Assembly: GCF_011604685.1 (NCBI RefSeq)
Contig: NZ_CP050063.1
Coordinates: 7,171,001-7,235,000, forward strand
Direction: 5' to 3'
DNA from: Spirosoma aureum
GTDB lineage: Bacteria > Bacteroidota > Bacteroidia > Cytophagales > Spirosomataceae
DNA length: 64,000 nucleotides
Under the pieces are notes generated by a model. It made no database searches. It was not told the origin of the DNA and was given only the letters and a program-made list of their open reading frames with translations. Shown here piece after piece: positions 1 to 64,000 of the stretch. Every line of letters starts with the position of its first letter. Position 1 is the stretch's first letter. The position numbers and the translations under genes are program-made.

Positions 1-188
1 GCCACTCCGGAGCCTACGTACAGGCGCTCCGCGAAGCAAAAAGTATTGCTATCAAGGAAATGATCGATCAGGCCACCCGGCTTGGAGCCAATGCAGTGAT
101 TGGTGTCGACCTGGATTATCAGACCATCGGTAGCAACGGTGCTATGCTCATGGTTAGCGCCAATGGCACGGCGGTTATCGTTGAATAG
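1..188 (+). CDS. YbjQ/UPF0145 family protein, 3' end only
   Basis: The window opens inside this gene; only about 61 C-terminal residues are visible, ending at a TAG at 186-188. The reading frame gives an ALREAK helix followed by [20 protein letters not shown] and then an [20 protein letters not shown] ending. This pattern (helix, LGANAVxGVxxDY, MLMVSAxGTAV) is the signature of the small YbjQ/UPF0145 (DUF74) family, usually about 105 residues, which forms a ring-like oligomer and has no firmly assigned function. The first half of the gene lies outside the window. The next gene starts 70 bases on in the same direction, after a weak promoter-like TAACTTTA at 222-229, so they may not be cotranscribed. 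Confidence 0.85.
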
Positions 189-258
189 AGCCTCTTTTCT
201 GGCAGCATACTGAATTTCGTGTAACTTTACTGGCTAACCGAAACAAGCTGCTTTTTTC

Positions 259-2478
259 GTGACTTCATCACCCTTTTCATTTCGCCAAACCCTGCTGACA
301 GCCTGGCTTGGTTTATCTGTATCCCTTTCACTGGCTCAGATCCCCGGTCGTCAAACCCATTGGTCAGCGGATGGCAATGCCTACGCATCAATCGAACAGG
401 GCGACCTGGTTAAAACCGACATTCGTACTGGCCATAAAACGCCATTAATCACGAAAGACAAATTCCGTAAGTCAGGTTCTGATCAACCGCTGGTCATTAC
501 GGATTTTGCGTTCACACCCGACAGCAGTCAGCTTCTGATTTTTACGAACACCGCACGGGTCTGGCGATACAACACACGGGGCGATTACTACTTGCTGAAC
601 CGGACAAGTGGCCAACTCCGGCAACTCGGTGCAGGTTCCGGTGCATCGGCTTTACCCGCTCAATCGTTGATGTACGCGAAATTTTCTCCGGATGGCAAGA
701 AAATAGGCTATGTCAGCGATCACAATCTGTTCGTAGACGATTTGGCAACGGGTAAGCGAACCCAACTCACGACCGATGGCACACGCAAGCGTATTAATGG
801 AACCTTCGACTGGGCCTATGAAGAAGAGTTCGATTGCCGTGACGGTTTTCGGTGGAGTCCCGACAGCAAACACATTGCCTATTGGCAAATTGACGCCACC
901 CGAATCAGGGACTACCTGATGCTGAATACAACTGACTCCAGTTATTCGCACATCGTCCCCGTTGAATACCCTAAAGTTGGCGAGAACCCTTCTCCTGCCC
1001 GGATTGGGATCGTGGCAGCAACTGGCGGAGCCACCAGCTGGCTGGCTATTCCCGGCGATCCGCAGCAGCACTACCTCACCCGTATGGAGTGGTTCCCGAA
1101 TACGGACGCTGTTATTGTCCAGCAATTGAACCGTAAACAGAACGAGAGTAAGTTATTTATTTGCAATCCAACCAACGGTTCGGCCAATCTCATCGCAACG
1201 GAGACAGACAAAGCCTGGATCGATGGCAAAGACCGCTGGAATCCTGCTGGCCCTGCTGGCTGGGAGTGGCTCAACGGCGGCAAAGCGTTCGTCTGGGTAT
1301 CCGAAAAAGATGGCTGGCGGCATATTTACCGCGTTAGTGCCGATGGCAAACAGGAGGTTTTGCTAACGCCCGGTTCCTACGATATTTCGTCAATTAGCCA
1401 CATCGACGAAGCAAGTAATCAAATTTACTTCATCGCGTCTCCTGAAAATACCAATCAGCGGTATCTGTACCGCACTCGTCTGGATGGGAAGGGAAAAGCA
1501 GAACGAGTAACACCCGCCGGACTGGCCGGTACGCACGGCTATACGATTTCGCCCAACGGCCGGCTGGCGACGCACACATTTACAAGCTACCAGACCCCCC
1601 CAGCGCGCGAATGGATAACCCTCCCCGACCACAAGCCGGTCATTGAATCGGAGAGTATTGCTGCTCGGGTTAAACCCGTTCCGAAATCAAACGTCAGCTT
1701 TTTCAACCTGACCACCGAAGATGGGGTTACGGTCGATGGGTGGATGGCTAAACCAACCAACTTCGACAGCACGAAAAAATACCCGGTCGTTTTTTACGTC
1801 TATGGCGAACCAGCCGGTAGCACAGTCAACGATGTTTTTTCGGTGGGGAGCAACAACATGTTCGTGGGCGATATGGCCAAAGCGGGCTACATCTACGTTG
1901 CCCTCGACAACCGGGGAACGCCCAACCTGAAAGGTGCTGCCTGGCGCAAGTCTATTTACCGCCAGATTGGCCGCATCAACATCCGCGATCAGGCGATGGG
2001 GGCTAAGAAATTATTGGCACAACATGCCTATATGGACACCAGCCGCGTGGCGGTGTGGGGCTGGAGTGGCGGTGGTTCTACAACCTTACACCTGTTGTTT
2101 CAATACCCGGATGTTTACAAAACGGGTATTTCCATTGCCGCTGTGGGCAACCAGCTCTTCTACGACAACATCTATCAGGAGCGTTATATGGGTCTTCCTC
2201 AGGAAAATCGCGAGGATTTTGTAGCCGGATCACCCATTACGTACGCCAAAAACCTGAAAGGAAACCTACTTTATATTCACGGCACTGGCGACGATAATGT
2301 CCATTACGACAATGCTGAAGTGCTGATCAATGAGTTGATCAAATACAATAAGCAGTTTCAGGTAATGCCTTATCCAAACCGGACACACAGCATTTCGGAA
2401 GGACCGGGCACATCGCAACATCTGCACACGTTGTACACCAATTATCTGCTTCAACACTGCCCTCCGGGCCCTCGTTAA
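259..2478 (+). CDS. Dipeptidyl peptidase IV-type serine peptidase (S9B)
   Basis: A 739-residue secreted peptidase starting at GTG 259. A hydrophobic signal peptide (LLTAWLGLSVSLSLA) is followed by a DPP4 beta-propeller to about residue 480 and an alpha/beta-hydrolase domain. The substrate N-terminus-binding motif DWAYEEE is at residues 185-191. The catalytic triad is visible: Ser603 in GWSGGGS, Asp678 in HGTGDDNVH and His710 in NRTHS. DPP IV enzymes remove Xaa-Pro or Xaa-Ala dipeptides from peptide N-termini, here probably in the periplasm. The nucleophile elbow reads GWSGGG rather than the commoner GWSYGG. The gene heads a run with an M1 aminopeptidase and three hydroxyproline catabolic genes, which suggests digestion of proline-rich or collagen-like peptides. 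That link is inferred from context. The family assignment is firm. Confidence 0.93.
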   Translation: MTSSPFSFRQTLLTAWLGLSVSLSLAQIPGRQTHWSADGNAYASIEQGDLVKTDIRTGHKTPLITKDKFRKSGSDQPLVITDFAFTPDSSQLLIFTNTARVWRYNTRGDYYLLNRTSGQLRQLGAGSGASALPAQSLMYAKFSPDGKKIGYVSDHNLFVDDLATGKRTQLTTDGTRKRINGTFDWAYEEEFDCRDGFRWSPDSKHIAYWQIDATRIRDYLMLNTTDSSYSHIVPVEYPKVGENPSPARIGIVAATGGATSWLAIPGDPQQHYLTRMEWFPNTDAVIVQQLNRKQNESKLFICNPTNGSANLIATETDKAWIDGKDRWNPAGPAGWEWLNGGKAFVWVSEKDGWRHIYRVSADGKQEVLLTPGSYDISSISHIDEASNQIYFIASPENTNQRYLYRTRLDGKGKAERVTPAGLAGTHGYTISPNGRLATHTFTSYQTPPAREWITLPDHKPVIESESIAARVKPVPKSNVSFFNLTTEDGVTVDGWMAKPTNFDSTKKYPVVFYVYGEPAGSTVNDVFSVGSNNMFVGDMAKAGYIYVALDNRGTPNLKGAAWRKSIYRQIGRINIRDQAMGAKKLLAQHAYMDTSRVAVWGWSGGGSTTLHLLFQYPDVYKTGISIAAVGNQLFYDNIYQERYMGLPQENREDFVAGSPITYAKNLKGNLLYIHGTGDDNVHYDNAEVLINELIKYNKQFQVMPYPNRTHSISEGPGTSQHLHTLYTNYLLQHCPPGPR

Positions 2479-2492
2479 GCGTCTTTTCGATT

Positions 2493-4132
2493 ATGACCCG
2501 ATTGACATTAGTCCTGCTACTGATTACATTGCCACTTCTGGTATCAGCCCAAAAGTATGAATTTACCCATGACGATACCCTGCGCGGCTCCATCACGCCC
2601 GAACGGGCCTGGTGGGATCTTGCTTTTTATCATCTTAAAGTCCGGGTTCAGCCTACGGATAGCACGCTTAGCGGCTCTACAATGATCCGGTATCGCGTTC
2701 TGAAGCCGGGGCAAACCATGCAGGTAGATCTCCAGCGGCCGTTACGAGTGGTAAAAGTTGAACAGGGTGGTGAATTGCTCAAATTTCGGCAGGATGGCAA
2801 CGCGTATTTTGTTGACTTGACCAAGCGGCAACAACCCGGCCAGACGGAATCCATCACGGTGCATTATGCCGGGAAACCACGCATTGCCAAACGTCCCCCT
2901 GGGATGGCGGCATGGTCTGGTCGCGGGATAAATCGGGAAACTGGTTCATTGCCACTGCCTGCCAGGGCCTGGGAGCCAGCGCGTGGTGGCCCTGCAAAGA
3001 TCACATGTACGACGAGCCGGATTCGATGGCTATCAGCGTGACGGTTCCTGAAGGGTTAACCGATGTTTCGAATGGTCGGCTACGGCAGGTAATAACGAAT
3101 CCGGATCACACGCGCACCTTCAACTGGTACGTAACCAACCCGATCAACAACTACGGTGTAAACTTGAACATCGGGCAATATGAACACTGGAGTGAGAAAT
3201 ATGCGGGTGAGAAAGGGCCGCTTTCCATCGACTTCTATGCCCTGCGCGACGACGTCGATTCTGCTCGTTCACAATTCAAACAGGTTACCCAGATGATGAA
3301 AGCGTTTGAGCATTGGTTTGGGCCCTATCCGTTCTACGAAGACGGCTACAAACTGGTCGAAACGCCTTATCTGGGTATGGAGCACCAAAGCTCGGTCACG
3401 TATGGCAACAAATTTCGGAATGGGTATCTGGGCCGCGATTTATCTAAAACAGGCTGGGGATTGCTCTGGGATTTCATCATTGTCCACGAATCGGGGCACG
3501 AGTGGTTTGCCAACAACATTACCTACAAAGACGTAGCCGATATGTGGATTCATGAAAGTTTTACGAACTACTCCGAAAATCTGTTCACGGAATATTATTA
3601 CGGCAAAGATGCCGGAGCACAATACGTGATCGGCTGTCGTGGTAACATCCGGAACGACAAGCCCATTATCGGTATCTACAATGTTAATCATAGCGGCTCC
3701 GGCGACATGTATTACAAGGGAGGCAACATGCTTCACACCATCCGGCAGCTTGTCAACGACGACGAGAAATGGCGGCAACTGCTGCGTGGGATGAACAAGA
3801 CGTTCTATCATCAGACCGTTACGACTCAGCAAATTGAGGACTATATGATCCAGCAGACTGGCCTGAATCTCAAACCTATTTTCGATCAATATTTGCGCGA
3901 CACCCGAATTCCAGTACTCGAATATCGCCCGGTTGCGGGCGGTCTTCAATACCGCTGGACAAATTGCGTCGCTGGATTCGACATGCCCGTGCGCGTATGT
4001 CTCGATGAATCGGGGCCGTATAAGCAGCTAGCGCCAACCGCACAATGGAAAACGTTGGCAGCCAAGGGAGCAGTAACGCTTATCCCGGATGCAAATTATT
4101 ATGTATTGAGTAAGTTAGTGAGTAGTCTTTAA
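2493..4132 (+). pseudogene. M1 family metallo-aminopeptidase, frameshifted at a C5 run
   Basis: Two overlapping frames together make one M1 peptidase of about 546 residues. The first part (2493 to about 2895) holds a signal peptide (LLLITLPLLVSAQ) and the N-terminal beta domain; the second continues to 4132 with the catalytic domain. Inserting one C in the C5 tract at 2895-2899 joins them as RPPWDGGMVW, a natural sequence, so one base is missing relative to an intact gene. The zinc site is HESGH at 3485-3499 with the third ligand Glu at 3554-3556, exactly HEXXH-X18-E. A GMEH motif near 3380 corresponds to the exopeptidase GAMEN. It starts 15 bases after the DPP IV gene. Either a true pseudogene, slippage, or a base-calling error; the same type of defect is seen in a second gene at 58645-58649. 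As written, the first frame ends after 182 residues and the zinc domain is lost. Confidence 0.88.
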
Positions 4133-4150
4133 TTTTAACCAACCTCAACT

Positions 4151-5077
4151 ATGGCAATCAACTGGCAAGGCGTGTTTCCGGCCTTAACGACCAAATTCAC
4201 AGCAGACGAAGAACTCGATCTGGTTGCATTCAGCGCTAATCTGGCAGCACAGCTCGACGCTGGCGTAGACGGCATTATTCTGGGTGGCTCGCTCGGCGAA
4301 GCCAGTACGCTTTCCAATGACGAGAAAGATACACTCGTCAAAACAGCCGTTGATTATGTTGACGGACAGGTTCCGGTGGTGTTAAATATTGCAGAGGGAG
4401 CCACTCGGGAAGCCGTCCGCATTGCCGAACGTGCTGCCGGGATGGGCGTTAGTGGGTTAATGTTATTGCCGCCGATGCGCTACAAAGCCGATGAACGTGA
4501 AACGTGCACATACTTTAAGGCCATTGCCGCAGCCACCGATCTGCCGATCATGATTTATAACAACCCGGTTGATTATAAAATCGAAGTGACACTCGACATG
4601 TTCGAAGAATTAGTTGAATTGCCGACCATTCAGGCCGTTAAAGAATCGACCCGGGATATCTCGAATGTTACCCGGCTCCGCAACCGATTTGGCGACCGGA
4701 TCAAAATTCTGTGCGGGGTTGATACGCTGGCCATGGAAGAACTGGTTATGGGTGCCGACGGCTGGGTAGCCGGGCTGGTCTGTGCGTTCCCACGCGAGAC
4801 TGTAGCCATCTACAGACTCGTCAAAGCAGGCCGTTACGACGAAGCCCGTGCCATTTATCGCTGGTTTCTGCCCCTGCTGGAACTGGACATTCATCCGAAA
4901 CTCGTGCAGTACATTAAATTAGCCGAAACAGCCGCTGGGCTAGGTACAGAGTACGTACGCGCTCCCCGCTTACCGCTCGTCGGCTCTGAACGCGAGCGTA
5001 TCCTGAATGTCATAAACACAGGTCTCGCCAACCGGCCAAAACTACCCGCACTGGAAGAGTTGGTTCATGTAGACTGA
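4151..5077 (+). CDS. DHDPS/NAL-family lyase, probable pyrroline-4-hydroxy-2-carboxylate deaminase
   Basis: A 308-residue TIM-barrel enzyme of the dihydrodipicolinate synthase / N-acetylneuraminate lyase family. The Schiff-base lysine is Lys164 in QAVKES, and the conserved tyrosine is Tyr136 in MIYNNP. A GGSLGEASTLS loop replaces the usual GTTGE substrate loop. By sequence alone the substrate is open. The two genes that follow encode a hydroxyproline epimerase and a D-amino-acid dehydrogenase, so the best fit is the deaminase that turns delta1-pyrroline-4-hydroxy-2-carboxylate into 2-oxoglutarate semialdehyde, the third step of trans-4-hydroxyproline breakdown. True lysine-pathway DapA is unlikely in this context. 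The semialdehyde dehydrogenase of the pathway is not in the window. The gene begins 18 bases after the M1 peptidase and is probably in the same operon. Confidence 0.85.
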   Translation: MAINWQGVFPALTTKFTADEELDLVAFSANLAAQLDAGVDGIILGGSLGEASTLSNDEKDTLVKTAVDYVDGQVPVVLNIAEGATREAVRIAERAAGMGVSGLMLLPPMRYKADERETCTYFKAIAAATDLPIMIYNNPVDYKIEVTLDMFEELVELPTIQAVKESTRDISNVTRLRNRFGDRIKILCGVDTLAMEELVMGADGWVAGLVCAFPRETVAIYRLVKAGRYDEARAIYRWFLPLLELDIHPKLVQYIKLAETAAGLGTEYVRAPRLPLVGSERERILNVINTGLANRPKLPALEELVHVD

Positions 5078-5136
5078 GGTGTCGATCGTTGACATGATCC
5101 GGTCAGTTCTTCATTTCCCATTCTATATTCCAGTTC

Positions 5137-6135
5137 ATGAAGTCTTTTTTTTGCATTGACGCACACACCTGCGGTAACCCCGTTCGGGTAGTGACAGGCG
5201 GTAGTATTCCGTATTTGCATGGGGCAACGATGAGCGAAAAACGTCAGCATTTCCTGCGCGAATACGACTGGATTCGGACCGGACTGATGTTTGAGCCACG
5301 CGGCCACGATATGATGTCGGGCAGTATACTCTATCCGCCCAGTGACCCCGCCAACGATGTGGGTGTTCTGTTCATTGAGACGTCGGGCTGTTTGCCCATG
5401 TGCGGTCATGGCACCATTGGTACAGTTACCGTTGCCATTGAACAGGGCCTGGTGACTCCCAAAACACCAGGCGTGCTGAATCTGGAAGTTCCCGCCGGAC
5501 TCGTTAGGGCTGAGTACCGGCAGGAAGGCAAAAAGGTCAAATCGGTAAAGATTACGAACATCAAATCGTACCTCGCGGCTGAAAACCTAACGGTTGAATG
5601 CCCCGACTTAGGCACATTGACCGTCGATGTAGCCTACGGCGGAAACTTTTATGCCATTGTTGACCCGCAACCTAATTTCCCAGGGATAGAGCAATTCAAG
5701 GCCGAGCAACTCATTGCGTGGGCGCGAACGATGCGGCAGCGGATGAACGAGCAGTACACGTTTGTACATCCCGAAAATGCCACCATTAATGGACTAAGCC
5801 ACATTCTCTGGACTGGTGAACCGCTTGACCCTACGTCAACAGCCCGCAACGCTGTATTCTACGGCGACAAGGCAATTGACCGATCGCCCTGCGGCACCGG
5901 AACCTCAGCCCGATTAGCACAATGGTATGCCAAAGGCAAACTAAAACCCGGTCAGGATTTTATCCACGAAAGCATAATCGGCTCAAAATTCATTGGTCGC
6001 ATTGAGGCCGAAACGGAGCTTAATGGCCAGCCTGCCATCATTCCCAGCGTTGAAGGGTGGGCGATTATTCACGGATTCAATCAGATTTTACTCGACGAGG
6101 ACGACCCGTATAAGCACGGATTTCAAGTGATTTGA
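5137..6135 (+). CDS. 4-hydroxyproline 2-epimerase (proline racemase family)
   Basis: A 332-residue protein of the proline racemase fold. Both catalytic cysteines are present: Cys89 in PMCGHGTIG and Cys252 in SPCGTGTSA. Two cysteines mark racemases and epimerases; the related trans-3-hydroxyproline dehydratases carry Ser or Thr at the first position. The start MKSFFCIDAHTCGNPVR is the usual family N-terminus. The enzyme interconverts trans-4-hydroxy-L-proline and cis-4-hydroxy-D-proline in the cytoplasm and feeds the FAD enzyme encoded two bases downstream. Proline racemase is possible on sequence, but the neighbours (DHDPS-family deaminase upstream, D-amino-acid dehydrogenase downstream) favour hydroxyproline. 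Confidence 0.92.
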   Translation: MKSFFCIDAHTCGNPVRVVTGGSIPYLHGATMSEKRQHFLREYDWIRTGLMFEPRGHDMMSGSILYPPSDPANDVGVLFIETSGCLPMCGHGTIGTVTVAIEQGLVTPKTPGVLNLEVPAGLVRAEYRQEGKKVKSVKITNIKSYLAAENLTVECPDLGTLTVDVAYGGNFYAIVDPQPNFPGIEQFKAEQLIAWARTMRQRMNEQYTFVHPENATINGLSHILWTGEPLDPTSTARNAVFYGDKAIDRSPCGTGTSARLAQWYAKGKLKPGQDFIHESIIGSKFIGRIEAETELNGQPAIIPSVEGWAIIHGFNQILLDEDDPYKHGFQVI

Positions 6136-6137
6136 TC

Positions 6138-7385
6138 ATGAACGTAGGAATCATCGGCGGGGGCGTCAGCGGTCTCTTTTCAGCTTATTATTTACGACAG
6201 GCAGGGCATGAGGTGACCCTCCTGGAAAACGGTACGTTTGCCGATAGTTGCTCGCACGGCAATGCAGGTATGATTGTGCCCAGTCACATTATTCCACTCG
6301 CGGCACCGGGCATGATCGCCAAAGGGATTCGGTGGATGTTCCGGTCGACCAGTCCATTTTACGTAAAGCCACGGCTCAACCGCGATTTGCTGCAGTGGGG
6401 CTGGCTTTTTTATAAACATGCTACCGCCGAGCACGTAGAACGGGCGATTCCTGTGCTACGCGATCTGAGTTTTTTGAGCAAAAAACTCTATCAGGAACTC
6501 GCCACAACGGGCAATCTCGACTTCGGCTGGCAGGAACGTGGCTTACTGATGCTCTATCAGACTCCCGACAACGAGCACGAAATGGCTGATGAAGCCAATG
6601 TAGCCAATCGGGCGGGTGTTGACGCACAGATCCTGACAGGTCAGCAGGTACAGGATCTTGAACCGACAGCTAGGGTCACAGTACGCGGGGCTGTTTATTA
6701 TCCCGGCGATGCACAGATCTACCCCAATCAGTTGATTCAGGCACTCGTCATTCGGTTGCGACAACTAGGCGTAACGATGCTCGAGAATCAGCAAGTAATT
6801 GATTTTTCACTCCAAAACGCTCGTGTTCAGGAGGTTATTACGACTACGAATGCTTATTCATTCGATGAAGTGGTCGTTGCAGCCGGAGCCTGGTCGCCTG
6901 AATTGACCCGAAAGCTGGGGTTATCGCTACCCCTACAGGGCGGAAAGGGCTATAGCTTCATGCTTCCGAAGCAGGATCAAACCATTCGGGTGCCTGCCAT
7001 TATGCTCGAAGCACGCGCTACGGCTACACCGATGAACGGTCAGCTCCGGTTGGCCGGAACGCTCGAAATTGCCGGAACCGATCTGTCGGTAAACCCGAAT
7101 CGGGTTCGGGGTATCGTACAGTCGATCAATCAGTATTATCCGGATCTGGCCGTTACAATGCCCGCGACTGAAACGGTCTGGCGGGGGCTTCGTCCCTGCT
7201 CCCCCGATGGACTCCCTTACATTGGTCGCCTGAAGCATCTGCAAAATCTGACACTCGCCACCGGGCATGGCATGATGGGCGTTAGCCTTGGCCCGGCAAC
7301 TGGTCAGTTGGTTGCCGAGACCATTACGGGTAGAACTGCCAGCCTTTCACTACAGCCATTTGCTCCTGAACGGTTCAGCAAGTAG
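6138..7385 (+). CDS. FAD-dependent D-amino acid (D-hydroxyproline) dehydrogenase, DadA-like
   Basis: A 415-residue FAD oxidoreductase. The dinucleotide-binding motif GIIGGGVSGLFSAYYL is at the N-terminus, and the GLRPCSPDGLPYIG and HGMMGVSLGPATG blocks near the C-terminus are typical of DadA-like D-amino acid dehydrogenases. I chose ATG 6138 over the upstream in-frame TTG 6132, because the TTG overlaps the epimerase stop codon and the protein aligns from MNVGIIGGG. In the hydroxyproline pathway this enzyme oxidises cis-4-hydroxy-D-proline to delta1-pyrroline-4-hydroxy-2-carboxylate. The substrate is inferred from the epimerase directly upstream (2-base gap) and the deaminase before it. The operon ends with the hairpin at 7412-7468. 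Confidence 0.9.
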   Translation: MNVGIIGGGVSGLFSAYYLRQAGHEVTLLENGTFADSCSHGNAGMIVPSHIIPLAAPGMIAKGIRWMFRSTSPFYVKPRLNRDLLQWGWLFYKHATAEHVERAIPVLRDLSFLSKKLYQELATTGNLDFGWQERGLLMLYQTPDNEHEMADEANVANRAGVDAQILTGQQVQDLEPTARVTVRGAVYYPGDAQIYPNQLIQALVIRLRQLGVTMLENQQVIDFSLQNARVQEVITTTNAYSFDEVVVAAGAWSPELTRKLGLSLPLQGGKGYSFMLPKQDQTIRVPAIMLEARATATPMNGQLRLAGTLEIAGTDLSVNPNRVRGIVQSINQYYPDLAVTMPATETVWRGLRPCSPDGLPYIGRLKHLQNLTLATGHGMMGVSLGPATGQLVAETITGRTASLSLQPFAPERFSK

Positions 7386-7411
7386 CCGATCCAGTTTTTT
7401 TACAGCGTAAC

Positions 7412-7468
7412 CAGAGCGAGTCACTGAGTCAACGGAGTATTTCTCTGTTCTCCCGGTGACTCGCTCTG
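7412..7468 (+). terminator. Inverted repeat after the hydroxyproline operon
   Basis: Perfect 13-base arms (7412-7424 and 7456-7468, CAGAGCGAGTCAC and its complement) flank a 31-base loop that can fold a further small stem. It lies 27 bases after the last gene of the operon and has no strong T tail, so it may stabilise the 3' end or terminate weakly. The rest of 7386-7680 shows no gene and no clear TAnnTTTG promoter. Confidence 0.55.
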
Positions 7469-7680
7469 CTTATGTACCACTTGAGAGAATTTACAGACAA
7501 TAGCTGTTTTAGATTAAAAAGTGATTAGGCTCTTTCTGTAATCACCTGATAGTGTGTACTCTTTCCTCAATACAGTCCGGATTCTGCCAATACGTTGTAT
7601 ACCGTATGCAACATTTGATTTGACATCGACGTACATAATTACAGAAGGCGGCCTATAGTCTTCCAACTATACAGATCAAG

Positions 7681-9150
7681 ATGAGAAAATACGGTATGAC
7701 CAACGCATCTCACAATCAGCCTATCTGGCAGAAACCAATTTTGTGGCTAATGGCCGGTTTCGTGCTAACCTTATCGTCATGCAATAAGAAAGTCGACGAC
7801 GTCAGTCCGCAAACCACAGGAACGACCAGTGAAAACTCAACGATTGATAACTGGATTCTGGAGAACATGCGTCAGGTGTATTACTGGAACGATAAAATTC
7901 CGGCAAATCCAGACACCACCCTGGCTCCTTCCGACTTTTTCGACTCCATCCTATACAGTTTCGATGCAACCTTACGACCCGATGGGGATCGATTTTCCTG
8001 GATTGAGGAAAATGCGACCGATCTGACAGCCGAATTAAGTGGTCAGACCAAAACAACCGGTATGGAGTTTACACTTTATCTGCGTACGTCCGGCTCCACC
8101 GATGTGATTGCCCAAGTATTGTATGTTCTACCGAACTCCCCCGCCGAACAGGCCGGGCTGAAGCGGGGTGACATCATCAGCAAAGTAAACGGTCAATCAC
8201 TGTCTACTACCAATTACCAGTCACTGTTATTGGGCGATGCCACGACCTATGCGTTCGGAATGGCTCAGGTCAGTAATCAGGCGCTGGTGGATACCGACGT
8301 CACAAAAACCGTAACAACGGCTGTTTATCAGGAAAACCCGGTCTTTCTGGATTCAGTGTATACAATTGGCAGCAAAACCATTGGCTATCTGGTTTATAAT
8401 CAGTTCGTACCGGCGCCAAACGGCAGCAATGGCACTGAATATGACAATCAGGTCGATGCAATTTTCAGCAAATTCAAGGCCCAGGGCGTTAATGAACTTG
8501 TTCTTGACCTGCGCTACAATCCGGGCGGTTATACGTCCTCTTCGGCGAATCTGGCCAGCCTGATTGGAAAAGGTGTCGATGCCAGCAAACTGTACTTCCG
8601 GGAAGAATGGAACGCAACCATTACACCCGAATTACAAAAAGAATACGGCAGCGATTTCTTTCTGCAAAAATTCAGTACGAAGGCACAAAACATTGGTGGC
8701 AATCTGTCGCGGGTATTTGTGCTCACAACCGACTGGACAGCCTCAGCCAGTGAACTGATTATCAACGGCCTGCGCCCTTACATGACGGTTACAACAATTG
8801 GTACGACTACGCATGGCAAGAACGTTGGTTCCATTACGATTACCGACGACACCGGCAAAATTAAGTGGGGTATGCAGCCGATTGTGTTCAAGTCCTTCAA
8901 TAGCCTGGGCCAATCCGACTATGCCACCGGTTTTACACCCTCGGTTGAAGTAGAGGAACCCATCACCCTGTATCCGCTCGGCGACACCCGCGACGCTCTT
9001 TTAAATGCTGCTATCGGTCAGATAACGGGTGCGGGAGCCAGTAGCCGCCTGGGTGCTACCCAAAACCCGCTGAAAGCGCTGGGCTCATCGATCCAGCGAA
9101 AAGCCGGTGGTAGCCAGATGGTACGACCAATAAAAAACCTCAATCTGTAG
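7681..9150 (+). CDS. S41 family C-terminal processing peptidase lipoprotein
   Basis: A 489-residue secreted protease. The N-terminus has a lipoprotein signal (FVLTLSSC, lipid attachment at that Cys). A tail-like S41 N-terminal region with YYWNDKIP is followed by a PDZ domain (PNSPAEQAGLKRGDIISKVNG) and the S41 core: DLRYNPGG substrate strand, Ser355 in TASASE and Lys380 in THGKNVG. The 25-residue Ser-Lys spacing equals that of the E. coli Prc dyad. Such lipoproteins of Bacteroidota sit in the periplasm or on the cell surface and cleave exposed C-termini or partly unfolded proteins. Start could also be the Met five codons in. Monocistronic: it has its own strong terminator at 9155-9225. Confidence 0.92.
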   Translation: MRKYGMTNASHNQPIWQKPILWLMAGFVLTLSSCNKKVDDVSPQTTGTTSENSTIDNWILENMRQVYYWNDKIPANPDTTLAPSDFFDSILYSFDATLRPDGDRFSWIEENATDLTAELSGQTKTTGMEFTLYLRTSGSTDVIAQVLYVLPNSPAEQAGLKRGDIISKVNGQSLSTTNYQSLLLGDATTYAFGMAQVSNQALVDTDVTKTVTTAVYQENPVFLDSVYTIGSKTIGYLVYNQFVPAPNGSNGTEYDNQVDAIFSKFKAQGVNELVLDLRYNPGGYTSSSANLASLIGKGVDASKLYFREEWNATITPELQKEYGSDFFLQKFSTKAQNIGGNLSRVFVLTTDWTASASELIINGLRPYMTVTTIGTTTHGKNVGSITITDDTGKIKWGMQPIVFKSFNSLGQSDYATGFTPSVEVEEPITLYPLGDTRDALLNAAIGQITGAGASSRLGATQNPLKALGSSIQRKAGGSQMVRPIKNLNL

Positions 9151-9154
9151 ATAC

Positions 9155-9225
9155 AGACCTGTTTAACAAGCGCGCTGGCACCTCTGAATCAGAGGTGCCA
9201 GCGCGCTTGTTAAACAGGTCTTTTA
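9155..9225 (+). terminator. Long perfect hairpin terminator after the S41 gene
   Basis: About 32 bases (9155-9186) are perfectly complementary to 9190-9221 with a 3-base loop, followed by TTTT. It begins 5 bases after the stop codon. A stem this long and GC-rich is more than an intrinsic terminator needs. Confidence 0.9.
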
Positions 9226-9495
9226 GCTGTTTCGGCAAATGAAGTTTTGACTGGTCGGCAAGAATTAAGAATTTTTATGAATACCCCTCGTTAGTAAGTA
9301 AGGTCCGTTTAAAGTAATTTTGCAGAACGCATTTAAGGTTCAAGCCCGCGCGAGCTGGCCAGGAAAGACAAATTAACCACTTATACGTTAATCGTTCGTC
9401 TCGGCTAATTCCCCCGGCGGAAGCCTCAAAAGCATCGGTCTTAACTCAAATTGATATAACTTTACGGTTCAGTTCTTTCGTTTACGCTATCTTTC
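9226..9495. other. Intergenic region with a possible Bacteroidota promoter
   Basis: No gene seen. TAATTTTG at 9315-9322 matches the TAnnTTTG -7 box, with a poor -33 (TTAG at 9291-9294, 20-base spacer). A second near-match, TAACTTTA at 9458-9465, lies closer to the next start codon. Either could drive the kelch-protein operon. A GGTTCAAGCCC near 9338 resembles a tRNA T-loop, but no acceptor or anticodon stem can be built around it. Confidence 0.35.
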
Positions 9496-10593
9496 ATGAT
9501 TAATTTACCAATCCGATTTCGTTCGGCAACTGGGTTCCAGCCGAAATCTATATCCCAAACGGCTTCTCTCTCACAAGCAGATCAGGATACTAAAAATCAC
9601 CGCCGGTCACAGCTCATTAACTGGGCATTAGGTCTGGTTTGCGTAGGCTGGGCCAGCGCACTTATCGGTTGCTCCAGCTCCGACACGGCATCAACACTAG
9701 GCGACTGGAGACACCGTTCCGATTTTGAAGGTGTGGCTCGTGCTTCTTCTTCCGGTTTCGTTATCGGTAATTTTGCCTACCTGGGCACGGGATACGATGC
9801 TTCCAACAATCGCCTGAAAGATTTCTGGGCGTATGATCAGACAAAAAATACATGGGTGCAACTGGCCGATTTTGGTGGAGTTGCCCGCACAAATGCTGTC
9901 GGTTTTTCGGTTGGTACCAAAGGCTATATCGGAACCGGTCTGAACGCCAACAATGACAAACTGAAAGACTTCTGGGAATACGATCAGGCAACCAACAAGT
10001 GGAAAGCCGTGGCTGATTTTGGTGGTACAGCCCGTTACGCTGCTGTCGCCTTTTCGCTTGGTAACAAAGGCTACGTGGGTACCGGTAATGATGGCAACTA
10101 TTTGAAAGATATATGGTCTTTTGATCCAGCTCAAAATGCTTGGGCAAAAGTTAGCAGCTACAGCGGATCGAAGCGGGTTGGTGCCGTAGCCATTGTGCTC
10201 AACGGACTGGCTTATGTTGGAACGGGCAACAACAACGGAAGCACCCTGAGAGATTGGTATGCTTATGATCCGGCGCAGGATTTATGGGTTGAAAAAGCAC
10301 AGTTTACGACCGATCAGTCGACCATTGCCCGGAGCTATGCGGTTGGATTCGCCATCAACAATCTGGGCTATATTACATCCGGTGATGCCAGCAGCACAAC
10401 CGTTTGGCAATACAATCCAGCTACGGACATCTGGGCAACGCTGGGAACATTTGAAGGTTCGGGAAGAACCTACGCGATTGGCTTTGCGATCGGCGGTAAA
10501 GGGTACGTTACAACAGGTCTGAGTGGTACAGCTCGTTTTGATGACCTGTGGGAGTTCGACCCAACCATAGCACAGGACCTTGACACCAACTAA
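9496..10593 (+). CDS. Kelch-repeat (galactose oxidase-like) beta-propeller lipoprotein
   Basis: A 365-residue protein with about six kelch-type blades: repeated G-Y-(V/I)-G-T-G turns followed by LKDFWEYDQATNKW-like strands. The N-terminus is unusually long (about 58 residues) before a lipobox-like SALIGC, so the start may be further downstream, though no better in-frame ATG is seen. Kelch propellers bind ligands or proteins at the surface; no enzyme activity can be read here. The next two genes, DUF4907 and DUF4270, are frequent partners of kelch proteins in Bacteroidota, and the three overlap or nearly touch, so they probably form one outer-surface system of unknown role. Confidence 0.85.
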   Translation: MINLPIRFRSATGFQPKSISQTASLSQADQDTKNHRRSQLINWALGLVCVGWASALIGCSSSDTASTLGDWRHRSDFEGVARASSSGFVIGNFAYLGTGYDASNNRLKDFWAYDQTKNTWVQLADFGGVARTNAVGFSVGTKGYIGTGLNANNDKLKDFWEYDQATNKWKAVADFGGTARYAAVAFSLGNKGYVGTGNDGNYLKDIWSFDPAQNAWAKVSSYSGSKRVGAVAIVLNGLAYVGTGNNNGSTLRDWYAYDPAQDLWVEKAQFTTDQSTIARSYAVGFAINNLGYITSGDASSTTVWQYNPATDIWATLGTFEGSGRTYAIGFAIGGKGYVTTGLSGTARFDDLWEFDPTIAQDLDTN

Positions 10594-10945
10594 AAACATA
10601 CAGCCACAGAAACGACGTTCCCGTCCAGCGCTGATCCGCAAAGGGTTGTTACTGGTAATGGCGGGCCTTGCAATCCTGACTGGCTACCTGTTCTACAGTT
10701 GGCAGCCTCACTACAAGGTTCAGGTTTTTAACACATCAAGTGGCTGGGGTTACGATATACTGGATAACGGCAAACCGTTTATTCACCAGCCTACCATACC
10801 GGGCGTACCTGGTGTGGTAGGCTTTACCAACAGTGAGCAGGCCCAACGGGTCGGTGAGCGGGTTGTCGAGAAATTACAGGAGGAACAGGCAATGCCTACT
10901 CTGACACATGACGAATTGCGCCAGTTAGGCGTAACAATTCCCTGA
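10580..10945 (+). CDS. DUF4907-type membrane-anchored protein
   Basis: A 121-residue protein with one N-terminal transmembrane helix (LLLVMAGLAILTGYLFY) and a small periplasmic domain containing SSGWGYDILDNGKPFIHQP and IPGVPGV motifs, the pattern of DUF4907. The start is a TTG at 10580 that overlaps the kelch gene by 14 bases; no upstream alternative and no in-frame ATG before the helix exist, so translation is probably coupled. Its function is unknown. It sits between a kelch lipoprotein and a DUF4270 lipoprotein. Confidence 0.78.
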   Translation: MTPTKNIQPQKRRSRPALIRKGLLLVMAGLAILTGYLFYSWQPHYKVQVFNTSSGWGYDILDNGKPFIHQPTIPGVPGVVGFTNSEQAQRVGERVVEKLQEEQAMPTLTHDELRQLGVTIP

Positions 10946-10954
10946 TCTGTTTTT

Positions 10955-12280
10955 ATGATGCGTACTTTCTGGTACGCCGGTTTGCTGTTGCTGACCGGTA
11001 TTGTACTTTTCGCCTGTCAATCAGGCGATCTTAACGTGGGGCAATCGGTCATCAACCCGCAGGAGTTGTTGGTTCAATCCATTGATTCTGTTACAATTCA
11101 GACATCAACGGTGTTGAAGACCGACTCATTCCCAACGTCTCCCGACCAAAATATTCTGATTGGGCAGTGGACTGATGCAAAAACGGGTCGGTTAACGGCA
11201 CGAGGAATCGCGGCACTTGACTATGCATCGAACTCCTTTACGACTCAAACGACATTGCGTTTAGATTCTTTAGTGCTTGAATTAGGCTATGCCTATACCT
11301 ATGGTGATACTGCTTCAGTATTTAATATGAGTGTGTACCGCCTGAATCGGCCGTTGGCTTCTCAACTCTTTTATAATACCACGCCTGCTAGCTACGAAAC
11401 GAAGCCCTTTTTACAGCAGGCAATTATACCCAGGCCGGTAACCGGTACAAGGCCCGTTCGTATGCGGATTCCGGCCGACATCGCACAGGCATTCTACGCA
11501 AAGCTTGTGAGTGGTGAAATTAACAATTCAACTACATTAGAAGAGTTTTTTCCTGGTTTTGCCTTTGTGAGTCAATCAACGGCCAATAATACATTTCTGG
11601 CGTTTGCAACGGGTTCAACAAGCGGTTTACGGCTCTATTATCACGATACGGATATTAACCAGACAGCATCAAACGTGCTGTTCCCGCTCAGCAGTCTGCA
11701 TTTTACCCAATTGCAGAATGACCGCAGTGGCACAGTCTTAAGTTCGTTAAAGACCCGTTCCGATGCGGTAAACAGCCGCCAAACCGACAATACGACATCT
11801 ATATCCTGGGGAGCTGGTCTGCAAACCCGCATCGAATTCCCCTTCCTGGGTGAGTTTGCGCGCCCTGACCAGTTTGTCGATCTGAACAGTGCTTTACTGG
11901 TTATAAAACCGGTTCGGCAAAGCATTCTGGATAATGCGGCTCCAGTACTAAACCTGGCTATTTATGAAGTCAACGGTCAGAATGATATTATAGCAACCGT
12001 ACCGGGTACCTCATCAGGGTCAACACAAGCTATCGCCCAGTATCTCCTAAATCCATATATACCGTTACTGGATGATACGTACACCTTTGATTTGACCTAT
12101 TACATTGGTCAGATCATTAAGCGGAAAATTCCGAATCGTGCGCTATTACTGACCACATATCCAAACCCACAAAACGGGACCCCTACGTTGCGGGAATTGA
12201 TTCAGCGGGTAACGCTCGGTAATCAGCAACGCCAAAACGATCCGATGAAATTGCAACTGTACATGACGTCCAGTCTGTAA
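10955..12280 (+). CDS. DUF4270 lipoprotein
   Basis: A 441-residue lipoprotein (signal ending LFACQS, lipidated Cys about residue 21). The body matches DUF4270: a QSIDSVTIQTSTVLKTDS strand near the start, LIGQWTDAKTGRLTA, repeated beta-rich segments and a C-terminal NPMKLQLY-type ending (NDPMKLQLYMTSSL). DUF4270 proteins are secreted or surface proteins found mainly in Bacteroidota and have no established activity. It starts 9 bases after the DUF4907 gene and is the last gene of the unit, closed by the terminator at 12327-12353. Confidence 0.85.
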   Translation: MMRTFWYAGLLLLTGIVLFACQSGDLNVGQSVINPQELLVQSIDSVTIQTSTVLKTDSFPTSPDQNILIGQWTDAKTGRLTARGIAALDYASNSFTTQTTLRLDSLVLELGYAYTYGDTASVFNMSVYRLNRPLASQLFYNTTPASYETKPFLQQAIIPRPVTGTRPVRMRIPADIAQAFYAKLVSGEINNSTTLEEFFPGFAFVSQSTANNTFLAFATGSTSGLRLYYHDTDINQTASNVLFPLSSLHFTQLQNDRSGTVLSSLKTRSDAVNSRQTDNTTSISWGAGLQTRIEFPFLGEFARPDQFVDLNSALLVIKPVRQSILDNAAPVLNLAIYEVNGQNDIIATVPGTSSGSTQAIAQYLLNPYIPLLDDTYTFDLTYYIGQIIKRKIPNRALLLTTYPNPQNGTPTLRELIQRVTLGNQQRQNDPMKLQLYMTSSL

Positions 12281-12326
12281 GCTCCCTGTCAGGCATTTCG
12301 GTCTTTGACTACAACTTTATTCAGCA

Positions 12327-12357
12327 GGCCAGCAAAATAGAATTTTGCTGGCCTTTA
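12327..12357 (+). terminator. Intrinsic terminator after DUF4270
   Basis: Arms 12327-12338 and 12342-12353 (GGCCAGCAAAAT and its complement) with a 3-base loop and a short T-rich tail. Confidence 0.85.
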
Positions 12358-12655
12358 TAATTCTATACATACCACTCTCTAGCTACTGACTACTCTTCCT
12401 GTTTTATAGCTATAACTTCCAGGTTGAACCCGTAAAAGCCCATTGTTTTTCTGGACACAGCAGCTCGTTTTTTTCTCTACCGATGGCTTTCTACTTGCAA
12501 TGGGGTCTGCAGCCAATAGGCAGAGGTCTACCTTGGACTGACGTTAAAAGAGCTTAAAAACCGCGTTAAAAGGCCAGAAATCAAATATCAGATGCGCCAG
12601 ATGTACGTTACCTTCTTAAACCGTGAGACAGCGGCCAAACTGAATAAGTCAGAAG
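12358..12655. other. Intergenic region, no confident gene
   Basis: About 300 bases without a supported gene. A 51-codon frame from ATG 12592 overlaps the next gene out of frame and has no recognisable features. No TAnnTTTG box seen. Confidence 0.4.
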
Positions 12656-12919
12656 ATGCAACGTACATTCATGAAATCGGAAGTAAATCGGGCAATTCCA
12701 ACACCGCAGCCAGCCCTACAGGCGCTCCTGTCGCAGTCAGAAGATGAGTTTTACGGTAGTCTCCAACGAATCTGGAATAACGTTGTGCAACTCGAAGATA
12801 TGGGCATTATTCATAACGAGAACGACAAGTTTATCTATGCGTACCGGTTTGCTGAAGCCGAATTACAGCGGGCCTATTCTGAAAAAGAAGTAGTCGTTAT
12901 AGCTCCCCGTAAATTTTAG
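12656..12919 (+). CDS. Small hypothetical protein
   Basis: An 87-residue protein I do not recognise. The region SEDEFYGSLQRIWNNVVQLED looks helical and amphipathic, and the C-terminal part (KFIYAYRFAEAELQRAYSEKE) is also helical. It could start at ATG 12656 or at the Met five codons in (MKSEV). No signal peptide or cysteine. It lies 22 bases before the next small gene on the same strand. Confidence 0.55.
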   Translation: MQRTFMKSEVNRAIPTPQPALQALLSQSEDEFYGSLQRIWNNVVQLEDMGIIHNENDKFIYAYRFAEAELQRAYSEKEVVVIAPRKF

Positions 12920-12941
12920 TCGATTCCGCTCTTCAGTAACT

Positions 12942-13352
12942 ATGAAAACCTACCGGAATGAGCACGTCACGGTGATTGTCGATTGTGGAGTGCACTTCAT
13001 CCAGCAAACCTGGACGGGCTTACCCACCAGCGAAAGCTTCCAGAATGGCTCTCTGGCCATACTGGCTCTGGCCAGAAAACATCAGCCTAAACGGTGGCTG
13101 ATTGACCTCCAGGCGCTCCGATTATTTAATCCAATTGATTTACAGTGGTTCATACAGGAATGGCTACCCCGAGCGACTCTTTATTTACCGCACAACATCC
13201 GGGTAGCCATTATTCTCAATGACCTCAATCAGTTCGGGAAGTTAGGTGCCGATATGATCCTGAGAGCCTCCGCCCGACAGAATGATACATTAGTCAGCCG
13301 CTATTTTGTTGGCAACGAAGAGGCTCACCAATGGCTGATGCTACGGGGATAA
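12942..13352 (+). CDS. Hypothetical protein, possible STAS/SpoIIAA-like fold
   Basis: A 136-residue soluble protein starting MKTYRNEHVTVIVD. The order of strands and helices (LAILALARKHQPKRWLIDLQ, then IQEWLPRATLYLPHNIRVAIIL, then a C-terminal helix) resembles the small STAS/SpoIIAA-like proteins of Cytophagales, which carry an alternating beta-alpha fold around a D-L-Q or similar turn. This is a weak structural guess; no catalytic motif is visible. It probably shares a transcript with the 87-residue gene just upstream. Confidence 0.55.
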   Translation: MKTYRNEHVTVIVDCGVHFIQQTWTGLPTSESFQNGSLAILALARKHQPKRWLIDLQALRLFNPIDLQWFIQEWLPRATLYLPHNIRVAIILNDLNQFGKLGADMILRASARQNDTLVSRYFVGNEEAHQWLMLRG

Positions 13353-13610
13353 ATGAGTTGAAAATAGCCGCCAATCGTAATCGCCCATGCAAGAGTTTTA
13401 GTAGACAGTCCGCTGGTTGTAAGTAGATCGTGTCGATTGCTGATCAACTGCTTTTCAGGGTTTACCATCGACCTCAGTTCTAACTCGCTCATAATAAACG
13501 ATGTGTTATACGGTCTGGAAATCGCCCAGTCAATTTGAGTAATTTCTGCAACAGTTCCGAACGAGTTCGCGTATTGGTCAGTAATCTCCAGTACTTGCAG
13601 TTTATCACCT

Positions 13611-14135
13611 ATGACTCGTTACGATTTTCTGAAATCAATAGGATTCACAGGGGCAGCGCTGATGGCCGCGCTCACATCCTGTGTCCATGAAGGAGACTCT
13701 GTCGTTAATGCATTGACGCTTACGCCAACCGGTGCCGTTACACCGCCCGTAACCACGACAGCCAGCAGTGGCTCCACAACACAACCGGTAACCAGTACAA
13801 CCAGCAGCTCAACCGACCTGAGCACAATTACCAATCGTCTGTTAACCATTGACCTGACCAGTTCGACAGCTTCGGCGCTGAAGAGCATCGGTGGTTACCT
13901 GGCGCAGAGCGGAATCGTTGTGGCTCAGGTTAGCGCAGGCACCTATGTTGCTGTCACGCAAACGTGTAGCCATGAGCCGAAGAAAGCCATTATCTTCAAT
14001 AAAACAGAATTCTACTGCACCCAGCATGGTGCCCGCTTTGACCTGACGGGCAAAGGCAAAAACAGCTTTGGAAGCCGTGGACTAACGGTTTATAAAGTAG
14101 CTACCGATGGCAAAACCCTTGTCGTTTACAGTTAA
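13611..14135 (+). CDS. Rieske [2Fe-2S] lipoprotein
   Basis: A 174-residue protein. The N-terminus carries a lipoprotein-like signal ending in AALTSC. A Ser/Thr-rich linker (about residues 38-68) leads to a compact Rieske domain with both cluster-binding boxes: CSH (QTCSHEPKK) and CTQH (YCTQHGARFD), two Cys and two His ligands. Single Rieske domains of this type carry electrons in the periplasm; the partner cannot be read from sequence. The following genes encode a thioredoxin-like protein and ApbE, so a periplasmic redox role is consistent. It starts at ATG 13611 after about 260 bases of non-coding sequence and ends 21 bases before the thioredoxin gene. Confidence 0.88.
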   Translation: MTRYDFLKSIGFTGAALMAALTSCVHEGDSVVNALTLTPTGAVTPPVTTTASSGSTTQPVTSTTSSSTDLSTITNRLLTIDLTSSTASALKSIGGYLAQSGIVVAQVSAGTYVAVTQTCSHEPKKAIIFNKTEFYCTQHGARFDLTGKGKNSFGSRGLTVYKVATDGKTLVVYS

Positions 14136-14156
14136 TTATCTCCCGTTCGTAACAAC

Positions 14157-14606
14157 ATGTGTATGAAATTGCTGCTCATAACTCTTCTAACATCATTTAT
14201 TCTCTCGACTACTGGCTGGCAGCTCGATTTTGAGCACGCCAAAGCTGAAGCCAGCCAAAGTCATAAGTTGATTTTGCTTAATTTTTCGGGTTCCGATTGG
14301 TGCGGCCCATGTATTAAGCTCAAAAAAGACATTTTTGAATCAGCCGCTTTTCAGGAGTTTGCGACGAATCGCTTAATACTCGTCCGAGCCGACTTCCCCC
14401 GTCTATCGAAGAATCAGTTAGAGGCCAAACAGATCGCTCATAACGAAGCACTGGCAGAAAAATACAATAGGCAGGGTAAGTTTCCGCTTACCCTGTTGCT
14501 CGACGCCAATGGAAAAGTCCTGAAAGAATGGGATGGCTATCCGCAATCGCTGACACCGTCGTCGTTTATGGAAACCATTCAGTCCCTGACACCTCCGGCC
14601 AAATGA
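14157..14606 (+). CDS. Secreted thioredoxin-like protein
   Basis: A 149-residue protein with a signal peptide (LLLITLLTSFILSTTG) and a thioredoxin fold. The redox motif is WCGPC in FSGSDWCGPCIKLK, preceded by the typical LILLNF strand; the cis-proline strand FPLTLLLD follows. It may start at ATG 14157 or 14163. Probably acts in the periplasm as a disulfide reductant. Its stop codon overlaps the ApbE start (ATGA at 14603-14606), so the two are translationally coupled. Confidence 0.88.
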   Translation: MCMKLLLITLLTSFILSTTGWQLDFEHAKAEASQSHKLILLNFSGSDWCGPCIKLKKDIFESAAFQEFATNRLILVRADFPRLSKNQLEAKQIAHNEALAEKYNRQGKFPLTLLLDANGKVLKEWDGYPQSLTPSSFMETIQSLTPPAK

Positions 14607-15571
14607 AATCAGACAAGCGTATCCACAAACGAGTCCAGCGGCTGATGGGCAACCGCTTCGAAATCAGCGTTGTTGGTGAGGATTCAGACTGGGCCAACGC
14701 TCGAATCGATGAGGCCATTCAGGAAATCAGTCGAATTGAGGCATTGCTGACTACCTATAACGAGCGGAGTCAGACCAATCAAATCAATGCGAATGCAGGC
14801 ATCAGACCCGTTCAGGTTGATGCAGAAGTATTTGCTCTGATTCAGCGCTCGCTACGGCTTTCGGAGCTAACGCAGGGTGCATTTGATATTACCTACGGGT
14901 CGATGGATAAACGGCTCTGGAATTTTGACACCAATCTGACTGCCTTACCCGACCCTAAAACAGCCCGTCGACTGGTAAGGCTCATCGACTATCGGAACGT
15001 ACAACTTAATGCCGCTGATCGTAGCGTGTTCCTGAAAGAAAAAGGAATGCGTATTGGTTTTGGCGGTATTGGAAAAGGATATGCCGCCGAACGGACAAAA
15101 CAGCTCCTGTGTGAACAGGGAGTCGACAGTGGTATCGTAAACGCAGCGGGTGATCTGACAACCTGGGGAAACCAGCCAACCGGCAATCCCTGGACGATCG
15201 GTATTGCTGATCCGGATGCGCACCTTCTGGCCGGAACCAGACAGGCATTTTCTTATCTGACCATCAGCAATGCGGCTGTAGCCACTTCGGGCACTTACGA
15301 AAAGTATGCTCTAATTGGCGGGAAACGGTATTCGCACACGATTGATCCCAAAACCGGCTACCCTGTATCGGGTATCAAGAGTGTAACGATCATTGCTCCA
15401 AATGCTGAACTGGCCGATGCACTCGCTACCCCGGTTATGGTAATGGGCGTTCGGGTAGGGCTCGATTTGATCAATCAAATGAAAAATATTGCCTGCGTTA
15501 TTATCGACGATGCCGATGTGATTTACACCTCAAAAACTATTCGATTGCATTCACCAGACATAGTCAGCTAA
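14603..15571 (+). CDS. apbE: FAD:protein FMN transferase (ApbE)
   Basis: A 322-residue ApbE. I set the start at ATG 14603, which overlaps the thioredoxin stop, instead of an out-of-context Met upstream; the protein then begins MKSDKRIHKRVQRLMGNRFEI, close to the family start (MGT/NxFxI). Family blocks are visible: EISRIEALLTTY, GAFDITYGS, GFGGIGKGYAAER, NAAGDLTTWG and the C-terminal TSGTYEKY and HTIDPKTGYPV. ApbE moves FMN from FAD onto Thr or Ser of extracytoplasmic flavoproteins. No obvious flavinylation motif (DGxSGAT type) is present in its neighbours, so its target is unknown. It carries no signal peptide that I can see, which is unusual for ApbE and may mean the true N-terminus or export route differs. 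Confidence 0.92.
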   Translation: MKSDKRIHKRVQRLMGNRFEISVVGEDSDWANARIDEAIQEISRIEALLTTYNERSQTNQINANAGIRPVQVDAEVFALIQRSLRLSELTQGAFDITYGSMDKRLWNFDTNLTALPDPKTARRLVRLIDYRNVQLNAADRSVFLKEKGMRIGFGGIGKGYAAERTKQLLCEQGVDSGIVNAAGDLTTWGNQPTGNPWTIGIADPDAHLLAGTRQAFSYLTISNAAVATSGTYEKYALIGGKRYSHTIDPKTGYPVSGIKSVTIIAPNAELADALATPVMVMGVRVGLDLINQMKNIACVIIDDADVIYTSKTIRLHSPDIVS

Positions 15572-15599
15572 AGCTATTACACTGTAAATCACCGTATCG

Positions 15600-15827
15600 A
15601 TGACTATACGAACCTCATTCAAGGCTATTATATCGGCCAGTATCTTAGTACTGGGCATGACCTCCTGCGTTACGGTCAAAGAGTATCAGAAAAGCCGTAT
15701 CAACGATGCCGAAATGGAATTATCGGCGCGCAAATCCGAGAAATTCGAACAGAACTTCTATCTCTACCGCGAAGGAGCGGCTGGGGCCAATGGAGGCAAA
15801 AGTGGCGGTGGCTGTGGCTGTAATTAA
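15600..15827 (+). CDS. DUF4266 small lipoprotein with Gly-Cys-rich tail
   Basis: A 75-residue protein: lipoprotein signal (LVLGMTSC, Cys about residue 23), a VKEYQKSRINDAEMELSARKSEKFEQNFYLYREG segment split by charged residues, and a C-terminus ending GGGCGCN. These are DUF4266 features. The two C-terminal cysteines in a glycine stretch could bind a metal, form a disulfide or be a modification site; none of this is established. It always seems to travel with the DUF3570 protein encoded 12 bases downstream, and here with ApbE and a thioredoxin upstream. Confidence 0.85.
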   Translation: MTIRTSFKAIISASILVLGMTSCVTVKEYQKSRINDAEMELSARKSEKFEQNFYLYREGAAGANGGKSGGGCGCN

Positions 15828-15839
15828 TCATCGAAATTC

Positions 15840-17045
15840 ATGAAAAAGATTTGCCTTTCCGTTGGATTACTACTCAGTCTGATGAAGTTTGGCTATGCCC
15901 AATCCAGTGAAAAACCGGCTTACGAAAAGCGAAAACTTAAAGTTGAAGAAATTAATCTGGTATCAAGCTATTACCAGCAGGACGGCAATAATTCGGCCGT
16001 TACCGGCGGCATAGGATCTGAAAAGCTAACCGATCTGGCCCAATCATTCGATCTGGTGTTGAAAACCACAGACCGCCGAAACCGGCAACATACGCTTGCA
16101 TTCGATTTTAACATTGATCACTATACATCAGCCTCTTCCGACAAGATTGATCCATTAACCGTTTCGTCGGCTTCCCGAAGTGATACCCATGTTTACCCGT
16201 CCATATCCTGGAATGTCCATAACGACGAAAAGCGAACAACAAAAGGAATGTCGTTTGCCTATTCAACGGAATACGATTATAAATCCTATGGTATAAACCT
16301 GAACTGGGCTAAAGCCTCAGCGGATAACAACCGTGAAGTAAGCCTCAAAGCGGGCGCGTTTTTTGATACCTGGACAGTGATTCTGCCAGCCGAGCTGCGG
16401 CCGGATGGCTACGGTTCCGGCGCACATGGCGACACCGATCCTGTTGATCACAAGCCCCGAAACTCATACAACCTCAGCCTGTCGCTATCACAGGTGATCA
16501 ATAAGCGCTTACAACTACTGTTCACTGTCGAACCGGCTGTTCAGCAGGGATTGTTGAGCACTCCGTTTCACCGCATTTACTTTAAAGACGGTTCCGAAAC
16601 GGTGGAGCGATTACCCGGCTCCCGGCTAAAGTTACCTATTGGCCTACGGCTCCATTATTTTGCCGGAGACAGGGTCATTCTGCGAACATTCTATCGCTAT
16701 TATATCGACGACTGGGGAATGCAGGCCCATACCATTAATCTGGAAGCCCCTATCAAGCTAACCTCGTTCGTATCGGTCAGTCCATTTTATCGGTTTAGCC
16801 ACCAAACAGCCGTGCGGTATTTTGCTCCATACGGCCAGCATGCGCTAACAGATCGCTATTTTACCAGCGACTACGATATCTCGGGATTCAACAGCCAATT
16901 TCTGGGTACAGGGCTACGAATGGCCCCTCCTGGTGGTCTATTTGGTATTGGTCACTGGCAGAGCATTGAATTACGTTATGGGCATTACATCCGAAGTACA
17001 GGCATGGTGGCTAATAACATTACCCTATTAGCAAAATTGAAGTAG
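15840..17045 (+). CDS. DUF3570 outer-membrane beta-barrel-like protein
   Basis: A 401-residue secreted protein with a signal peptide (LSVGLLLSLMKFGYAQ). The body is made of alternating aromatic strands (for example LAFDFNIDHYTSASSDKI, ISWNVHNDEKRTTKG, LRTFYRYYIDDWGMQAHT) and matches DUF3570, predicted as an outer-membrane barrel. It follows ApbE and DUF4266, a gene set that recurs in several phyla and points to a surface redox or metal function, not yet known. It is the last gene of the operon. Confidence 0.85.
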   Translation: MKKICLSVGLLLSLMKFGYAQSSEKPAYEKRKLKVEEINLVSSYYQQDGNNSAVTGGIGSEKLTDLAQSFDLVLKTTDRRNRQHTLAFDFNIDHYTSASSDKIDPLTVSSASRSDTHVYPSISWNVHNDEKRTTKGMSFAYSTEYDYKSYGINLNWAKASADNNREVSLKAGAFFDTWTVILPAELRPDGYGSGAHGDTDPVDHKPRNSYNLSLSLSQVINKRLQLLFTVEPAVQQGLLSTPFHRIYFKDGSETVERLPGSRLKLPIGLRLHYFAGDRVILRTFYRYYIDDWGMQAHTINLEAPIKLTSFVSVSPFYRFSHQTAVRYFAPYGQHALTDRYFTSDYDISGFNSQFLGTGLRMAPPGGLFGIGHWQSIELRYGHYIRSTGMVANNITLLAKLK

Positions 17046-17389
17046 TTACCACAGTAGCCGGAACGGGGTCTTGCTCTTTTTGACTTGTACTAATAACAAT
17101 GCCATTGGCTGACAGCCAGACTGCTTTTTTACAATAATTTGTTATAGAGCGCAACCGGTCTCGTAGCAAAATCAAAAACTAGTAGTTTGATTGTCAGATA
17201 AGTGTGTATTTTTATCTTTTAAAGATCTATATATACAGATCAAATAGAAAAGACACATTTCATGTATTCATAAAGACTGGTCTAACGGGTAGAATAAATG
17301 ACCTATTCCCAATGTCGACCGGGTAGAATTCCCTAATCGTGCATAGCAGTGACGAGTAAGAGTGCAGGTGATTTTAGAGCAACTTGTTT
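17046..17389. other. Intergenic region with a possible promoter
   Basis: No gene seen. TTTG at 17186-17189 is followed after 17 bases by TATTTTTA, a near match to the -33/-7 pair, but the spacer is short and the last G of the -7 box is missing. It could drive the next gene from about 170 bases upstream. The AT-rich 17190-17270 stretch is the only other feature. Confidence 0.3.
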
Positions 17390-19777
17390 ATGCGTACATC
17401 TACTTTCCGGATTATACTTAGTCTTATGGCATTGGGGTATTCGTTTACCGCATGGGCTACTCATCAGGTGGGTGGACAGCTGGAAATGCGGGCCCTTGGC
17501 GATGTACCTGGCCACTACCGAATCATTGTAACAAACTATCTCGAAGATGGCACTCCCGGCATAGCCCGGCAGGCAAATACGGGCAATCTGGGTGTTTTCC
17601 GGAAGCGGGATAATATGCTGATGCTAACTTTTACCGTTCGCGAAACGGCAGCGCGCCAGCCCGTTATATTCAGCAATGAATACTGCGCCGAATTGCGTAA
17701 CCTGAAATTTGTGGTGCTTACATACGAGGCCGATATTCAACTAACACCGTCTGCTTACTCTGACGCGGGAGGGTACTATATTTCGTATCAAACCCGCAAT
17801 CGCAACGCGGGTATCAATAACATTAATGATCCATCACAAACTGGGTTTACCTTTTATCTGGAATTTCCGGCGTTACAACAGAACGGGAAAGTCTTCGATA
17901 ACTCTTCACCCCGATTTGCGCCCATCAATGGCGAATACATCTGCCTCGGCGACCCTTTTACATTTCCATTTGGCGCAACCGATCCCGATAGCGACGATCT
18001 CCGCTACTCGCTCGTGACACCGCTCAATCAGAAAGGAACCGGAAATACCCAGAATGCCGTTTCGCCAGCGCCCTACCCCGACGTAAACTGGCTATCGGGT
18101 TTCAATGCCAATAATGCCATACCGGGCAGCCCGACGTTGTCAATTAATGAACAAACCGGGCAACTTTCGGTAACGGCTACTCAATTGGGGCTGTTTGTGT
18201 TTGCCGTAAAAGTTGAGGAGTACCGCAACGGTACAAAAATTGGTGAGGTCCGGCGGGATTTTCAGTTTCTGGTTATCGATTGCCCGCCTACCACAACACC
18301 CGATCCAGCCGTTCAGATCAAAAACCAGGCCCTGGGAATCCGTGATGCTACCATCTGTCGGGGCGATTCGGCGGTTATTCAGGCCACCGCTAATTCAAAC
18401 TGGAATTACCAGTGGCGCCGGGATGGAATTAATCTGGCTAATGCAACCGGCACATCGATAACGGTGCGGGATGCAGGCGAATATACCCTTGTTGTTTCGC
18501 AGAAAGCAGCCTGTAGCAAAACGGGAAATTCAGAGAGCGTAATTATCACTGTGGCTGGAGCCGATGGCAAACTAAACTCAACCGGGCATTTGTGCGCTAC
18601 GACTGGCTCAGTCCGAATGCAGGTTGCAGGAAGCATGGATGTCACGTACCAATGGTATAAAAATGGGCAATCTCTTTCTGGTCAAACTACCGACTCAATG
18701 GTAATAAGTCAGCCCGGTAAATACTGGACCGTGCTGACTCTGCAACCATTAGGATGTATTTCACGGACCGATACGCTTTCTATTGAGCGTTCACCAGCGG
18801 TGCAGGCTGTCCTACAATCGGCAACCGGTTCCCACCGGCTCTGTCCACAGGAATCACTGGCCTTAGTGGGCAGTGGCGGTGTTAGTTATAGCTGGCAAAA
18901 AGACGGGCAGATTCTTACGGGTACAACCGACCCAAACTACAAAGCAATAGCCGCTGGTGTTTATAGCCTCACGGCAACGGACACCTACGGCTGCACAGGC
19001 GTATCGGCTAACTTTGTGGTTGAACAGATTCCACCTATAACCGTCAGGCTGGATACGATTCCGGATATGTGCGGCACCAATGTACCTGTAGTTACCCTAC
19101 AGGGTAGCCCACCGGGTGGAGAATATAACGGGCCAGGTGTAACCGAAGCCGCATTTGATGCCCGAACGGCGGGCGTTGGTGAACATATCGTAACCTACAC
19201 CGTAAAAGCAGCGCCTGAATGTACCGGTATTGTAGCCAGCCGCATGGCTGTTGTGGCACCCATCCCAACAATCCAGCTCATCGACTCGCTCATTACCTAT
19301 AAAGGGAATACATTCAATCTCAACCCGGTTTACACCGGAAATCCAAACCAGTTCCAATGGGTTTCGTCTACCTATCTGGATAACGATACTACTGCCAATC
19401 CGACCATAACGGCTATTCAGGATGATATAACGTATACAATCGATGTTAAAAACAAGAGTGGCTGCGAGGCAAAAGACACCATTCACATCACCGTTTATGA
19501 ACGTGTTTACGTGCCCGACGCCTTCACGCCCAACGGCGATGGTATGAACGACTTTTTACGCTTACCCGGTATTGAAGCCTTTCCTGATGCTGTAGTAACC
19601 ATTTTCAACCGCTGGGGCGAAGTAGTCTATTTGTCCAGAAATGGCTATGCGACGCCGTTCGATGGTACGTTTAATGGCGGTGAGTTACCTACGGGTGTTT
19701 ATCCATACAGTCTGCGACCCATTCCTGGTAAGCCGCCGATTCAGGGCCGTTTGGTGCTTATACGGGACCATCCCTGA
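17390..19777 (+). CDS. Large secreted protein with type IX secretion type B C-terminal domain (paralogue A)
   Basis: A protein of about 795 residues starting at ATG 17390 (an upstream TTG is less likely). A signal peptide is followed by an N-terminal domain beginning HQVGGQLEMRALGDVPGHYR, several Ig/PKD-like repeats in the middle (SVIITVAG, YQWYKNGQSLSG, YSWQKDGQILTG) and the C-terminal CHU_C/gliding-motility sorting domain with DAFTPNGDGMNDFLRLPG and IFNRWGEVVY. Type B domains of this kind send proteins through the type IX system to the cell surface or medium. The N-terminal domain recurs in Cytophagales and its role is unknown. A close paralogue is encoded on the other strand at 38732-41101. 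Confidence 0.88.
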   Translation: MRTSTFRIILSLMALGYSFTAWATHQVGGQLEMRALGDVPGHYRIIVTNYLEDGTPGIARQANTGNLGVFRKRDNMLMLTFTVRETAARQPVIFSNEYCAELRNLKFVVLTYEADIQLTPSAYSDAGGYYISYQTRNRNAGINNINDPSQTGFTFYLEFPALQQNGKVFDNSSPRFAPINGEYICLGDPFTFPFGATDPDSDDLRYSLVTPLNQKGTGNTQNAVSPAPYPDVNWLSGFNANNAIPGSPTLSINEQTGQLSVTATQLGLFVFAVKVEEYRNGTKIGEVRRDFQFLVIDCPPTTTPDPAVQIKNQALGIRDATICRGDSAVIQATANSNWNYQWRRDGINLANATGTSITVRDAGEYTLVVSQKAACSKTGNSESVIITVAGADGKLNSTGHLCATTGSVRMQVAGSMDVTYQWYKNGQSLSGQTTDSMVISQPGKYWTVLTLQPLGCISRTDTLSIERSPAVQAVLQSATGSHRLCPQESLALVGSGGVSYSWQKDGQILTGTTDPNYKAIAAGVYSLTATDTYGCTGVSANFVVEQIPPITVRLDTIPDMCGTNVPVVTLQGSPPGGEYNGPGVTEAAFDARTAGVGEHIVTYTVKAAPECTGIVASRMAVVAPIPTIQLIDSLITYKGNTFNLNPVYTGNPNQFQWVSSTYLDNDTTANPTITAIQDDITYTIDVKNKSGCEAKDTIHITVYERVYVPDAFTPNGDGMNDFLRLPGIEAFPDAVVTIFNRWGEVVYLSRNGYATPFDGTFNGGELPTGVYPYSLRPIPGKPPIQGRLVLIRDHP

Positions 19778-19807
19778 TGATAGAGCAGGCGTATTACTCC
19801 TAACCTT

Positions 19808-19843
19808 ATAGTCGTCATGATACCGGGCTATCATGACGACTAT
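19808..19843. terminator. Bidirectional hairpin between convergent genes
   Basis: Perfect 15-base arms (19808-19822 and 19829-19843) with a 6-base CCGGGC loop, placed between the stop codons of the convergent T9SS-type and VOC genes and overlapping the VOC stop. Confidence 0.8.
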
Positions 19844-20223
19844 ACTTGTACCAACTGAATATTATTACCACAGGTGTCATCAAAGACAGCCAGTGTAACA
19901 GGCCCCATTTGCGTCGGTTTCATGCTAAAAACGACTCCTAAATTCACCAATCGTTCATATTCTCGCTGAACATCGTCGACGTGAAAAGCTGTTAATGGAA
20001 TGCCTGCTTTAAAAAGGGCTTGCTGATAGACTTTAGCCGGTTCAAAACCCATTGGTTCCAGAACTACTTCAACCCCATCCTGTTCCTCCGCAGAAACAAC
20101 GGTGAGCCATTTATGCTCGCCCATTGGTATTTCTGTCTTTTTAAGGAAGCCCAACACATTGGTATAAAATGTTAACGCTTTCTCCTGGTCATCGACCAAT
20201 ATACTGGTTAGCTTTATTTTCAT
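19840..20223 (-). CDS. VOC family (glyoxalase-like) protein
   Basis: A 127-residue single-domain vicinal oxygen chelate protein. It opens with MKIKLTSILVDDQEKALTFY, then a TNVLGF loop, a GVEVVLEP strand and ends with a DTCGNNIQLVQV strand, the usual beta-alpha-beta-beta-beta repeats. Such small VOC proteins act as dioxygenases, isomerases or antibiotic-binding proteins, and the substrate cannot be told. It follows an AraC-type regulator (51-base gap, same strand), and pairs like this are common in Bacteroidota. Terminated by the hairpin overlapping its stop. Confidence 0.85.
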   Translation of the reverse strand: MKIKLTSILVDDQEKALTFYTNVLGFLKKTEIPMGEHKWLTVVSAEEQDGVEVVLEPMGFEPAKVYQQALFKAGIPLTAFHVDDVQREYERLVNLGVVFSMKPTQMGPVTLAVFDDTCGNNIQLVQV

Positions 20224-20274
20224 CGTATTTGCCTATAGTCCAATCGATGCAAGAATACGGTACGCTTTCAGGAG

Positions 20275-20664
20275 TCACTTCTTCAAAATTGCTTTTTTTG
20301 CCTGATAAGCCGCAGGCGTAGTGCCAGTAATTCGTTTAAACAGGCCGGTAAACGAACTAACACTATTGAAACCAACTGCAAAGCAAACGTCCATCACCGT
20401 ACTATCTGTCATCAAAAGTTTTTTAGCCTTCTCAATCCGAATAGTGGTTAGATACTGATGGGGTGTTCGGCCATACGCATTTCTGAAAAGCCGGGCAAAG
20501 TGGTATTTCGACAGGAAGGCTTTCTCGGCTATATCTGTCAGTTTGAGCGATTGAGCATAATTCAGGTCAATAAATTGCTTTGCCTGAATGAGCTGATCGT
20601 AGATATAGTCCTTAAGAAAGCATGCTTCCTTGATTTTCACCAATTGCTGCTGATAGTATGTCAA
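20275..20664 (-). CDS. AraC family transcriptional regulator
   Basis: A 129-residue stand-alone AraC DNA-binding domain with two helix-turn-helix motifs (LTDIAEKAFLSKYHFARLF and the VMDVCFAVGFNSVSSFTGLF block). A longer open frame runs upstream to 20877 but overlaps the neighbouring secreted-protein gene; I start at TTG 20664, giving MTYYQQQLVKIKEACFLKDY, because similar regulators begin with this KIKEACFLKDYI stretch. No ligand-binding domain. Probably controls the VOC gene directly downstream. The start codon is an inference. Confidence 0.8.
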   Translation of the reverse strand: MTYYQQQLVKIKEACFLKDYIYDQLIQAKQFIDLNYAQSLKLTDIAEKAFLSKYHFARLFRNAYGRTPHQYLTTIRIEKAKKLLMTDSTVMDVCFAVGFNSVSSFTGLFKRITGTTPAAYQAKKAILKK

Positions 20665-20728
20665 GGGGGTAATTCTGGTTAGTTGATGTCTTTTGCCAAA
20701 GTAACAACAGGAATCGAAAATAGATGGT

Positions 20729-21139
20729 CTATTTAGGTTTTTCTTCCTTCGGTTTGAGCGTACCTCGGGCAATGGGTTCCGGCTTCGATTTTGGTGTGAT
20801 AAATCGAAGCAAGGTTGCCGTTGGGAACTCAGCCTTGGGCGATTTGGTGATAAGCAGTTGATAGGACCGTGTGCCAATGACCAGATTATAGTAGGTCATA
20901 TTCTGACCCGATTCCTGAGCCAGTCCCCAATTGGCAATGGGCTCCTTCTCCAGCAAGGTTTCGTCTTCCTCCGACAGGGCGGTGAAGACCGTATCGGGCT
21001 GGAAACGTTTGCCCGTGATGTCCTGAATGGTCGAAACGATGGCAGATGGTGCTGGCGATGTCGATGAGGCAGGCTTTGTTTGAGCCATCGCAAACACGGT
21101 TATTAGCCATATGGGGAATATGTTGAGTACTATCTTCAT
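20729..21139 (-). CDS. Secreted hypothetical protein
   Basis: A protein of 136 residues starting at ATG 21139, which places a signal peptide (IVLNIFPIWLITVFAMAQ) at the front. The mature part has a Ser/Pro-rich linker and then PDTVFTALSEEDETLLEK and NLVIGTRSYQLLITK segments and ends in a basic PKEEKPK tail. I do not recognise the family. It lies upstream of the AraC gene on the same strand, but a shared transcript is uncertain. No cysteines, so it is not a lipoprotein. Confidence 0.65.
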   Translation of the reverse strand: MKIVLNIFPIWLITVFAMAQTKPASSTSPAPSAIVSTIQDITGKRFQPDTVFTALSEEDETLLEKEPIANWGLAQESGQNMTYYNLVIGTRSYQLLITKSPKAEFPTATLLRFITPKSKPEPIARGTLKPKEEKPK

Positions 21140-21344
21140 GTTTTCTACGAAGGCTATGTTAGTCAATAAAAGCAGATCCAATGGCTTTCAATTTGTTAGC
21201 CTTTCCATACAAATACTTCTGATTAGCAAAAGTTGTTTTAGTCTTACTTTGTTTTACGCCTGTAAAATCCAGAAAATCAATACCATAAATTGACCTTGAT
21301 CATATATTTTGAAATCACGCTTTTACGCTAACCTCCTCACCCCT

Positions 21345-22274
21345 ATGAATAACCCAGGCCGAAGAACTTTTCTTAAAACCGCCGTTGCCAGTTTACCCCT
21401 CATGGCAACAGCGCAAACAATAGCGTCGGCACAGGAAGCAATTGCTGGTAAAAAAACTGGTAAATCAGGACCCATCCGGTTAAGCTGTAATCTCTATTCG
21501 TTCAATGAACCGCTCATGAGCGGCCAGATGACACTCGACGATGTACTGACATTTTGTTCTGAGCTTGGCTTCGACGCCGTCGATCCCACCGGGTATTACT
21601 TCCCCAAATATCCGGCGTTACCCGATGATGGTTATCTCTACCAGATCAAACGAAAAGCGTTTCGGCTGGGGCTCGATATAAGCGGGACCGGCGTACGCAA
21701 TGATTTTACGCTACCTGATCTGGCCCGCCGAAAAGCGGAGATAGAGTTGGTCAAAAAATGGACTGGAGCAGCCGCCCGGCTGGGCGCGCCTGTTATACGT
21801 ATATTTTCGGGTACGGGAAAAGAACTCCCAACCGGATACAATCGGCAGGAAGTCACGACCTGGGTCGTTGATGCCATTCGCGAATGTACAGATTATGCCG
21901 CTACTCAGGGCGTCATGATCGTGTTACAGAACCATGCCGATTTTATTGAGACGGCCGATCATGTTTTGGATATTGTGCGCCGAGTTAATTCGGAATGGCT
22001 GGCGGTAAACCTGGACATTGGCAGCTTTAAAATTGGTGATCCTTACCAGCAGATTGCCATTGTGGCACCCTATGCCGCTACCTGGCAGGTCAAGGAAAAA
22101 CTGTTTGTGAACGGTCAGGAACAGGAAACCGATCTGAACAAAATTATGCAAATTGTTCGCGAATCGGGCTACAAAGGTTACCTCCCCATCGAGACGCTTG
22201 GCAAGGGCGATCCACGTGTAAAAGTGCCGGCCTTTTTCGAAAGGGTGAAGAAAGCGTTAACGGCTGCGGGCTAA
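21345..22274 (+). CDS. Tat-exported sugar phosphate isomerase/epimerase-like protein
   Basis: A 309-residue protein starting at ATG 21345 (MNNPGRRTFLKTAVASLPLM), a twin-arginine signal, rather than at the upstream in-frame TTG 21309. The body is an AP-endonuclease-2/xylose-isomerase-like TIM barrel: ELGFDAVDPTGYY, VIRIFSGTG, VLQNHADF, LAVNLDIGSF and GYLPIETLGKGD. These blocks carry the acidic and His metal ligands of the family (Glu, Asp, His, Glu). Periplasmic members of this family in Bacteroidota act on sugars or inositols, but the substrate is unknown. No partner gene is adjacent. Confidence 0.85.
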   Translation: MNNPGRRTFLKTAVASLPLMATAQTIASAQEAIAGKKTGKSGPIRLSCNLYSFNEPLMSGQMTLDDVLTFCSELGFDAVDPTGYYFPKYPALPDDGYLYQIKRKAFRLGLDISGTGVRNDFTLPDLARRKAEIELVKKWTGAAARLGAPVIRIFSGTGKELPTGYNRQEVTTWVVDAIRECTDYAATQGVMIVLQNHADFIETADHVLDIVRRVNSEWLAVNLDIGSFKIGDPYQQIAIVAPYAATWQVKEKLFVNGQEQETDLNKIMQIVRESGYKGYLPIETLGKGDPRVKVPAFFERVKKALTAAG

Positions 22275-22436
22275 GTACAGTCAATTCTGACCAGGCATAC
22301 AATAAACTCACGTCTACATTTAGTTGACTACGAAGCCCAACAATAGCCATTTATGGGCGTATGACCACATTTTTGGGCAAACCCATAGTGGTAATCAGAA
22401 ATTCGGCAATTATCTTTCGTTTTTCCTGAAACGGTA

Positions 22437-23363
22437 ATGATTATTTACGACGCGAAAGATTGGGGTGAGGCAATCAAGCATTTCCACACAAGTTATGTCA
22501 TTCAGGTTCTTCTTCGACGAGTCGCCTACGTTGGCGGCTATGGCGTAGTTGTCACGCTGGTCGATCAATACGTGGTCAACGTTGAGGTGCCTATCGATGG
22601 CATTTTCTTTTCATTATTAGGTATCCTTTTAAGCTTGCTGCTAGTTTTTCGAACGAACACGGCCTACGACCGCTTTTGGGAAGGGCGTCGCCAATGGGGT
22701 GCGCTCGTTAACACCAGTCGCAATCTGGCGGTTTTGCTCGATTCGTTGCTGCCTGACAGCGATAAGATAAACCGGCTCTTCTTTGCCCGTACTTTATCCA
22801 ACTTTGCCCTGGTACTCAAAGGGCATTTACGAACGGGCGTAGACATGGGTGAATTGGCAAAAACCGACGACCAGGACCCTGATGCCCTGAAACAGTATGC
22901 ACACATTCCGAGCCGAATTGCCGCTTTGCTGATGCGTCGGTTTCAGGTGTTGAAACAACAAGGCATCGTCAGTGATGTTGATTTGATTACCGTCCGGCTT
23001 TACCACCAGGCCTTGCTTGACATAACGGGGTCGTGTGAGCGGATCAGAAAAACGCCAATTCCTTTTTCTTACAGCTTTTTTATCAAATTATTTATCAGTC
23101 TTTATTTGCTGTTGTTGCCACTGGTACTGGTCGATAAGTACGAATATTATATTATCGTGGCCACCATCCTGGCGGCCTATGCGCTACTGGGTGTCGAAAT
23201 GATCGGCGATGAAATTGAAGATCCGTTTGGCCTGGACTGTAATGATTTACCGCTTAACCAGATTGCCCAAACGATCCAGCGGAATATGCATGAAATCCTG
23301 GCGGTTCCGTCAGCGACCAGCGTCAGCCCCAAACCAGAAACTAACTTCATGAAAGTAAATTAA
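22437..23363 (+). CDS. Bestrophin family ion channel
   Basis: A 308-residue membrane protein of the bestrophin/UPF0187 family. The hallmark FRTNTAYDRFWEGRRQWG block is near residues 80-97, between hydrophobic helices (SLLGILLSLLLVF and the later LFISLYLLLLPLVLV and IIVATILAAYALLGVEMIGDEIEDPFG). The last motif, IEDPFG, is also typical. Bacterial bestrophins are pentameric channels for small ions (anion or cation selectivity differs). Single gene, with 160 bases upstream and a long non-coding region after it. Confidence 0.9.
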   Translation: MIIYDAKDWGEAIKHFHTSYVIQVLLRRVAYVGGYGVVVTLVDQYVVNVEVPIDGIFFSLLGILLSLLLVFRTNTAYDRFWEGRRQWGALVNTSRNLAVLLDSLLPDSDKINRLFFARTLSNFALVLKGHLRTGVDMGELAKTDDQDPDALKQYAHIPSRIAALLMRRFQVLKQQGIVSDVDLITVRLYHQALLDITGSCERIRKTPIPFSYSFFIKLFISLYLLLLPLVLVDKYEYYIIVATILAAYALLGVEMIGDEIEDPFGLDCNDLPLNQIAQTIQRNMHEILAVPSATSVSPKPETNFMKVN

Positions 23364-23876
23364 CTGGAAAACGTTAGTCCTGAAGAACCAGAGCTGTCGA
23401 CATAATACTGGACCCGAACGATCTGTATCGGGCAAAAAAGAGCCAGGGGTTGTGTCCTAAAGCCTGTTCATTTCATACTGGAAATCGTAAACTCCTACCA
23501 AAATTCCGCCAATCGAAGAACATTGGTTCTCCGTTATGTTCAGGCTCCCCTCCTGATACGTACTCACTATTGGGGCTTCATTCAATCATAAAAATTGCGG
23601 CCTCGCTGGATTCCGTGGTGGGGATACCCATCGCTCAACGTACAAATACAAGTGAAATACCAATTTATCGGGATCGGCTAAGAGCATTTTTGCTTCTGCC
23701 CTTTTAATATCCTATTTTAATAGTGCGGTCAATTTTCCAGTTGCTTCGATGGAATTTAAAGCCATACTGTACTAGAACTTTTTACGGGTTAAGCACCTAT
23801 TGAATTTTTCTATTTTCTATTCGTCTATAAAAACCGAGCATTCATCGAAGGTTGCCAACCCACCGGTCTAAATTAG
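23364..23876. other. Long intergenic region before the first RiPP locus
   Basis: About 510 bases with no supported gene. An 85-codon frame (23450-23707) has a composition unlike the neighbouring proteins and no recognisable motif, so I do not call it. The second half is AT-rich and leads into the promoter at 23877. Confidence 0.4.
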
Positions 23877-23908
23877 TTGATTACCCCCTCTTCAGGCTAT
23901 TACATTTG
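23877..23908 (+). promoter_or_regulatory. Candidate Bacteroidota promoter of RiPP locus 1
   Basis: TTG at 23877-23879 as -33 box, a 21-base spacer, and TACATTTG at 23901-23908, a full match to the TAnnTTTG -7 box. The predicted transcription start is about 60 bases before the precursor ATG at 23979. Confidence 0.55.
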
Positions 23909-23978
23909 AATCATCAACCAAGCCGGTAGATAGCCAACCCGTTAACTAATCTATTTCTAACTTTTAACTTTTTGTGTC

Positions 23979-24116
23979 ATGCAAGCTCCAGCTCAAAACA
24001 ACCGCCTGTCAGTTAAAGTGCAACGCGTAGTCAACCTGAATGCGATAGGCACAAATACAGCATCGACCAAATCTGGTCAAATCTGCGATTGGTTCACGAT
24101 TGGCACGGCTCGCTAA
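23979..24116 (+). CDS. Putative class I lanthipeptide-type RiPP precursor
   Basis: A 45-residue peptide: an N-terminal part with LSVKVQRVVNLN, similar to the K-x-(R/K)-V-x-x-L-N leader motifs of Bacteroidota lanthipeptide precursors, then a C-terminal half rich in Thr and Ser with one cysteine (TNTASTKSGQICDWFTIGTAR is split here as TNTASTKSGQ plus ICDWFTIGTAR). It sits directly before a pseudo-receiver gene (overlap TAATG at 24114-24118) and a full LanB dehydratase gene, and just behind the promoter at 23877-23908. Function is inferred from size, composition and position. Dehydration of Ser/Thr is the expected modification. One cysteine allows at most one thioether ring, and no LanC gene is near. 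Confidence 0.65.
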   Translation: MQAPAQNNRLSVKVQRVVNLNAIGTNTASTKSGQICDWFTIGTAR

Positions 24117-24484
24117 TGATCAATACTATTCGCTGCTCACTGGTCAATTACGACGGGGGTAGCCAGGCGCTGCTTCAGCAGTATATTCGTCGGGCTGGTT
24201 GTCAGGAATTAACCCTGACAACCAGTCTGATGGCATACCCAGAGGAAATCAGCCCTGTTACCGAATCAGATTTAATTTTCCTGCATCTGGCCTCGCCCGA
24301 AGAGTTGGTGCAAAATGACTTAGCCGTCCGGCTGAAACAGCATCAGGGCGTGGTGATCACATCGCCATTTCCCAGACAGCAATTTCCGGATTTGTTTACC
24401 CAACCCTTTGCCTTTCTGACAGAACCTTTCTCGTTTGCTCAGTTCAACAAATGTTTAACCGCTTATTGTCAGGCGACTAGTTAA
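24116..24484 (+). CDS. Orphan degenerate response-regulator receiver domain
   Basis: A 122-residue protein starting at ATG 24116, coupled to the precursor stop. Its secondary structure and spacing follow a LytTR-type receiver, but every phosphorylation residue is changed. The acid pair is NYD (residues 11-13) instead of DDE; the phosphoacceptor position in SDLIFLHLA is His57 instead of Asp; the conserved Lys of the KP loop is Glu103 (LTEPFSF). No output domain follows. It cannot be phosphorylated in the usual way, so a role as a protein-binding adaptor, or as a partner of the LytS/LytTR system at 28-31 kb, is my inference. Being between precursor and dehydratase, it might also help modification. 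No close family name known. Confidence 0.7.
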   Translation: MINTIRCSLVNYDGGSQALLQQYIRRAGCQELTLTTSLMAYPEEISPVTESDLIFLHLASPEELVQNDLAVRLKQHQGVVITSPFPRQQFPDLFTQPFAFLTEPFSFAQFNKCLTAYCQATS

Positions 24485-24582
24485 TTCCAACTAGTTTAAT
24501 TTTTTATTAACAAAGTGCGTTTTTATTAAACTCTTAAAGCAGAAAGAAATATATTAGAGGGTAATACCAGACCGTCTAGTAT

Positions 24583-27500
24583 ATGATCCAACGTTTAGAT
24601 TTTTTTGTCCTACGACGCCCGGTTTTTTCTGTCGACTCCCTGCACTCCCGTTACCAGCTACTTCGGGACAATCCCGCTGCTCTACCCGATCTACTCCGTG
24701 ACTGGTTTAGCTCTCCGCTTCAGCAGCAAGCTTTAGAAACAGCTTCTCCCCAATTGTTTGCCCGAGTTCAGCGATGGCTGGCGGGCGAGTCGCTATCCGA
24801 CGAAGCAAAAATTATCAATACGCTCCATAAGTATTTAATCAGAATGACTACCCGGAGTACGCCCTATGGCTTATTTGCCGGGTGCACAATCGGCTCGATC
24901 GGTAGTACCACTCAATTTCAGGCTGGATCATCGGCAACCATCGCCCCCCACGTTCGTTTAGACATCGACTATTTACAATCCATTAAAGACTGGCTTCTGG
25001 ACCAGCCTGATATCAGGCGCCAGCTTCGGCTTTTTACCAATTCAACGCTTTATCTGGCTGGCAATTACTTTCGCTTTATCGAGCAACAGCTGGAAACAAC
25101 CGGCCGTACTTACTTTATCAGCGCCGTTGGCCGGGATGATTTACTGGCTGACCTGTTTTCATTTGCTCAGCAGGGTGTAACGGGTGATGACATTGTCGAT
25201 TTTCTGAATACCCGATACCAGGTTACGCCCGATGATGCGGCACATTATGTGAGTGAACTAATTGACAGTCAGCTTCTTGTTTTTGAACTGGAGCCATCGC
25301 TCACCGGCGATCCCTACCTGACTGCGATGCGAAATCGGTTAGCTACGCTTTCCCGGTCGCTCTCTGTTTTATATAGCCAACAGGTTATCGAGGAAGTAAC
25401 TAGCCTGTTAACGACCCGACCTCTTCAACTGCCGACTTTACTAAATTACCTCGACGAGCAGGGTATCAACAAGCCTGGCAGCGACCTGATTCAGATTGAC
25501 ACAGCCTGCGCTGGCGACCAGTACCAGTTAAGCGAACGCTGGCTCAATAACCTTCAACGCCAATTAAATGTATTGCTGGTTCTAAACCAGCCCTTTCATA
25601 GTAACGATCTCGATGATTTCAGGCATCGTTTTTATACCCGTTACGAGGAAGAAGAAGTGCCGCTGGCCCTTGCTCTGGACCATGAGATGGGAATAGGCTA
25701 TGGCAACAGCTCGACCTTAGGCGTAGGCAGTGCTCCGATGATCGATAGTCTGTCGTTACCCGGCAGCGCGGTTCATCCGGCTACCTCGTTAACGGAGTGG
25801 CAGTCATTCGTTTTAACCCGTTATACAGAAGTGCTTCGTTATGGGCAGGGCGAGATCGTACTAACCGACTCTGACCTCCAGAAAGTTGGCGATCAGGGCA
25901 ACAGGCAACAGACGCTTCCTTCGAGCTGTTATGCGTTTGGTACTTTGGTAGCTTCCTCGGCTCAGGCAATCGATAACGACGATTATTTATTTGTTTTATC
26001 GGGTTTTAGAGGCCCATCGGCCGTCAATCTAATGAGCCGGTTTAGTGAGTCCGATCCTGCTCTGGCTGAGTGTATCCGAAACTGCGCCCGGCAGGAAGAA
26101 GACCATCATCCGGATGTAATTCTGGCCGAAATTGTGCACTTCCCCGAATCCAGAGCCGGTAATATTCTGGTGCGGCCGGCACTGCACCAGTATGAAATCC
26201 CCTACTTAGGCCGGGCTTCGGTTGATGCCGACCACCAGATTCCACTGTCGGATCTCTATGTATCCGTTCGCAATAACCGGCTGATTCTACGGTCAAAGCG
26301 GCTCAACAAACGAGTCATTCCGCGTTTATCTAACGCTCATAATTACCAGGGTGGGCTGCCAGTTTATCAATTTCTGTGCAATCTTCAATACCAGGACGCG
26401 TATCTTGATCTGCACTGGAACTGGGGCTTGCTGGCACAACAGGCTTACCTGCCCCGCGTTCGGTATAACCACATTGTGCTGAGCAGAGCGACCTGGCAAG
26501 TAATGGCCAAACAATTCACGCTCAACGACCCAAACCGGCTACGCGAACAACTGAACGATATTGGTCTGCCGCAGGAGTTTATGATTGTCAGTGGCGACAA
26601 TGAACTTCGTATCGATCTTCGGGTGGACGCCTGTGTTCAACTGTTAATTCAGGAGTTAAGGCGGGGAATTACACTGCGTCTGGTCGAGTGTTTGACTACG
26701 CCAGAAAGCTGTCCTGTACGCGATTCCGACAATCAGGCCTTTACTCATGAACTGGTTCTTCCCTTTCGGAATTCATCGGCATTGCCCTACGCGCCAATCG
26801 ATGCGGCAACGGCCGACATACCCCAGCGCCGATTCTCGGTGGGTAGTGAATGGCTCTATCTAAAAATTTACGCTGGTGAAAAAGCGTCTGACATTCTGCT
26901 GGTTGATGCCCTTTACCCGGCTATTCAGGAGCTGATTGAGCAGCAAATTGTAACAAAGTTCTTTTTTATCCGATATAAAGATCAGGACCCCCACCTGCGT
27001 CTGCGGTTCCACGGTAACCCGTTTATTGAGTTTTATCATTATGTAATCCGGCGTATCGAGAAAGCATTACAACCTTACGTACAAAGTGGTATTGTTCATA
27101 AAATTCAGACCGATACCTACCAGCGGGAACTGGAACGGTATGGCATGAAAACGATTGCTACATGCGAACACGTTTTCCACCACGACAGTCTGAGCACGCT
27201 TCAGTTTATGAGCCAGACCGGCGACAGCTTCGACGAAAATCTGCGCTTTGCTTTTGCCGCTCACAAAATAGACCGGCTGCTCAAAGGCATGAATACCACA
27301 ATGGACGATTGTCATTCCCTTCTCAACCTTTTGAAGGAGCGTTTTTTCGTGGAATTTAACGGCGATGCCAATCTACGTCAGCAACTAAACGAGCGGTATA
27401 GAACATATAAGCCACTTCTTGAACAGGCATTGAGCCGCCCATTTCCACTGGCGAACGGCCTGGAAGACTGGGCCGACCAACAGCAGCCTTTACTGGTTAC

Positions 27501-27693
27501 GCTGGGTCAGACGAATCAGTCCAGCTCTCATTTTCAGACACTGGCCGGAAGCCTGATCCACATGACAATCAATCGGTTATTTCCTTCCAAACAACGGGCG
27601 TACGAACTGGTACTTTACCATTGTCTGGCTAAATTCTACGATTCGCAACGAGCACGACAACAAACCGCAACGCGCCAGTTGACAGACTCCTAA
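24583..27693 (+). CDS. Full-length lantibiotic dehydratase (LanB)
   Basis: A 1036-residue LanB, close to the usual length (NisB 993). The N-terminal glutamylation domain contains the conserved Arg/Thr cluster R-M-T-T-R-S-T-P-Y-G starting at Arg87. The C-terminal elimination domain (SpaB_C, about residues 755-1020) starts at EWLYLKIYAG and contains FFFIRYKDQDPHLRLRFHG. Class I LanB enzymes use glutamyl-tRNA to glutamylate Ser/Thr of a leader-bound precursor, then eliminate glutamate to give dehydroalanine/dehydrobutyrine. The likely substrate is the 45-residue peptide encoded 600 bases upstream. A LanC cyclase, leader protease and exporter are absent from this locus, so either linear dehydrated product or enzymes elsewhere. 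Start ATG 24583 is clear. Confidence 0.92.
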   Translation: MIQRLDFFVLRRPVFSVDSLHSRYQLLRDNPAALPDLLRDWFSSPLQQQALETASPQLFARVQRWLAGESLSDEAKIINTLHKYLIRMTTRSTPYGLFAGCTIGSIGSTTQFQAGSSATIAPHVRLDIDYLQSIKDWLLDQPDIRRQLRLFTNSTLYLAGNYFRFIEQQLETTGRTYFISAVGRDDLLADLFSFAQQGVTGDDIVDFLNTRYQVTPDDAAHYVSELIDSQLLVFELEPSLTGDPYLTAMRNRLATLSRSLSVLYSQQVIEEVTSLLTTRPLQLPTLLNYLDEQGINKPGSDLIQIDTACAGDQYQLSERWLNNLQRQLNVLLVLNQPFHSNDLDDFRHRFYTRYEEEEVPLALALDHEMGIGYGNSSTLGVGSAPMIDSLSLPGSAVHPATSLTEWQSFVLTRYTEVLRYGQGEIVLTDSDLQKVGDQGNRQQTLPSSCYAFGTLVASSAQAIDNDDYLFVLSGFRGPSAVNLMSRFSESDPALAECIRNCARQEEDHHPDVILAEIVHFPESRAGNILVRPALHQYEIPYLGRASVDADHQIPLSDLYVSVRNNRLILRSKRLNKRVIPRLSNAHNYQGGLPVYQFLCNLQYQDAYLDLHWNWGLLAQQAYLPRVRYNHIVLSRATWQVMAKQFTLNDPNRLREQLNDIGLPQEFMIVSGDNELRIDLRVDACVQLLIQELRRGITLRLVECLTTPESCPVRDSDNQAFTHELVLPFRNSSALPYAPIDAATADIPQRRFSVGSEWLYLKIYAGEKASDILLVDALYPAIQELIEQQIVTKFFFIRYKDQDPHLRLRFHGNPFIEFYHYVIRRIEKALQPYVQSGIVHKIQTDTYQRELERYGMKTIATCEHVFHHDSLSTLQFMSQTGDSFDENLRFAFAAHKIDRLLKGMNTTMDDCHSLLNLLKERFFVEFNGDANLRQQLNERYRTYKPLLEQALSRPFPLANGLEDWADQQQPLLVTLGQTNQSSSHFQTLAGSLIHMTINRLFPSKQRAYELVLYHCLAKFYDSQRARQQTATRQLTDS

Positions 27694-27785
27694 ATTATTC
27701 GGACAGCGAATGAGTTAGTCACGGGGCTTATTGAACAGACACTGTATAAGGGCGAAATTTGGCTATACATAAACCCCTGATAGCC

Positions 27786-27971
27786 ATGAAAACAGTAATC
27801 CTTAACAAGCAGAAAAATAGTGCATCCCGGTCTGGTGATTTCCTGTTTATCGACGAGAGTGACGGCATTTTCGACGACAACTGGATCGTTTCAGCGAACG
27901 ATCTTTTTGGCTCCTTTAACCCAATTGGCGAAGGACCTGATATGATCACCTTCTACGATCGGGCCGCATGA
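27786..27971 (+). CDS. Small acidic protein downstream of LanB
   Basis: A 61-residue protein starting at ATG 27786 (MKTVILNKQKNSASRSGDF). The second half is acidic and aromatic (FIDESDGIFDDNW, SANDLFGSFNPIGEGPDMITFYDRAA split by Ser and Gly). It has no cysteine. It could be a second precursor peptide, a maturation or immunity partner, or unrelated; its place 92 bases after LanB and before the terminator at 27992 puts it in the same transcript. I do not recognise a family. Confidence 0.55.
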   Translation: MKTVILNKQKNSASRSGDFLFIDESDGIFDDNWIVSANDLFGSFNPIGEGPDMITFYDRAA

Positions 27972-27991
27972 CTACTAATCCTTTTACGAAC

Positions 27992-28026
27992 AAAAAGCTC
28001 CTCAATTGTATACTGAGGAGCTTTTT
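27992..28026 (+). terminator. Intrinsic terminator of RiPP locus 1
   Basis: Arms 27992-28004 and 28014-28026 (AAAAAGCTCCTCA and its complement) with a 9-base loop; A-run and T-run at the ends make it work on both strands, fitting the convergent kinase gene. Confidence 0.9.
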
Positions 28027-28054
28027 CACTGGAATACTGGATGAAGTGAATCGC

Positions 28055-29212
28055 CTACATGTATTGGACAGGCGCGAGCTGAATAAAGAGCGAAATGGAA
28101 TAACTATCTTCTGATTGTTCCGTTTCGATACGATGGGCTTCCGGATAAAGAAGCGCAAGCCGTTGACGCACATTGGGCAGATCTACACCACTTGGCTGAC
28201 GATCGAAAGCCGATCGATTACCAGACGTCACTAAACTGTTTTGTACTGTAAAAACCAGCGTGTCCGACTGGTCAAGGTGGGCTTCGACCCAAACGTAGGC
28301 ACCTTGCTGTGTTCCACCAATTCCGTACTTAAAGGCATTTTCGACGAAAGCCAGCAAAATCAGTGGGGCAATGGTCAACCCACTAAAATCCCCTTCACTA
28401 CTAAACAGGATCTCAATGCGCTCTCCATGCCGGGTCTGCTCCAGCTGGAGGTAATTTTCGATGTATTCCAGTTCCTGATCCAGCGTTACGATCTGGGCAT
28501 CGGCCTCATAAAGGTTGTAGCGCATCAACTCCGCCAGACGCAATACAAGGTCGGCAGCTTCTTCGTCTACGTCGATAATCCGAACATAGATGCTATTCAG
28601 CGAATTGAATAGAAAATGCGGATTGAGCTGAGCTTTGAGTAATTCCAGTTCAAGCAGCTTATTTTCATTGTTGATACGCAGATTATCTAACTCTGTTTGC
28701 TGGCTGTTCTGGCGCTGGTTCAGGTAGTAACGAATCAATTGTACAAACAGGAACGGGCTTGCAAAAAAGTAGGGCGTCCCCAGAACGATAGCAATTGTCC
28801 TGGGCGTATGAAGCCAGCCAGCCATACCGGCCTTATAGATCGAAAACCAATAGTTTAACTGAGGATATACGCTTTTTGTCAGTATAGTTTCAGGTATTCG
28901 GGCTGTCTGCTGAATAAGGGGATAGCTTATATACATCAGGCAGTAAATCAGTGCGAAAACAGCGATCGACAAGCCCGTAAGCCATAGCAGTCGGCCACGA
29001 TACAGGTATCGGGGAAATAGCCAGTGCGCATAGAGTTCATAGGTCAGTATGGTTAAGCAGGAAGTCAATAAGGATATGATCCAGAAATAAGGCTTCTCAG
29101 CTGGTTTAAACGTTGGTGCTTCTATGATTGGTGTCAGCCCTAAAATAAGTAGCCAGACTAATCCGCGACGGGCTGTCTGGCGTAGCCAGGAACGATCGGC
29201 TGCTCTGTTCAT
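28055..29212 (-). CDS. LytS-type sensor histidine kinase A
   Basis: A 385-residue kinase with four to five N-terminal membrane helices and the His_kinase domain of the LytS/YehU group: His199 lies in QLNPHFLFNSLNSIY, followed by an ATPase region with LAFVENAFKYGIG (N box) and GVDLPNVRQRL (G box). No extracellular sensor domain is seen. The start ATG overlaps the stop of the upstream kinase by 4 bases (29209-29212). It forms one operon with a second LytS kinase and a LytTR response regulator, and converges on RiPP locus 1, which it may control. Confidence 0.9.
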   Translation of the reverse strand: MNRAADRSWLRQTARRGLVWLLILGLTPIIEAPTFKPAEKPYFWIISLLTSCLTILTYELYAHWLFPRYLYRGRLLWLTGLSIAVFALIYCLMYISYPLIQQTARIPETILTKSVYPQLNYWFSIYKAGMAGWLHTPRTIAIVLGTPYFFASPFLFVQLIRYYLNQRQNSQQTELDNLRINNENKLLELELLKAQLNPHFLFNSLNSIYVRIIDVDEEAADLVLRLAELMRYNLYEADAQIVTLDQELEYIENYLQLEQTRHGERIEILFSSEGDFSGLTIAPLILLAFVENAFKYGIGGTQQGAYVWVEAHLDQSDTLVFTVQNSLVTSGNRSAFDRQPSGVDLPNVRQRLALLYPEAHRIETEQSEDSYSISLFIQLAPVQYM

Positions 29213-30414
29213 TGGGCGGTTGATTGAGCTAAGTTACGAGGGGCACCTACCCGAGTCAAATCGATACGTAAGGTGACCCGGTAATACTGATCCGTAATAT
29301 CGTGCTCAATGCTATGATGATCCGGATATAACAAAGCCAGCCGTTTCTTAACATTCGGCAAACCGACGCCCCCCGCCTTTCTGGCAACAACAACGGTTGG
29401 CCCCTGACTGATGCTGTTCTCGACCATAAAGAGTAGCGTATCAGCTTCTAAGGCAACTTTCACCAGTACGTAAGACCCTTCGGTACCCGACCGGATTCCA
29501 TGCTTGAAGGCATTTTCTACGTATGTACCCAGCAGCAATGGAGCAATCAGGTAATCTGCCAGATTCCCACTCACGTCTACGTCTATAAAGAGTCGATCGC
29601 CATGCCGGGCCTGTTCAAGCACAATATAGCTTTGAAGGTAGTCGATTTCCTGTTGTACCAATACCTGCGCTGCGCTCGCCGTGTCGAGGTTATAGCGCAT
29701 AAGTTCAGCCAGGCGCAATACCATATCGGCGGCTCCGTCGTCAGTACCTACCACATGCGAATAAATGCTGTTGAGTGTGTTAAACAGGAAATGGGGACTC
29801 ACCTGCGCTTTCAGAAAATCCTGTTTTAGAACAGCATTATCACGATCGAGCAATAATCGATTCCGGGTCAACTGGAATTGTTGTTGCCGTAAAACAATCG
29901 TGTCTTTAATGACTTTGATCGTTAGAAAAATAAAGGGGGAGAAAATACTAAAAACAAAATTCCACAGAAATACGCGTAGGGATACAAACGGCCCGAACCA
30001 GCCGCGCCCATCGAGAAATGTTCGAATTTGGCTAACATAATGAATGGCTTTGGGCTGCGTTGGCTCAACAGCAAGAACAACAGCCCGATTAATGAGGTAA
30101 GCCCCCCAGAAACCCAGCATAATCCAGAGTAGCAGCCACCCCAGGCGACGTTTATACAGCAGACGGGGTAGCAACCAGTACCCCATCAAATAGTAAATAA
30201 GCAGGTGCTGCGTAAGCAGGTTAACGCTGAACCAGGTGAACGTTGGCCAGTCATTACCGACTGATAATGAGGCCATACTCAGGGCAACGGCAACAATTAA
30301 GCTAACGATCAGAATTCGACCGACGCTACGAAAAAAGCGTTGATGTCGAATAAACGTAGCAATCGCCCGGTCGAGTAGATTTTTCACATAAGATTCTCTT
30401 TCATGGCTTTCCAT
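29209..30414 (-). CDS. LytS-type sensor histidine kinase B
   Basis: A 401-residue paralogue of the next gene: membrane helices at the N-terminus, phosphoacceptor His208 in QVSPHFLFNTLNSIY, N box YVENAFKHGI and G box GVGLPNVKKRL. It overlaps the response regulator gene upstream by 31 bases (30384-30414) and the second kinase by 4, so the three are translated together. Two kinases for one LytTR regulator raise the possibility of a heterodimeric sensor or of one being a phosphatase, which is inference. Confidence 0.9.
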   Translation of the reverse strand: MESHERESYVKNLLDRAIATFIRHQRFFRSVGRILIVSLIVAVALSMASLSVGNDWPTFTWFSVNLLTQHLLIYYLMGYWLLPRLLYKRRLGWLLLWIMLGFWGAYLINRAVVLAVEPTQPKAIHYVSQIRTFLDGRGWFGPFVSLRVFLWNFVFSIFSPFIFLTIKVIKDTIVLRQQQFQLTRNRLLLDRDNAVLKQDFLKAQVSPHFLFNTLNSIYSHVVGTDDGAADMVLRLAELMRYNLDTASAAQVLVQQEIDYLQSYIVLEQARHGDRLFIDVDVSGNLADYLIAPLLLGTYVENAFKHGIRSGTEGSYVLVKVALEADTLLFMVENSISQGPTVVVARKAGGVGLPNVKKRLALLYPDHHSIEHDITDQYYRVTLRIDLTRVGAPRNLAQSTAQ

Positions 30415-31175
30415 ACAGACTCCCGGTAGGTGACACCAATTGGTACGCGTTTCCCATCAGTTGTTGTGATCAGATTCCCATCTATTTCCCGAATGGCCCC
30501 TTTTCGGACAATGTATGATCGGTTTACACGCAGAAACTGGGCAGATGGCAACATCTCCTCAATTTTTGTCATGGTCATGTGCGTGACAATGGTGCGGGTG
30601 GGCAGGTGAATGGTAAGATAATCCTTCATGGCCTCTACAAACACAATTTCTTCCGGTAAGACCTTAATCAGCTTTTTATCTTCTTTGACCAGGAAGAAAT
30701 TAGCCGGTGCCGGTTGATTAGTAACTGTTTCTGTGGTTCGGCTGGTCGGTTGCGGGTTCAATGAAGGCAGACTGACCATTGGTGCGGCCGAGGGCTGTAG
30801 TTTAGTTACGGCTTTGTTGATGGCTCTTAAAAAGCGGTCGAAAGCAACGGGTTTCAGCAAATAATCCAGCACCTCAAGCTCAAAACCTTCTACCGCATAT
30901 TGCGGAGAAGCCGTTACCATAATAACCTGGGGGCGGGGCAAACTAAGGGATCGGAGAAATTCAATTCCTGTCATTTCGGGCATTTCCACATCGAGCAGGA
31001 TCAGATCGGGTTGCACCTGTTGTATTTCCCAGAGCGCATCGACGGCATTGTAACTTTGGCCAACCAGTTCCAGAAATGGAACGCGCTGAATAAATTTTTC
31101 CAGTACAGCCCGCGCTGGTTGTTCATCATCAATAATAAAGCATTTCAGAGTCAATGCCATAGAATTAGTAGCCAA
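30384..31175 (-). CDS. LytTR family response regulator
   Basis: A 263-residue regulator (ATG 31175, or the Met at 31160). Receiver domain: CFIIDDE acid pair, phosphoacceptor Asp62 in LILLDVEMPEM, and Lys in DYLLKP. A Pro/Ser-rich linker leads to a LytTR DNA-binding domain from about residue 165 (FFLVKEDKKLIKVLPEEIVFVEA, KIEEMLPSAQFLRVNRSYIV). It is the first gene of a three-gene operon with two LytS kinases. Targets are not known; the adjacent RiPP locus, with its orphan pseudo-receiver of the same subfamily, is a natural candidate. Confidence 0.92.
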   Translation of the reverse strand: MATNSMALTLKCFIIDDEQPARAVLEKFIQRVPFLELVGQSYNAVDALWEIQQVQPDLILLDVEMPEMTGIEFLRSLSLPRPQVIMVTASPQYAVEGFELEVLDYLLKPVAFDRFLRAINKAVTKLQPSAAPMVSLPSLNPQPTSRTTETVTNQPAPANFFLVKEDKKLIKVLPEEIVFVEAMKDYLTIHLPTRTIVTHMTMTKIEEMLPSAQFLRVNRSYIVRKGAIREIDGNLITTTDGKRVPIGVTYRESVWKAMKENLM

Positions 31176-31343
31176 GTAGCAAGGTAATTCTTAATACTAT
31201 AAAAAGGATACAAAATTTAGGCTTATTATAAAAATAGACTAGCTAAAATAGCTATAAGTAACTAAATAATCCATAACGGGAATAGAAATCATTTTTCGAT
31301 CATAACCCACTGGTATTCAGCCTCTACCAGATACATTTATTCC

Positions 31344-31386
31344 GTGGCCGATACACCCTGATCCCGCAGTAGGGTGTATCGGCCAC
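31344..31386 (-). terminator. Hairpin downstream of yicC
   Basis: Perfect 16-base arms (31344-31359 and 31371-31386) with an 11-base loop, 42 bases after the yicC stop. No good T tail on either strand. The rest of 31176-31343 is AT-rich and without genes. Confidence 0.65.
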
Positions 31387-31428
31387 CGGTCACCAAACAG
31401 GTTCAATTTCACAAACAAAGGATCTATT

Positions 31429-32316
31429 CTAGATCACATTCATCGTCTGTTCCTTGATCTTTTCCAGTTCATCTTTCATCTGTACCACAAACCGCTGAAT
31501 GGCCGCGTCATTGGCTTTTGACCCTATCGTGTTGATTTCGCGGCCAATTTCCTGCGAAATGAAATTCAATTTTTTGCCGTTTGCCTCTTCGGTAGAAAGC
31601 ACTTCCAGGAAATAAGCAAGGTGATTCTTGAGCCGGACTTTCTCTTCTGAAATATCGAATTTTTCGACGTAGTAGACCAGTTCCTGCTCAAAGCGATTAT
31701 GGTCAAATGTTTCGCTGTCCAGAAGCTCTTTCACCGAATTACGCATCCGATCACGTACTGCCGGAATCCGTCGAACGTCCTGCTGTTCAATGTCGTCCAG
31801 CCGGTCGGTAATGGTTTGAATGTATTCCTGAAATTTACTTTCCAGCACAGCGCCATCCTGCCGGCGGAATTCATCGCATCGACGAATAGCTGCCTGCACC
31901 GCGGCCAGCACCGTATTCCAGTCCGATACATCAGCCGTTGGATCGGCCGACTCGGTCATGTAAGCATTTGGCTGCTGCAATGCTAATTGAAGCACATCAC
32001 TGTCAGAAACACTCATCAGCATGCCGTTGGCGGTTTCTTTTATGTCATGAACGTAAGCCGTTACCAATGGCCGGTTAATTGTCACACCCGGTCGTAATCC
32101 GCTCGTGCGGGTGAGATTAAGCGATAACTCAACTTTGCCACGCTCCAGCTGTTGGGTCAGCAAGGCCCGCAAGTCAATTTCTTTATCGGAGAACTGCCGG
32201 GGAAGGCGGCAATAAATATCTAAAAATTTAGAATTCAGTGTTTTAACTTCAGCCGTTACAGATAAGCTACCAGCTTCTACTGTTGCGTTGCCAAAGCCGG
32301 TCATGGATTTAAGCAT
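31429..32316 (-). CDS. yicC: YicC/YloC family endoribonuclease
   Basis: A 295-residue protein that matches the YicC family from end to end: MLKSMTGFGNATVEAG at the start, VKTLNSKFLDIYCRLP, ERGKVELSLNL, and the C-terminal DUF1732 block with GKKLNFISQEIGREINTIGSK and MKDELEKIKEQ. YicC-type proteins are endoribonucleases involved in RNA decay. Housekeeping gene of normal length and no operon partner close by (131-base gap to pdxA). Confidence 0.95.
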   Translation of the reverse strand: MLKSMTGFGNATVEAGSLSVTAEVKTLNSKFLDIYCRLPRQFSDKEIDLRALLTQQLERGKVELSLNLTRTSGLRPGVTINRPLVTAYVHDIKETANGMLMSVSDSDVLQLALQQPNAYMTESADPTADVSDWNTVLAAVQAAIRRCDEFRRQDGAVLESKFQEYIQTITDRLDDIEQQDVRRIPAVRDRMRNSVKELLDSETFDHNRFEQELVYYVEKFDISEEKVRLKNHLAYFLEVLSTEEANGKKLNFISQEIGREINTIGSKANDAAIQRFVVQMKDELEKIKEQTMNVI

Positions 32317-32447
32317 TTGAAAAGAGTTTAGTACGTGCGGTAGTTAGTTTTGCGATCCTCGGTTCACAGTAAGCCGACGCAGGCAATAAGTAGTGCGCCA
32401 GTTTACCGTAAATTCAAACCTGTAAACCAACTACCGTAAATCAACGA

Positions 32448-34010
32448 TTATTTTTCTATGGGTTGCTTTTTAAGTGCATTTTCCTCTAAATCAGCAAACT
32501 CCTTTCGCTGACGGGCCACGTCAACAGCCGTGTAAATAGCCTGTAACATCGATGTCTCATCAGCCAGATTTTTACCCGCAATATCATAGGCGGTTCCATG
32601 GTCGGGGGAGGTTCTGACAACAGGCATTCCAGCCGTAAAGTTTACCCCATCCTCAAAGGCAATAGCCTTGAACGGAATTAACCCCTGATCATGATACATA
32701 GCCAATACGGCGTCGAACTTGGTATAGCCCCTTGTTCCGAAGAAACCATCGGCTGGGTAGGGGCCAAACACCAACTGGCCTTTATTACGCCATTCGGCAA
32801 TAAGTGGCTTAATTACTTCCTGTTCTTCATTGCCCAGTAAACCTTCTTCCCCAGCATGTGGATTGAGGCCCAGTACCGCAATTTTCGGTTTTTCAATGCC
32901 AAAATCCTGTTTGAGCGATTGCATCATCAGGGTTAACTTTTGCGCAATTCGCTCCCTCGTTACGTTCTGCCGAACACGACCAAGGGGAACGTGTCCCGTT
33001 ACAACACCGACCCGAAGCCGTTCGCTGACCAGAAACATCAGATTGTCCTGAACACCAAACTCCTGCGCCAGATATTCAGTATGGCCCGGAAATTTAAATT
33101 CTTCCGACTGGATGTTGTATTTATTGATCGGCGCGGTTACGAGGGCATCCAGCTTACCATCTTTCAGGTCGTCGACGGCGCGTTGCAGGCAGGCCAGCGC
33201 GGCTTGTCCGGCATCGGCCGTTACCTGACCGGGCTGAATGTCCTGATTCTGATCGGGCCAGCACGTAATGACGTTCGTCATTTTGTGGCTGATTTGCCCA
33301 ATCGTCGGTGCTCCGTTCAGGTTCCAGTCTTTCAGATTCAGCAGATTACGGTATCGATTCAAAACCCGCATCGACCCGTAGATAACGGGCGTACAGATTT
33401 TTTGCAGCCGATTGTATTGCAGAGCTTTCAGAATTACCTCCGGACCAATGCCATTGTAATCTCCCAGGCTGATGCCGATAACCAGACGATCCTCACGGCC
33501 GACGACACTCCCATCGCGGGGTGTACGATCCTGCAATCCTCCATCCCGGTCCGTACGCCCTATATTTTCGGGCTGATGGCTTTCCTGATTCACTGATTCA
33601 CGGGGTTCTGACGCATTTCGGTCACGATTTCCATTGGCACGGTCTCTGTCGTTTGGGCGAGAATTGTTACGAGGATTTTGGCCTTCCTCGCGCGATACCC
33701 GTTCCTGCGATCCCGCATCACGTGGCCCTCGGTCTGGTGGTCCAGCATCCCGCTCATTGTTGCGGTTGTTCTTTGGATTTTCGTCCCGCTGTCCGCCTGT
33801 ACGGCCATTTTGCTGGCGATTCTCCCGCTGGTTCTGGTTACGCTGATTCGCATCCCGCTGATTTGCTGAACGTTGGGGCGTTTCACGCTGATCGGCCGAT
33901 GGCTTTGCATTGGCTGATGGGGGGGTATTGGCTGGCCGATCACCCGATTTTGGGCCGGTTGATTGGGGTGTACGAGCTTCGTTTGGATCGTCGGATTGGC
34001 GTTGTTCCAT
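32448..34010 (-). CDS. pdxA: PdxA, 4-hydroxythreonine-4-phosphate dehydrogenase, with long disordered N-terminus
   Basis: A 520-residue protein. Residues about 175-520 are a complete PdxA: RLVIGISLGDYNGIGPE, PINKYNIQSEEFKFPGHTEYLA, LGLNPHAGEEGLLG and MYHDQGLIPFKA, with the metal-binding His and substrate motifs. PdxA makes pyridoxal-phosphate precursor in vitamin B6 synthesis. The first 174 residues are low complexity, rich in Asn, Arg, Gln, Asp, Gly and Pro, with repeats such as QRDANQRNQNQREN. This extension is absent from ordinary PdxA (about 330-350 residues) and is predicted disordered. The only Met is at the start and no alternative start codon sits near the domain boundary, so I believe the extension is translated. 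Confidence 0.9.
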   Translation of the reverse strand: MEQRQSDDPNEARTPQSTGPKSGDRPANTPPSANAKPSADQRETPQRSANQRDANQRNQNQRENRQQNGRTGGQRDENPKNNRNNERDAGPPDRGPRDAGSQERVSREEGQNPRNNSRPNDRDRANGNRDRNASEPRESVNQESHQPENIGRTDRDGGLQDRTPRDGSVVGREDRLVIGISLGDYNGIGPEVILKALQYNRLQKICTPVIYGSMRVLNRYRNLLNLKDWNLNGAPTIGQISHKMTNVITCWPDQNQDIQPGQVTADAGQAALACLQRAVDDLKDGKLDALVTAPINKYNIQSEEFKFPGHTEYLAQEFGVQDNLMFLVSERLRVGVVTGHVPLGRVRQNVTRERIAQKLTLMMQSLKQDFGIEKPKIAVLGLNPHAGEEGLLGNEEQEVIKPLIAEWRNKGQLVFGPYPADGFFGTRGYTKFDAVLAMYHDQGLIPFKAIAFEDGVNFTAGMPVVRTSPDHGTAYDIAGKNLADETSMLQAIYTAVDVARQRKEFADLEENALKKQPIEK

Positions 34011-34145
34011 CTACTTTTGTTAGTTTCGCCAACTAGTTTGAAAGGACGTTGGAAACTTGATCTTGATTACTGGACTCATTCAATCCATTCGTTAAGATTC
34101 AGCGTCCAATGTCTGTAATTGACGCAAGTTACGAAAACCCCACGG

Positions 34146-35084
34146 ATGTCCCAGAATCAGCGTTCTATTCTCATTGCCGACGAAATGCACCCGTCGCTCT
34201 TTGCCATGCTCGATGAGGCAGGCTTTATGTATGACTATCAACCAAAAATCACGAGAGAAGGGCTACTTAATCAGTTAGCTCCTTTCAATGGACTCATTAT
34301 TCGAAGTAAAACAACGGTAGACGAAGAGATTTTAAGTAAGGCTCCGAATCTGCAATTTATTGGCCGGGCAGGTGCCGGTCTGGATTTAATTGATCTCGAT
34401 GCAGCTGAACGCCGGAATATTCGCGTGTTTCATGCGGGTGCCGGAAATCGGGATGCGGTGGCCGAACATACGGTTGGTATGCTACTCGGTTTACTGGCCA
34501 ACATTCTGAAAGCAGACCATGAAGTTCGGCAGGGCATCTGGGACCGTGAAGGCAATCGGGGTTATGAACTGGGGAGTCTGACGGTTGGTCTGGTTGGCTA
34601 TGGTAATAATGGAAGTGCGACGGCCCGTCGGCTCAGCGGCTTCGGTTGCCGGGTGTTGGCTTATGACAAATACCTGACAAATTACGGCGATGCGTTTGTC
34701 CAGGAAGCTACGCTCGAACAAATTATTGCCGAGGCCGACGTGCTTAGTCTTCATGTGCCATTAACCGACGATACACGGATGATGATTAACGATGCGTTCA
34801 TCGACCAATTTGCCAAACCGTTTTACCTCATCAACATTGCACGGGGCGAAATCACCTCCCTGTCGGCACTGGTTCGCGGCCTGGAAAGTGGTAAAGTGCG
34901 GGGAGCGTGCCTAGATGTACTGGAGAATGAAAAATTAGCGAAGCTCACTTCCGAGCAGCAGGCTTCGTTCGATTACCTGCGTCAGTCGAACCGGGTCGTT
35001 CTGACCCCTCACATTGCCGGATGGACGCATGAAAGCTATGTCCGAATCAATGAAGTGCTGGTCAAAGATTTGATGAACGTGTAA
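34146..35084 (+). CDS. D-isomer-specific 2-hydroxyacid dehydrogenase (SerA-like)
   Basis: A 312-residue NAD-dependent dehydrogenase starting at ATG 34146 (MSQNQRSILIADEMH); an upstream in-frame TTG adds nine residues and is less likely. Rossmann motif GLVGYGNNGSATARRL, substrate Arg in NIARGEIT, catalytic Glu and His in LDVLENEK and VLTPHIAGWTHES. The overall shape follows phosphoglycerate dehydrogenase without the C-terminal regulatory ACT domain. It may make 3-phosphohydroxypyruvate for serine synthesis, or act on another 2-hydroxyacid. Divergent from pdxA (135-base gap). Confidence 0.9.
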   Translation: MSQNQRSILIADEMHPSLFAMLDEAGFMYDYQPKITREGLLNQLAPFNGLIIRSKTTVDEEILSKAPNLQFIGRAGAGLDLIDLDAAERRNIRVFHAGAGNRDAVAEHTVGMLLGLLANILKADHEVRQGIWDREGNRGYELGSLTVGLVGYGNNGSATARRLSGFGCRVLAYDKYLTNYGDAFVQEATLEQIIAEADVLSLHVPLTDDTRMMINDAFIDQFAKPFYLINIARGEITSLSALVRGLESGKVRGACLDVLENEKLAKLTSEQQASFDYLRQSNRVVLTPHIAGWTHESYVRINEVLVKDLMNV

Positions 35085-35092
35085 AACTGAAT

Positions 35093-35127
35093 GGGGTAGT
35101 GTCGGACTCTAAAATTGATACTACCCC
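35093..35127. terminator. Hairpin between convergent genes
   Basis: Arms GGGGTAGT (35093-35100) and ACTACCCC (35120-35127), 19-base loop, placed between the stops of the dehydrogenase and the IPT lipoprotein. Confidence 0.6.
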
Positions 35128-35136
35128 GGTGTTTAT

Positions 35137-36930
35137 TTATTTTTCGGGCGTAAAATTCGCACTCGTACAGGACGCTCCGGCCTCCGTAGTCAGGCAAATC
35201 TGCCCCGCCACAGCCCCCGTTGGAACAGTTACGACTAAAGACCTACCCGAAATTTTGAAGGTAGCGGGTAAAACACCGCCATTGAATTTTACGGCTGTCA
35301 CGTTCGCCAGATTCTGACCCGTAATGGTTATTTCTTCACCTGCTTTAGCCGTTTTGGGCGTAAAATCGGCAATAGTTGCCAGTCGAAGAACGGTAAATGT
35401 ATCCGTAAGTACAGACTCATTGGTTGCATTGAGCACTCGAATCGGGCCGGTCTGAGCATCCGATGGTACCAGAATCCATCGCTCCGTATCTTCATTCTTG
35501 CCCCCGTCAGCAGCCGGGGTTGTTGTACCGGTAAAGTAAAACTGAGCGTTCAGCAGGAAATTGCCCCGCACAACGACGCGTTCGCCGGAACGTGCCTTGG
35601 CCGGAATAAAGTCGGTAATAACCGCTTTTTGCACCACTATCAGCGGCTGACTGGTGGCAGTTCCGGCCCGGTTCGTGACCGTAACCACACCGCTAACCGC
35701 ATTGGCCGGTATGCTGACAATAATCTGCGAGCCTTCAATACTACTATTGATGGAAACGACCTGTCCACTAACCCGAACTTCTGTTGTCCTGTACAAATAC
35801 TGCCCGGTTATCGTAATGGGTTGCAGACGCAGCTGGCGGACTGGGGTTATCACCAGATTTGACGGAGCCACGTAAAAGAAGAATGGATCGGCTGCGGTAG
35901 CGTTCCCGCCAACACTGGTCACTGAAACCGTTACTTGCCCCGGCGATCCCAGATTCGGCACCGTTGCTTCAAGTTGCGTATCACTGATGACACGGAAGGG
36001 AACGGATGCGGTCCCAAACAATACGCTCGATACATCACGTAAATTAAGCCCGGTCAGTATAATTTTATCGCCTGTAATGCCGTCTCGTGCGCTCAGGTTA
36101 GCCACAGCTGGCTGCAACACAATTTGTAAGCTATCGGCGCTGGTAGCCACCAGCTTTTCAAATACCGTTACGGTAACTTTACCAGATGTGGCATTTGTTG
36201 GGATTACCGTACGGATTTCGGTGTCTTTAATACTTGTCTGATTGCGGTCGGTCGTTAATCCATTGATACGCACCAGACCATCCAGGAGGTTTTGCCCCTG
36301 AATAATAAGTTCAGAACCAGGTTTTGCTCTTTTCGTTGATATACTGGTGATTTGCGGTGTCCCGGCTACAATAAATCCAGTGAAGGTTTCTCCGCCTTTG
36401 GTCGTAACAACAATATTGAGTGGCCCATGTGGTATTTTTTCCGGCACGACCAGTGTCAGTTTGTTGGCCGTACTGTCTTTAACGATGGGCGGAGTCTGTT
36501 CGAACCGAAGTGACTGAATCTGGTTTAAATAGCTGCCGGTTATGACGACTTCTGTTCCCGGCAAACCGTTACTTGGCGTTATCGACGTGATCACAGGTGG
36601 TGGCTGCAACACATTGAGTGGCAGGGGGTCTGATGTGCCTTCGCTGGTTTGTACCCTGACCTGCGTAATACCCGGCGCTATCAGCGGCACCGTTACCCGA
36701 ATGCTTTGTTCCGATGAGCCCAGAATCTGACCAACAACCGCCGAACCGGCTCCCCCAAAGGTGACAACGGGTTCATCGCCGAACTGATAGCCTCCCAGCG
36801 TAATCTCCTGACCAACATAGGCTTCCTTGGGCAACAGTGTCGCTAGTTCTGGCGGGGCATTTTTGACACGGCAAGCCGATATCCCGAGTACTAAAAAAAG
36901 GAAAGCAAAAACAACGGAAACTAACTTCAT
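35137..36930 (-). CDS. Lipoprotein with seven IPT/TIG repeats
   Basis: A 597-residue lipoprotein (signal ending LGISAC). The mature part consists of seven IPT/TIG immunoglobulin-like domains of about 80 residues. Each begins with a P-x-I-x-x-I/F-x-P-x-x-(G/A)-x-x-G-x-x-(V/I)-x-(I/L)-x-G pattern, for example ITSITPSNGLPGTEVVITG and IADFTPKTAKAGEEITITG. Such proteins act as surface binding or spacer proteins; no ligand can be assigned. A weak promoter-like element (TAAAATTG on the minus strand near 36996) lies upstream. Confidence 0.85.
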   Translation of the reverse strand: MKLVSVVFAFLFLVLGISACRVKNAPPELATLLPKEAYVGQEITLGGYQFGDEPVVTFGGAGSAVVGQILGSSEQSIRVTVPLIAPGITQVRVQTSEGTSDPLPLNVLQPPPVITSITPSNGLPGTEVVITGSYLNQIQSLRFEQTPPIVKDSTANKLTLVVPEKIPHGPLNIVVTTKGGETFTGFIVAGTPQITSISTKRAKPGSELIIQGQNLLDGLVRINGLTTDRNQTSIKDTEIRTVIPTNATSGKVTVTVFEKLVATSADSLQIVLQPAVANLSARDGITGDKIILTGLNLRDVSSVLFGTASVPFRVISDTQLEATVPNLGSPGQVTVSVTSVGGNATAADPFFFYVAPSNLVITPVRQLRLQPITITGQYLYRTTEVRVSGQVVSINSSIEGSQIIVSIPANAVSGVVTVTNRAGTATSQPLIVVQKAVITDFIPAKARSGERVVVRGNFLLNAQFYFTGTTTPAADGGKNEDTERWILVPSDAQTGPIRVLNATNESVLTDTFTVLRLATIADFTPKTAKAGEEITITGQNLANVTAVKFNGGVLPATFKISGRSLVVTVPTGAVAGQICLTTEAGASCTSANFTPEK

Positions 36931-37054
36931 AACTGGCAGAGGGCTCTTTCGCCCGGAGCAAACATTCGTTGCGGTGTAGTAAAAGTAGCCAATTTTAGTG
37001 TCTAAAAACCATTTCTCGCGAAAGCCTGTTAGGAATAGTGTACAGCAAATACGC

Positions 37055-37062
37055 TAGCTTTG
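37055..37062 (+). promoter_or_regulatory. -7 box of a candidate Bacteroidota promoter
   Basis: TAGCTTTG matches TAnnTTTG exactly. A TTAG at 37029-37032 could be a poor -33 box with a 22-base spacer. It would start transcription about 65 bases before the MoxR-type gene. Confidence 0.4.
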
Positions 37063-37132
37063 GCAAGCTGAAAACTCATAAATCGCTAATCCATCGTTAG
37101 TTGTACAGTATCCGTTATCTATAAAAACGCGA

Positions 37133-38671
37133 ATGAACTACCGCAGCCTGAAGTCATCAAATTTATTAAAAATTACTACACTCGGCGAACTGAAAGCCGC
37201 AGGGTATATTCCCCGACCTATTAAACAGGAATTACGAGAAAATCTGATCGAACGGATACGGGATAAAGAAGTGGTTTTCCCTGGTATCTGGGGTTATGAA
37301 GATACCGTCATTCCGGATGTGGAACGCGCTATTTTGTCCATGCACCACATAAACCTACTGGGGTTGCGCGGGCAGGCCAAAACCCGGATCGCCCGGCTGA
37401 TGGTCAATCTCTTAGATGAGTATATTCCGGTGGTTGCCGGGTCTGAACTCAACGACGATCCGCTCCAGCCCCTATCTCGTTTTGCCCTGGACCTCATTGC
37501 CGAAAAAGGTGATCAGGCACCCGTGGCCTGGATGCATCGGAATGGTCGATACACCGAAAAACTCGCTACGCCCGACGTGTCGGTGGCCGACCTTATTGGG
37601 GATGTAGATCCGATCAAGGCTGCGACGCTAAAATTACCATACTCGGACGAACGCACCATTCACTTTGGTCTGATTCCCCGCTCCCATCGCTGCATTTTCG
37701 TCATTAACGAATTACCTGATCTTCAGGCCCGTATTCAGGTATCGCTCTTTAATATTTTGCAGGAAGGCGATATCCAGATTCGGGGCTTCAAGCTTCGTTT
37801 GCCGCTCGATATTCAATTCGTCTTTACGGCCAATCCGGAAGATTATACCAATCGGGGTAGCATCGTAACACCCTTGAAAGATCGGATTGATTCGCAGATT
37901 GTGACACACTATCCGAAATCGATTGAAATCGGGAAAAAAATCACAATGCAGGAAGCCGTCGTTAAGACCGAGCAGAAGGGAATGGTGAAAACCAACGATC
38001 TCATTGCCGACCTTATCGAACAGATAGCACTCGAAGCCCGCGAAAGCGAATATGTTGATTCGAAGAGTGGCGTATCGGCCCGGATGACCATTTCGGCCTA
38101 CGAAAATCTCCTGTCTTCGGCCGAACGGCGGGCATTGCTGAACGGCGAAAAAGACACCCACGTCCGCATTGCGGATCTGTATGGGGTTATACCCGCCATT
38201 TGTGGTAAAGTTGAGCTGGTTTACGAAGGCGAAGTGGAAGGTCCGGTTATTGTGGCTCAGAATTTGATTGGCAAAGCGGTCCGGAATCAGTTTTTGCAAT
38301 ATTTCCCGAATCCGGAAAAAGCCAAGAAAGACAAACGCGGCAATCCATACAAGAAGATCACCGATTGGTTTGGCGACGGAAACATCATGGAAATTCTGAG
38401 CGATCTAACCAATCGTGACTACGAAGCCCGACTGCGCACCATTGACGGCCTGGATGATGTAGTCGATCTGTTCCACGCGCGACTCAGTAAGCCTGAAAAA
38501 TTATTCATGATGGAATTCGCGCTTCATGGTCTGGCTGAACATTCACTGATCGGCAAAAAAGCGCTTGATACAGGTCAGCAATTTAAAGATCTGTTAGGTT
38601 CCATGTTCAACCCCGGCAGTAATTTTGGGGGAGAGGATGAAGACGAGGAAGACGACGACAGCCGGTATTAA
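37133..38671 (+). CDS. MoxR/Mg-chelatase-type AAA+ ATPase
   Basis: A 512-residue AAA+ protein of the magnesium chelatase subunit I/MoxR kind. Walker A is GLRGQAKTR, Walker B is CIFVINELPDL, and sensor 1 is FVFTANPEDY followed by an arginine-finger-containing LKDRIDSQIV segment. A helical lid domain follows, ending in a very acidic tail (GGEDEDEEDDDS). MoxR-type ATPases work with von Willebrand factor A proteins to remodel or insert metal into target proteins; no VWA gene is in the window. Monocistronic, with its own terminator. Confidence 0.88.
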   Translation: MNYRSLKSSNLLKITTLGELKAAGYIPRPIKQELRENLIERIRDKEVVFPGIWGYEDTVIPDVERAILSMHHINLLGLRGQAKTRIARLMVNLLDEYIPVVAGSELNDDPLQPLSRFALDLIAEKGDQAPVAWMHRNGRYTEKLATPDVSVADLIGDVDPIKAATLKLPYSDERTIHFGLIPRSHRCIFVINELPDLQARIQVSLFNILQEGDIQIRGFKLRLPLDIQFVFTANPEDYTNRGSIVTPLKDRIDSQIVTHYPKSIEIGKKITMQEAVVKTEQKGMVKTNDLIADLIEQIALEARESEYVDSKSGVSARMTISAYENLLSSAERRALLNGEKDTHVRIADLYGVIPAICGKVELVYEGEVEGPVIVAQNLIGKAVRNQFLQYFPNPEKAKKDKRGNPYKKITDWFGDGNIMEILSDLTNRDYEARLRTIDGLDDVVDLFHARLSKPEKLFMMEFALHGLAEHSLIGKKALDTGQQFKDLLGSMFNPGSNFGGEDEDEEDDDSRY

Positions 38672-38680
38672 CTTGTAAGC

Positions 38681-38736
38681 AATAGGCATTCTACAGTAGG
38701 CAGTTAACCAAATCTGCCCACTGTAGAATGCCTATT
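38681..38736. terminator. Bidirectional hairpin between convergent genes
   Basis: Arms of 17 bases (38681-38697 and 38720-38736) with an inner GGCAG/CTGCC stem (38699-38703 and 38714-38718). It overlaps the stop of the minus-strand T9SS-type gene. Confidence 0.85.
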
Positions 38737-41101
38737 TGTCTCTAAGTAGTAGAATACTTCCTTCCTTTTGTGGCTTGCCGGAGCCCGTCTGTAACCTGTA
38801 GGAATAAACGCCTATGGGCAACTCATGGCCATTTAGCGTACCGTCGAAGGGGGTTGGATAACCTTTGGCGGATTGATAAATCACCTCGCCCCACCGGTTA
38901 AAAATGGTAATGACTGCATCAGGAAAAGCTTCGATGCCAGGCAGTGCCAGTACATCGTTCATACCATCGCCGTTGGGTGTAAAGGCATCGGGCACCCAGA
39001 TCTGATCAATGATCTTAATTCGGACGGAATCTTCGCTAGCGCATCCTAAACTGTCTGATACCTTAACGATGTAGGTAATATCATTCAGGACCGATAGGGC
39101 TAATGGGGTCGCAATCGACGGATTATCCAGATACGTAGTTGGCGTCCATTGAAAAAAAACGGCGTTAGTGCTGATTGAAGGTGTCAGCAGAATCGTATTC
39201 CCCTTATTCGTGATGATGCTATCGGGCAATTCAATACTGGGCGATTTCCCGACAACAACAGTTCGGGTAACGACCGCATCGGCGCATTCGGGCGATGGCT
39301 TGATTGCATACGACAGACGGTGATTACCAATTCCGGCGAGTCGTGGATCGAATTCATTTCCGACAACACCATCGCCGGAAAACGTTCCGCCTGGTGGGCT
39401 GGCGTTCAGAGTGATTATTGTCGCATTGGCTTCACAAATGGCAGGTATCGAATCAAATAGAACGTTCAGCGGAGGAATGGCCTCCACAAGAAATGGTTCT
39501 GAAACGTGCGAACAGCCACTATCGTCCGTAATCCTGACAACGTAACTTCCCGACGTTCTCGCCTGATACTGCGCACCCGTTGCGCCCTGAATCGGCTGAC
39601 CGTCTCGTTGCCATGTGTAACTTTTCCCCTTACTACTCTCCAATAGCAGTGAATCTTCCGGGCATAATCGAGGTGAGCCGCTGACCGATCGAATGGAAGC
39701 GGGTAGGGCTGGCAAGCGTGCAAGTGAGAGCGTATCGGTCCTGAAAACGCAACCAAAAGCGGTATCCGTTAATACTGCCCAATACGTTCCTTCCTGGCTA
39801 ACTCGCGCGGTGTCGGCAGTTTGCTGCGTCAACGGTTGTCCATTCTGATACCATTGATAGCGCACAGCCAGGTTTGCCGACGCCTGAAGCCGCACAGAAC
39901 CATCTACTGCGCAGAGCGATCCGCTTGCCTTTATTGAGCTGGTTAGCGTGGCGGTTTTGACCGTGATATTCGTTGACGTTCCGGGTTTTAAACACTCGTT
40001 TTTCGAGTAAACGACAACATTATAACTACCAGGCTCATAGATCGTTAGTGAGGGTTTGTTAGCCGCCTGGATGCTGCTGCCATTCCGATACCACTGGTAG
40101 TTCCAGTTCGAATCAACTGTTGTTTGAAGAACAAGTGACCCTCCCTGACAGATCGTTGCTTCCGGTGCTGTCGATGGTTGATTCTCAGCTTTTACAACTG
40201 GACTTGGTATAGTTTCGGATGCACAATCGATCACTAAGAACTGAAAATCACGTCTGACTTCACCGAGCTTCTTGCCATTTCGGTATTTCTCGACTTTAAC
40301 CCCAAACACAAATAAGCCTGCTTGCGTAGCGGTTACTGATAATTCGCCCGTTTTTGGATTAATAGCAAGGGGAGGTGAGCCATGAATGGCATTGGTAGGC
40401 CCATAGCCCGGCACCCAGGCAACGCCCGGATAAGGGCCGGGTGAAATAGCCTGCGTATAAATTTTCTGGTCGAGGGGTGTAACGAGTGAGTAGAGCAATT
40501 GATCGCCATCGGGATCGGTTGCGCCAAAGGGAAATCGGAATGGCTCACCGATACAGATGTACTCTCCGGTCATGGGTGGGAAATGGGGCGATGAATACTT
40601 AATCGGCTTGCCACTCTGTTGCAACGGAGGAAATTCCAGGTAATAGGTGAATCCCGTATCGTATGATTTTTTAATGTTGTTGATGCTAACGTTTCGGTTC
40701 CGCCCCTGATATGAGATATAATAACCCTGACTGTCACTATATTCGGAAGGATCGAGTTGAATTTCCGCTTCAAAATTTACCGTAATAAAATTGAGATTTC
40801 GGAGTTTGGCGCAAAACTCATTACTAAACACGATCGGTTCGCCTGGCCCGGTTCGTTTCGCGTAAAAAGCGAACAACATGACATTGTCTCTTTTCCTGAA
40901 TACGCCTAATCCGCCACCTGCCTGGGCATCAGCGCGTGGCCCGGCTTCAAAGTAATTTGTCAGGACAATCCGATAATGGCCGGGGATATCACCAATCGCC
41001 TGCATTTCCAGTTGCCCTCCTACCTGATGGGCACCCAGTACTTGCAGGGATGTTCCCATCAGGACTAGCCATAGTATGACCCGAAAAATAGATAGACACA
41101 T
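38732..41101 (-). CDS. Large secreted protein with type IX secretion type B C-terminal domain (paralogue B)
   Basis: A 789-residue protein colinear with the protein at 17390-19777: the same N-terminal HQVGGQLEM-AIGDIPGHYR block, the central Ig/PKD-like repeats (YQWYRNGSSIQA, YQWYQNGQPLTQ, YTWQRDGQPIQG), and a CHU_C sorting domain (DAFTPNGDGMNDVLALPG, IFNRWGEVIY). A signal peptide (ILWLVLMGTSLQVLGA) precedes. Probably exported through the type IX system. Two copies 20 kb apart on opposite strands suggest a duplicated family. No partner genes adjacent. Confidence 0.88.
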   Translation of the reverse strand: MCLSIFRVILWLVLMGTSLQVLGAHQVGGQLEMQAIGDIPGHYRIVLTNYFEAGPRADAQAGGGLGVFRKRDNVMLFAFYAKRTGPGEPIVFSNEFCAKLRNLNFITVNFEAEIQLDPSEYSDSQGYYISYQGRNRNVSINNIKKSYDTGFTYYLEFPPLQQSGKPIKYSSPHFPPMTGEYICIGEPFRFPFGATDPDGDQLLYSLVTPLDQKIYTQAISPGPYPGVAWVPGYGPTNAIHGSPPLAINPKTGELSVTATQAGLFVFGVKVEKYRNGKKLGEVRRDFQFLVIDCASETIPSPVVKAENQPSTAPEATICQGGSLVLQTTVDSNWNYQWYRNGSSIQAANKPSLTIYEPGSYNVVVYSKNECLKPGTSTNITVKTATLTSSIKASGSLCAVDGSVRLQASANLAVRYQWYQNGQPLTQQTADTARVSQEGTYWAVLTDTAFGCVFRTDTLSLARLPALPASIRSVSGSPRLCPEDSLLLESSKGKSYTWQRDGQPIQGATGAQYQARTSGSYVVRITDDSGCSHVSEPFLVEAIPPLNVLFDSIPAICEANATIITLNASPPGGTFSGDGVVGNEFDPRLAGIGNHRLSYAIKPSPECADAVVTRTVVVGKSPSIELPDSIITNKGNTILLTPSISTNAVFFQWTPTTYLDNPSIATPLALSVLNDITYIVKVSDSLGCASEDSVRIKIIDQIWVPDAFTPNGDGMNDVLALPGIEAFPDAVITIFNRWGEVIYQSAKGYPTPFDGTLNGHELPIGVYSYRLQTGSGKPQKEGSILLLRDK

Positions 41102-41425
41102 AAACTAGTCGTTCCAGATTTTCTGTCCAGTCACTCATTGCCATACAGGTGTGTTTTTAAGCGGATTCGTCTCTAAAGACTTCCCACTTCTCAGACCGCT
41201 AAATAGGGCCTTATTAGTCAGAAATCATAGAAATTTTGTTACCGATTTACCAAAATTTCTCATTAATATTTAATTTTATTTATGTTTATTGATTTATTAT
41301 AACTATTTTAATCAGTAAAAATAAGGACGTCTCCTATAGCCAGATTGCGTTAACTTGTCAACTGCTACGATCCTGCCATAGAAGTAACAGGCTTCTGAAC
41401 TAATCCGTCCAGTTTCCAACACGAA
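41102..41425. other. AT-rich intergenic region
   Basis: No gene seen. The stretch 41220-41330 is very AT-rich. No full TAnnTTTG box on either strand that I could find for the paralogue B gene. Confidence 0.4.
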
Positions 41426-41470
41426 AACTCCCTGGAGCCGGAAAGTGATAATTTCCGGCTCCAGGGAGTT
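41426..41470 (-). terminator. Strong terminator closing the 21-kb RiPP/acyl operon
   Basis: Perfect 19-base arms (41426-41444 and 41452-41470) with a 7-base loop, followed on the minus strand by a T-rich tract. It lies 62 bases after the last gene of the minus-strand train. Confidence 0.9.
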
Positions 41471-41532
41471 TGGGCAATTTAGAAATTGTATACGTTTTTA
41501 CCGGCGAATCCGCCGTTCAATGACTCGTCAAA

Positions 41533-42567
41533 TTAGTCTGCAACAATTTCCAGCACGAGTTTGCCCGTATTTTGCCCGCCGAACAACTGGCCCAGGAGCG
41601 TGACAAATGTATCGACCGGCCCCGAAACCAGATGAACATCGGATCGAATTGATCCTTCTCGAATCCAGTCCGCTATTTCGGCACGTGCCTCCGCAAACTC
41701 ATCGTAAAAATCGATGCCGACAAAGCCCTCCATACGCGCACGGGTCGAGATGAGGGTCAGATAATTGGCTGGCCCACGCATAAACTGCATGTTATTGTAC
41801 TGCGAAACGGCCCCCGACAAAATCACCCGGCCTCCTCTGGCCATCAGTGGCAATGCTCCATTAAGCACGTCACCGCCAACATTGTCGAAGAATACGTGAA
41901 CGCCGTCGGGACAAAGGGCCGCTAATTCGTCGCGCCAGGTCGGCGATTTATACGACAGGCAGGTATCGAACCCAAACTCCTTTTCAACAATCCGGCATTT
42001 TTCCGGGCTACTGGTAATTCCCACAACGAAGCACCCCTGCCGTTTGGCAATCTGTCCGGCCAGGCTTCCCACACCACCCGCAGCGGCCGAAATCAGGACC
42101 GTTTCTCCAGCCCGGATCTTGCCCACCCGTAACAGTCCGAAGTAGGCAGTCATACCTGGAAGTCCTAAGGCACCAAGGTAGGCTGGCAATGGAGCCACGG
42201 CCGGATCGACCCGATACGGTTTATTTCCGTAATCGGGTTTCTTGAGGTGTTCTTCAGTGAGCAGGGCATAGTCCTGAATGCCGAGATTCGTATAGAGGTA
42301 ATCGCCAATTTTGTAGTCAGGGTGGCGCGATTCCACGACCATACCCGTTCCCAATGCCCGCATTACGGCCCCAACGGGTACGGGATTTATGTAAGATCGG
42401 CCTCCGGCCATCCAGCTTCGCATGGCCGGATCAATGGATACGTACCGATTCTGAACTCGTATTTCATGGACGCCAAGTGGCTGAAAAGGCTGCGTTTCTA
42501 CCGAGAAATCAGTTGCTTTAGGCAAACCAAGCGGCCGGTTGATGAGTCGAACTTGCGTGTTTTGCAT
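41533..42567 (-). CDS. NADPH-dependent medium-chain reductase (alkenal/prostaglandin reductase type)
   Basis: A 344-residue zinc-free MDR enzyme. Blocks: RYVSIDPAMRSWMAGGRSYINPVPVG near the N-terminus is split by Met and Gly residues typical of the leukotriene B4 dehydrogenase / CurA group; LGLPGMTAYFGL; and the dinucleotide motif SAAAGGVGSLAGQIAK. Enzymes of this group reduce carbon-carbon double bonds conjugated to a carbonyl with NADPH. It is separated from the TonB-receptor gene upstream by only 15 bases and is the last gene before the terminator at 41426-41470. It may therefore act on the unsaturated acyl chain of the cluster, an inference; general alkenal detoxification is the alternative. 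Confidence 0.88.
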   Translation of the reverse strand: MQNTQVRLINRPLGLPKATDFSVETQPFQPLGVHEIRVQNRYVSIDPAMRSWMAGGRSYINPVPVGAVMRALGTGMVVESRHPDYKIGDYLYTNLGIQDYALLTEEHLKKPDYGNKPYRVDPAVAPLPAYLGALGLPGMTAYFGLLRVGKIRAGETVLISAAAGGVGSLAGQIAKRQGCFVVGITSSPEKCRIVEKEFGFDTCLSYKSPTWRDELAALCPDGVHVFFDNVGGDVLNGALPLMARGGRVILSGAVSQYNNMQFMRGPANYLTLISTRARMEGFVGIDFYDEFAEARAEIADWIREGSIRSDVHLVSGPVDTFVTLLGQLFGGQNTGKLVLEIVAD

Positions 42568-42582
42568 AATTATATACCGTAA

Positions 42583-44781
42583 TTAATTCTGTAACAGATC
42601 GTTAAGAGTTTTACTGCGCTTATCAATTCCCCAGTTTATAAACAGACCCAGGTAATAGAAGCGATTGGCCAGCGGCATCGAAGCTTCCCTGTTTGTGAGA
42701 GAGCTGTATTGATAACCGAATATCTGCTGATTACCGAGCAAGTTGTTGGCCGAAAAAGCAAGCGTTGAATTAGCCTTACCGATGCGGGTCAAATAAGCCA
42801 CCGTGGCACCTACGTTATGATAGGCCGGTGTATGATCGGTCATAAACTGGTCGTTTTTCCGGTTGGGGTTATAATAGGGCCGTCCTGATGCAAAGGTGTA
42901 GGTCAGGCCGATGTTGAGCGGTATCGACGGAATCAGCACATTGACAACGGTAGCCAGCGTGTGCGTAGCCGCAAAACTGGGCTGCACCAGCATCGGATAG
43001 TCGAGATATTGCCGTTTTGTATCCAGGTATGAGTACGATACCCAGTAGTTTACATTAGGAAGACGATTTTCCTCTTTCCAGAGTACCTCAAACCCACGTG
43101 CATAACCTTTGCCGGTCGAACTGGTATCAGGGCTTGTCCGAAGCAGCCGGTTGTATGTTTTTTGATACAACTCCACCCGAAGCAGCTGATTGGTCCGTAC
43201 CATCTGATAACTCGCGATGTAGTGGGTGGCTTCCTGAAAACGCAGCGAGTTGCGGTTCGTATTGCTGATCAGGTAATCGTAGGTCGGTTGCTGGTAAAAT
43301 TGTCCATAGCTAAGGGTTAACTTATGAACCTTTCCCGGCGCATAGGTCAGCGACATACGCGGTGCTACGGCCAGCCGACTGATTGCCGATGCCCCCTCGG
43401 CCCGAAGCCCCAACCGGGTACTCAGCGTCCGGCTCAGCGACACGTTACTTTCAGCAAAAACAGCTCCATATTGTTCGTTCAGATGCTGAACAGGCGCAAT
43501 TAGATGCTGTTGAGCCAGTTGCATGTCGGTTCCGGTCATGACATGGTCCATACCCAGGTACAGATCCGATCCTTTCCCGATCGACCGCCGAAAGACAACC
43601 CGCGTATTATAAACCTGCTGGGCAACCTGGCGCGACCGACGCAGCGATACCTGTCCATCGATCATTGGCAAAGAGTCAATTGATGCCGTGTTATTAGACA
43701 AACTGGCGCCAAATCCGGCATTCATCGTCCATTCCTTACCCACGCTGCCTGCATACGAAACACTCACAAATCCATTGCTACTCACCAACCCATACTGAGC
43801 GGTTCGGCCGGTGGTATTCTGCAAAAACTGGACGTTATTGCGGCCAACCGTTCCAAGAATTTTCAGCACCCCTTTATCGCCAGCCCGGTATTTGAGGTGA
43901 AACAGGCCGTCGAGGTATTCCGGGCCACCGGTAAATGTGCGACGCTGCGGAACAACGCGATAGTAGGGACTCATGTTCGTGTAGGTGATCGAACCACCTG
44001 CCGACAGCCGTTCAGGACGGATAACGCGGTTCATTTCGAACATTGCACCCGTTGTGCTGATGTTGCCACCTATCGACGAACGGTCGGCCACATCGTTGGT
44101 TTCCAGAATCAAAGCCGACGACAATGCCTGACCATACAGGGCCGAATAACCACCACTACTGAAGAAATTTCCCGAAAATAGCTCTGGCGCAAACCGGCCT
44201 CGCTGCGACACACCAGGGCTACCGTTGTAGAAAAAATTATTGGCCAGCAGCCCATCCACATACACCTTTGTTTCATCGCTAGTGCCGCCCCTGACAAACA
44301 ACCCGGTAGCATCCGAAGTGGCCTGTACACCGGGCATTGTCCGAATGCCATTTGCAATATCGGCATTGCTGCCCCCCATGGCCCGAACCTCCAGCGCTTT
44401 CAGGCTGGGCAATCCGCCCCGGCCCAGAAAATCAGTTTTCCGGGTTTTAACGGTGACACCATCCAGATTGATCGACTCTTCATTGAGCACGAACTTCAGC
44501 GTTATCTGCCGTGTCGTATCGCTGATGGTAACCGTCATCGGCAGATGAGCATAACCCAACATCTGCGCCACCACCTGAACGGTTCCCCGTCCATCGGTCG
44601 TGAACGAAAAGGAGCCATCGGCGTCGGTGGTGGCCCCGGCATACGAATTCAATATCCCAATATTAGCACTGGCTAGTGGCTTCATCTGTGCATTGAACAC
44701 CTTACCCTGCACAACAACCTGACTCCAGGCAGGGCTACTCAGAAGCAGCCCTAAAATGAATGTCTGTAGACGTGTTTTCAT
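42583..44781 (-). CDS. TonB-dependent receptor with carboxypeptidase-like N-terminal domain (1)
   Basis: A 732-residue outer-membrane receptor. Signal peptide (FILGLLLSSPAWSQ), a carboxypeptidase-regulatory-like domain (VVQGKVFNAQMKPLASANIGIL), a plug domain (IRTMPGVQATSDATGLFVRGG) and a 22-strand barrel region ending NRFYYLGLFINWGI. No SusD partner follows, so it is not a glycan-uptake pair. It starts 4 bases after the arginase stop and belongs to the RiPP/acyl operon. It may take up or position the final product, or a metal complex of it; the ligand is unknown. Confidence 0.9.
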   Translation of the reverse strand: MKTRLQTFILGLLLSSPAWSQVVVQGKVFNAQMKPLASANIGILNSYAGATTDADGSFSFTTDGRGTVQVVAQMLGYAHLPMTVTISDTTRQITLKFVLNEESINLDGVTVKTRKTDFLGRGGLPSLKALEVRAMGGSNADIANGIRTMPGVQATSDATGLFVRGGTSDETKVYVDGLLANNFFYNGSPGVSQRGRFAPELFSGNFFSSGGYSALYGQALSSALILETNDVADRSSIGGNISTTGAMFEMNRVIRPERLSAGGSITYTNMSPYYRVVPQRRTFTGGPEYLDGLFHLKYRAGDKGVLKILGTVGRNNVQFLQNTTGRTAQYGLVSSNGFVSVSYAGSVGKEWTMNAGFGASLSNNTASIDSLPMIDGQVSLRRSRQVAQQVYNTRVVFRRSIGKGSDLYLGMDHVMTGTDMQLAQQHLIAPVQHLNEQYGAVFAESNVSLSRTLSTRLGLRAEGASAISRLAVAPRMSLTYAPGKVHKLTLSYGQFYQQPTYDYLISNTNRNSLRFQEATHYIASYQMVRTNQLLRVELYQKTYNRLLRTSPDTSSTGKGYARGFEVLWKEENRLPNVNYWVSYSYLDTKRQYLDYPMLVQPSFAATHTLATVVNVLIPSIPLNIGLTYTFASGRPYYNPNRKNDQFMTDHTPAYHNVGATVAYLTRIGKANSTLAFSANNLLGNQQIFGYQYSSLTNREASMPLANRFYYLGLFINWGIDKRSKTLNDLLQN

Positions 44782-44785
44782 GTCT

Positions 44786-46006
44786 TTACGAAATAGTTAG
44801 ATAGCTCATTAGGCGAAGCAAGATTTCCATAGCCACCTGCGTGGTCAGATCCGTTGAATCGAAGTCGGGATTGGCTTCTACCAGATCGAAGCCTACTAGT
44901 TGACGTCCTGGCAGGAGCTGGCTAAAAAGCTGTTTGATCTCCTCCAGCGAAAAGCCTCCTGGTATCGGCGTTGCGGTGCCTGGCAGAACCGTCGGGTCCA
45001 GAACATCGACATCGAACGTCACGTAATACGGAACATCGTCGGGCAAATCGAACCGTTTGCCCTGCCGTAACTGCTCGCTTACCTGATGACACCAGTGAAT
45101 GTGTTGTTTCGGGCGGGGCCTGGTTCCGGCATTGGCAAACCCGCGAATGCCAAACTGATAGACTTGCTGCACGTTGCTCAATTCCAGGCACTTCGTCATG
45201 AAGTTGCCGTAGTGATGCACCTTCCCCCAGTGGCTTATGCTGTCGTACCGCGAGCCGTAGGTATCGGTGTGTGCATCGAAATGAATGACGTGTAAATTGG
45301 GATAGGTCTCAGAGGCTGCTTTAATGAGTGGATAGCTGATGGAGTGATCGCCCCCGATAAAGGCCGGAATTTTACCGGCTTTAAACAGCTGGCTCGCCAT
45401 GTGGTGAATTTTGGCGTACACAAAAGCCGTCGACTCATTGGCGTTCACGAACAGATTGCCGTAATCAACCAGCTTACTGTTCTGAAACAGGGGCTGAAGA
45501 CGTGTGGCGGTCAGCTCATCAAAAAGCAGGAAATCAGCCCCTTTCAGCAGAAGATTATTATTCTGACTAAACTCCCGGATGTGAAACGGAAACTTCGCTC
45601 CGCCCATCGACTTCCCATTTCCCTTGCCAAACGGAATACCGACAATAACGGCTTCGGCCCGCTCGTGGTAGGCATCTACCCCAAAGATTCGGTTTTTTAC
45701 CGCCATCACATCGGCCGTAAAACGCTCCCACCCTTCGGTGCTGGGATCGAGCAGCAATCCATTTCGTTGCAGATAGGCGATCGCTAGCTCAAGCTGATCA
45801 TTCTCTATGTCCATTTCGTCAAACAGCGCGTCGGTCGTGGCAGGCTGTCTAAAGAAATCAAGGATCGAAACAATGGCCGGGCTAACTTCGTAGCTCTTTC
45901 CACTGATCATGTTGAAGATGGTGCCTTTACCCGTTTGATTCGACAGGGTGATATCAAGATAAGGCGACTTTAACAACAGGGGCGAAACAGAAACGTCGGT
46001 TATCAT
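44786..46006 (-). CDS. Arginase-family enzyme with N-terminal RRE/PqqD-like domain, probable peptide arginase
   Basis: A 406-residue ureohydrolase. The binuclear-metal ligands are all present: His221 (GGDHS), Asp244, His246 and Asp248 (DAHTD), Asp332 and Asp334 (FDVDVLDP). The GTATPIPGG loop and Glu377 (DLVEANP) complete the active site. Residues about 13-88, before the enzyme, look like a PqqD/RRE-type winged helix: a short strand pair (TLSNQTGKGTIFNMISGKSYEVS), then an ILDFF helix and the LELAIAYLQRNGLLLD helix-turn. RRE domains bind RiPP leader peptides. Peptide arginases such as OspR convert Arg in RiPP precursors to ornithine. Here every one of seven adjacent precursors has an invariant Arg next to Cys. 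Free-arginine or agmatine hydrolysis is possible but does not explain the extra domain or location. Confidence 0.85.
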   Translation of the reverse strand: MITDVSVSPLLLKSPYLDITLSNQTGKGTIFNMISGKSYEVSPAIVSILDFFRQPATTDALFDEMDIENDQLELAIAYLQRNGLLLDPSTEGWERFTADVMAVKNRIFGVDAYHERAEAVIVGIPFGKGNGKSMGGAKFPFHIREFSQNNNLLLKGADFLLFDELTATRLQPLFQNSKLVDYGNLFVNANESTAFVYAKIHHMASQLFKAGKIPAFIGGDHSISYPLIKAASETYPNLHVIHFDAHTDTYGSRYDSISHWGKVHHYGNFMTKCLELSNVQQVYQFGIRGFANAGTRPRPKQHIHWCHQVSEQLRQGKRFDLPDDVPYYVTFDVDVLDPTVLPGTATPIPGGFSLEEIKQLFSQLLPGRQLVGFDLVEANPDFDSTDLTTQVAMEILLRLMSYLTIS

Positions 46007-46021
46007 GGCGATGGAGTTTAG

Positions 46022-47302
46022 TTAGTGAGCGAATCGACTACGGATAGCCGTTCGGATAGCTTGTCGGCTCTGGCGGGCATATCCCAGCGAGAAGTAAGCA
46101 AACAGCCCGACCGTTAGTGACGATTTCAGAAACGGCTCAGCCGAGCAGACCGAGAAATCCATGAAGAACTGATAGGTGGTCTGTGGATAATGCAGTACAA
46201 CCTCGAAGAATGTTTTGAAAGCGAACACGAAAAAATAGGCCAGAAACCACAACCGCCCCAGGCTATATACCAGCAGAAACGGATTTTTCAGATCGACTTC
46301 CGGATCGTTCGCCTTTGCCGGTTTCCGAAGTGACGGAAGCACTTTACCAGCCAGATTACGAACATATAGAACTGACTGACGACGCAGATTAGGCAGCGAG
46401 AACAGATCGCTGTAGATCCAGTACCCATCGAATTTGAGGAATGGAATGGCGTTGATAATGATCGTCGCCACATTGAGCTGAATAAGGTAGCGGGTTGTAT
46501 TGATCTGGCCGAAATCGCCAAAGTGACTGACGAGATAACCGATCAGGATCAGGTTGATGAGGAGCTGGAAATAAATACCCCCCAGATTGACGATGGTTCG
46601 TTTGAGTTTTCCAAGCCGCCAGACCTCCGTAACATCGGTGTAGAGTACCGGAAAAATCAGGTATAAGCCCGCTCCAATTTCTTTAGGTTTGATCCCGAAC
46701 CGATAACCCGCTGCGGCATGGCCCAGTTCGTGAATTAATAGAATACCAAGTACGACGGGATAAAAAACGAGCATATGCCACAGCCCCCGGTCGCAGTCAC
46801 CCGTAGCCAGGGTAGCCGCGTTGTGGTTCTGCACATAATGATCGAGGGCCAGCAATTCACGCATCAGGTACGTATTCGCGGCCAGCGCCACCACGAACGT
46901 AATGCCAAAGAATACGGGCGAAAAAACGTACTGAATGATGCGAAGCAACCAGGCATACTGGTTAAACCGAAGCAGTGTATACCGGGCATATATATTGCCA
47001 AGGGCCGGATTGCTGGCCTGGCTTGTTTCTGCCTGAGGAGCGTCGAAAACACCCATTGGCCGGAGTTTATCCTCTACCAGCCGGGCCACATCGTCGGCCG
47101 CAAAATGCGTTTCGCTCTGGCGGGCGTTGAGTGTTTCGCTGATTTGCTGATAGGTAAGCTTCCGGCTGACGCCATCCAAAATAAGGTACACAAATTCCCC
47201 GACTTTATAAGGCCGCCCACTTACGGTCAGCAAAAACTGTCGGTTGGAGTCCGAGCGCTCCATCTCTTCTATTCGGAACGAGTCGGTTTCTAAGGCGATC
47301 AT
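46022..47302 (-). CDS. M50 site-2-type membrane metalloprotease with RRE-like N-terminus
   Basis: A 426-residue membrane protein (ATG 47302; a TTG six bases upstream is possible). Residues about 6-86 again resemble a PqqD/RRE fold (LTVSGRPYKVGEFVYLIL, a helix, then DVARLVEDKLRPMGV). After a linker come several transmembrane helices with the zinc motif HELGH (residues 191-195) and the third-ligand region NAIPFLKFDGYW (residues 284-295). M50 proteases cut within or near membranes. In RiPP loci such proteins are thought to remove leaders or help export. It begins 15 bases before the arginase gene and follows the precursor array, separated from it by an attenuator-like hairpin at 47336-47375. Confidence 0.88.
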   Translation of the reverse strand: MIALETDSFRIEEMERSDSNRQFLLTVSGRPYKVGEFVYLILDGVSRKLTYQQISETLNARQSETHFAADDVARLVEDKLRPMGVFDAPQAETSQASNPALGNIYARYTLLRFNQYAWLLRIIQYVFSPVFFGITFVVALAANTYLMRELLALDHYVQNHNAATLATGDCDRGLWHMLVFYPVVLGILLIHELGHAAAGYRFGIKPKEIGAGLYLIFPVLYTDVTEVWRLGKLKRTIVNLGGIYFQLLINLILIGYLVSHFGDFGQINTTRYLIQLNVATIIINAIPFLKFDGYWIYSDLFSLPNLRRQSVLYVRNLAGKVLPSLRKPAKANDPEVDLKNPFLLVYSLGRLWFLAYFFVFAFKTFFEVVLHYPQTTYQFFMDFSVCSAEPFLKSSLTVGLFAYFSLGYARQSRQAIRTAIRSRFAH

Positions 47303-47335
47303 GGTCAAGTCGGTTTAGGAAAGTTATGGGGAGAG

Positions 47336-47375
47336 AAAAAGCCGACGCCCCCACAAACGGGGCGGGAGCGTCGGC
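47336..47375 (-). terminator. Terminator or attenuator between precursor array and maturation genes
   Basis: On the minus strand the stem GCCGACGC/GCGTCGGC (arms 47341-47348 and 47368-47375) with an inner CCCC/GGGG pairing is followed at once by TTTTT. It lies 21 bases after the last precursor stop and upstream of the M50 gene. A partial stop here would let precursors be made in excess of the enzymes. Confidence 0.8.
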
Positions 47376-47395
47376 ATGTGCATCAGCGAGATCGA

Positions 47396-47509
47396 CTAAA
47401 CGCTAACACTATTGTCGCTGCAACGAGCCGAATCAGCGGCTGCTACGGTAGTTTCGAAGCGATCTTCGAGTTCAACGATCGTCAGTACTTCTGGAGTTGT
47501 GTTATTCAT
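47396..47509 (-). CDS. RiPP precursor peptide 1 (array, most downstream)
   Basis: A 37-residue precursor: leader VLTIVELEDRFETTVAAAD and core SARCSDNSVSV. It is the last of the seven and is followed by the hairpin at 47336-47375. The leader motif L-x-IVELExRFE is shared by all copies, and R-C-S-x-N-x-V is the invariant core; both suggest the enzyme-recognition and modification sites respectively. One Cys, two Ser in the core. Confidence 0.85.
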   Translation of the reverse strand: MNNTTPEVLTIVELEDRFETTVAAADSARCSDNSVSV

Positions 47510-47571
47510 GACTGGTTTGATTTGAAAAGTGAAAAGTTGAAAAAGGGAAATCAATTGGTAATTGCCTTAGG

Positions 47572-47691
47572 CTATACTTCGACCGTGTTGCCACTGCAAC
47601 GGCCAGCATCGGCAGCAGCAGCTGTGGTTTCGAAACGCTCTTCGAGTTCAACGATTGTCAGAGATTTGGCTGGAGAAGTTGTGTTGTTCAT
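47572..47691 (-). CDS. RiPP precursor peptide 2
   Basis: A 39-residue precursor starting MNNTTSPAKSLTIVELEE. The core is AGRCSGNTVEV. It differs from its neighbours by Ala-Gly instead of Ser-Ala before the Arg-Cys pair, so Ser at that place is not required. The upstream spacer carries the conserved TGATTTGAAAAGTGAAAA-type element (plus-strand sense). Confidence 0.85.
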   Translation of the reverse strand: MNNTTSPAKSLTIVELEERFETTAAAADAGRCSGNTVEV

Positions 47692-47751
47692 GATTGATTT
47701 TAATTTGAAAAGTGAAAAAATGGATTTAAAAAATCAGTTGACCCAATAGCC

Positions 47752-47871
47752 CTACACCTGGACGTTGTTGTCGCTGCAACGAGCTGAATCAGCGGCTGCT
47801 ACAGTGGTTTCGAAACGCTCTTCGAGTTCAACAATTGTCAATGATTCGGCTTGGGGTGCTGTGTTGTTCAT
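47752..47871 (-). CDS. RiPP precursor peptide 3
   Basis: A 39-residue precursor (MNNTAPQAESLTIVELEE...). The core is SARCSDNNVQV. Nearly identical in nucleotide sequence to copies 1 and 2 over the leader, with a 60-base spacer, indicating recent tandem duplication. Confidence 0.85.
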   Translation of the reverse strand: MNNTAPQAESLTIVELEERFETTVAAADSARCSDNNVQV

Positions 47872-47931
47872 GATTGATTTGATTTGAAAAGTGAAAAAAA
47901 TTGAAAAGTGAATTATAGAGGTAAATACATC

Positions 47932-48057
47932 CTAAAGGGACCGGACACTGTTGTTGCTGCACCGGGCTGAATCGAGTGCGGCAACGGTCATTTCGAAGCG
48001 ATCTTCGAGCTCAACAATCGTTAGCGATTCGTCGTGATAAACGGGCAAAGTCTCCAT
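47932..48057 (-). CDS. RiPP precursor peptide 4
   Basis: A 41-residue precursor, the most divergent: METLPVYHDE at the front, leader EDRFEMTVAALD and core SARCSNNSVRSL. It keeps IVELE, the Arg-Cys-Ser triplet, the Asn and the Val. An extra Arg is present near the C-terminus. Confidence 0.82.
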   Translation of the reverse strand: METLPVYHDESLTIVELEDRFEMTVAALDSARCSNNSVRSL

Positions 48058-48094
48058 GATTTTCCGATGAATCATATGGATTAGGGAGTCTGTC

Positions 48095-48244
48095 TTAGTA
48101 GACTACACCATCGGGCGGGGCTGGCGCATTTACCTTAACGGTATTGCCACTGCAACGATCGGTATCGGCGGCCGCAACGGTCGTTTCGAAACGCTCTTCG
48201 AGTTCAACAATCGAGAGAGCCGGGGCAAAGATTTTCGTGTTCAT
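48095..48244 (-). CDS. RiPP precursor peptide 5 (long C-terminus)
   Basis: A 49-residue precursor. The leader is as in the other copies; the core is TDRCSGNTVKV followed by a proline-rich tail NAPAPPDGVVY not seen in the others. Thr replaces Ser two residues before Arg. The longer tail may be trimmed or may make a different product. Confidence 0.82.
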   Translation of the reverse strand: MNTKIFAPALSIVELEERFETTVAAADTDRCSGNTVKVNAPAPPDGVVY

Positions 48245-48418
48245 AGCTTTGTTCTTTACGAAAAATCCAGTGGAGATAGCTTAAAGGGGTACTATTTCGC
48301 TCAGAATGTAGTCTAACAGACAAGTCCAGAGTGGCACTACGTTCGTTGGAGAGTGCCAGGCCAGTTGATGGATGAACCCCTGATAGCTATCTATCCGGCG
48401 TAATTACCCGTTTGGCAA

Positions 48419-48550
48419 TTAGGCTGCTACAACGGGTACTTTAACCGTGTTATTGCTGCAACGCTCGCTATCAGCAGCGGCAACCGTAGTTTCAAAACGC
48501 TCTTCGAGTTCAACGATTGACAGAGCTGAGGTAGAAAGTTGTGATTTCAT
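48419..48550 (-). CDS. RiPP precursor peptide 6
   Basis: A 43-residue precursor starting MKSQLSTSALSIVELEE (ATG 48550; the frame is open further upstream but without homology to the other copies). Core SERCSNNTVKVPVVAA. A 174-base spacer separates it from copy 5, longer than between copies 1-4. Confidence 0.85.
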   Translation of the reverse strand: MKSQLSTSALSIVELEERFETTVAAADSERCSNNTVKVPVVAA

Positions 48551-48737
48551 GACAGAGTTTGATTTAGGGAGAAACTGTTCGATTGATAACTGAGTAAAGA
48601 CCATTGAAACGCAGATTCCATTTTCTGGCAGATTCGAAAAACAAGTCCCGAAGTGCACGACTAGGCGTTGGTTAAGTGGTGCGGGCTGTGCATGGATCGT
48701 TTTTGGAATGCCTCCCAGGGCAGATCTGCTACACGAA

Positions 48738-48863
48738 CTAAACTGCTGAAACAGTGACCGTGTTGCCGCTGCAACGGGCTGAATCGGCGGCTGCTACGGT
48801 CGTTTCGAAACGCTCTTCGAGTTCAACAATTGACAGGGCTGGGGTAGAAACTTGTGCGCTCAT
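48738..48863 (-). CDS. RiPP precursor peptide 7 (first in the array)
   Basis: A 41-residue precursor starting MSAQVSTPALSIVELEE (ATG 48863). Core SARCSGNTVTVSAV. It is the first of the array, 165 bases after the ACP gene, and probably shares the promoter at 49381-49412. Confidence 0.85.
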   Translation of the reverse strand: MSAQVSTPALSIVELEERFETTVAAADSARCSGNTVTVSAV

Positions 48864-49028
48864 GATAAATAAGAGAAACAGGGTGATAAAATGAAAACTA
48901 TATGGGTAACTAAATGAAAGGTTCGCGACTGCCTTTCCGCCGTGCACAGCGTCTTTTTTTAGTTCTTCGATTAACGAACGGGTATCTCTATACGACAAAT
49001 CCGTTCGGGCATAAACTGGTTGCGTCAA

Positions 49029-49316
49029 CTAAACGACTGCCAGTGCATTCTCCTGAACCTTGAGGGCAACCTGCTCACTCAGCGTATCCAGGTTTTGGAA
49101 AGCTTCTTCGCCTAAATCAGAAGGCATCAGGCCAAATTCTTCGGCCAGGCGGGAGGCAATCTCCAGAATAGCCAGTGAATCCTGAATAACGCCCGGATGA
49201 TCTTCAGTGCCGAAGAATGGGGTTTCGTTGGTTAGTTCGACAAGCTCACCATCGGCTTGTAATACGTCGATTACGATTTCACGGATACGGTCCTGGATGT
49301 TTGCTAAAGCTGACAT
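49029..49316 (-). CDS. Acyl carrier protein
   Basis: A 95-residue ACP. The phosphopantetheine attachment site is Ser47 in VIQDSLAILEI, which fits the D-S-L helix-2 start of ACPs, and the four-helix pattern is clear (IQDRIREIVIDVLQ at the front). It is the only ACP of the window and lies next to the precursor array rather than beside the ketosynthases, downstream of a promoter of its own. The holo form would be made by the Sfp-type transferase at 52538-53164. It probably carries the growing acyl chain of the cluster. Confidence 0.9.
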   Translation of the reverse strand: MSALANIQDRIREIVIDVLQADGELVELTNETPFFGTEDHPGVIQDSLAILEIASRLAEEFGLMPSDLGEEAFQNLDTLSEQVALKVQENALAVV

Positions 49317-49380
49317 AATTGAAAAGAGTTAAAGGGGTGAAACAATATGTTTTGGCTTGTTTGTGAATTAATTACTGAGA

Positions 49381-49412
49381 CAAAGTTGGCGGCTAAATGG
49401 CTCCGAATCAAA
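49381..49412 (-). promoter_or_regulatory. Candidate internal promoter for ACP and precursor array
   Basis: On the minus strand TTTG (49412-49409), a 20-base spacer and CAACTTTG (49388-49381): a perfect -33 and a one-mismatch -7 box of the Bacteroidota type. It lies in the 150-base gap before the ACP gene, the largest gap between the ketosynthase genes and ACP. Confidence 0.55.
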
Positions 49413-49466
49413 AACCTAATGGACTGCTTTAATTGCGTAGGTTATAAGCTATAACAGCGGGCAAAA

Positions 49467-51794
49467 TCAAAACACAATGCGCTGATTAACAACAAAATAA
49501 CGACCCATCTGCAGCGAATACGCCAATGAATTCAACTGACTGCTATAGAGCATCTGATAGGCATTCGAATGGTTAAATGCATTCTGTACATCAATCGACC
49601 ATTCGAAGGTGGCCCGAGGCTTGTTACGCCGGTAAGTAAGCTTGATATCTGTTCGACTGTAGACCGGCAATTGTCCGGAAAAAGGTCGCTGTTCGTCAAA
49701 AACGGTCCTGTTCATATCCTGCGAACGGGTCAGATCGATCGGGGTGTATCGTCGGCCGCCAGCCAGGGTATTTCGAACATCGATAGCCAGCGAATTGCGG
49801 GACCCAACCGTCCATTCATAACCTCCCAGCGCATTCCAGACAAACCGATTGGCAAAAGCTGTAGCATTCCATGCACCCAGCAAGGTTCGATATTGACTGT
49901 TGAACATGGATAGTGTCGAGAGCACGTAATACTGTTTGCTAAAAGGCTTCTCGACGGTCAGCTCAGCGCCATAATTTCGTCCGGTTCCGGCGTTGATCAG
50001 GCCCGTTCGGTTGGTTGTAAAAAACGAGGCTCCTTCGTTCAGCGCAGAATAATACGATGGCTTCTGGTCAATCGGAATGTCGTATAAATATTGATAATAC
50101 GTCTCTGCTTTCAGGAGCCAGTCGGTGCCTATGCGTTGGGTCCAGCCTAGCACAGCCTGTCGACTTTTTGAGAAACCAAGCGACTGATTCGGCAAACGAC
50201 CCACCTGATTATCGGCGGTTGGTTCGTTAAAATACAGCATCCAATCCTGCATTCGGCTGTAGTTGCCCACACCAGCACTGAGTGTTATTTTAGGCGTAAG
50301 TTGATACTGAAGCCCCGCCCTTGGTTCAACAACTCCGTGCTGATTAAGGCTCAGGTGCGTGGCATGCAGCCCTACATTAAGCGTCAGTCGATCGGTAGGT
50401 GTATACTGCCATTGAAGATAACCCTGGTAGGTTTGTGCCAACGCATCGGCGTTCCGTAGCGGCTTCATGCCCGACGCCGACTGGGCGCTGTCGTGAAACG
50501 AAAACCAGTAGTTGGAAGCAATCACGCCAGCCAGCAGGCTACTCTGTATCGAATACCGGTGCGTCAGTTGGGCATGAGCAGTGGCTTTTGTGTAGTGCGA
50601 CCGATCGCGGTAGTTTGCGTGCAGGGTTTCATCCCGTCCGAGCGTATCATAGCGGTTCGCGACTTGTGTCCCTGTCAATGCAGTTGTCAGACGGAACGTT
50701 GTCTGGGTGGTTAGCTGGCTGTTGTAGGTTGCCCCTATCACGCCCATTGCCGTCCGATAGTCATTGTAGGTGCCCGCATCACTGTAGGCGCTAACCGTAT
50801 TGTCGAAGACCGTTCCGTTTTTCCCGCCGACGCCGAAGATGCTGATTGTATGACCTTTAGCCATCGGAAAATTCAGTTTAAAAGTCAGGTCCTGGTACTG
50901 AGGAGCCGACGCACCCGTTCCGAACCGAAGCCCGATTTTACTGAGTAGCCCCAGCACACTATACCGGTAATGAACCAGGTAACTCGACTTGTTCTTTTTA
51001 GAAAGTGGTCCTTCGGCACCAGCTTCAAAGCCCGTAAACCCAGCCTGAAATGTATACTCTCGTTTGCGCTCGTTTCCATTACGCAGCTGAAGATCAAACA
51101 CGCCTGATAAGGCATTCCCGTAAGCGGCCGGAAAGGCTCCGGTCAGGAACGACGATGTTTTGAGTGTCTGGCTATTCAGGATAGGAACGGGCCCACCTGT
51201 AGCGCCCATGGCACCAAAGTGATTCGGGTTCGGCACGTCGACACCTTCGATTCGCCACAAAAGACCATTCGGCGCATTTCCCCGGACGACAATATCGTTT
51301 CGTGTGTCATTATTACCGACCACACCGGCAAAGTTCATGGCCATTCGGGATGGATCATTGCGGCTTCCGGCAAAACGCGTCGTTTGCTCCAGATCAATTA
51401 TCTGACCGCTCACCGACACATAACCGTTTGCAATGGCCGTTGCTGGCCGGCTGCCCCGCACGTTTACCTCACTTAACTGCTGTGTCGATTCGGTCAGCAC
51501 AACGTCGGCTACGGTTTCCTTGCCAGTAGTAACCAGCACATTATCGATCAATTGAAGATGGTGCCCTTCGGCTTTGATCAACAACCGATAGCGGCCCGGT
51601 TCGGGCACTGTCATGACGTAGTGGCCGGTGCTATCGGACCAGACGCGCTGGTCTGAACCGTTGGCCAGGAGTACTTCGGCATGGGCAATGGGCCGCTGAG
51701 TTCGTTCCTGAAACAACGTTCCCTGAATTGTCTGGGCACAAACGCTCACGAGCGAGGCATAGAGCAGACAAAGGCTAAGGAGAAAGGGTTTCAT
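49467..51794 (-). CDS. TonB-dependent receptor with carboxypeptidase-like N-terminal domain (2)
   Basis: A 775-residue receptor starting at ATG 51794 (MKPFLLSLCLLYASLVSVCAQ, a signal peptide). An upstream extension of the frame is not supported. Carboxypeptidase-regulatory-like domain (TIQGTLFQERTQRPIAHAEVLL), plug (DLEQTTRFAGSRNDPSRMAMN) and barrel. The start overlaps the thioesterase stop by 20 bases. It is a second, different receptor in the same gene train as the one at 42583-44781. Product uptake, recognition or export assistance cannot be told apart. Confidence 0.9.
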   Translation of the reverse strand: MKPFLLSLCLLYASLVSVCAQTIQGTLFQERTQRPIAHAEVLLANGSDQRVWSDSTGHYVMTVPEPGRYRLLIKAEGHHLQLIDNVLVTTGKETVADVVLTESTQQLSEVNVRGSRPATAIANGYVSVSGQIIDLEQTTRFAGSRNDPSRMAMNFAGVVGNNDTRNDIVVRGNAPNGLLWRIEGVDVPNPNHFGAMGATGGPVPILNSQTLKTSSFLTGAFPAAYGNALSGVFDLQLRNGNERKREYTFQAGFTGFEAGAEGPLSKKNKSSYLVHYRYSVLGLLSKIGLRFGTGASAPQYQDLTFKLNFPMAKGHTISIFGVGGKNGTVFDNTVSAYSDAGTYNDYRTAMGVIGATYNSQLTTQTTFRLTTALTGTQVANRYDTLGRDETLHANYRDRSHYTKATAHAQLTHRYSIQSSLLAGVIASNYWFSFHDSAQSASGMKPLRNADALAQTYQGYLQWQYTPTDRLTLNVGLHATHLSLNQHGVVEPRAGLQYQLTPKITLSAGVGNYSRMQDWMLYFNEPTADNQVGRLPNQSLGFSKSRQAVLGWTQRIGTDWLLKAETYYQYLYDIPIDQKPSYYSALNEGASFFTTNRTGLINAGTGRNYGAELTVEKPFSKQYYVLSTLSMFNSQYRTLLGAWNATAFANRFVWNALGGYEWTVGSRNSLAIDVRNTLAGGRRYTPIDLTRSQDMNRTVFDEQRPFSGQLPVYSRTDIKLTYRRNKPRATFEWSIDVQNAFNHSNAYQMLYSSQLNSLAYSLQMGRYFVVNQRIVF

Positions 51795-52518
51795 GTCGCT
51801 GGATTGGATAAAGTGAAAAAGGGATAAGCACATCGTGTACGCACAGGTGGATGAACGGCGCATTGTCGAAGAGAAAGAAATGGCCGCCGGGCAGTATGTG
51901 CAAATCAATCGGTCTGGTAAACTCTTCCTGCCAGCGGGCAGCCTCCACTGGTGTATAAATGTCGTGATCGCCGATAAATACAGTTGCCGGAATGGTCAGA
52001 CTGGCGGGGCCGGTTTGTGCATAATCGTAGCTTTCAAGCGCCATCATATCGGCCCGCAACACTTTTTCGTACAGATCGAACGATCGAGGGTTTTTCAGTA
52101 AAGCCGACACATCACCGTCCATCTCCTGTACTTCCTGGATGATCTCCTGGCGGGTCATGTTCTTCGCATTTCGTTGCTTTTCGGGAATGCTGGCCCCACC
52201 CCGCCCCGACAGAAAGAGATGCAGGGGTGGGGTCATTCCTTCGGCCCGAAGCCGACAGCTGAGTCGATAGGCGATTAAACTGCCCATGCTGTGCCCGAAA
52301 AAGGCAAAGGGGCCTGTCAGTTGTGTTTTGAGTCGCTGAAACAGATCATCGGCTACCGCATCGAGCGTGTCTAGCGAGGATTCAAACAACCGACGACCCC
52401 GACCCGGATAATCAAGCGGTATCCATATGATACCCGGCGGAGCCTGCCGGATCAGGGGTTGGTACGAATAGCAGCTGCCAGCCGCAAACGGAAAGCAGAA
52501 CAGACGAAGGGCTTCCAT
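51775..52518 (-). CDS. Type II thioesterase (GrsT-like)
   Basis: A 247-residue alpha/beta hydrolase of the type II thioesterase group. Nucleophile Ser77 in GHSMGS, acid in GDHDIYTP and His in GGHFFLFD. The N-terminus LRLFCFPFAAGSCYSY is typical. In NRPS and PKS clusters such enzymes remove aberrant acyl groups from carrier proteins; in a type II acyl system it may also release the chain. Overlaps the TonB-receptor start. Confidence 0.9.
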   Translation of the reverse strand: MEALRLFCFPFAAGSCYSYQPLIRQAPPGIIWIPLDYPGRGRRLFESSLDTLDAVADDLFQRLKTQLTGPFAFFGHSMGSLIAYRLSCRLRAEGMTPPLHLFLSGRGGASIPEKQRNAKNMTRQEIIQEVQEMDGDVSALLKNPRSFDLYEKVLRADMMALESYDYAQTGPASLTIPATVFIGDHDIYTPVEAARWQEEFTRPIDLHILPGGHFFLFDNAPFIHLCVHDVLIPFSLYPIQRHETLSP

Positions 52519-52537
52519 AATCGACGGAGGTATAAAA

Positions 52538-53164
52538 TCAGAGGCTTTCGAGTTGTACGGTCACGTGGTCGTTCGTATCGCTGGCTTCGTAGGCAACGTA
52601 GCCAATGTAGTTTGGTTGAATCAGCAACGGGATCAGTCGTATGATGACATCGCGGCACCGAAGCTGTTGAATATGATCAAACTGAAAGTCGGTCAGGCGC
52701 GCATCCAGTTCATGCCCAAGCGCCTTGTAAGCGGCCTCTTTCTGCGACCATAAAGCCAGTACGTCTTCGCCAGTCATGAGCTCCCGCTCGGCCATTGACA
52801 GAAACAATCCTTCGACCCCAGGCCGTAATCGAACGCGTTTTTGAATGTCGATGCCTACGGCTCGTCGGGGAGCAATGACGCAGGCGGCCAATTGCCCCGA
52901 ATGCGACAGACTGAACGCATACCGGCTATCCGACAGATAAGGTTTTCCGTTCACATGGTAGCGTAAACTGACCAGCGGTTCGTCGGGATGGGGCGGGTGA
53001 TGGTGAAGCGCGTAATGCAATAGCCACTTACTCAACATCGACAGTTGCCGGGACTGAGCCGTGCGATAGGGTCGCACGGGGACCGGTAATCGGGCTAGGT
53101 CAGCCTCAGACCGATGTTCAGCCGCAAGGTCAGCCCAATAGACAGAGAGAGTAGATAACGGCAT
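52538..53164 (-). CDS. Sfp-type 4'-phosphopantetheinyl transferase
   Basis: A 208-residue transferase. The magnesium and CoA motifs are visible: VGIDIQ (Asp106; the usual second acidic residue is Gln108) and WSQKEAAYKALG. The N-terminal half has the matching GKPYLSDSRYAFSLSHSG block. It activates the carrier protein of the cluster (49029-49316). Three bases separate it from the ligase gene upstream. Confidence 0.88.
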   Translation of the reverse strand: MPLSTLSVYWADLAAEHRSEADLARLPVPVRPYRTAQSRQLSMLSKWLLHYALHHHPPHPDEPLVSLRYHVNGKPYLSDSRYAFSLSHSGQLAACVIAPRRAVGIDIQKRVRLRPGVEGLFLSMAERELMTGEDVLALWSQKEAAYKALGHELDARLTDFQFDHIQQLRCRDVIIRLIPLLIQPNYIGYVAYEASDTNDHVTVQLESL

Positions 53165-53167
53165 AGC

Positions 53168-54676
53168 TTATTTTTCGTTTAAAAGCGTGTTGGTACGCAT
53201 TAACGTGAACACAAACAACTGATCACAGGGTGACCCAAAAGCGTCGCGGAGTCGTTGATAGACATCGGTTTCCTGAACGGGATAATCCCGCATGGCAATG
53301 GCGCCAATATGAATCTGCTGGTCGGTATGCCGCAACGCAACTTTCAGGAACGCAAAGTGGGCATACAGCACATTCTCGACTTCACGGAACCAGTACGTTT
53401 GTTCATTGACCCGAAACTGATCGCCTTTTCGGCCCAGCACAAACAATCGGCCCTGCGAATCGAGGTAACCCACGTCCTTCGTCGTAATGGTCGAATGGGG
53501 TCGATGCGAAGGGCAGGCGGGTGCATTAAAATACCCCATCATGACCGATGGACTATGAATCCGAACCGTACCAATGTTGCCGGGCAGCAATTCACCTCCT
53601 TCTTCGTCAATAATCTGCACACGCACGCCCTGATTGGGTCGCCCAACCGATTCTACGTCCGGGTCGGCCGGATGATGAACAGGATGCGTGGCAACACGGG
53701 GGCCAGCCTCAGCCAGGCCATACGTTTTTACAACCGGACACCCAAAAACCTGCATCGCTTTATGGATCGCCGTCGTTTCGATGCGATTACCGCCCACAGC
53801 CACGAATCGCAGGGTTGAGAAATCGGCGGGCAACAGTTTCCGGTCATGGAGGTAATTCAACTGGCGAACCATCGGTGGGACCAGGAACAGGGTCGTAACC
53901 CGATGGCGTCCAAAAAGCCAGACCATCTGGTGCAGAAAAAACAGCGGATCGAGCAGCAGAATGGTCGCCCCAACGTACAAATGGCTTAAAAACTGCCCAA
54001 TAAGTCCGTACGAATACCCCATGGGCAAGGCGATGGCAGTTACGTCGTCTGAACGTAGCTTGAGCGCATCCACGTTAGCCCGAATGTTGAAAAGCGTTCC
54101 GGCATTGGTGAGTTGAACGACTTTGGCGGCTCCGCTGCTACCCGAACTGGTCACTAACAGGGCCGTATCGCCGTGCGTTGAACTCGTGGCACAATTATTA
54201 CTGAACAAATCGAATCCCGCGTCGAACGGCCGTTGCGTCATGTAGGACTCACTGGCCAGTTGCTTTCGGATCGCAAGGCTGCTACGAGGTACGGCAAACC
54301 AGGCAATGTTTAACTGGCTCAAATCGCCCAGCACCTCAATTCGATAGTTGATCACGAACGGCACCGCCCCCAGCGACAAAACAGCCAGAAACAACGTACT
54401 CATATCGAGGCTGTTCGGCGAACAGATAGCCACCACATCGGCGGACTGAACACCAGCCCGTTTCAGCATTCGCTGCTGGTAGCTAACCTGCTGCCACATG
54501 TCGGCATATGTCAGGCTGCGCTTTCCTTCGATAAGAGCCGTTTTATCGGGATGTCGCTCGTGTCGCCTTCGCAGCACGTTGGCCAGCGTCTCCCCTCCTA
54601 GCCCGCTCCTGGTCGAAGCGGGATTAGGCATGAGGGGGGAGATTGGCAGAGAGTCTGTCAGCGAATAAGCAGACAT
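53168..54676 (-). CDS. AMP-dependent acyl/aryl ligase
   Basis: A 502-residue adenylate-forming enzyme starting at ATG 54676 (MSAYSLTDSLPISP); a longer frame upstream overlaps the DUF2141 gene and is not used. Core motifs: TSSGSSGAAKVVQ (P-loop), KTYGLAEAGPRV, and RKGDQFRVNEQTYW in the C-terminal subdomain. It activates a carboxylic acid as an acyl-adenylate for transfer to CoA or a carrier protein, so it is likely to supply the starter unit or to load a free acid. Substrate unknown. It begins 10 bases after the DUF2141 gene. Confidence 0.88.
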   Translation of the reverse strand: MSAYSLTDSLPISPLMPNPASTRSGLGGETLANVLRRRHERHPDKTALIEGKRSLTYADMWQQVSYQQRMLKRAGVQSADVVAICSPNSLDMSTLFLAVLSLGAVPFVINYRIEVLGDLSQLNIAWFAVPRSSLAIRKQLASESYMTQRPFDAGFDLFSNNCATSSTHGDTALLVTSSGSSGAAKVVQLTNAGTLFNIRANVDALKLRSDDVTAIALPMGYSYGLIGQFLSHLYVGATILLLDPLFFLHQMVWLFGRHRVTTLFLVPPMVRQLNYLHDRKLLPADFSTLRFVAVGGNRIETTAIHKAMQVFGCPVVKTYGLAEAGPRVATHPVHHPADPDVESVGRPNQGVRVQIIDEEGGELLPGNIGTVRIHSPSVMMGYFNAPACPSHRPHSTITTKDVGYLDSQGRLFVLGRKGDQFRVNEQTYWFREVENVLYAHFAFLKVALRHTDQQIHIGAIAMRDYPVQETDVYQRLRDAFGSPCDQLFVFTLMRTNTLLNEK

Positions 54677-54686
54677 AGGAGTGAAA

Positions 54687-55100
54687 TTAGTTGATATGGA
54701 TGGTAATGGACTTGTCGCTATTGACCGTGAAAAGCATAGCGTCAAATTTGGGAGGGCCAAAAGAGGCCTTTACGTTGTTTGAAACACCCCAGCCTTCTTT
54801 TGGAATACCGAAAATACCCGTATCCATTTTCTTGTTATCGTTCTCATCATGGAACAACCGGACGGCATAGGTTCCCGGCGGAACATTCTGGAAAACGAGT
54901 TGGGCGTTGTTTTTCTGAACCAGGGCGGTCTGTTTCTGAACAGCCTTCTGGCCAGGGTCCTGAAGCGACGCATACACGGCTCCACTCTCCGTTTTGAGGT
55001 CGGTCACGTTGACCGTTACGGTGTGTGCAGTGGACTGATGTTGCGCTTTTGCGGCAAATGAGCCAGCCAGCAGGGTGGCGGCAAGGAGTACATTTTTCAT
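54687..55100 (-). CDS. DUF2141 secreted protein
   Basis: A 137-residue secreted protein (signal LLAATLLAGSFAAKAQ). The body, a small beta-sandwich with VPPGTYAVRLFHDENDN and KMDTGIFGIPKEGWGVSNN, is DUF2141, which is common in Bacteroidota and Proteobacteria without an assigned function. It lies inside the gene train between the LanB-like and ligase genes. Perhaps a binding or periplasmic accessory protein; not recognisable as an enzyme. Confidence 0.85.
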   Translation of the reverse strand: MKNVLLAATLLAGSFAAKAQHQSTAHTVTVNVTDLKTESGAVYASLQDPGQKAVQKQTALVQKNNAQLVFQNVPPGTYAVRLFHDENDNKKMDTGIFGIPKEGWGVSNNVKASFGPPKFDAMLFTVNSDKSITIHIN

Positions 55101-55150
55101 ACTAAACAGGGATTAAAGGATTAAAAAATAAAACAGGGTTACGTTTGTAT

Positions 55151-57745
55151 TCACTTATTCACGGTTACTAAAGGCTGATTGATAGCCGCTCCGGGCAACG
55201 GTTCTACAACAGAGCTGACAGGCTTCGGAGCATACCATTGCGGCACGGCTTCTACCGCATAGCGTTTCCCTTCGATACAGATTAGTTCATCGGATGTCGG
55301 TCGCATTTCTACCACTTTCAGGAGGGCTCCTACCGCAACGGCTTTCCGCACTAACCGCCGAAACAGATCCACCAGCAGCGCATTGTCAAAGCGGATGTAC
55401 TGGGGTTTATGGTCGTCGGGATTGGGGGCATCGGGTAAACTGACAAATACTTCATCGGGCAACTGATAGCGTTGTTGCCAGCTATGAGCGGCTCGAAAAA
55501 AAGAAAACGAATCCCCTTCGATGGGCAGCGTGGCCTCGGCCCCGACGGGTAACCACCACGTCTTTCGCTGAATGATCAACCGGCGGTCCAGCACAATGCG
55601 CGGTCCTATCCGTATCGTTCCGGCAGGTTTTTGCTCAGCGTACCACGCATTGATAACCGAGTTGAACACGGACAGACTCAACTCCGGTAACGGAGCAAAC
55701 TGGCACAGAAACGTGTATAAGCGGGACCGATCTGCCTGAAAGCCCATGTCGACAACCTGCACGCGCTTATAGCCTGGCGCATGCCAGAGATCAACCCGCT
55801 GGCCGTCGTCCGATAAGCGCACCGATAAGTCGCTGAGCGGAATGGCTTGTACCGATGAGGATGGCACATGGCCCGCCGGCGTCAAAATAGATCCCTCAAC
55901 CAATGCAGGATGGAAGTTTGCGTTATGGTAATGGTCGTCGGTAGCTTCTACCAGCAAACAATCGGCAGGAGTGGCACTGTGGTTTGTCTTGACAAGTTCA
56001 TGCGTCAGACTATGGTTAAAGTAAGGCAGGAATCGCCCATAAAGTCGCCCAAAGCCACCAGCTAATTCATTCAGCGCGGCACAAAGTCGCCCTCGGCTAT
56101 CGGTCCACGATTGCCAGAAAACAGCCTGACTGAGAAGTGTATCCGACGAATCCGGAATCCATTCACTTCGTAGCTGAACCGTGTCAGCACGTAGCCCTTC
56201 AGCGGCCCAGCGCTCCCATTGCTGTCGAATATCAGGGGTAATTACTGCGCGCTCTTGGAACGGTTCAGGCTGGCTCAGGTAATGCGCAAAGAACGTGGTT
56301 ACGGGTACCGATTCGGTTGTCGGATAAGTAGTTTTGAACAGATTTACCAATGAAGAAGCAGGCGGTGTGCAAACCTCCACCATATGCCTCGTCAATCGAT
56401 CAACACTGGTAATCAGGCGTTTTACATCAGGCTTAGATAAATGCCCCTGTAGCGAACGGGTAACGTCTTCAAAAAATAACTGTTCGGCTCGCAGCGGCCA
56501 GAAATCAGGCGCTGGTGGAGCTGGAAGTTGCCCAATATGCTCTGCCAGCACACCCTGTGCTTTCGATAACAGCGAAAGTCGCTGACCGGGCGTAGCCATT
56601 GGCAACATAGTGGCCGTGGCCAGCAGGGCATGGAGCAAACTAAGCTGGCTATCGACAAACCTGGGTGCCATCCATCGGTACTGAGTCAGCCAGTCCTGCA
56701 ACCGTATTGCCCAGTCAGCATCTGCCGCCGACACAGGCAATGGATGCTGCAAAAGACCCAGTTCGATCAGTTTGTCTATGTATTGATGCGCTTCCAGGCT
56801 TGTTGATCGAAATTTTTGTTGAATCCGGTCGACCCAATCCTTGTACGTTCGCGTCGGGCGACGTGCTGACGTTACCCACCGGAGAACGGGGTTAAGGGAA
56901 ATTTTAACGCAGGCTACCTGACCATTCGTCTGACGGATGTAGCTAAGGCTCTCTCCCGAAATCAGCACACTCGGGTTCACCGTTACAGGCCATTGTTCGT
57001 ATAACCGCCGGTTGGTTCGTAGCATAGCGTCGAATACGCCCAACAATCGAACCGACAGCCGCACATGCGAACGGGGTGAGCCTGCTTTCCAGTCCAGCGC
57101 TTCGCCGGCATGTATGGGTATTGTGGCCAGGTGGGTTAAGGTGCTGTAGGGTGTGGTTTTGGTAGCCGCCCTCGAGAGATAGCGCAACAGCCCGTTTTCA
57201 ATCTGAAAATCATCCTTCCGAAAACGGGCCGGGTTCGTCTGTTGATAAGCCGCAACCTGACGGAGCAATGATAGGCTCGACAAAGCCAGTCCCCGCTGAA
57301 AAGCTGCATTTCCGACGAGTTGCTGAAAATGCTGCCGACCCTGAATCGCCTGCTGACGATAGAGTTTCGCGGTTGTGTTCATGTATCGTTCCAGCGCCTT
57401 ACGGTTATCAATATACGTTACCAATCGATTCAGTAACGATTCGGATAGCCAGTGTTGGGACTGCGCTATATCTTTGGGACGAATTACCCGATCATTGTGC
57501 AGATCACGACGTAATTGCTGTAGTTGCTGCTGCGGTTTTCCGGGCGGACAATGCTTCTCGATTACCGAAAACAAATCGGCCAGTAAGGGTTCTTTGTGGC
57601 TTTCCACCCGCCGACGCCGATGTTCATACTGATGCAGTCGATGGGTGATTACGGGTGCTCGCAGCCCGTCGAGCACATCGATAGACAATCCGGCTACGCG
57701 CAGCAGCACCGGCGACAGGAGCTTTGGCTTGTTCGGAGTAGGCAT
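55151..57745 (-). CDS. LanB-like enzyme without elimination domain (split dehydratase or PEARL)
   Basis: An 864-residue protein with the glutamylation-type LanB domain only. The conserved TPY motif is at residues 198-200 (Arg192-AAT-Lys196-TTPYSTL, where full LanB here has R-x-x-x-R). The C-terminus (after about residue 780) carries no SpaB_C elimination domain, and no separate elimination protein is found in the window. LanB-like proteins lacking this domain include split dehydratases, which need a partner, and peptide aminoacyl-tRNA ligases (PEARLs) that add an amino acid to a precursor C-terminus. The seven precursors next to it make both readings possible. It lies between the DUF2141 and acyltransferase genes. 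Which of the two it is cannot be decided by sequence reading. Confidence 0.85.
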   Translation of the reverse strand: MPTPNKPKLLSPVLLRVAGLSIDVLDGLRAPVITHRLHQYEHRRRRVESHKEPLLADLFSVIEKHCPPGKPQQQLQQLRRDLHNDRVIRPKDIAQSQHWLSESLLNRLVTYIDNRKALERYMNTTAKLYRQQAIQGRQHFQQLVGNAAFQRGLALSSLSLLRQVAAYQQTNPARFRKDDFQIENGLLRYLSRAATKTTPYSTLTHLATIPIHAGEALDWKAGSPRSHVRLSVRLLGVFDAMLRTNRRLYEQWPVTVNPSVLISGESLSYIRQTNGQVACVKISLNPVLRWVTSARRPTRTYKDWVDRIQQKFRSTSLEAHQYIDKLIELGLLQHPLPVSAADADWAIRLQDWLTQYRWMAPRFVDSQLSLLHALLATATMLPMATPGQRLSLLSKAQGVLAEHIGQLPAPPAPDFWPLRAEQLFFEDVTRSLQGHLSKPDVKRLITSVDRLTRHMVEVCTPPASSLVNLFKTTYPTTESVPVTTFFAHYLSQPEPFQERAVITPDIRQQWERWAAEGLRADTVQLRSEWIPDSSDTLLSQAVFWQSWTDSRGRLCAALNELAGGFGRLYGRFLPYFNHSLTHELVKTNHSATPADCLLVEATDDHYHNANFHPALVEGSILTPAGHVPSSSVQAIPLSDLSVRLSDDGQRVDLWHAPGYKRVQVVDMGFQADRSRLYTFLCQFAPLPELSLSVFNSVINAWYAEQKPAGTIRIGPRIVLDRRLIIQRKTWWLPVGAEATLPIEGDSFSFFRAAHSWQQRYQLPDEVFVSLPDAPNPDDHKPQYIRFDNALLVDLFRRLVRKAVAVGALLKVVEMRPTSDELICIEGKRYAVEAVPQWYAPKPVSSVVEPLPGAAINQPLVTVNK

Positions 57746-57794
57746 AGTTCAGGTCATGAGCGATGAGAGGATATGGGTACGATTGAGTTAGGCT

Positions 57795-58996
57795 TTATTC
57801 GGCCGATTGCAGCACGCCCTGGCTCCACCAGTGATCGATAAACGTACCATCTGATGCTGAATCACCCTCGACGGAGGTTGAATCGCTGGACTGTTCCAAT
57901 TGATGCAACCAGTCAAACGCATCGTCGGTCAGCGGAAAGGCCTGATAGGTCTGTCGGTCGAAGAGGTAGCCGGTCTGGTCTATTTTGAAAAGACTGTACC
58001 GTTCTTCGTTGAATCGGAAGGCCGTAACTGGAGCATCCACAACAGGTTCTTCGTCCGACGACGTAGCCGTCAGGGCATCAAAATCAAGGAATTTGTGAAA
58101 GTAAAACCAGCTTTCCCACTGATCGACATACCGCCGGACATAGTCGGCCAGCAGATCATACAGTTGCTGGGTCGTTTCGCGTACAAACACCTCGGCCGGA
58201 ATAGCTTTAGGCGCTATGGCAGGCAGGCAGTCATAGTACGGAATCTCGACACCATCCACCGTTTTGTAATACGAGATAATCGGAATGATAGGCGTTCGGG
58301 TCGCATGGGCCAGCGTAGCAATTCCGCTCCGAGACACGATGGTCTTGTTCAGGAATGAAACCCGCAGCTGCCGGTTATTACGCTGATAAATGCCCCCAAC
58401 GCCCGTATTGCCATCCAGAAAAATCAGAATAGATCGGCCTTTATGCAAAGCCCCGGCCATCTGCCGGCCAATGGCCGGACTTTCGGCATCCAGCATGTCG
58501 ATTGAAGCCGACGCCTGGTTGTATTGATTCAGCTGAGCCGAAATGTTTTCGATGTAGTCCTTCTGGCTTTTCAGCGTGCGGTTATCGATCACCAGCGTGA
58601 GCGGGTAACCCGCGTTCAGCAGCATGGCCAGCACGGCCCGATAGCCCCCAGGTGATACGTGCAGAAGATGCGCGACGGTCGGGGTGAATCGGTCGGCTTC
58701 AGAAAATCGGTATCACCGTTTATACCCATGTGAGCCAGCGAACCAAAATCGACGTAGCGAAAACTGCGAGCGCTCAGCCAGTGATTCGTCAGTAGTCGGA
58801 AGTAGATCGCTTCATGTCGCTCGGCGGGAACATCGGGGCAGAAATGGCTCAGATTGGCCCGCAGAAAATGCAGATCTTTTTGCTGGTGTGCTTTTTTCTT
58901 CTGCTTTTCGCGTTCGCTTACCTCCTGATAAGCCCGTTCGTAGGTCTGCCGAAACGCGGTGCCGTAGGTTTCCCAAAAAGACGATTGCATGGTCAT
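57795..58996 (-). pseudogene. LpxL/HtrB-type acyltransferase, frameshifted at a C5 run
   Basis: Two frames on the minus strand make one protein of about 400 residues. The upstream part (from ATG 58996) ends in FCTYHLG and then leaves frame; the downstream part continues YRAVLAMLLNAGYPLTLVID. One extra G (C on the plus strand, 58645-58649) joins them as HLGGYRAVLAML, the H-x-x-x-x motif of LPLAT-type acyltransferases. As written the catalytic His is lost from the longer piece. An intact enzyme would transfer an acyl chain from the carrier protein to an amine or hydroxyl; in this operon an ornithine or other peptide residue is a natural acceptor, by inference. The defect type equals that of the M1 gene at 2895-2899, so an error is suspected. 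Confidence 0.82.
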
Positions 58997-59010
58997 AACA
59001 AAGGGACGAT

Positions 59011-60255
59011 TTAGGGTTTACGAATTGCCAGTGTCACGGCATTACCGCCCACATGCAGCGAATGAACAAAGGCCGTTGCGCCAGCGCCAAAAACCCGATG
59101 GGTTGTGAGTTTTGGAGCCGCAGTAGGCAATCCAACCTGCGCCGGTTCGTAGCCTGTTCCAATAACCACATTGTCGCGCAGACACAAGGCTCCGGCCAGC
59201 AATGACATTATCGGCGAAGCACTGAAAGTTTCGCCCGTTTGCCCTTTGATATTGGCGTAAGCGGGTAGTGTGCTATCGGCCCAGAGATCCTGAATAGCGG
59301 GCGTTTCGTAATCGCGAATATGCCAGGGCAATCCTCCCCCACCCACGAACAAATCGACGCCCGATGGGTCAATCTGGCTGTATTGGCAGAATTCGGTCAG
59401 GTGATCGAGCAGGTCGTCGGCACTGCGTTCGTAGATAAAATCCCGGTAGGACGTATCGCCCGACACCTGGTAATTTACGATTTCGGCCAGTACCGCAGCC
59501 TGCCGACGTTGAGCGTGTTCGGCCGATTCGAGTACCGCAAACGCAGCCCCTTCGCCGTAGACGATAACTCCCTGTTCATCATGGAGACTCTCGGCAAACG
59601 TCCGGCGCTGGCCCGACGAGTCGGTTACAGAAGGCAGGTAGCCCCGGTACAGGTTCGCCAGCAGCGTAGTCTCCCTGATTTCGTCGAAACCACCACAGAT
59701 GACCACATCTGCTTTGCCATCCCGAATGAGATCATACCCATAGCAAACACTGTTTTCGCCGAGCAGGATCGAGCTTGGTCCTTTGAGTTTAAAGGCACGG
59801 GCTACGTCGCCGAGAGCACAGTTGGTGGTTGTTTTGGTGAATACGAAGGGGCTTACCTTCGACGGGCCGTCGGTATAGAGTTTGTACAAAAAGGCTTCGG
59901 CTGCGGCATTGGCGCTGAGCGTAGTATCCAGGATCAATCCTAGTTGCTCAGGTACGAGTCCGGTCAGATCCAGCCCGGCATTGTCGATGGCCAGGCGACA
60001 GCCGACCATAGCCAGTTGCGAATAGCGAAGCGGAAACGGGGGGCGTAAATTACCGACGTGATCGGTCAGTGTAAAATCAGCGCAGGGTGCGTAGAAAATG
60101 GCTTCATTGGTGGCCAGATCGGGAACATTCCAGGTATCTTTCACCGTGACAGCCGACTCATTCCGGCGAAGAGCCTCCCAGAATGGCTCCAGGCCAACAC
60201 CCAGACCGGACAGGACTCCGCCCCCGGTCAGCACTACAGATGGTTTGGTTTTCAT
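59011..60255 (-). CDS. Ketosynthase-like chain-length-factor partner (KS-beta)
   Basis: A 414-residue thiolase-fold protein aligned with the ketosynthase at 60788-62005, but without catalytic residues. In the KS-alpha GPSSTISTACAAGTNS the segment TISTACAA, with the nucleophilic Cys, is replaced by a shorter ILL (GPSSILLGENSVCYG). The HGTAT motif is absent, and GHTLGAAG reads GETFSASP. Lys of NIK remains. Loss of all three catalytic residues with a normal fold is the mark of chain-length factors (KS-beta) in type II PKS and aryl-polyene systems. It would pair with KS-alpha and set acyl length. It lies between dehydratase and acyltransferase genes. Confidence 0.87.
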   Translation of the reverse strand: MKTKPSVVLTGGGVLSGLGVGLEPFWEALRRNESAVTVKDTWNVPDLATNEAIFYAPCADFTLTDHVGNLRPPFPLRYSQLAMVGCRLAIDNAGLDLTGLVPEQLGLILDTTLSANAAAEAFLYKLYTDGPSKVSPFVFTKTTTNCALGDVARAFKLKGPSSILLGENSVCYGYDLIRDGKADVVICGGFDEIRETTLLANLYRGYLPSVTDSSGQRRTFAESLHDEQGVIVYGEGAAFAVLESAEHAQRRQAAVLAEIVNYQVSGDTSYRDFIYERSADDLLDHLTEFCQYSQIDPSGVDLFVGGGGLPWHIRDYETPAIQDLWADSTLPAYANIKGQTGETFSASPIMSLLAGALCLRDNVVIGTGYEPAQVGLPTAAPKLTTHRVFGAGATAFVHSLHVGGNAVTLAIRKP

Positions 60256-60269
60256 GATCGGGGTTGGAG

Positions 60270-60761
60270 TTAAGCGTTGATGAGTACCGTAACGATTCCC
60301 TTGGCGGCCAGCCCACGACCTTCGATGTCGACGCGCGCTTTGAAGACCGAGAAATTGAGCATCCGGTGGTCGAACACCGCCCGAATGCGTACGGTATCAT
60401 TAGGCAATACAGGCTTGTTGAACGTCATGTTATCGATTTTGATCGCCCGCCCGGAACGGGGTCGATAGTCTTTTTGTATCGAACTCACATCCACGACGTT
60501 AAGCGCTTCGAGCCGGCCGAAAATCCCGCAGGCCTGAAACATCATTTCGACCAGCACTACCCCAGGCAGAATAGGCTCGCCCGGAAAATGCCCCTGAAAA
60601 AACATCGTATCGGGCTTTATGAACGTTTCGGCCTGCACCGACACACCGGGCAAATACTCGATCACCCGATCGATGAGCAGCATGGGTGGGCGATGTGGCA
60701 GCAGATCCTGCGGACGAATCTGATCGACCTGTATCTGATTAAATAGCGTTACTGAAGTCAT
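60270..60761 (-). CDS. FabZ-like 3-hydroxyacyl-ACP dehydratase
   Basis: A 163-residue hotdog-fold dehydratase. LPHRPPMLLID and QGHFPGEPILPGVVLVEMMFQ are FabZ motifs, with catalytic His58 and Glu72 spaced 14 residues apart as in FabZ. It would remove water from the 3-hydroxyacyl chain made by the ketoreductase at 62051-62797. In aryl-polyene-type clusters repeated dehydration without reduction gives polyenes. The cluster has no dedicated enoyl reductase of the FabI type, so an unsaturated chain is possible; the MDR reductase at the end of the operon is an alternative. Confidence 0.9.
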   Translation of the reverse strand: MTSVTLFNQIQVDQIRPQDLLPHRPPMLLIDRVIEYLPGVSVQAETFIKPDTMFFQGHFPGEPILPGVVLVEMMFQACGIFGRLEALNVVDVSSIQKDYRPRSGRAIKIDNMTFNKPVLPNDTVRIRAVFDHRMLNFSVFKARVDIEGRGLAAKGIVTVLINA

Positions 60762-60787
60762 GAGGAAAAGGGTCTTGGCGTACGTAA

Positions 60788-62005
60788 TCAGTTATCGAAG
60801 CGTCGGAGCGCGATGGAGGCCATACAGCCGCCAAAGCCAAAGGAATTAGACAGCGCAGCTCGTATTGGCTGGTCAATGGCGCGGTTCTGTACGAGCCGGA
60901 TTGGCCCTTCATCGGCGACCATTGTGGTTTGAACGTTGCAGGAAGGGGGCACGAAACTATGGTAGATCCCCAGCGCCGTTGTGATGAATTCGATGCTCCC
61001 GGCCGCTCCCAGCGTATGACCGATCATTGACTTGGTTGAACTGATATACACGGGCCGGTCATTCATCAATCGGCCGATACCGTTCAGTTCCATGCTGTCG
61101 TTGACGCCGGTTGCCGTACCATGTGCATTGATATAATCCAATTCGTCGGCGGTCATGTTGCCATGCTGAAGTGCCTGCTTCATGGTCAGGAACGCCGTGC
61201 TGCCATCGGGTGTAGGGGCCGTTGGATGGTGCGCTTCATTATTGGCCGAATACCCTTTTAGCTCGCAGTAGATACGGGCACCCCGCTCCTGAGCATGGGT
61301 CAGGCTTTCGAGCACGACAAAGGCGCTCGCATCACCCAGTGTCAGGCCGTCCCGGTTCTTATCGAAAGGCTGACAAATGGACTTCGACAACGATTGAAGC
61401 GAGTTGAACCCTGCAAAACTCAGTTCGGTAAAAATGTCGATTCCACCGGCAACGGCTACATCTACCCGACCTCCAGCCACAAAATCAAATCCCCGGCCAA
61501 TTGAGTTCGTACCTGCGGCACAGGCCGTTGATATGGTCGATGATGGCCCTCGCCAGCCCAAGGCCCGCATAAAGGAGCCCGTTATGTTGGGGGTCGATGC
61601 CTTGAAGAGCAGTTCATAATCCGCAACCTCAATACCTTCCTGGATTCGCTTTTTGGTGAAGTCCATGAACGCATACGAACCGCCGATTGTGGTGGCTACA
61701 AACAGCCCCGCCCGGTGAGGATTCAACTCCTGTGGCACCAGACTCGCGTCATTCAGTGCTTCGGCAATAACGCGATTACCCAGGTAGGTTAGCACGGTTT
61801 CATCAGACGCTTCAATATCGGCATACAGGTCCTGGTCGAGTACACAAGCCTGCTTGTTGGCATAGCACGCACTATCTGTTGGGAAGCGTTTCGCATCGAT
61901 GGGTTTGAGCCCCAGCCTCCCGTTGTAGACACTATCCTTGAATTCATCTTTTGTCTGGCCAATAGAGCAGCATACGCCAATGCCAGTAACAACAACTCGT
62001 TCCAT
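60788..62005 (-). CDS. Beta-ketoacyl synthase (KS-alpha, FabF type)
   Basis: A 405-residue ketosynthase with a complete active site: Cys162 (STACAAG), His295 (NAHGTAT), Lys325 and His330 (STKSMIGHTLGAAG). The N-terminal MERVVVTGIGVCCSIG is typical. It condenses acyl and malonyl units on the ACP of the cluster. It is encoded in a run with a ketoreductase, a dehydratase and the inactive partner KS-beta, so it forms the core of a dedicated type II acyl-chain builder separate from primary fatty acid synthesis. Confidence 0.93.
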   Translation of the reverse strand: MERVVVTGIGVCCSIGQTKDEFKDSVYNGRLGLKPIDAKRFPTDSACYANKQACVLDQDLYADIEASDETVLTYLGNRVIAEALNDASLVPQELNPHRAGLFVATTIGGSYAFMDFTKKRIQEGIEVADYELLFKASTPNITGSFMRALGWRGPSSTISTACAAGTNSIGRGFDFVAGGRVDVAVAGGIDIFTELSFAGFNSLQSLSKSICQPFDKNRDGLTLGDASAFVVLESLTHAQERGARIYCELKGYSANNEAHHPTAPTPDGSTAFLTMKQALQHGNMTADELDYINAHGTATGVNDSMELNGIGRLMNDRPVYISSTKSMIGHTLGAAGSIEFITTALGIYHSFVPPSCNVQTTMVADEGPIRLVQNRAIDQPIRAALSNSFGFGGCMASIALRRFDN

Positions 62006-62050
62006 AAAAGTAAGGGTTTAGGAAAAATGAAGTGATCAGATCGATGTACC

Positions 62051-62797
62051 TCAGGATACACCCAGTCCACCGTCGATGGTGAGTTCCTGACCGATAATGT
62101 AACTGGGCGCATCGCAGAGCATGTAGGTTACCAGATTAGCCACTTCATCAGCGCCACCTTTGCGTTTCAGCGGAGACCACACCAGGCGATTGGCCACGTA
62201 TTCGTTGCTGATGTCGCGGGTCATATCGGTATCGATAAGTCCCGGCGAAATGCAGTTCACCGTAATGCCGAACCGCCCTACTTCTTTGGCTAACGACCGG
62301 GAAAATGTTACCACTGCTGCTTTCGAGGCCGAGTAAGCCGACTGGCCTGCGTTGCCTTTCTGACCCGACAATGAGGTGATGTTGATAATCCGACCCGCTT
62401 TGCGGGCAATCATCATGGGTAGCAGAACCCGGCAGGTATTTGTCACGCTGCCCACGTTCGTCCGAATCACATCCCACCAGTGTTCGTCGGTAGCAAACAG
62501 GAAGGGTTTTCCATCACCAACGATACCCGCATTGTTGACAATAGCGTCCAGATAGCTAACGTCCTGTCGTATACGTTTTGCTAAAGCCAGCACATCGGGC
62601 AAGCTGCTCATGTCGCAGCGGTAGGCATAGGCCCCACCCGTTCCGATCTGATTAATCTCAGTGATAAGTTCGCCAGCTTTCACGTCATTGCTGAGGTAGG
62701 TGAAGAGAACGGTGCAACCACGCTCAGCGAGCGCCAGGCATATAGAGCGGCCAATCCCGCGCGAGCCGCCGGTGACCAGAACAATAGATTTTTTCAT
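62051..62797 (-). CDS. fabG: FabG-like 3-ketoacyl-ACP reductase
   Basis: A 248-residue short-chain dehydrogenase. NADP motif TGGSRGIGRS, NNAGIVGDG, and the catalytic Ser142, Tyr155 and Lys159 (YSASK) with the FabG spacing. It reduces the 3-ketoacyl intermediate of the type II acyl system. It is the first gene of the train with biosynthetic function; upstream are only a TPR protein and an XRE regulator. A primary FabG elsewhere in the genome is likely, making this a dedicated copy, though I cannot confirm. Confidence 0.9.
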   Translation of the reverse strand: MKKSIVLVTGGSRGIGRSICLALAERGCTVLFTYLSNDVKAGELITEINQIGTGGAYAYRCDMSSLPDVLALAKRIRQDVSYLDAIVNNAGIVGDGKPFLFATDEHWWDVIRTNVGSVTNTCRVLLPMMIARKAGRIINITSLSGQKGNAGQSAYSASKAAVVTFSRSLAKEVGRFGITVNCISPGLIDTDMTRDISNEYVANRLVWSPLKRKGGADEVANLVTYMLCDAPSYIIGQELTIDGGLGVS

Positions 62798-62889
62798 GAA
62801 ACAGAAAGGAAAAAGGATTTGGGAAAGATTAGTATTTTTATCGGTTTACAGCCCGTTTCGGGCAAGCGTAACAAGTAGTCGAAGGGGTA

Positions 62890-63570
62890 TTACTTAGCTG
62901 CAAGCTGAAGAAGTTTCCGGCAGTTAGCGGCCTGACGTTCGGCTGGTTTGCGTCCCCAGTTCACGTCGATCGTATTGGCACGGTCCTTCTGTTTTTCGGC
63001 CAGTTCAACCGCTTTTTCAAAAAATGCAAGTGCTTCTTTCTTGCTACCGCCAAATTTCTCAGGTGTGTTATAGGACTGCTGACCCATTAAATAATATGCG
63101 CGGGGGTTTTCGGCATCCAGTTGAACGGCTTTTTCAAGATTGGCCTGTGCCTTCATGATTCCCTGCATGCCCCGCTGCATCATGTTTACTTTGATTCCGG
63201 CCAATACGATCATGGCTTTGACACAATACACTTCCGAATTGTTGGGTGAAATACGGTCGGCCTCATCGAGCAATTGTGTAGCCTGTTGACAGAGCGGATC
63301 TATTTTTTCAATGCTTGGCTCACTGAAGGCCGCTGTAACCGTGCAGAGTGCACTGTAGTAATAAGGCAACCACTTGTCTTTTTCGGCGTTGGCAACGCGG
63401 GAGAAAGCATTGGCCGTTTGTAGGTTGCCATCTACGCTTTGGGTTGTATCCATCCGGGTTATCAGCCCAGTCATGGCGGTTTTGTACTGATCGGTCGTTT
63501 GAGCCATGGCCATTGAGCCGGTAAGTAGCGTAGCGGCCATTAGCGAGCCGATGTGTTGTTTGGTTTTCAT
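62890..63570 (-). CDS. Secreted TPR-containing protein
   Basis: A 226-residue protein starting at ATG 63570 (MKTKQHIGSLMAATLLTGSMAMAQ, a signal peptide); an upstream extension is not supported. TPR-like helices are visible: AEKDKWLPYYYSALC, AQANLEKAVQLDAENPRAYYLMGQQ and ALAFFEKAVELAEKQ. Cys residues are few. Proteins of this type are frequent in Bacteroidota; a scaffold role in the periplasm is likely, without known partner. It is 92 bases from the fabG gene, same strand, so it could be part of the long transcript. Confidence 0.8.
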   Translation of the reverse strand: MKTKQHIGSLMAATLLTGSMAMAQTTDQYKTAMTGLITRMDTTQSVDGNLQTANAFSRVANAEKDKWLPYYYSALCTVTAAFSEPSIEKIDPLCQQATQLLDEADRISPNNSEVYCVKAMIVLAGIKVNMMQRGMQGIMKAQANLEKAVQLDAENPRAYYLMGQQSYNTPEKFGGSKKEALAFFEKAVELAEKQKDRANTIDVNWGRKPAERQAANCRKLLQLAAK

Positions 63571-63622
63571 TGGAAATTGATCGGTTATAAGTGAATAATT
63601 GACAAGAGTCGTTACTGACAGA

Positions 63623-63874
63623 TTAAGAGCTGGCGTTGGTGGTTTTCTGAACCGCCATAATGAGCAGGTCTGACAGACTAAGTGCAATCAGATCGAGCAT
63701 TGAAATCTGATATAGGCTGGCTAATTGTTCCAGCACTGTTAGCGACAATTCAGTTTTACCATTTTCTTTTTTACTGTAGGCTGCCTGGCTTATGCCCATC
63801 TGATAGGCAACGTACTCTTGTGGGTAGCCGTAGATTTCACGGAGTTTGCGGAGTTTGATGGCAATGGCGCTCAT
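63623..63874 (-). CDS. XRE family helix-turn-helix regulator
   Basis: An 83-residue protein starting at ATG 63874 (MSAIAIKLRKLREIYG). The helix-turn-helix core is YPQEYVAYQMGISQAAYSKKENGKTELSLTVLEQLAS split by its turn; the C-terminal IALSLSDLLIMAVQ is hydrophobic. It reads away from the window end and is the most upstream gene of the same strand as the cluster. It may repress or activate the gene train, an inference from position only. A -33/-7-like pair lies upstream at 63912-63944. Confidence 0.88.
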   Translation of the reverse strand: MSAIAIKLRKLREIYGYPQEYVAYQMGISQAAYSKKENGKTELSLTVLEQLASLYQISMLDLIALSLSDLLIMAVQKTTNASS

Positions 63875-63911
63875 GGTGTATGATTTGGTTTGTTTTTTCG
63901 TTTGAACAATA

Positions 63912-63944
63912 CAAATGTGGGGCATCAGAGGGGGGCATTTCAAC
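63912..63944 (-). promoter_or_regulatory. Weak candidate promoter of the XRE gene
   Basis: Minus-strand GTTG (63944-63941), a 21-base spacer and CACATTTG (63919-63912), a two-mismatch or weaker version of the TTTG/TAnnTTTG pair. Confidence 0.35.
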
Positions 63945-64000
63945 TTATTTCGACCGATGCCCACTATCTATCGACCAATGAAAAAGCCAGCTTGTCGAAT

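What the first reader, a model, noticed from the sequence alone, without database searches (positions are those of the whole stretch)
41426..62797. A hybrid RiPP and type II fatty-acyl gene train
Seen: one uninterrupted minus-strand series with gaps of mostly 3-50 bases that holds seven precursor peptides together with KS-alpha, KS-beta, FabG, FabZ, ACP, phosphopantetheinyl transferase, thioesterase, acyl ligase and an LpxL-type acyltransferase, plus an arginase, an M50 protease and a LanB-like protein. Known: selidamide-type RiPPs carry fatty acids on Lys or Orn but use GNAT enzymes and host acyl chains; lipolanthines combine lanthipeptides with PKS/NRPS. Inference: this operon makes a ribosomal lipopeptide whose acyl chain is built by its own type II system and attached by a non-GNAT acyltransferase. 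I know of no described system with this parts list.
Basis: partly seen in the sequence, partly recalled or inferred. Interest (0 to 1): 0.95.

Follow-up and report, generated by a model that had tools for sequence, protein, structure and literature searches.

The report
Ribosomal peptides with self-made lipid tails
In Spirosoma and its relatives, one gene train holds short ribosomal peptides together with a predicted fatty-acid-type chain builder, and an acyltransferase with a predicted peptide-binding domain would likely join the two into a lipid-tailed peptide, a step for which the described lipid-tailed ribosomal peptides use other enzymes.

Summary
On the minus strand at 41533-63570 lie seven precursors (leader VELE[E/D]RFE, Arg-Cys nine residues on), an arginase, an M50 protease, KS-alpha, a KS-beta without catalytic triad, FabG, FabZ, ACP, PPTase, thioesterase, AMP ligase, a split LanB and an LpxL-like acyltransferase, whose gene is frameshifted in this window; intact copies exist. 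The halves belong together: nine KS-bearing loci (six Spirosoma, Arcicella, a third genus, Galbibacter) all keep precursors, protease and acyltransferase, and two further loci keep precursors, arginase, protease and acyltransferase without KS genes. The acyltransferase model is a PatA/LpxM fold whose C-terminal domain superposes, at middling Z, on the RiPP recognition elements of TbiB1, LynD and MccB. One Spirosoma lacks the arginase, and its three precursors read Val-Cys. Best reading: a new family of lipidated RiPPs whose chain comes from a dedicated type II system and is attached at the Arg(Orn)-Cys site by a non-GNAT acyltransferase. Acceptor residue, chain and function are untested; LanB is accessory (5 of 9 loci). 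No description was found in the searches made.

The parts
62890..63570 (-). TPR-like secreted protein, conserved neighbour of the train
   Evidence: found in all 9 KS loci, in Galbibacter only at 25% identity; role unknown
62051..62797 (-). FabG-type ketoreductase (short-chain dehydrogenase)
   Evidence: PF13561 8e-58 and PF00106 9e-58; TIGR01830 ketoacyl reductase 1.4e-67 and flexirubin FlxB 2.7e-62, both under cut-off
60788..62005 (-). KS-alpha, Cys-His-His triad present
   Evidence: PF00109/PF02801; triad check
60270..60761 (-). FabZ-type dehydratase
   Evidence: PF07977 5e-21
59011..60255 (-). KS-beta, lacks Cys, His and His (chain-length-factor-like)
   Evidence: PF00109 6e-15; triad check
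58616..58996 (-). N-terminal part of the LpxL/PatA-type acyltransferase, frameshifted here
   Evidence: one frame in G185, G214, G183, G046
57795..58634 (-). C-terminal part of the acyltransferase with the RRE-like domain (about 57798-58025)
   Evidence: AF2 model of a near relative; Foldseek and VIA matches
55151..57745 (-). split LanB, glutamylation-type domain only
   Evidence: PF04738 6e-30; profile hits 6ec7 3e-22 (recalled as TbtB) and a goadsporin protein 9jhq 2e-11; present in 5 of 9 KS loci
54687..55100 (-). DUF2141 secreted protein
   Evidence: PF09912 2e-30; in 9 of 9 KS loci
53168..54676 (-). AMP-dependent acyl/aryl ligase
   Evidence: PF00501 1e-59; nearest solved chains salicylate-AMP ligase and oxalate-CoA ligase
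52538..53164 (-). phosphopantetheinyl transferase
   Evidence: PF01648 2e-8
51775..52518 (-). thioesterase
   Evidence: PF00975 8e-38; in 8 of 9 KS loci, Galbibacter has another alpha/beta hydrolase
49467..51824 (-). TonB-dependent receptor 2 (start chosen to limit overlap)
   Evidence: PF00593 3e-14
49029..49316 (-). acyl carrier protein, next to the precursors
   Evidence: PF00550 3e-4; DSL conserved in 6 sequences
48738..48863 (-). precursor 1
   Evidence: translation
48419..48550 (-). precursor 2
48095..48244 (-). precursor 3
47932..48057 (-). precursor 4
47752..47871 (-). precursor 5
47572..47691 (-). precursor 6
47396..47509 (-). precursor 7
46022..47302 (-). M50 protease, predicted leader peptidase, with PqqD/RRE-like N-terminus
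   Evidence: PF02163 3e-7; NCBIfam daptide_HExxH 2.5e-29, under cut-off; hhalign to a PqqD set
44786..46006 (-). PF00491 arginase with PqqD/RRE-like N-terminus
   Evidence: PF00491 2e-52; GGDHS, DAHTD and DxD residues invariant in 6 sequences; hhalign
42583..44781 (-). TonB-dependent receptor 1
   Evidence: PF13715, PF07715; in 9 of 9 KS loci
41533..42567 (-). CurA-like double-bond reductase
   Evidence: NF058644 8e-86, under cut-off; in 6 of 9 KS loci

Best explanation
The train encodes short ribosomal peptides and the enzyme set of a predicted type II (KS-alpha/KS-beta) acyl-chain system, and it is predicted to make lipidated RiPPs in which that chain is transferred to the invariant Arg-Cys site, most likely onto ornithine made from the Arg by the arginase, by an LpxL/PatA-type acyltransferase with an RRE-like domain that would bind the leader. 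Working order (inferred): arginase, acyltransferase and M50 protease each bind the VELE[E/D]RFE leader through RRE-like domains; the PPTase activates the ACP; the AMP ligase loads a starter; KS-alpha with the catalytically silent KS-beta, FabG and FabZ build a chain that is probably unsaturated, as no dedicated enoyl reductase was recognised; the acyltransferase moves it to the peptide; the M50 protease removes the leader. Two TonB-type outer-membrane proteins suggest handling at the outer membrane. The split LanB is a lineage-specific extra.
Against: G196 keeps the acyl machinery and the acyltransferase without Arg or arginase, so ornithine cannot be the acceptor there; Cys is the residue that stays. 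Of five loci of more distant acyltransferase relatives without an arginase, four have a neighbouring small peptide, each with Cys, and one (G223) has none that I recognised. The RRE match of the acyltransferase is structural and of middling Z, tied with rows of the unrelated oxygenase NO66 (5.8-6.2). Pfam does not see it; by profile it matches the arginase N-terminus only, not PqqD or the M50 N-terminus; modelled alone the domain was poor (pLDDT 64) with no significant Foldseek hit. The acyltransferase lacks the usual acid of the HX4D/E motif. In this very window its gene is frameshifted. Six of the nine KS loci are from one genus, so they are not independent. In an even phylum sample only the window's own genome has a full-length arginase match, so the system is rare. 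No chemistry was measured.
Confidence: 0.62

Rival explanations
1. Same pathway, but the acyl group goes onto the Cys (as a thioester, or as an N-acyl group after cleavage), and the ornithine is a separate modification.
For: The Cys is present once in 117 of 117 cores that fit the pattern (the query rows all had it, which biases the count) and is kept in G196 where Arg and arginase are lost. Peptides beside four of five distant acyltransferase relatives contain Cys. The missing acid of HX4D/E would suit a more acidic nucleophile (inference).
Against: The known pairing of arginase with lipidation puts the lipid on ornithine (selidamides, introductions of PMC12703449 and PMC13060382). The one listed precursor without Arg-Cys has Lys-Cys (P0276). 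The G196 acyltransferase is more diverged where Arg was lost. Each of the three G196 cores has a Lys near its end that could serve instead.
Confidence: 0.3
2. Two separate products: a type II polyene or fatty lipid that the LpxL-type enzyme puts on an ordinary lipid, and an unlipidated ornithine-containing RiPP.
For: Type II systems with LpxL-type acyltransferases make stand-alone lipids (aryl polyenes, flexirubins; recalled). Precursors, M50 and arginase also occur without KS genes.
Against: In those KS-free loci the acyltransferase stays with the peptide genes; it has an RRE-like domain; genes of the two halves are interleaved (ACP beside precursors, acyltransferase beside KS-beta), and in Galbibacter they are interleaved differently; 8 of 8 KS-beta loci in the family have the precursors.
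Confidence: 0.12
3. A lanthipeptide-type pathway in which LanB dehydration is the main chemistry.
For: Lant_dehydr_N domain; Thr and Ser in the cores; a zinc-type reductase next door, a family that in lanthipeptide clusters can reduce dehydro residues (LanJA, passage in PMC7268733).
Against: No elimination domain in the train; the only one in the genome is in a full LanB at 24583-27693, which is genus-wide (31 of 36 genomes). The split LanB is missing from 4 of 9 KS loci and was not found in the Galbibacter genome. No cyclase was found in the train. G196 has the reductase without the split LanB.
Confidence: 0.05

Closest known systems
Selidamides (kamptornamide, phaeornamide) and nostolysamides
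   Same: ribosomal peptides with fatty acyl on ornithine or lysine side chains (introductions of PMC12703449, PMC13060382)
   Different: they use GNAT acyltransferases, and the nostolysamide enzyme takes acyl-CoA in vitro (PMC13060382); here an LpxL/PatA-type enzyme, a PF00491 arginase, another leader and an own type II system
DAG-RiPPs (RiPP-lipoprotein hybrids of Bacteroidota and others)
   Same: lipidated RiPPs known from Bacteroidota, Spirosoma included (abstract and passages of PMC12636315)
   Different: made by the general lipoprotein pathway on an N-terminal Cys after a signal peptide, with MNIO enzymes; here no signal peptide is evident in the precursors (by eye) and no MNIO was found in the train
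Lipolanthines, goadvionins, lipoavitides
   Same: a RiPP joined to an acyl chain; for lipolanthines and goadvionins a chain-building system in the cluster (recalled)
   Different: class III lanthipeptides lipidated at the N-terminus, by GNATs (PMC13060382 introduction); no such synthetase here
Peptide arginases: OspR family (PF12640) and KgrD of enteropeptins (PF00491)
   Same: Arg to Orn in a RiPP core; KgrD is PF00491 and acts on an Arg next to Cys
   Different: KgrD needs a thiomorpholine made first (PMC12703449 introduction); no radical SAM protein in this train; RRE-like domain on the arginase; no KgrD sequence was compared
Daptide MpaP and YydH/LiaK metalloproteases
   Same: M50-type peptidase; MpaP is described as RRE-dependent (passage in PMC10036551)
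   Different: scores well under both NCBIfam cut-offs
Aryl polyene and flexirubin type II systems
   Same: KS pair, FabG, FabZ-like, ACP, ligase, PPTase, thioesterase, LpxL-type acyltransferase (comparison recalled)
   Different: no ammonia lyase or MMPL exporter among the train's proteins; peptide genes instead

Membership tests
RiPP | small precursors with conserved leader and variable core beside modifying enzymes | tested here: met
   seven in the window, 2-7 in each of ten further loci, conserved leader motif
RiPP | RRE-type leader binding | tested here: inconclusive
Selidamide | GNAT acyltransferase | tested here: not met
   no GNAT domain among the train's enzymes; acyltransferase is LpxM/PatA fold
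Selidamide | acyl on Orn/Lys side chain | not testable with these tools
   needs mass spectrometry
DAG-RiPP | lipoprotein signal peptide on the precursor | not tested
   no signal-peptide program was run; the precursors are short and acidic with no hydrophobic N-terminus by eye
Lipolanthine/goadvionin | class III lanthipeptide synthetase | tested here: not met
   none among the train's proteins
OspR peptide arginase | PF12640 | tested here: not met
   PF00491 is the only Pfam family matched
KgrD-type peptide arginase | PF00491 with metal ligands, Arg next to Cys in the substrate | tested here: met
   activity not tested
KgrD-type peptide arginase | thiomorpholine-bearing substrate | not testable with these tools
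   no radical SAM protein in the train
Class I lanthipeptide | LanB with elimination domain plus LanC | tested here: not met
   no PF14028 in the train; no cyclase seen
PEARL | tRNA-dependent amino acid addition to the peptide C-terminus | not testable with these tools
   sequence does not tell it from split LanB
Aryl polyene/flexirubin cluster | ammonia lyase and MMPL exporter (recalled) | tested here: not met
   neither found in the train
LPLAT acyltransferase | fold and HX4D/E motif | tested here: inconclusive
   fold met; His kept, acidic residue replaced by Arg or Lys in the six aligned

The most novel reading that the evidence does not exclude
This is an undescribed class of lipidated RiPPs, scattered across Bacteroidota and defined by the leader VELE[E/D]RFE and a fixed Arg-Cys site. 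It would be the first in which an LpxL/PatA-type acyltransferase fused to a RiPP recognition element lipidates a ribosomal peptide, fed by a dedicated KS-alpha/KS-beta chain builder. The acyltransferase family reaches further RiPP-like loci with other precursors (own genome, G198, G161, G238), so it could be a general peptide-lipidation tool of the phylum.
Probability: 0.6. Interest if true: 0.88.

Novelty: new variant of a known kind. Interest (0 to 1): 0.82.

Why it matters
If true, RiPP lipidation has a further route beside GNATs and the lipoprotein pathway, one that is guided by a leader and supplied by its own type II chain builder. That would give a portable peptide-acylation tool and a genome-mining handle for an unmined group of lipopeptides in Bacteroidota. 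The paired loss of arginase and Arg in one genome is a ready-made test of what each enzyme does.

Tried and rejected

Papers: PMC12703449 outline, first part of the text and one find; PMC13060382 first part; PMC12636315 abstract and twelve passages; PMC12710340 a find with no hits; PMC10036551 one passage; PMC7268733 three passages; all others seen only in search listings.
Full report
What is there. The window is G000:C1:7171001-7235000 of an 8.9-Mb single-contig genome. Its genus is that of G214, whose contig length and coordinates equal those of Spirosoma terrae KCTC 52035. The minus-strand train runs from a CurA-like reductase (41533) to a TPR protein (63570) and holds all the parts named in the finding. 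KS-alpha has its Cys-His-His triad; KS-beta lacks all three residues, as a chain-length factor would. No dedicated enoyl reductase was recognised: the FabG-type protein does match PF13561, a short-chain dehydrogenase family named after enoyl reductases, but its best NCBIfam match is a ketoacyl reductase. The CurA-like protein could reduce a double bond, but it is missing from 3 of 9 KS loci.

The acyltransferase gene. In the window it is split into two overlapping frames, while it is one frame of 399-402 aa in G185, G214, G183 and G046. A protein of 400 aa at 98% identity to the G185 copy is in the protein collection (P0001), so intact copies exist. The break may be a real mutation or an assembly error; it could not be told here. 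If it is real, this strain may not make the lipidated product.

Conservation. Whole-genome searches in the family found the arginase in 8 of 222 genomes at 9 loci and KS-beta in 8 of 222; seven genomes have both in one locus. Reading these loci and Galbibacter marinus (found by the scan; class Flavobacteriia against Cytophagia for Spirosoma) gives eleven loci. Nine bear KS genes: window, G185, G214, G183, G216, G196 (all one genus, Spirosoma), G046 (Arcicella MAG), G153 (another genus) and Galbibacter. All nine have KS-alpha, KS-beta, FabG, FabZ, ACP, ligase (in Galbibacter 31% identical, at the edge of the locus), PPTase, acyltransferase, M50, receptor 1, DUF2141, a TPR protein (25% identical in Galbibacter) and precursors. 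Eight have the thioesterase; Galbibacter has another alpha/beta hydrolase there. Eight have the arginase, six the CurA-like reductase and five the split LanB, which was not found anywhere in the Galbibacter genome. Two loci (G046 C393, G110) have precursors, M50, arginase and acyltransferase but no KS genes within the 19 and 38 kb read. A twelfth, truncated locus (L048, 6.2 kb) has M50, arginase, a hydrolase, acyltransferase and receptor 1; it begins at the M50 gene, so precursors could not be seen. In Galbibacter the order is changed (ligase, PPTase, FabZ, KS-beta, FabG, KS-alpha, ACP, precursors, M50, arginase, hydrolase, acyltransferase, receptor, DUF2141, TPR), so the set has stayed together through rearrangement. 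Pairwise distances of KS-beta, acyltransferase, M50 and arginase correlate at 0.95-0.99; this is expected of any co-inherited genes and is no proof of shared function. The system is rare: in an even sample of 395 genomes of the phylum only the window's own genome has a full-length arginase match.

The precursors. A profile of 16 precursors matched 272 proteins, of which 120 were listed, with source names from Spirosoma, Galbibacter, Flavobacterium, Chryseobacterium, Flavilitoribacter and Saprospiraceae. Of the 120, 117 fit the pattern E[LM]E.R[FL][EDKQN]; 116 of these have Arg-Cys, always nine residues after the motif; 99 of the 116 have no other Arg in the core; all 117 have exactly one Cys. 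The three that miss the pattern also have Arg-Cys, and the one exception (P0276) has Lys-Cys. The query rows all had Arg-Cys, which biases this count. In the KS-free loci the seven cores read have two Arg-Cys pairs each.

A natural experiment. G196 has the acyl machinery, acyltransferase and M50, no arginase in the locus and no match in the genome at 1e-30. Its three precursors keep leader, spacing and Cys but read Val-Cys. Loss of the enzyme with loss of exactly that Arg argues that the arginase acts there; it is one genome, hence one event. It also shows that the acyltransferase can persist without ornithine. Each of the three G196 cores ends in Lys, another possible acceptor. The G196 acyltransferase is further from three Spirosoma loci (0.56-0.57) than the Arcicella one is (0.51-0.54), although its KS-beta is nearer (0.35 against 0.40-0.41), which would fit a changed substrate; this was not tested for significance.

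Mechanism. Shown: the parts, their conservation, the KS-beta triad loss, the Arg/arginase co-loss in one genome. Inferred: that the arginase makes ornithine, that the chain is unsaturated, that the acyltransferase moves it to the Arg-Cys site, that the M50 enzyme cleaves the leader. I favour ornithine as acceptor because lipidation of ornithine has precedent in selidamides (introductions of PMC12703449 and PMC13060382), because the one listed exception is Lys, and because the acyltransferase is more diverged where Arg was lost. The constant Cys makes thiol or N-acyl-Cys a serious rival. More distant relatives of the acyltransferase, without arginase, sit beside small Cys-containing peptides in four of five loci read (own genome, G198, G161, G238; not G223).

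LanB. The split LanB has only the Lant_dehydr_N domain. Its profile's nearest solved relatives are 6ec7 (3e-22; recalled as TbtB of thiomuracin) and a goadsporin protein (2e-11). The only elimination domain in the genome lies in the full-length LanB at 24583-27693, a genus-wide gene. Whether the split protein glutamylates, or adds an amino acid to the C-terminus as PEARLs do, cannot be told.

Against known kinds. It works like a selidamide or lipolanthine pathway, in that a peptide gets a fatty tail, but the tests for GNAT, class III synthetase and PF12640 arginase are not met. Lipidated RiPPs of another make, the DAG-RiPPs, are known in Bacteroidota (PMC12636315, abstract and passages); they use the lipoprotein pathway and MNIO enzymes. 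The system is therefore filed as a new variant of lipidated RiPPs, not as a member of those families. Absence from print rests only.

Noticed in passing
G000:C1:1466805-1467920 (outside the window; L070/L071) and G198 L072/L073, G161 L074: A second relative of the acyltransferase sits in the same genome and two others beside small peptides with CC or C (in G198 two identical copies); a LytTR-like protein is near in the own genome and G161; no arginase or KS genes were found in the stretches read.
   Followed up: partly
G238:C9:175781-180169 (L077/L078): A radical-SAM-like protein (by eye), a Cys-rich 57-aa peptide with the leader VVKLEERLE, an acyltransferase relative, an M50 protease and a TonB-type protein in a row: possibly another lipidated RiPP type with a related leader.
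   Followed up: partly
window 24583-27693 (+): Full-length class I LanB with a receiver-like gene upstream; no LanC or precursor was recognised nearby by eye; the gene is present in 31 of 36 genomes of the genus.
   Followed up: yes
window 57795-58996: The acyltransferase gene is frameshifted in the window but not in four relatives; intact copies exist.
   Followed up: partly
window 63623-63964; G046 C76:19726-19980; G216 C34:451574-451828; G196 C1:5431314-5431604: A small XRE-type regulator (by eye) recurs in or next to the clusters and may control them.
   Followed up: no
L049:6135-6779; G153 C18:40166-40792; G216 C34:438715-439455; G000:C1:7235554-7236186 (just outside the window): A DUF2306-like membrane protein recurs in or beside the clusters.
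   Followed up: no
window 17384-19777 and 38732-41101: Two large paralogous secreted proteins of about 790 aa lie in this part of the window.
   Followed up: no
G046 C76:28936-32233 (L044): A C39-type ABC transporter and a HlyD-like protein (by eye) follow the Arcicella train; no such exporter was found in the window's train.
   Followed up: no
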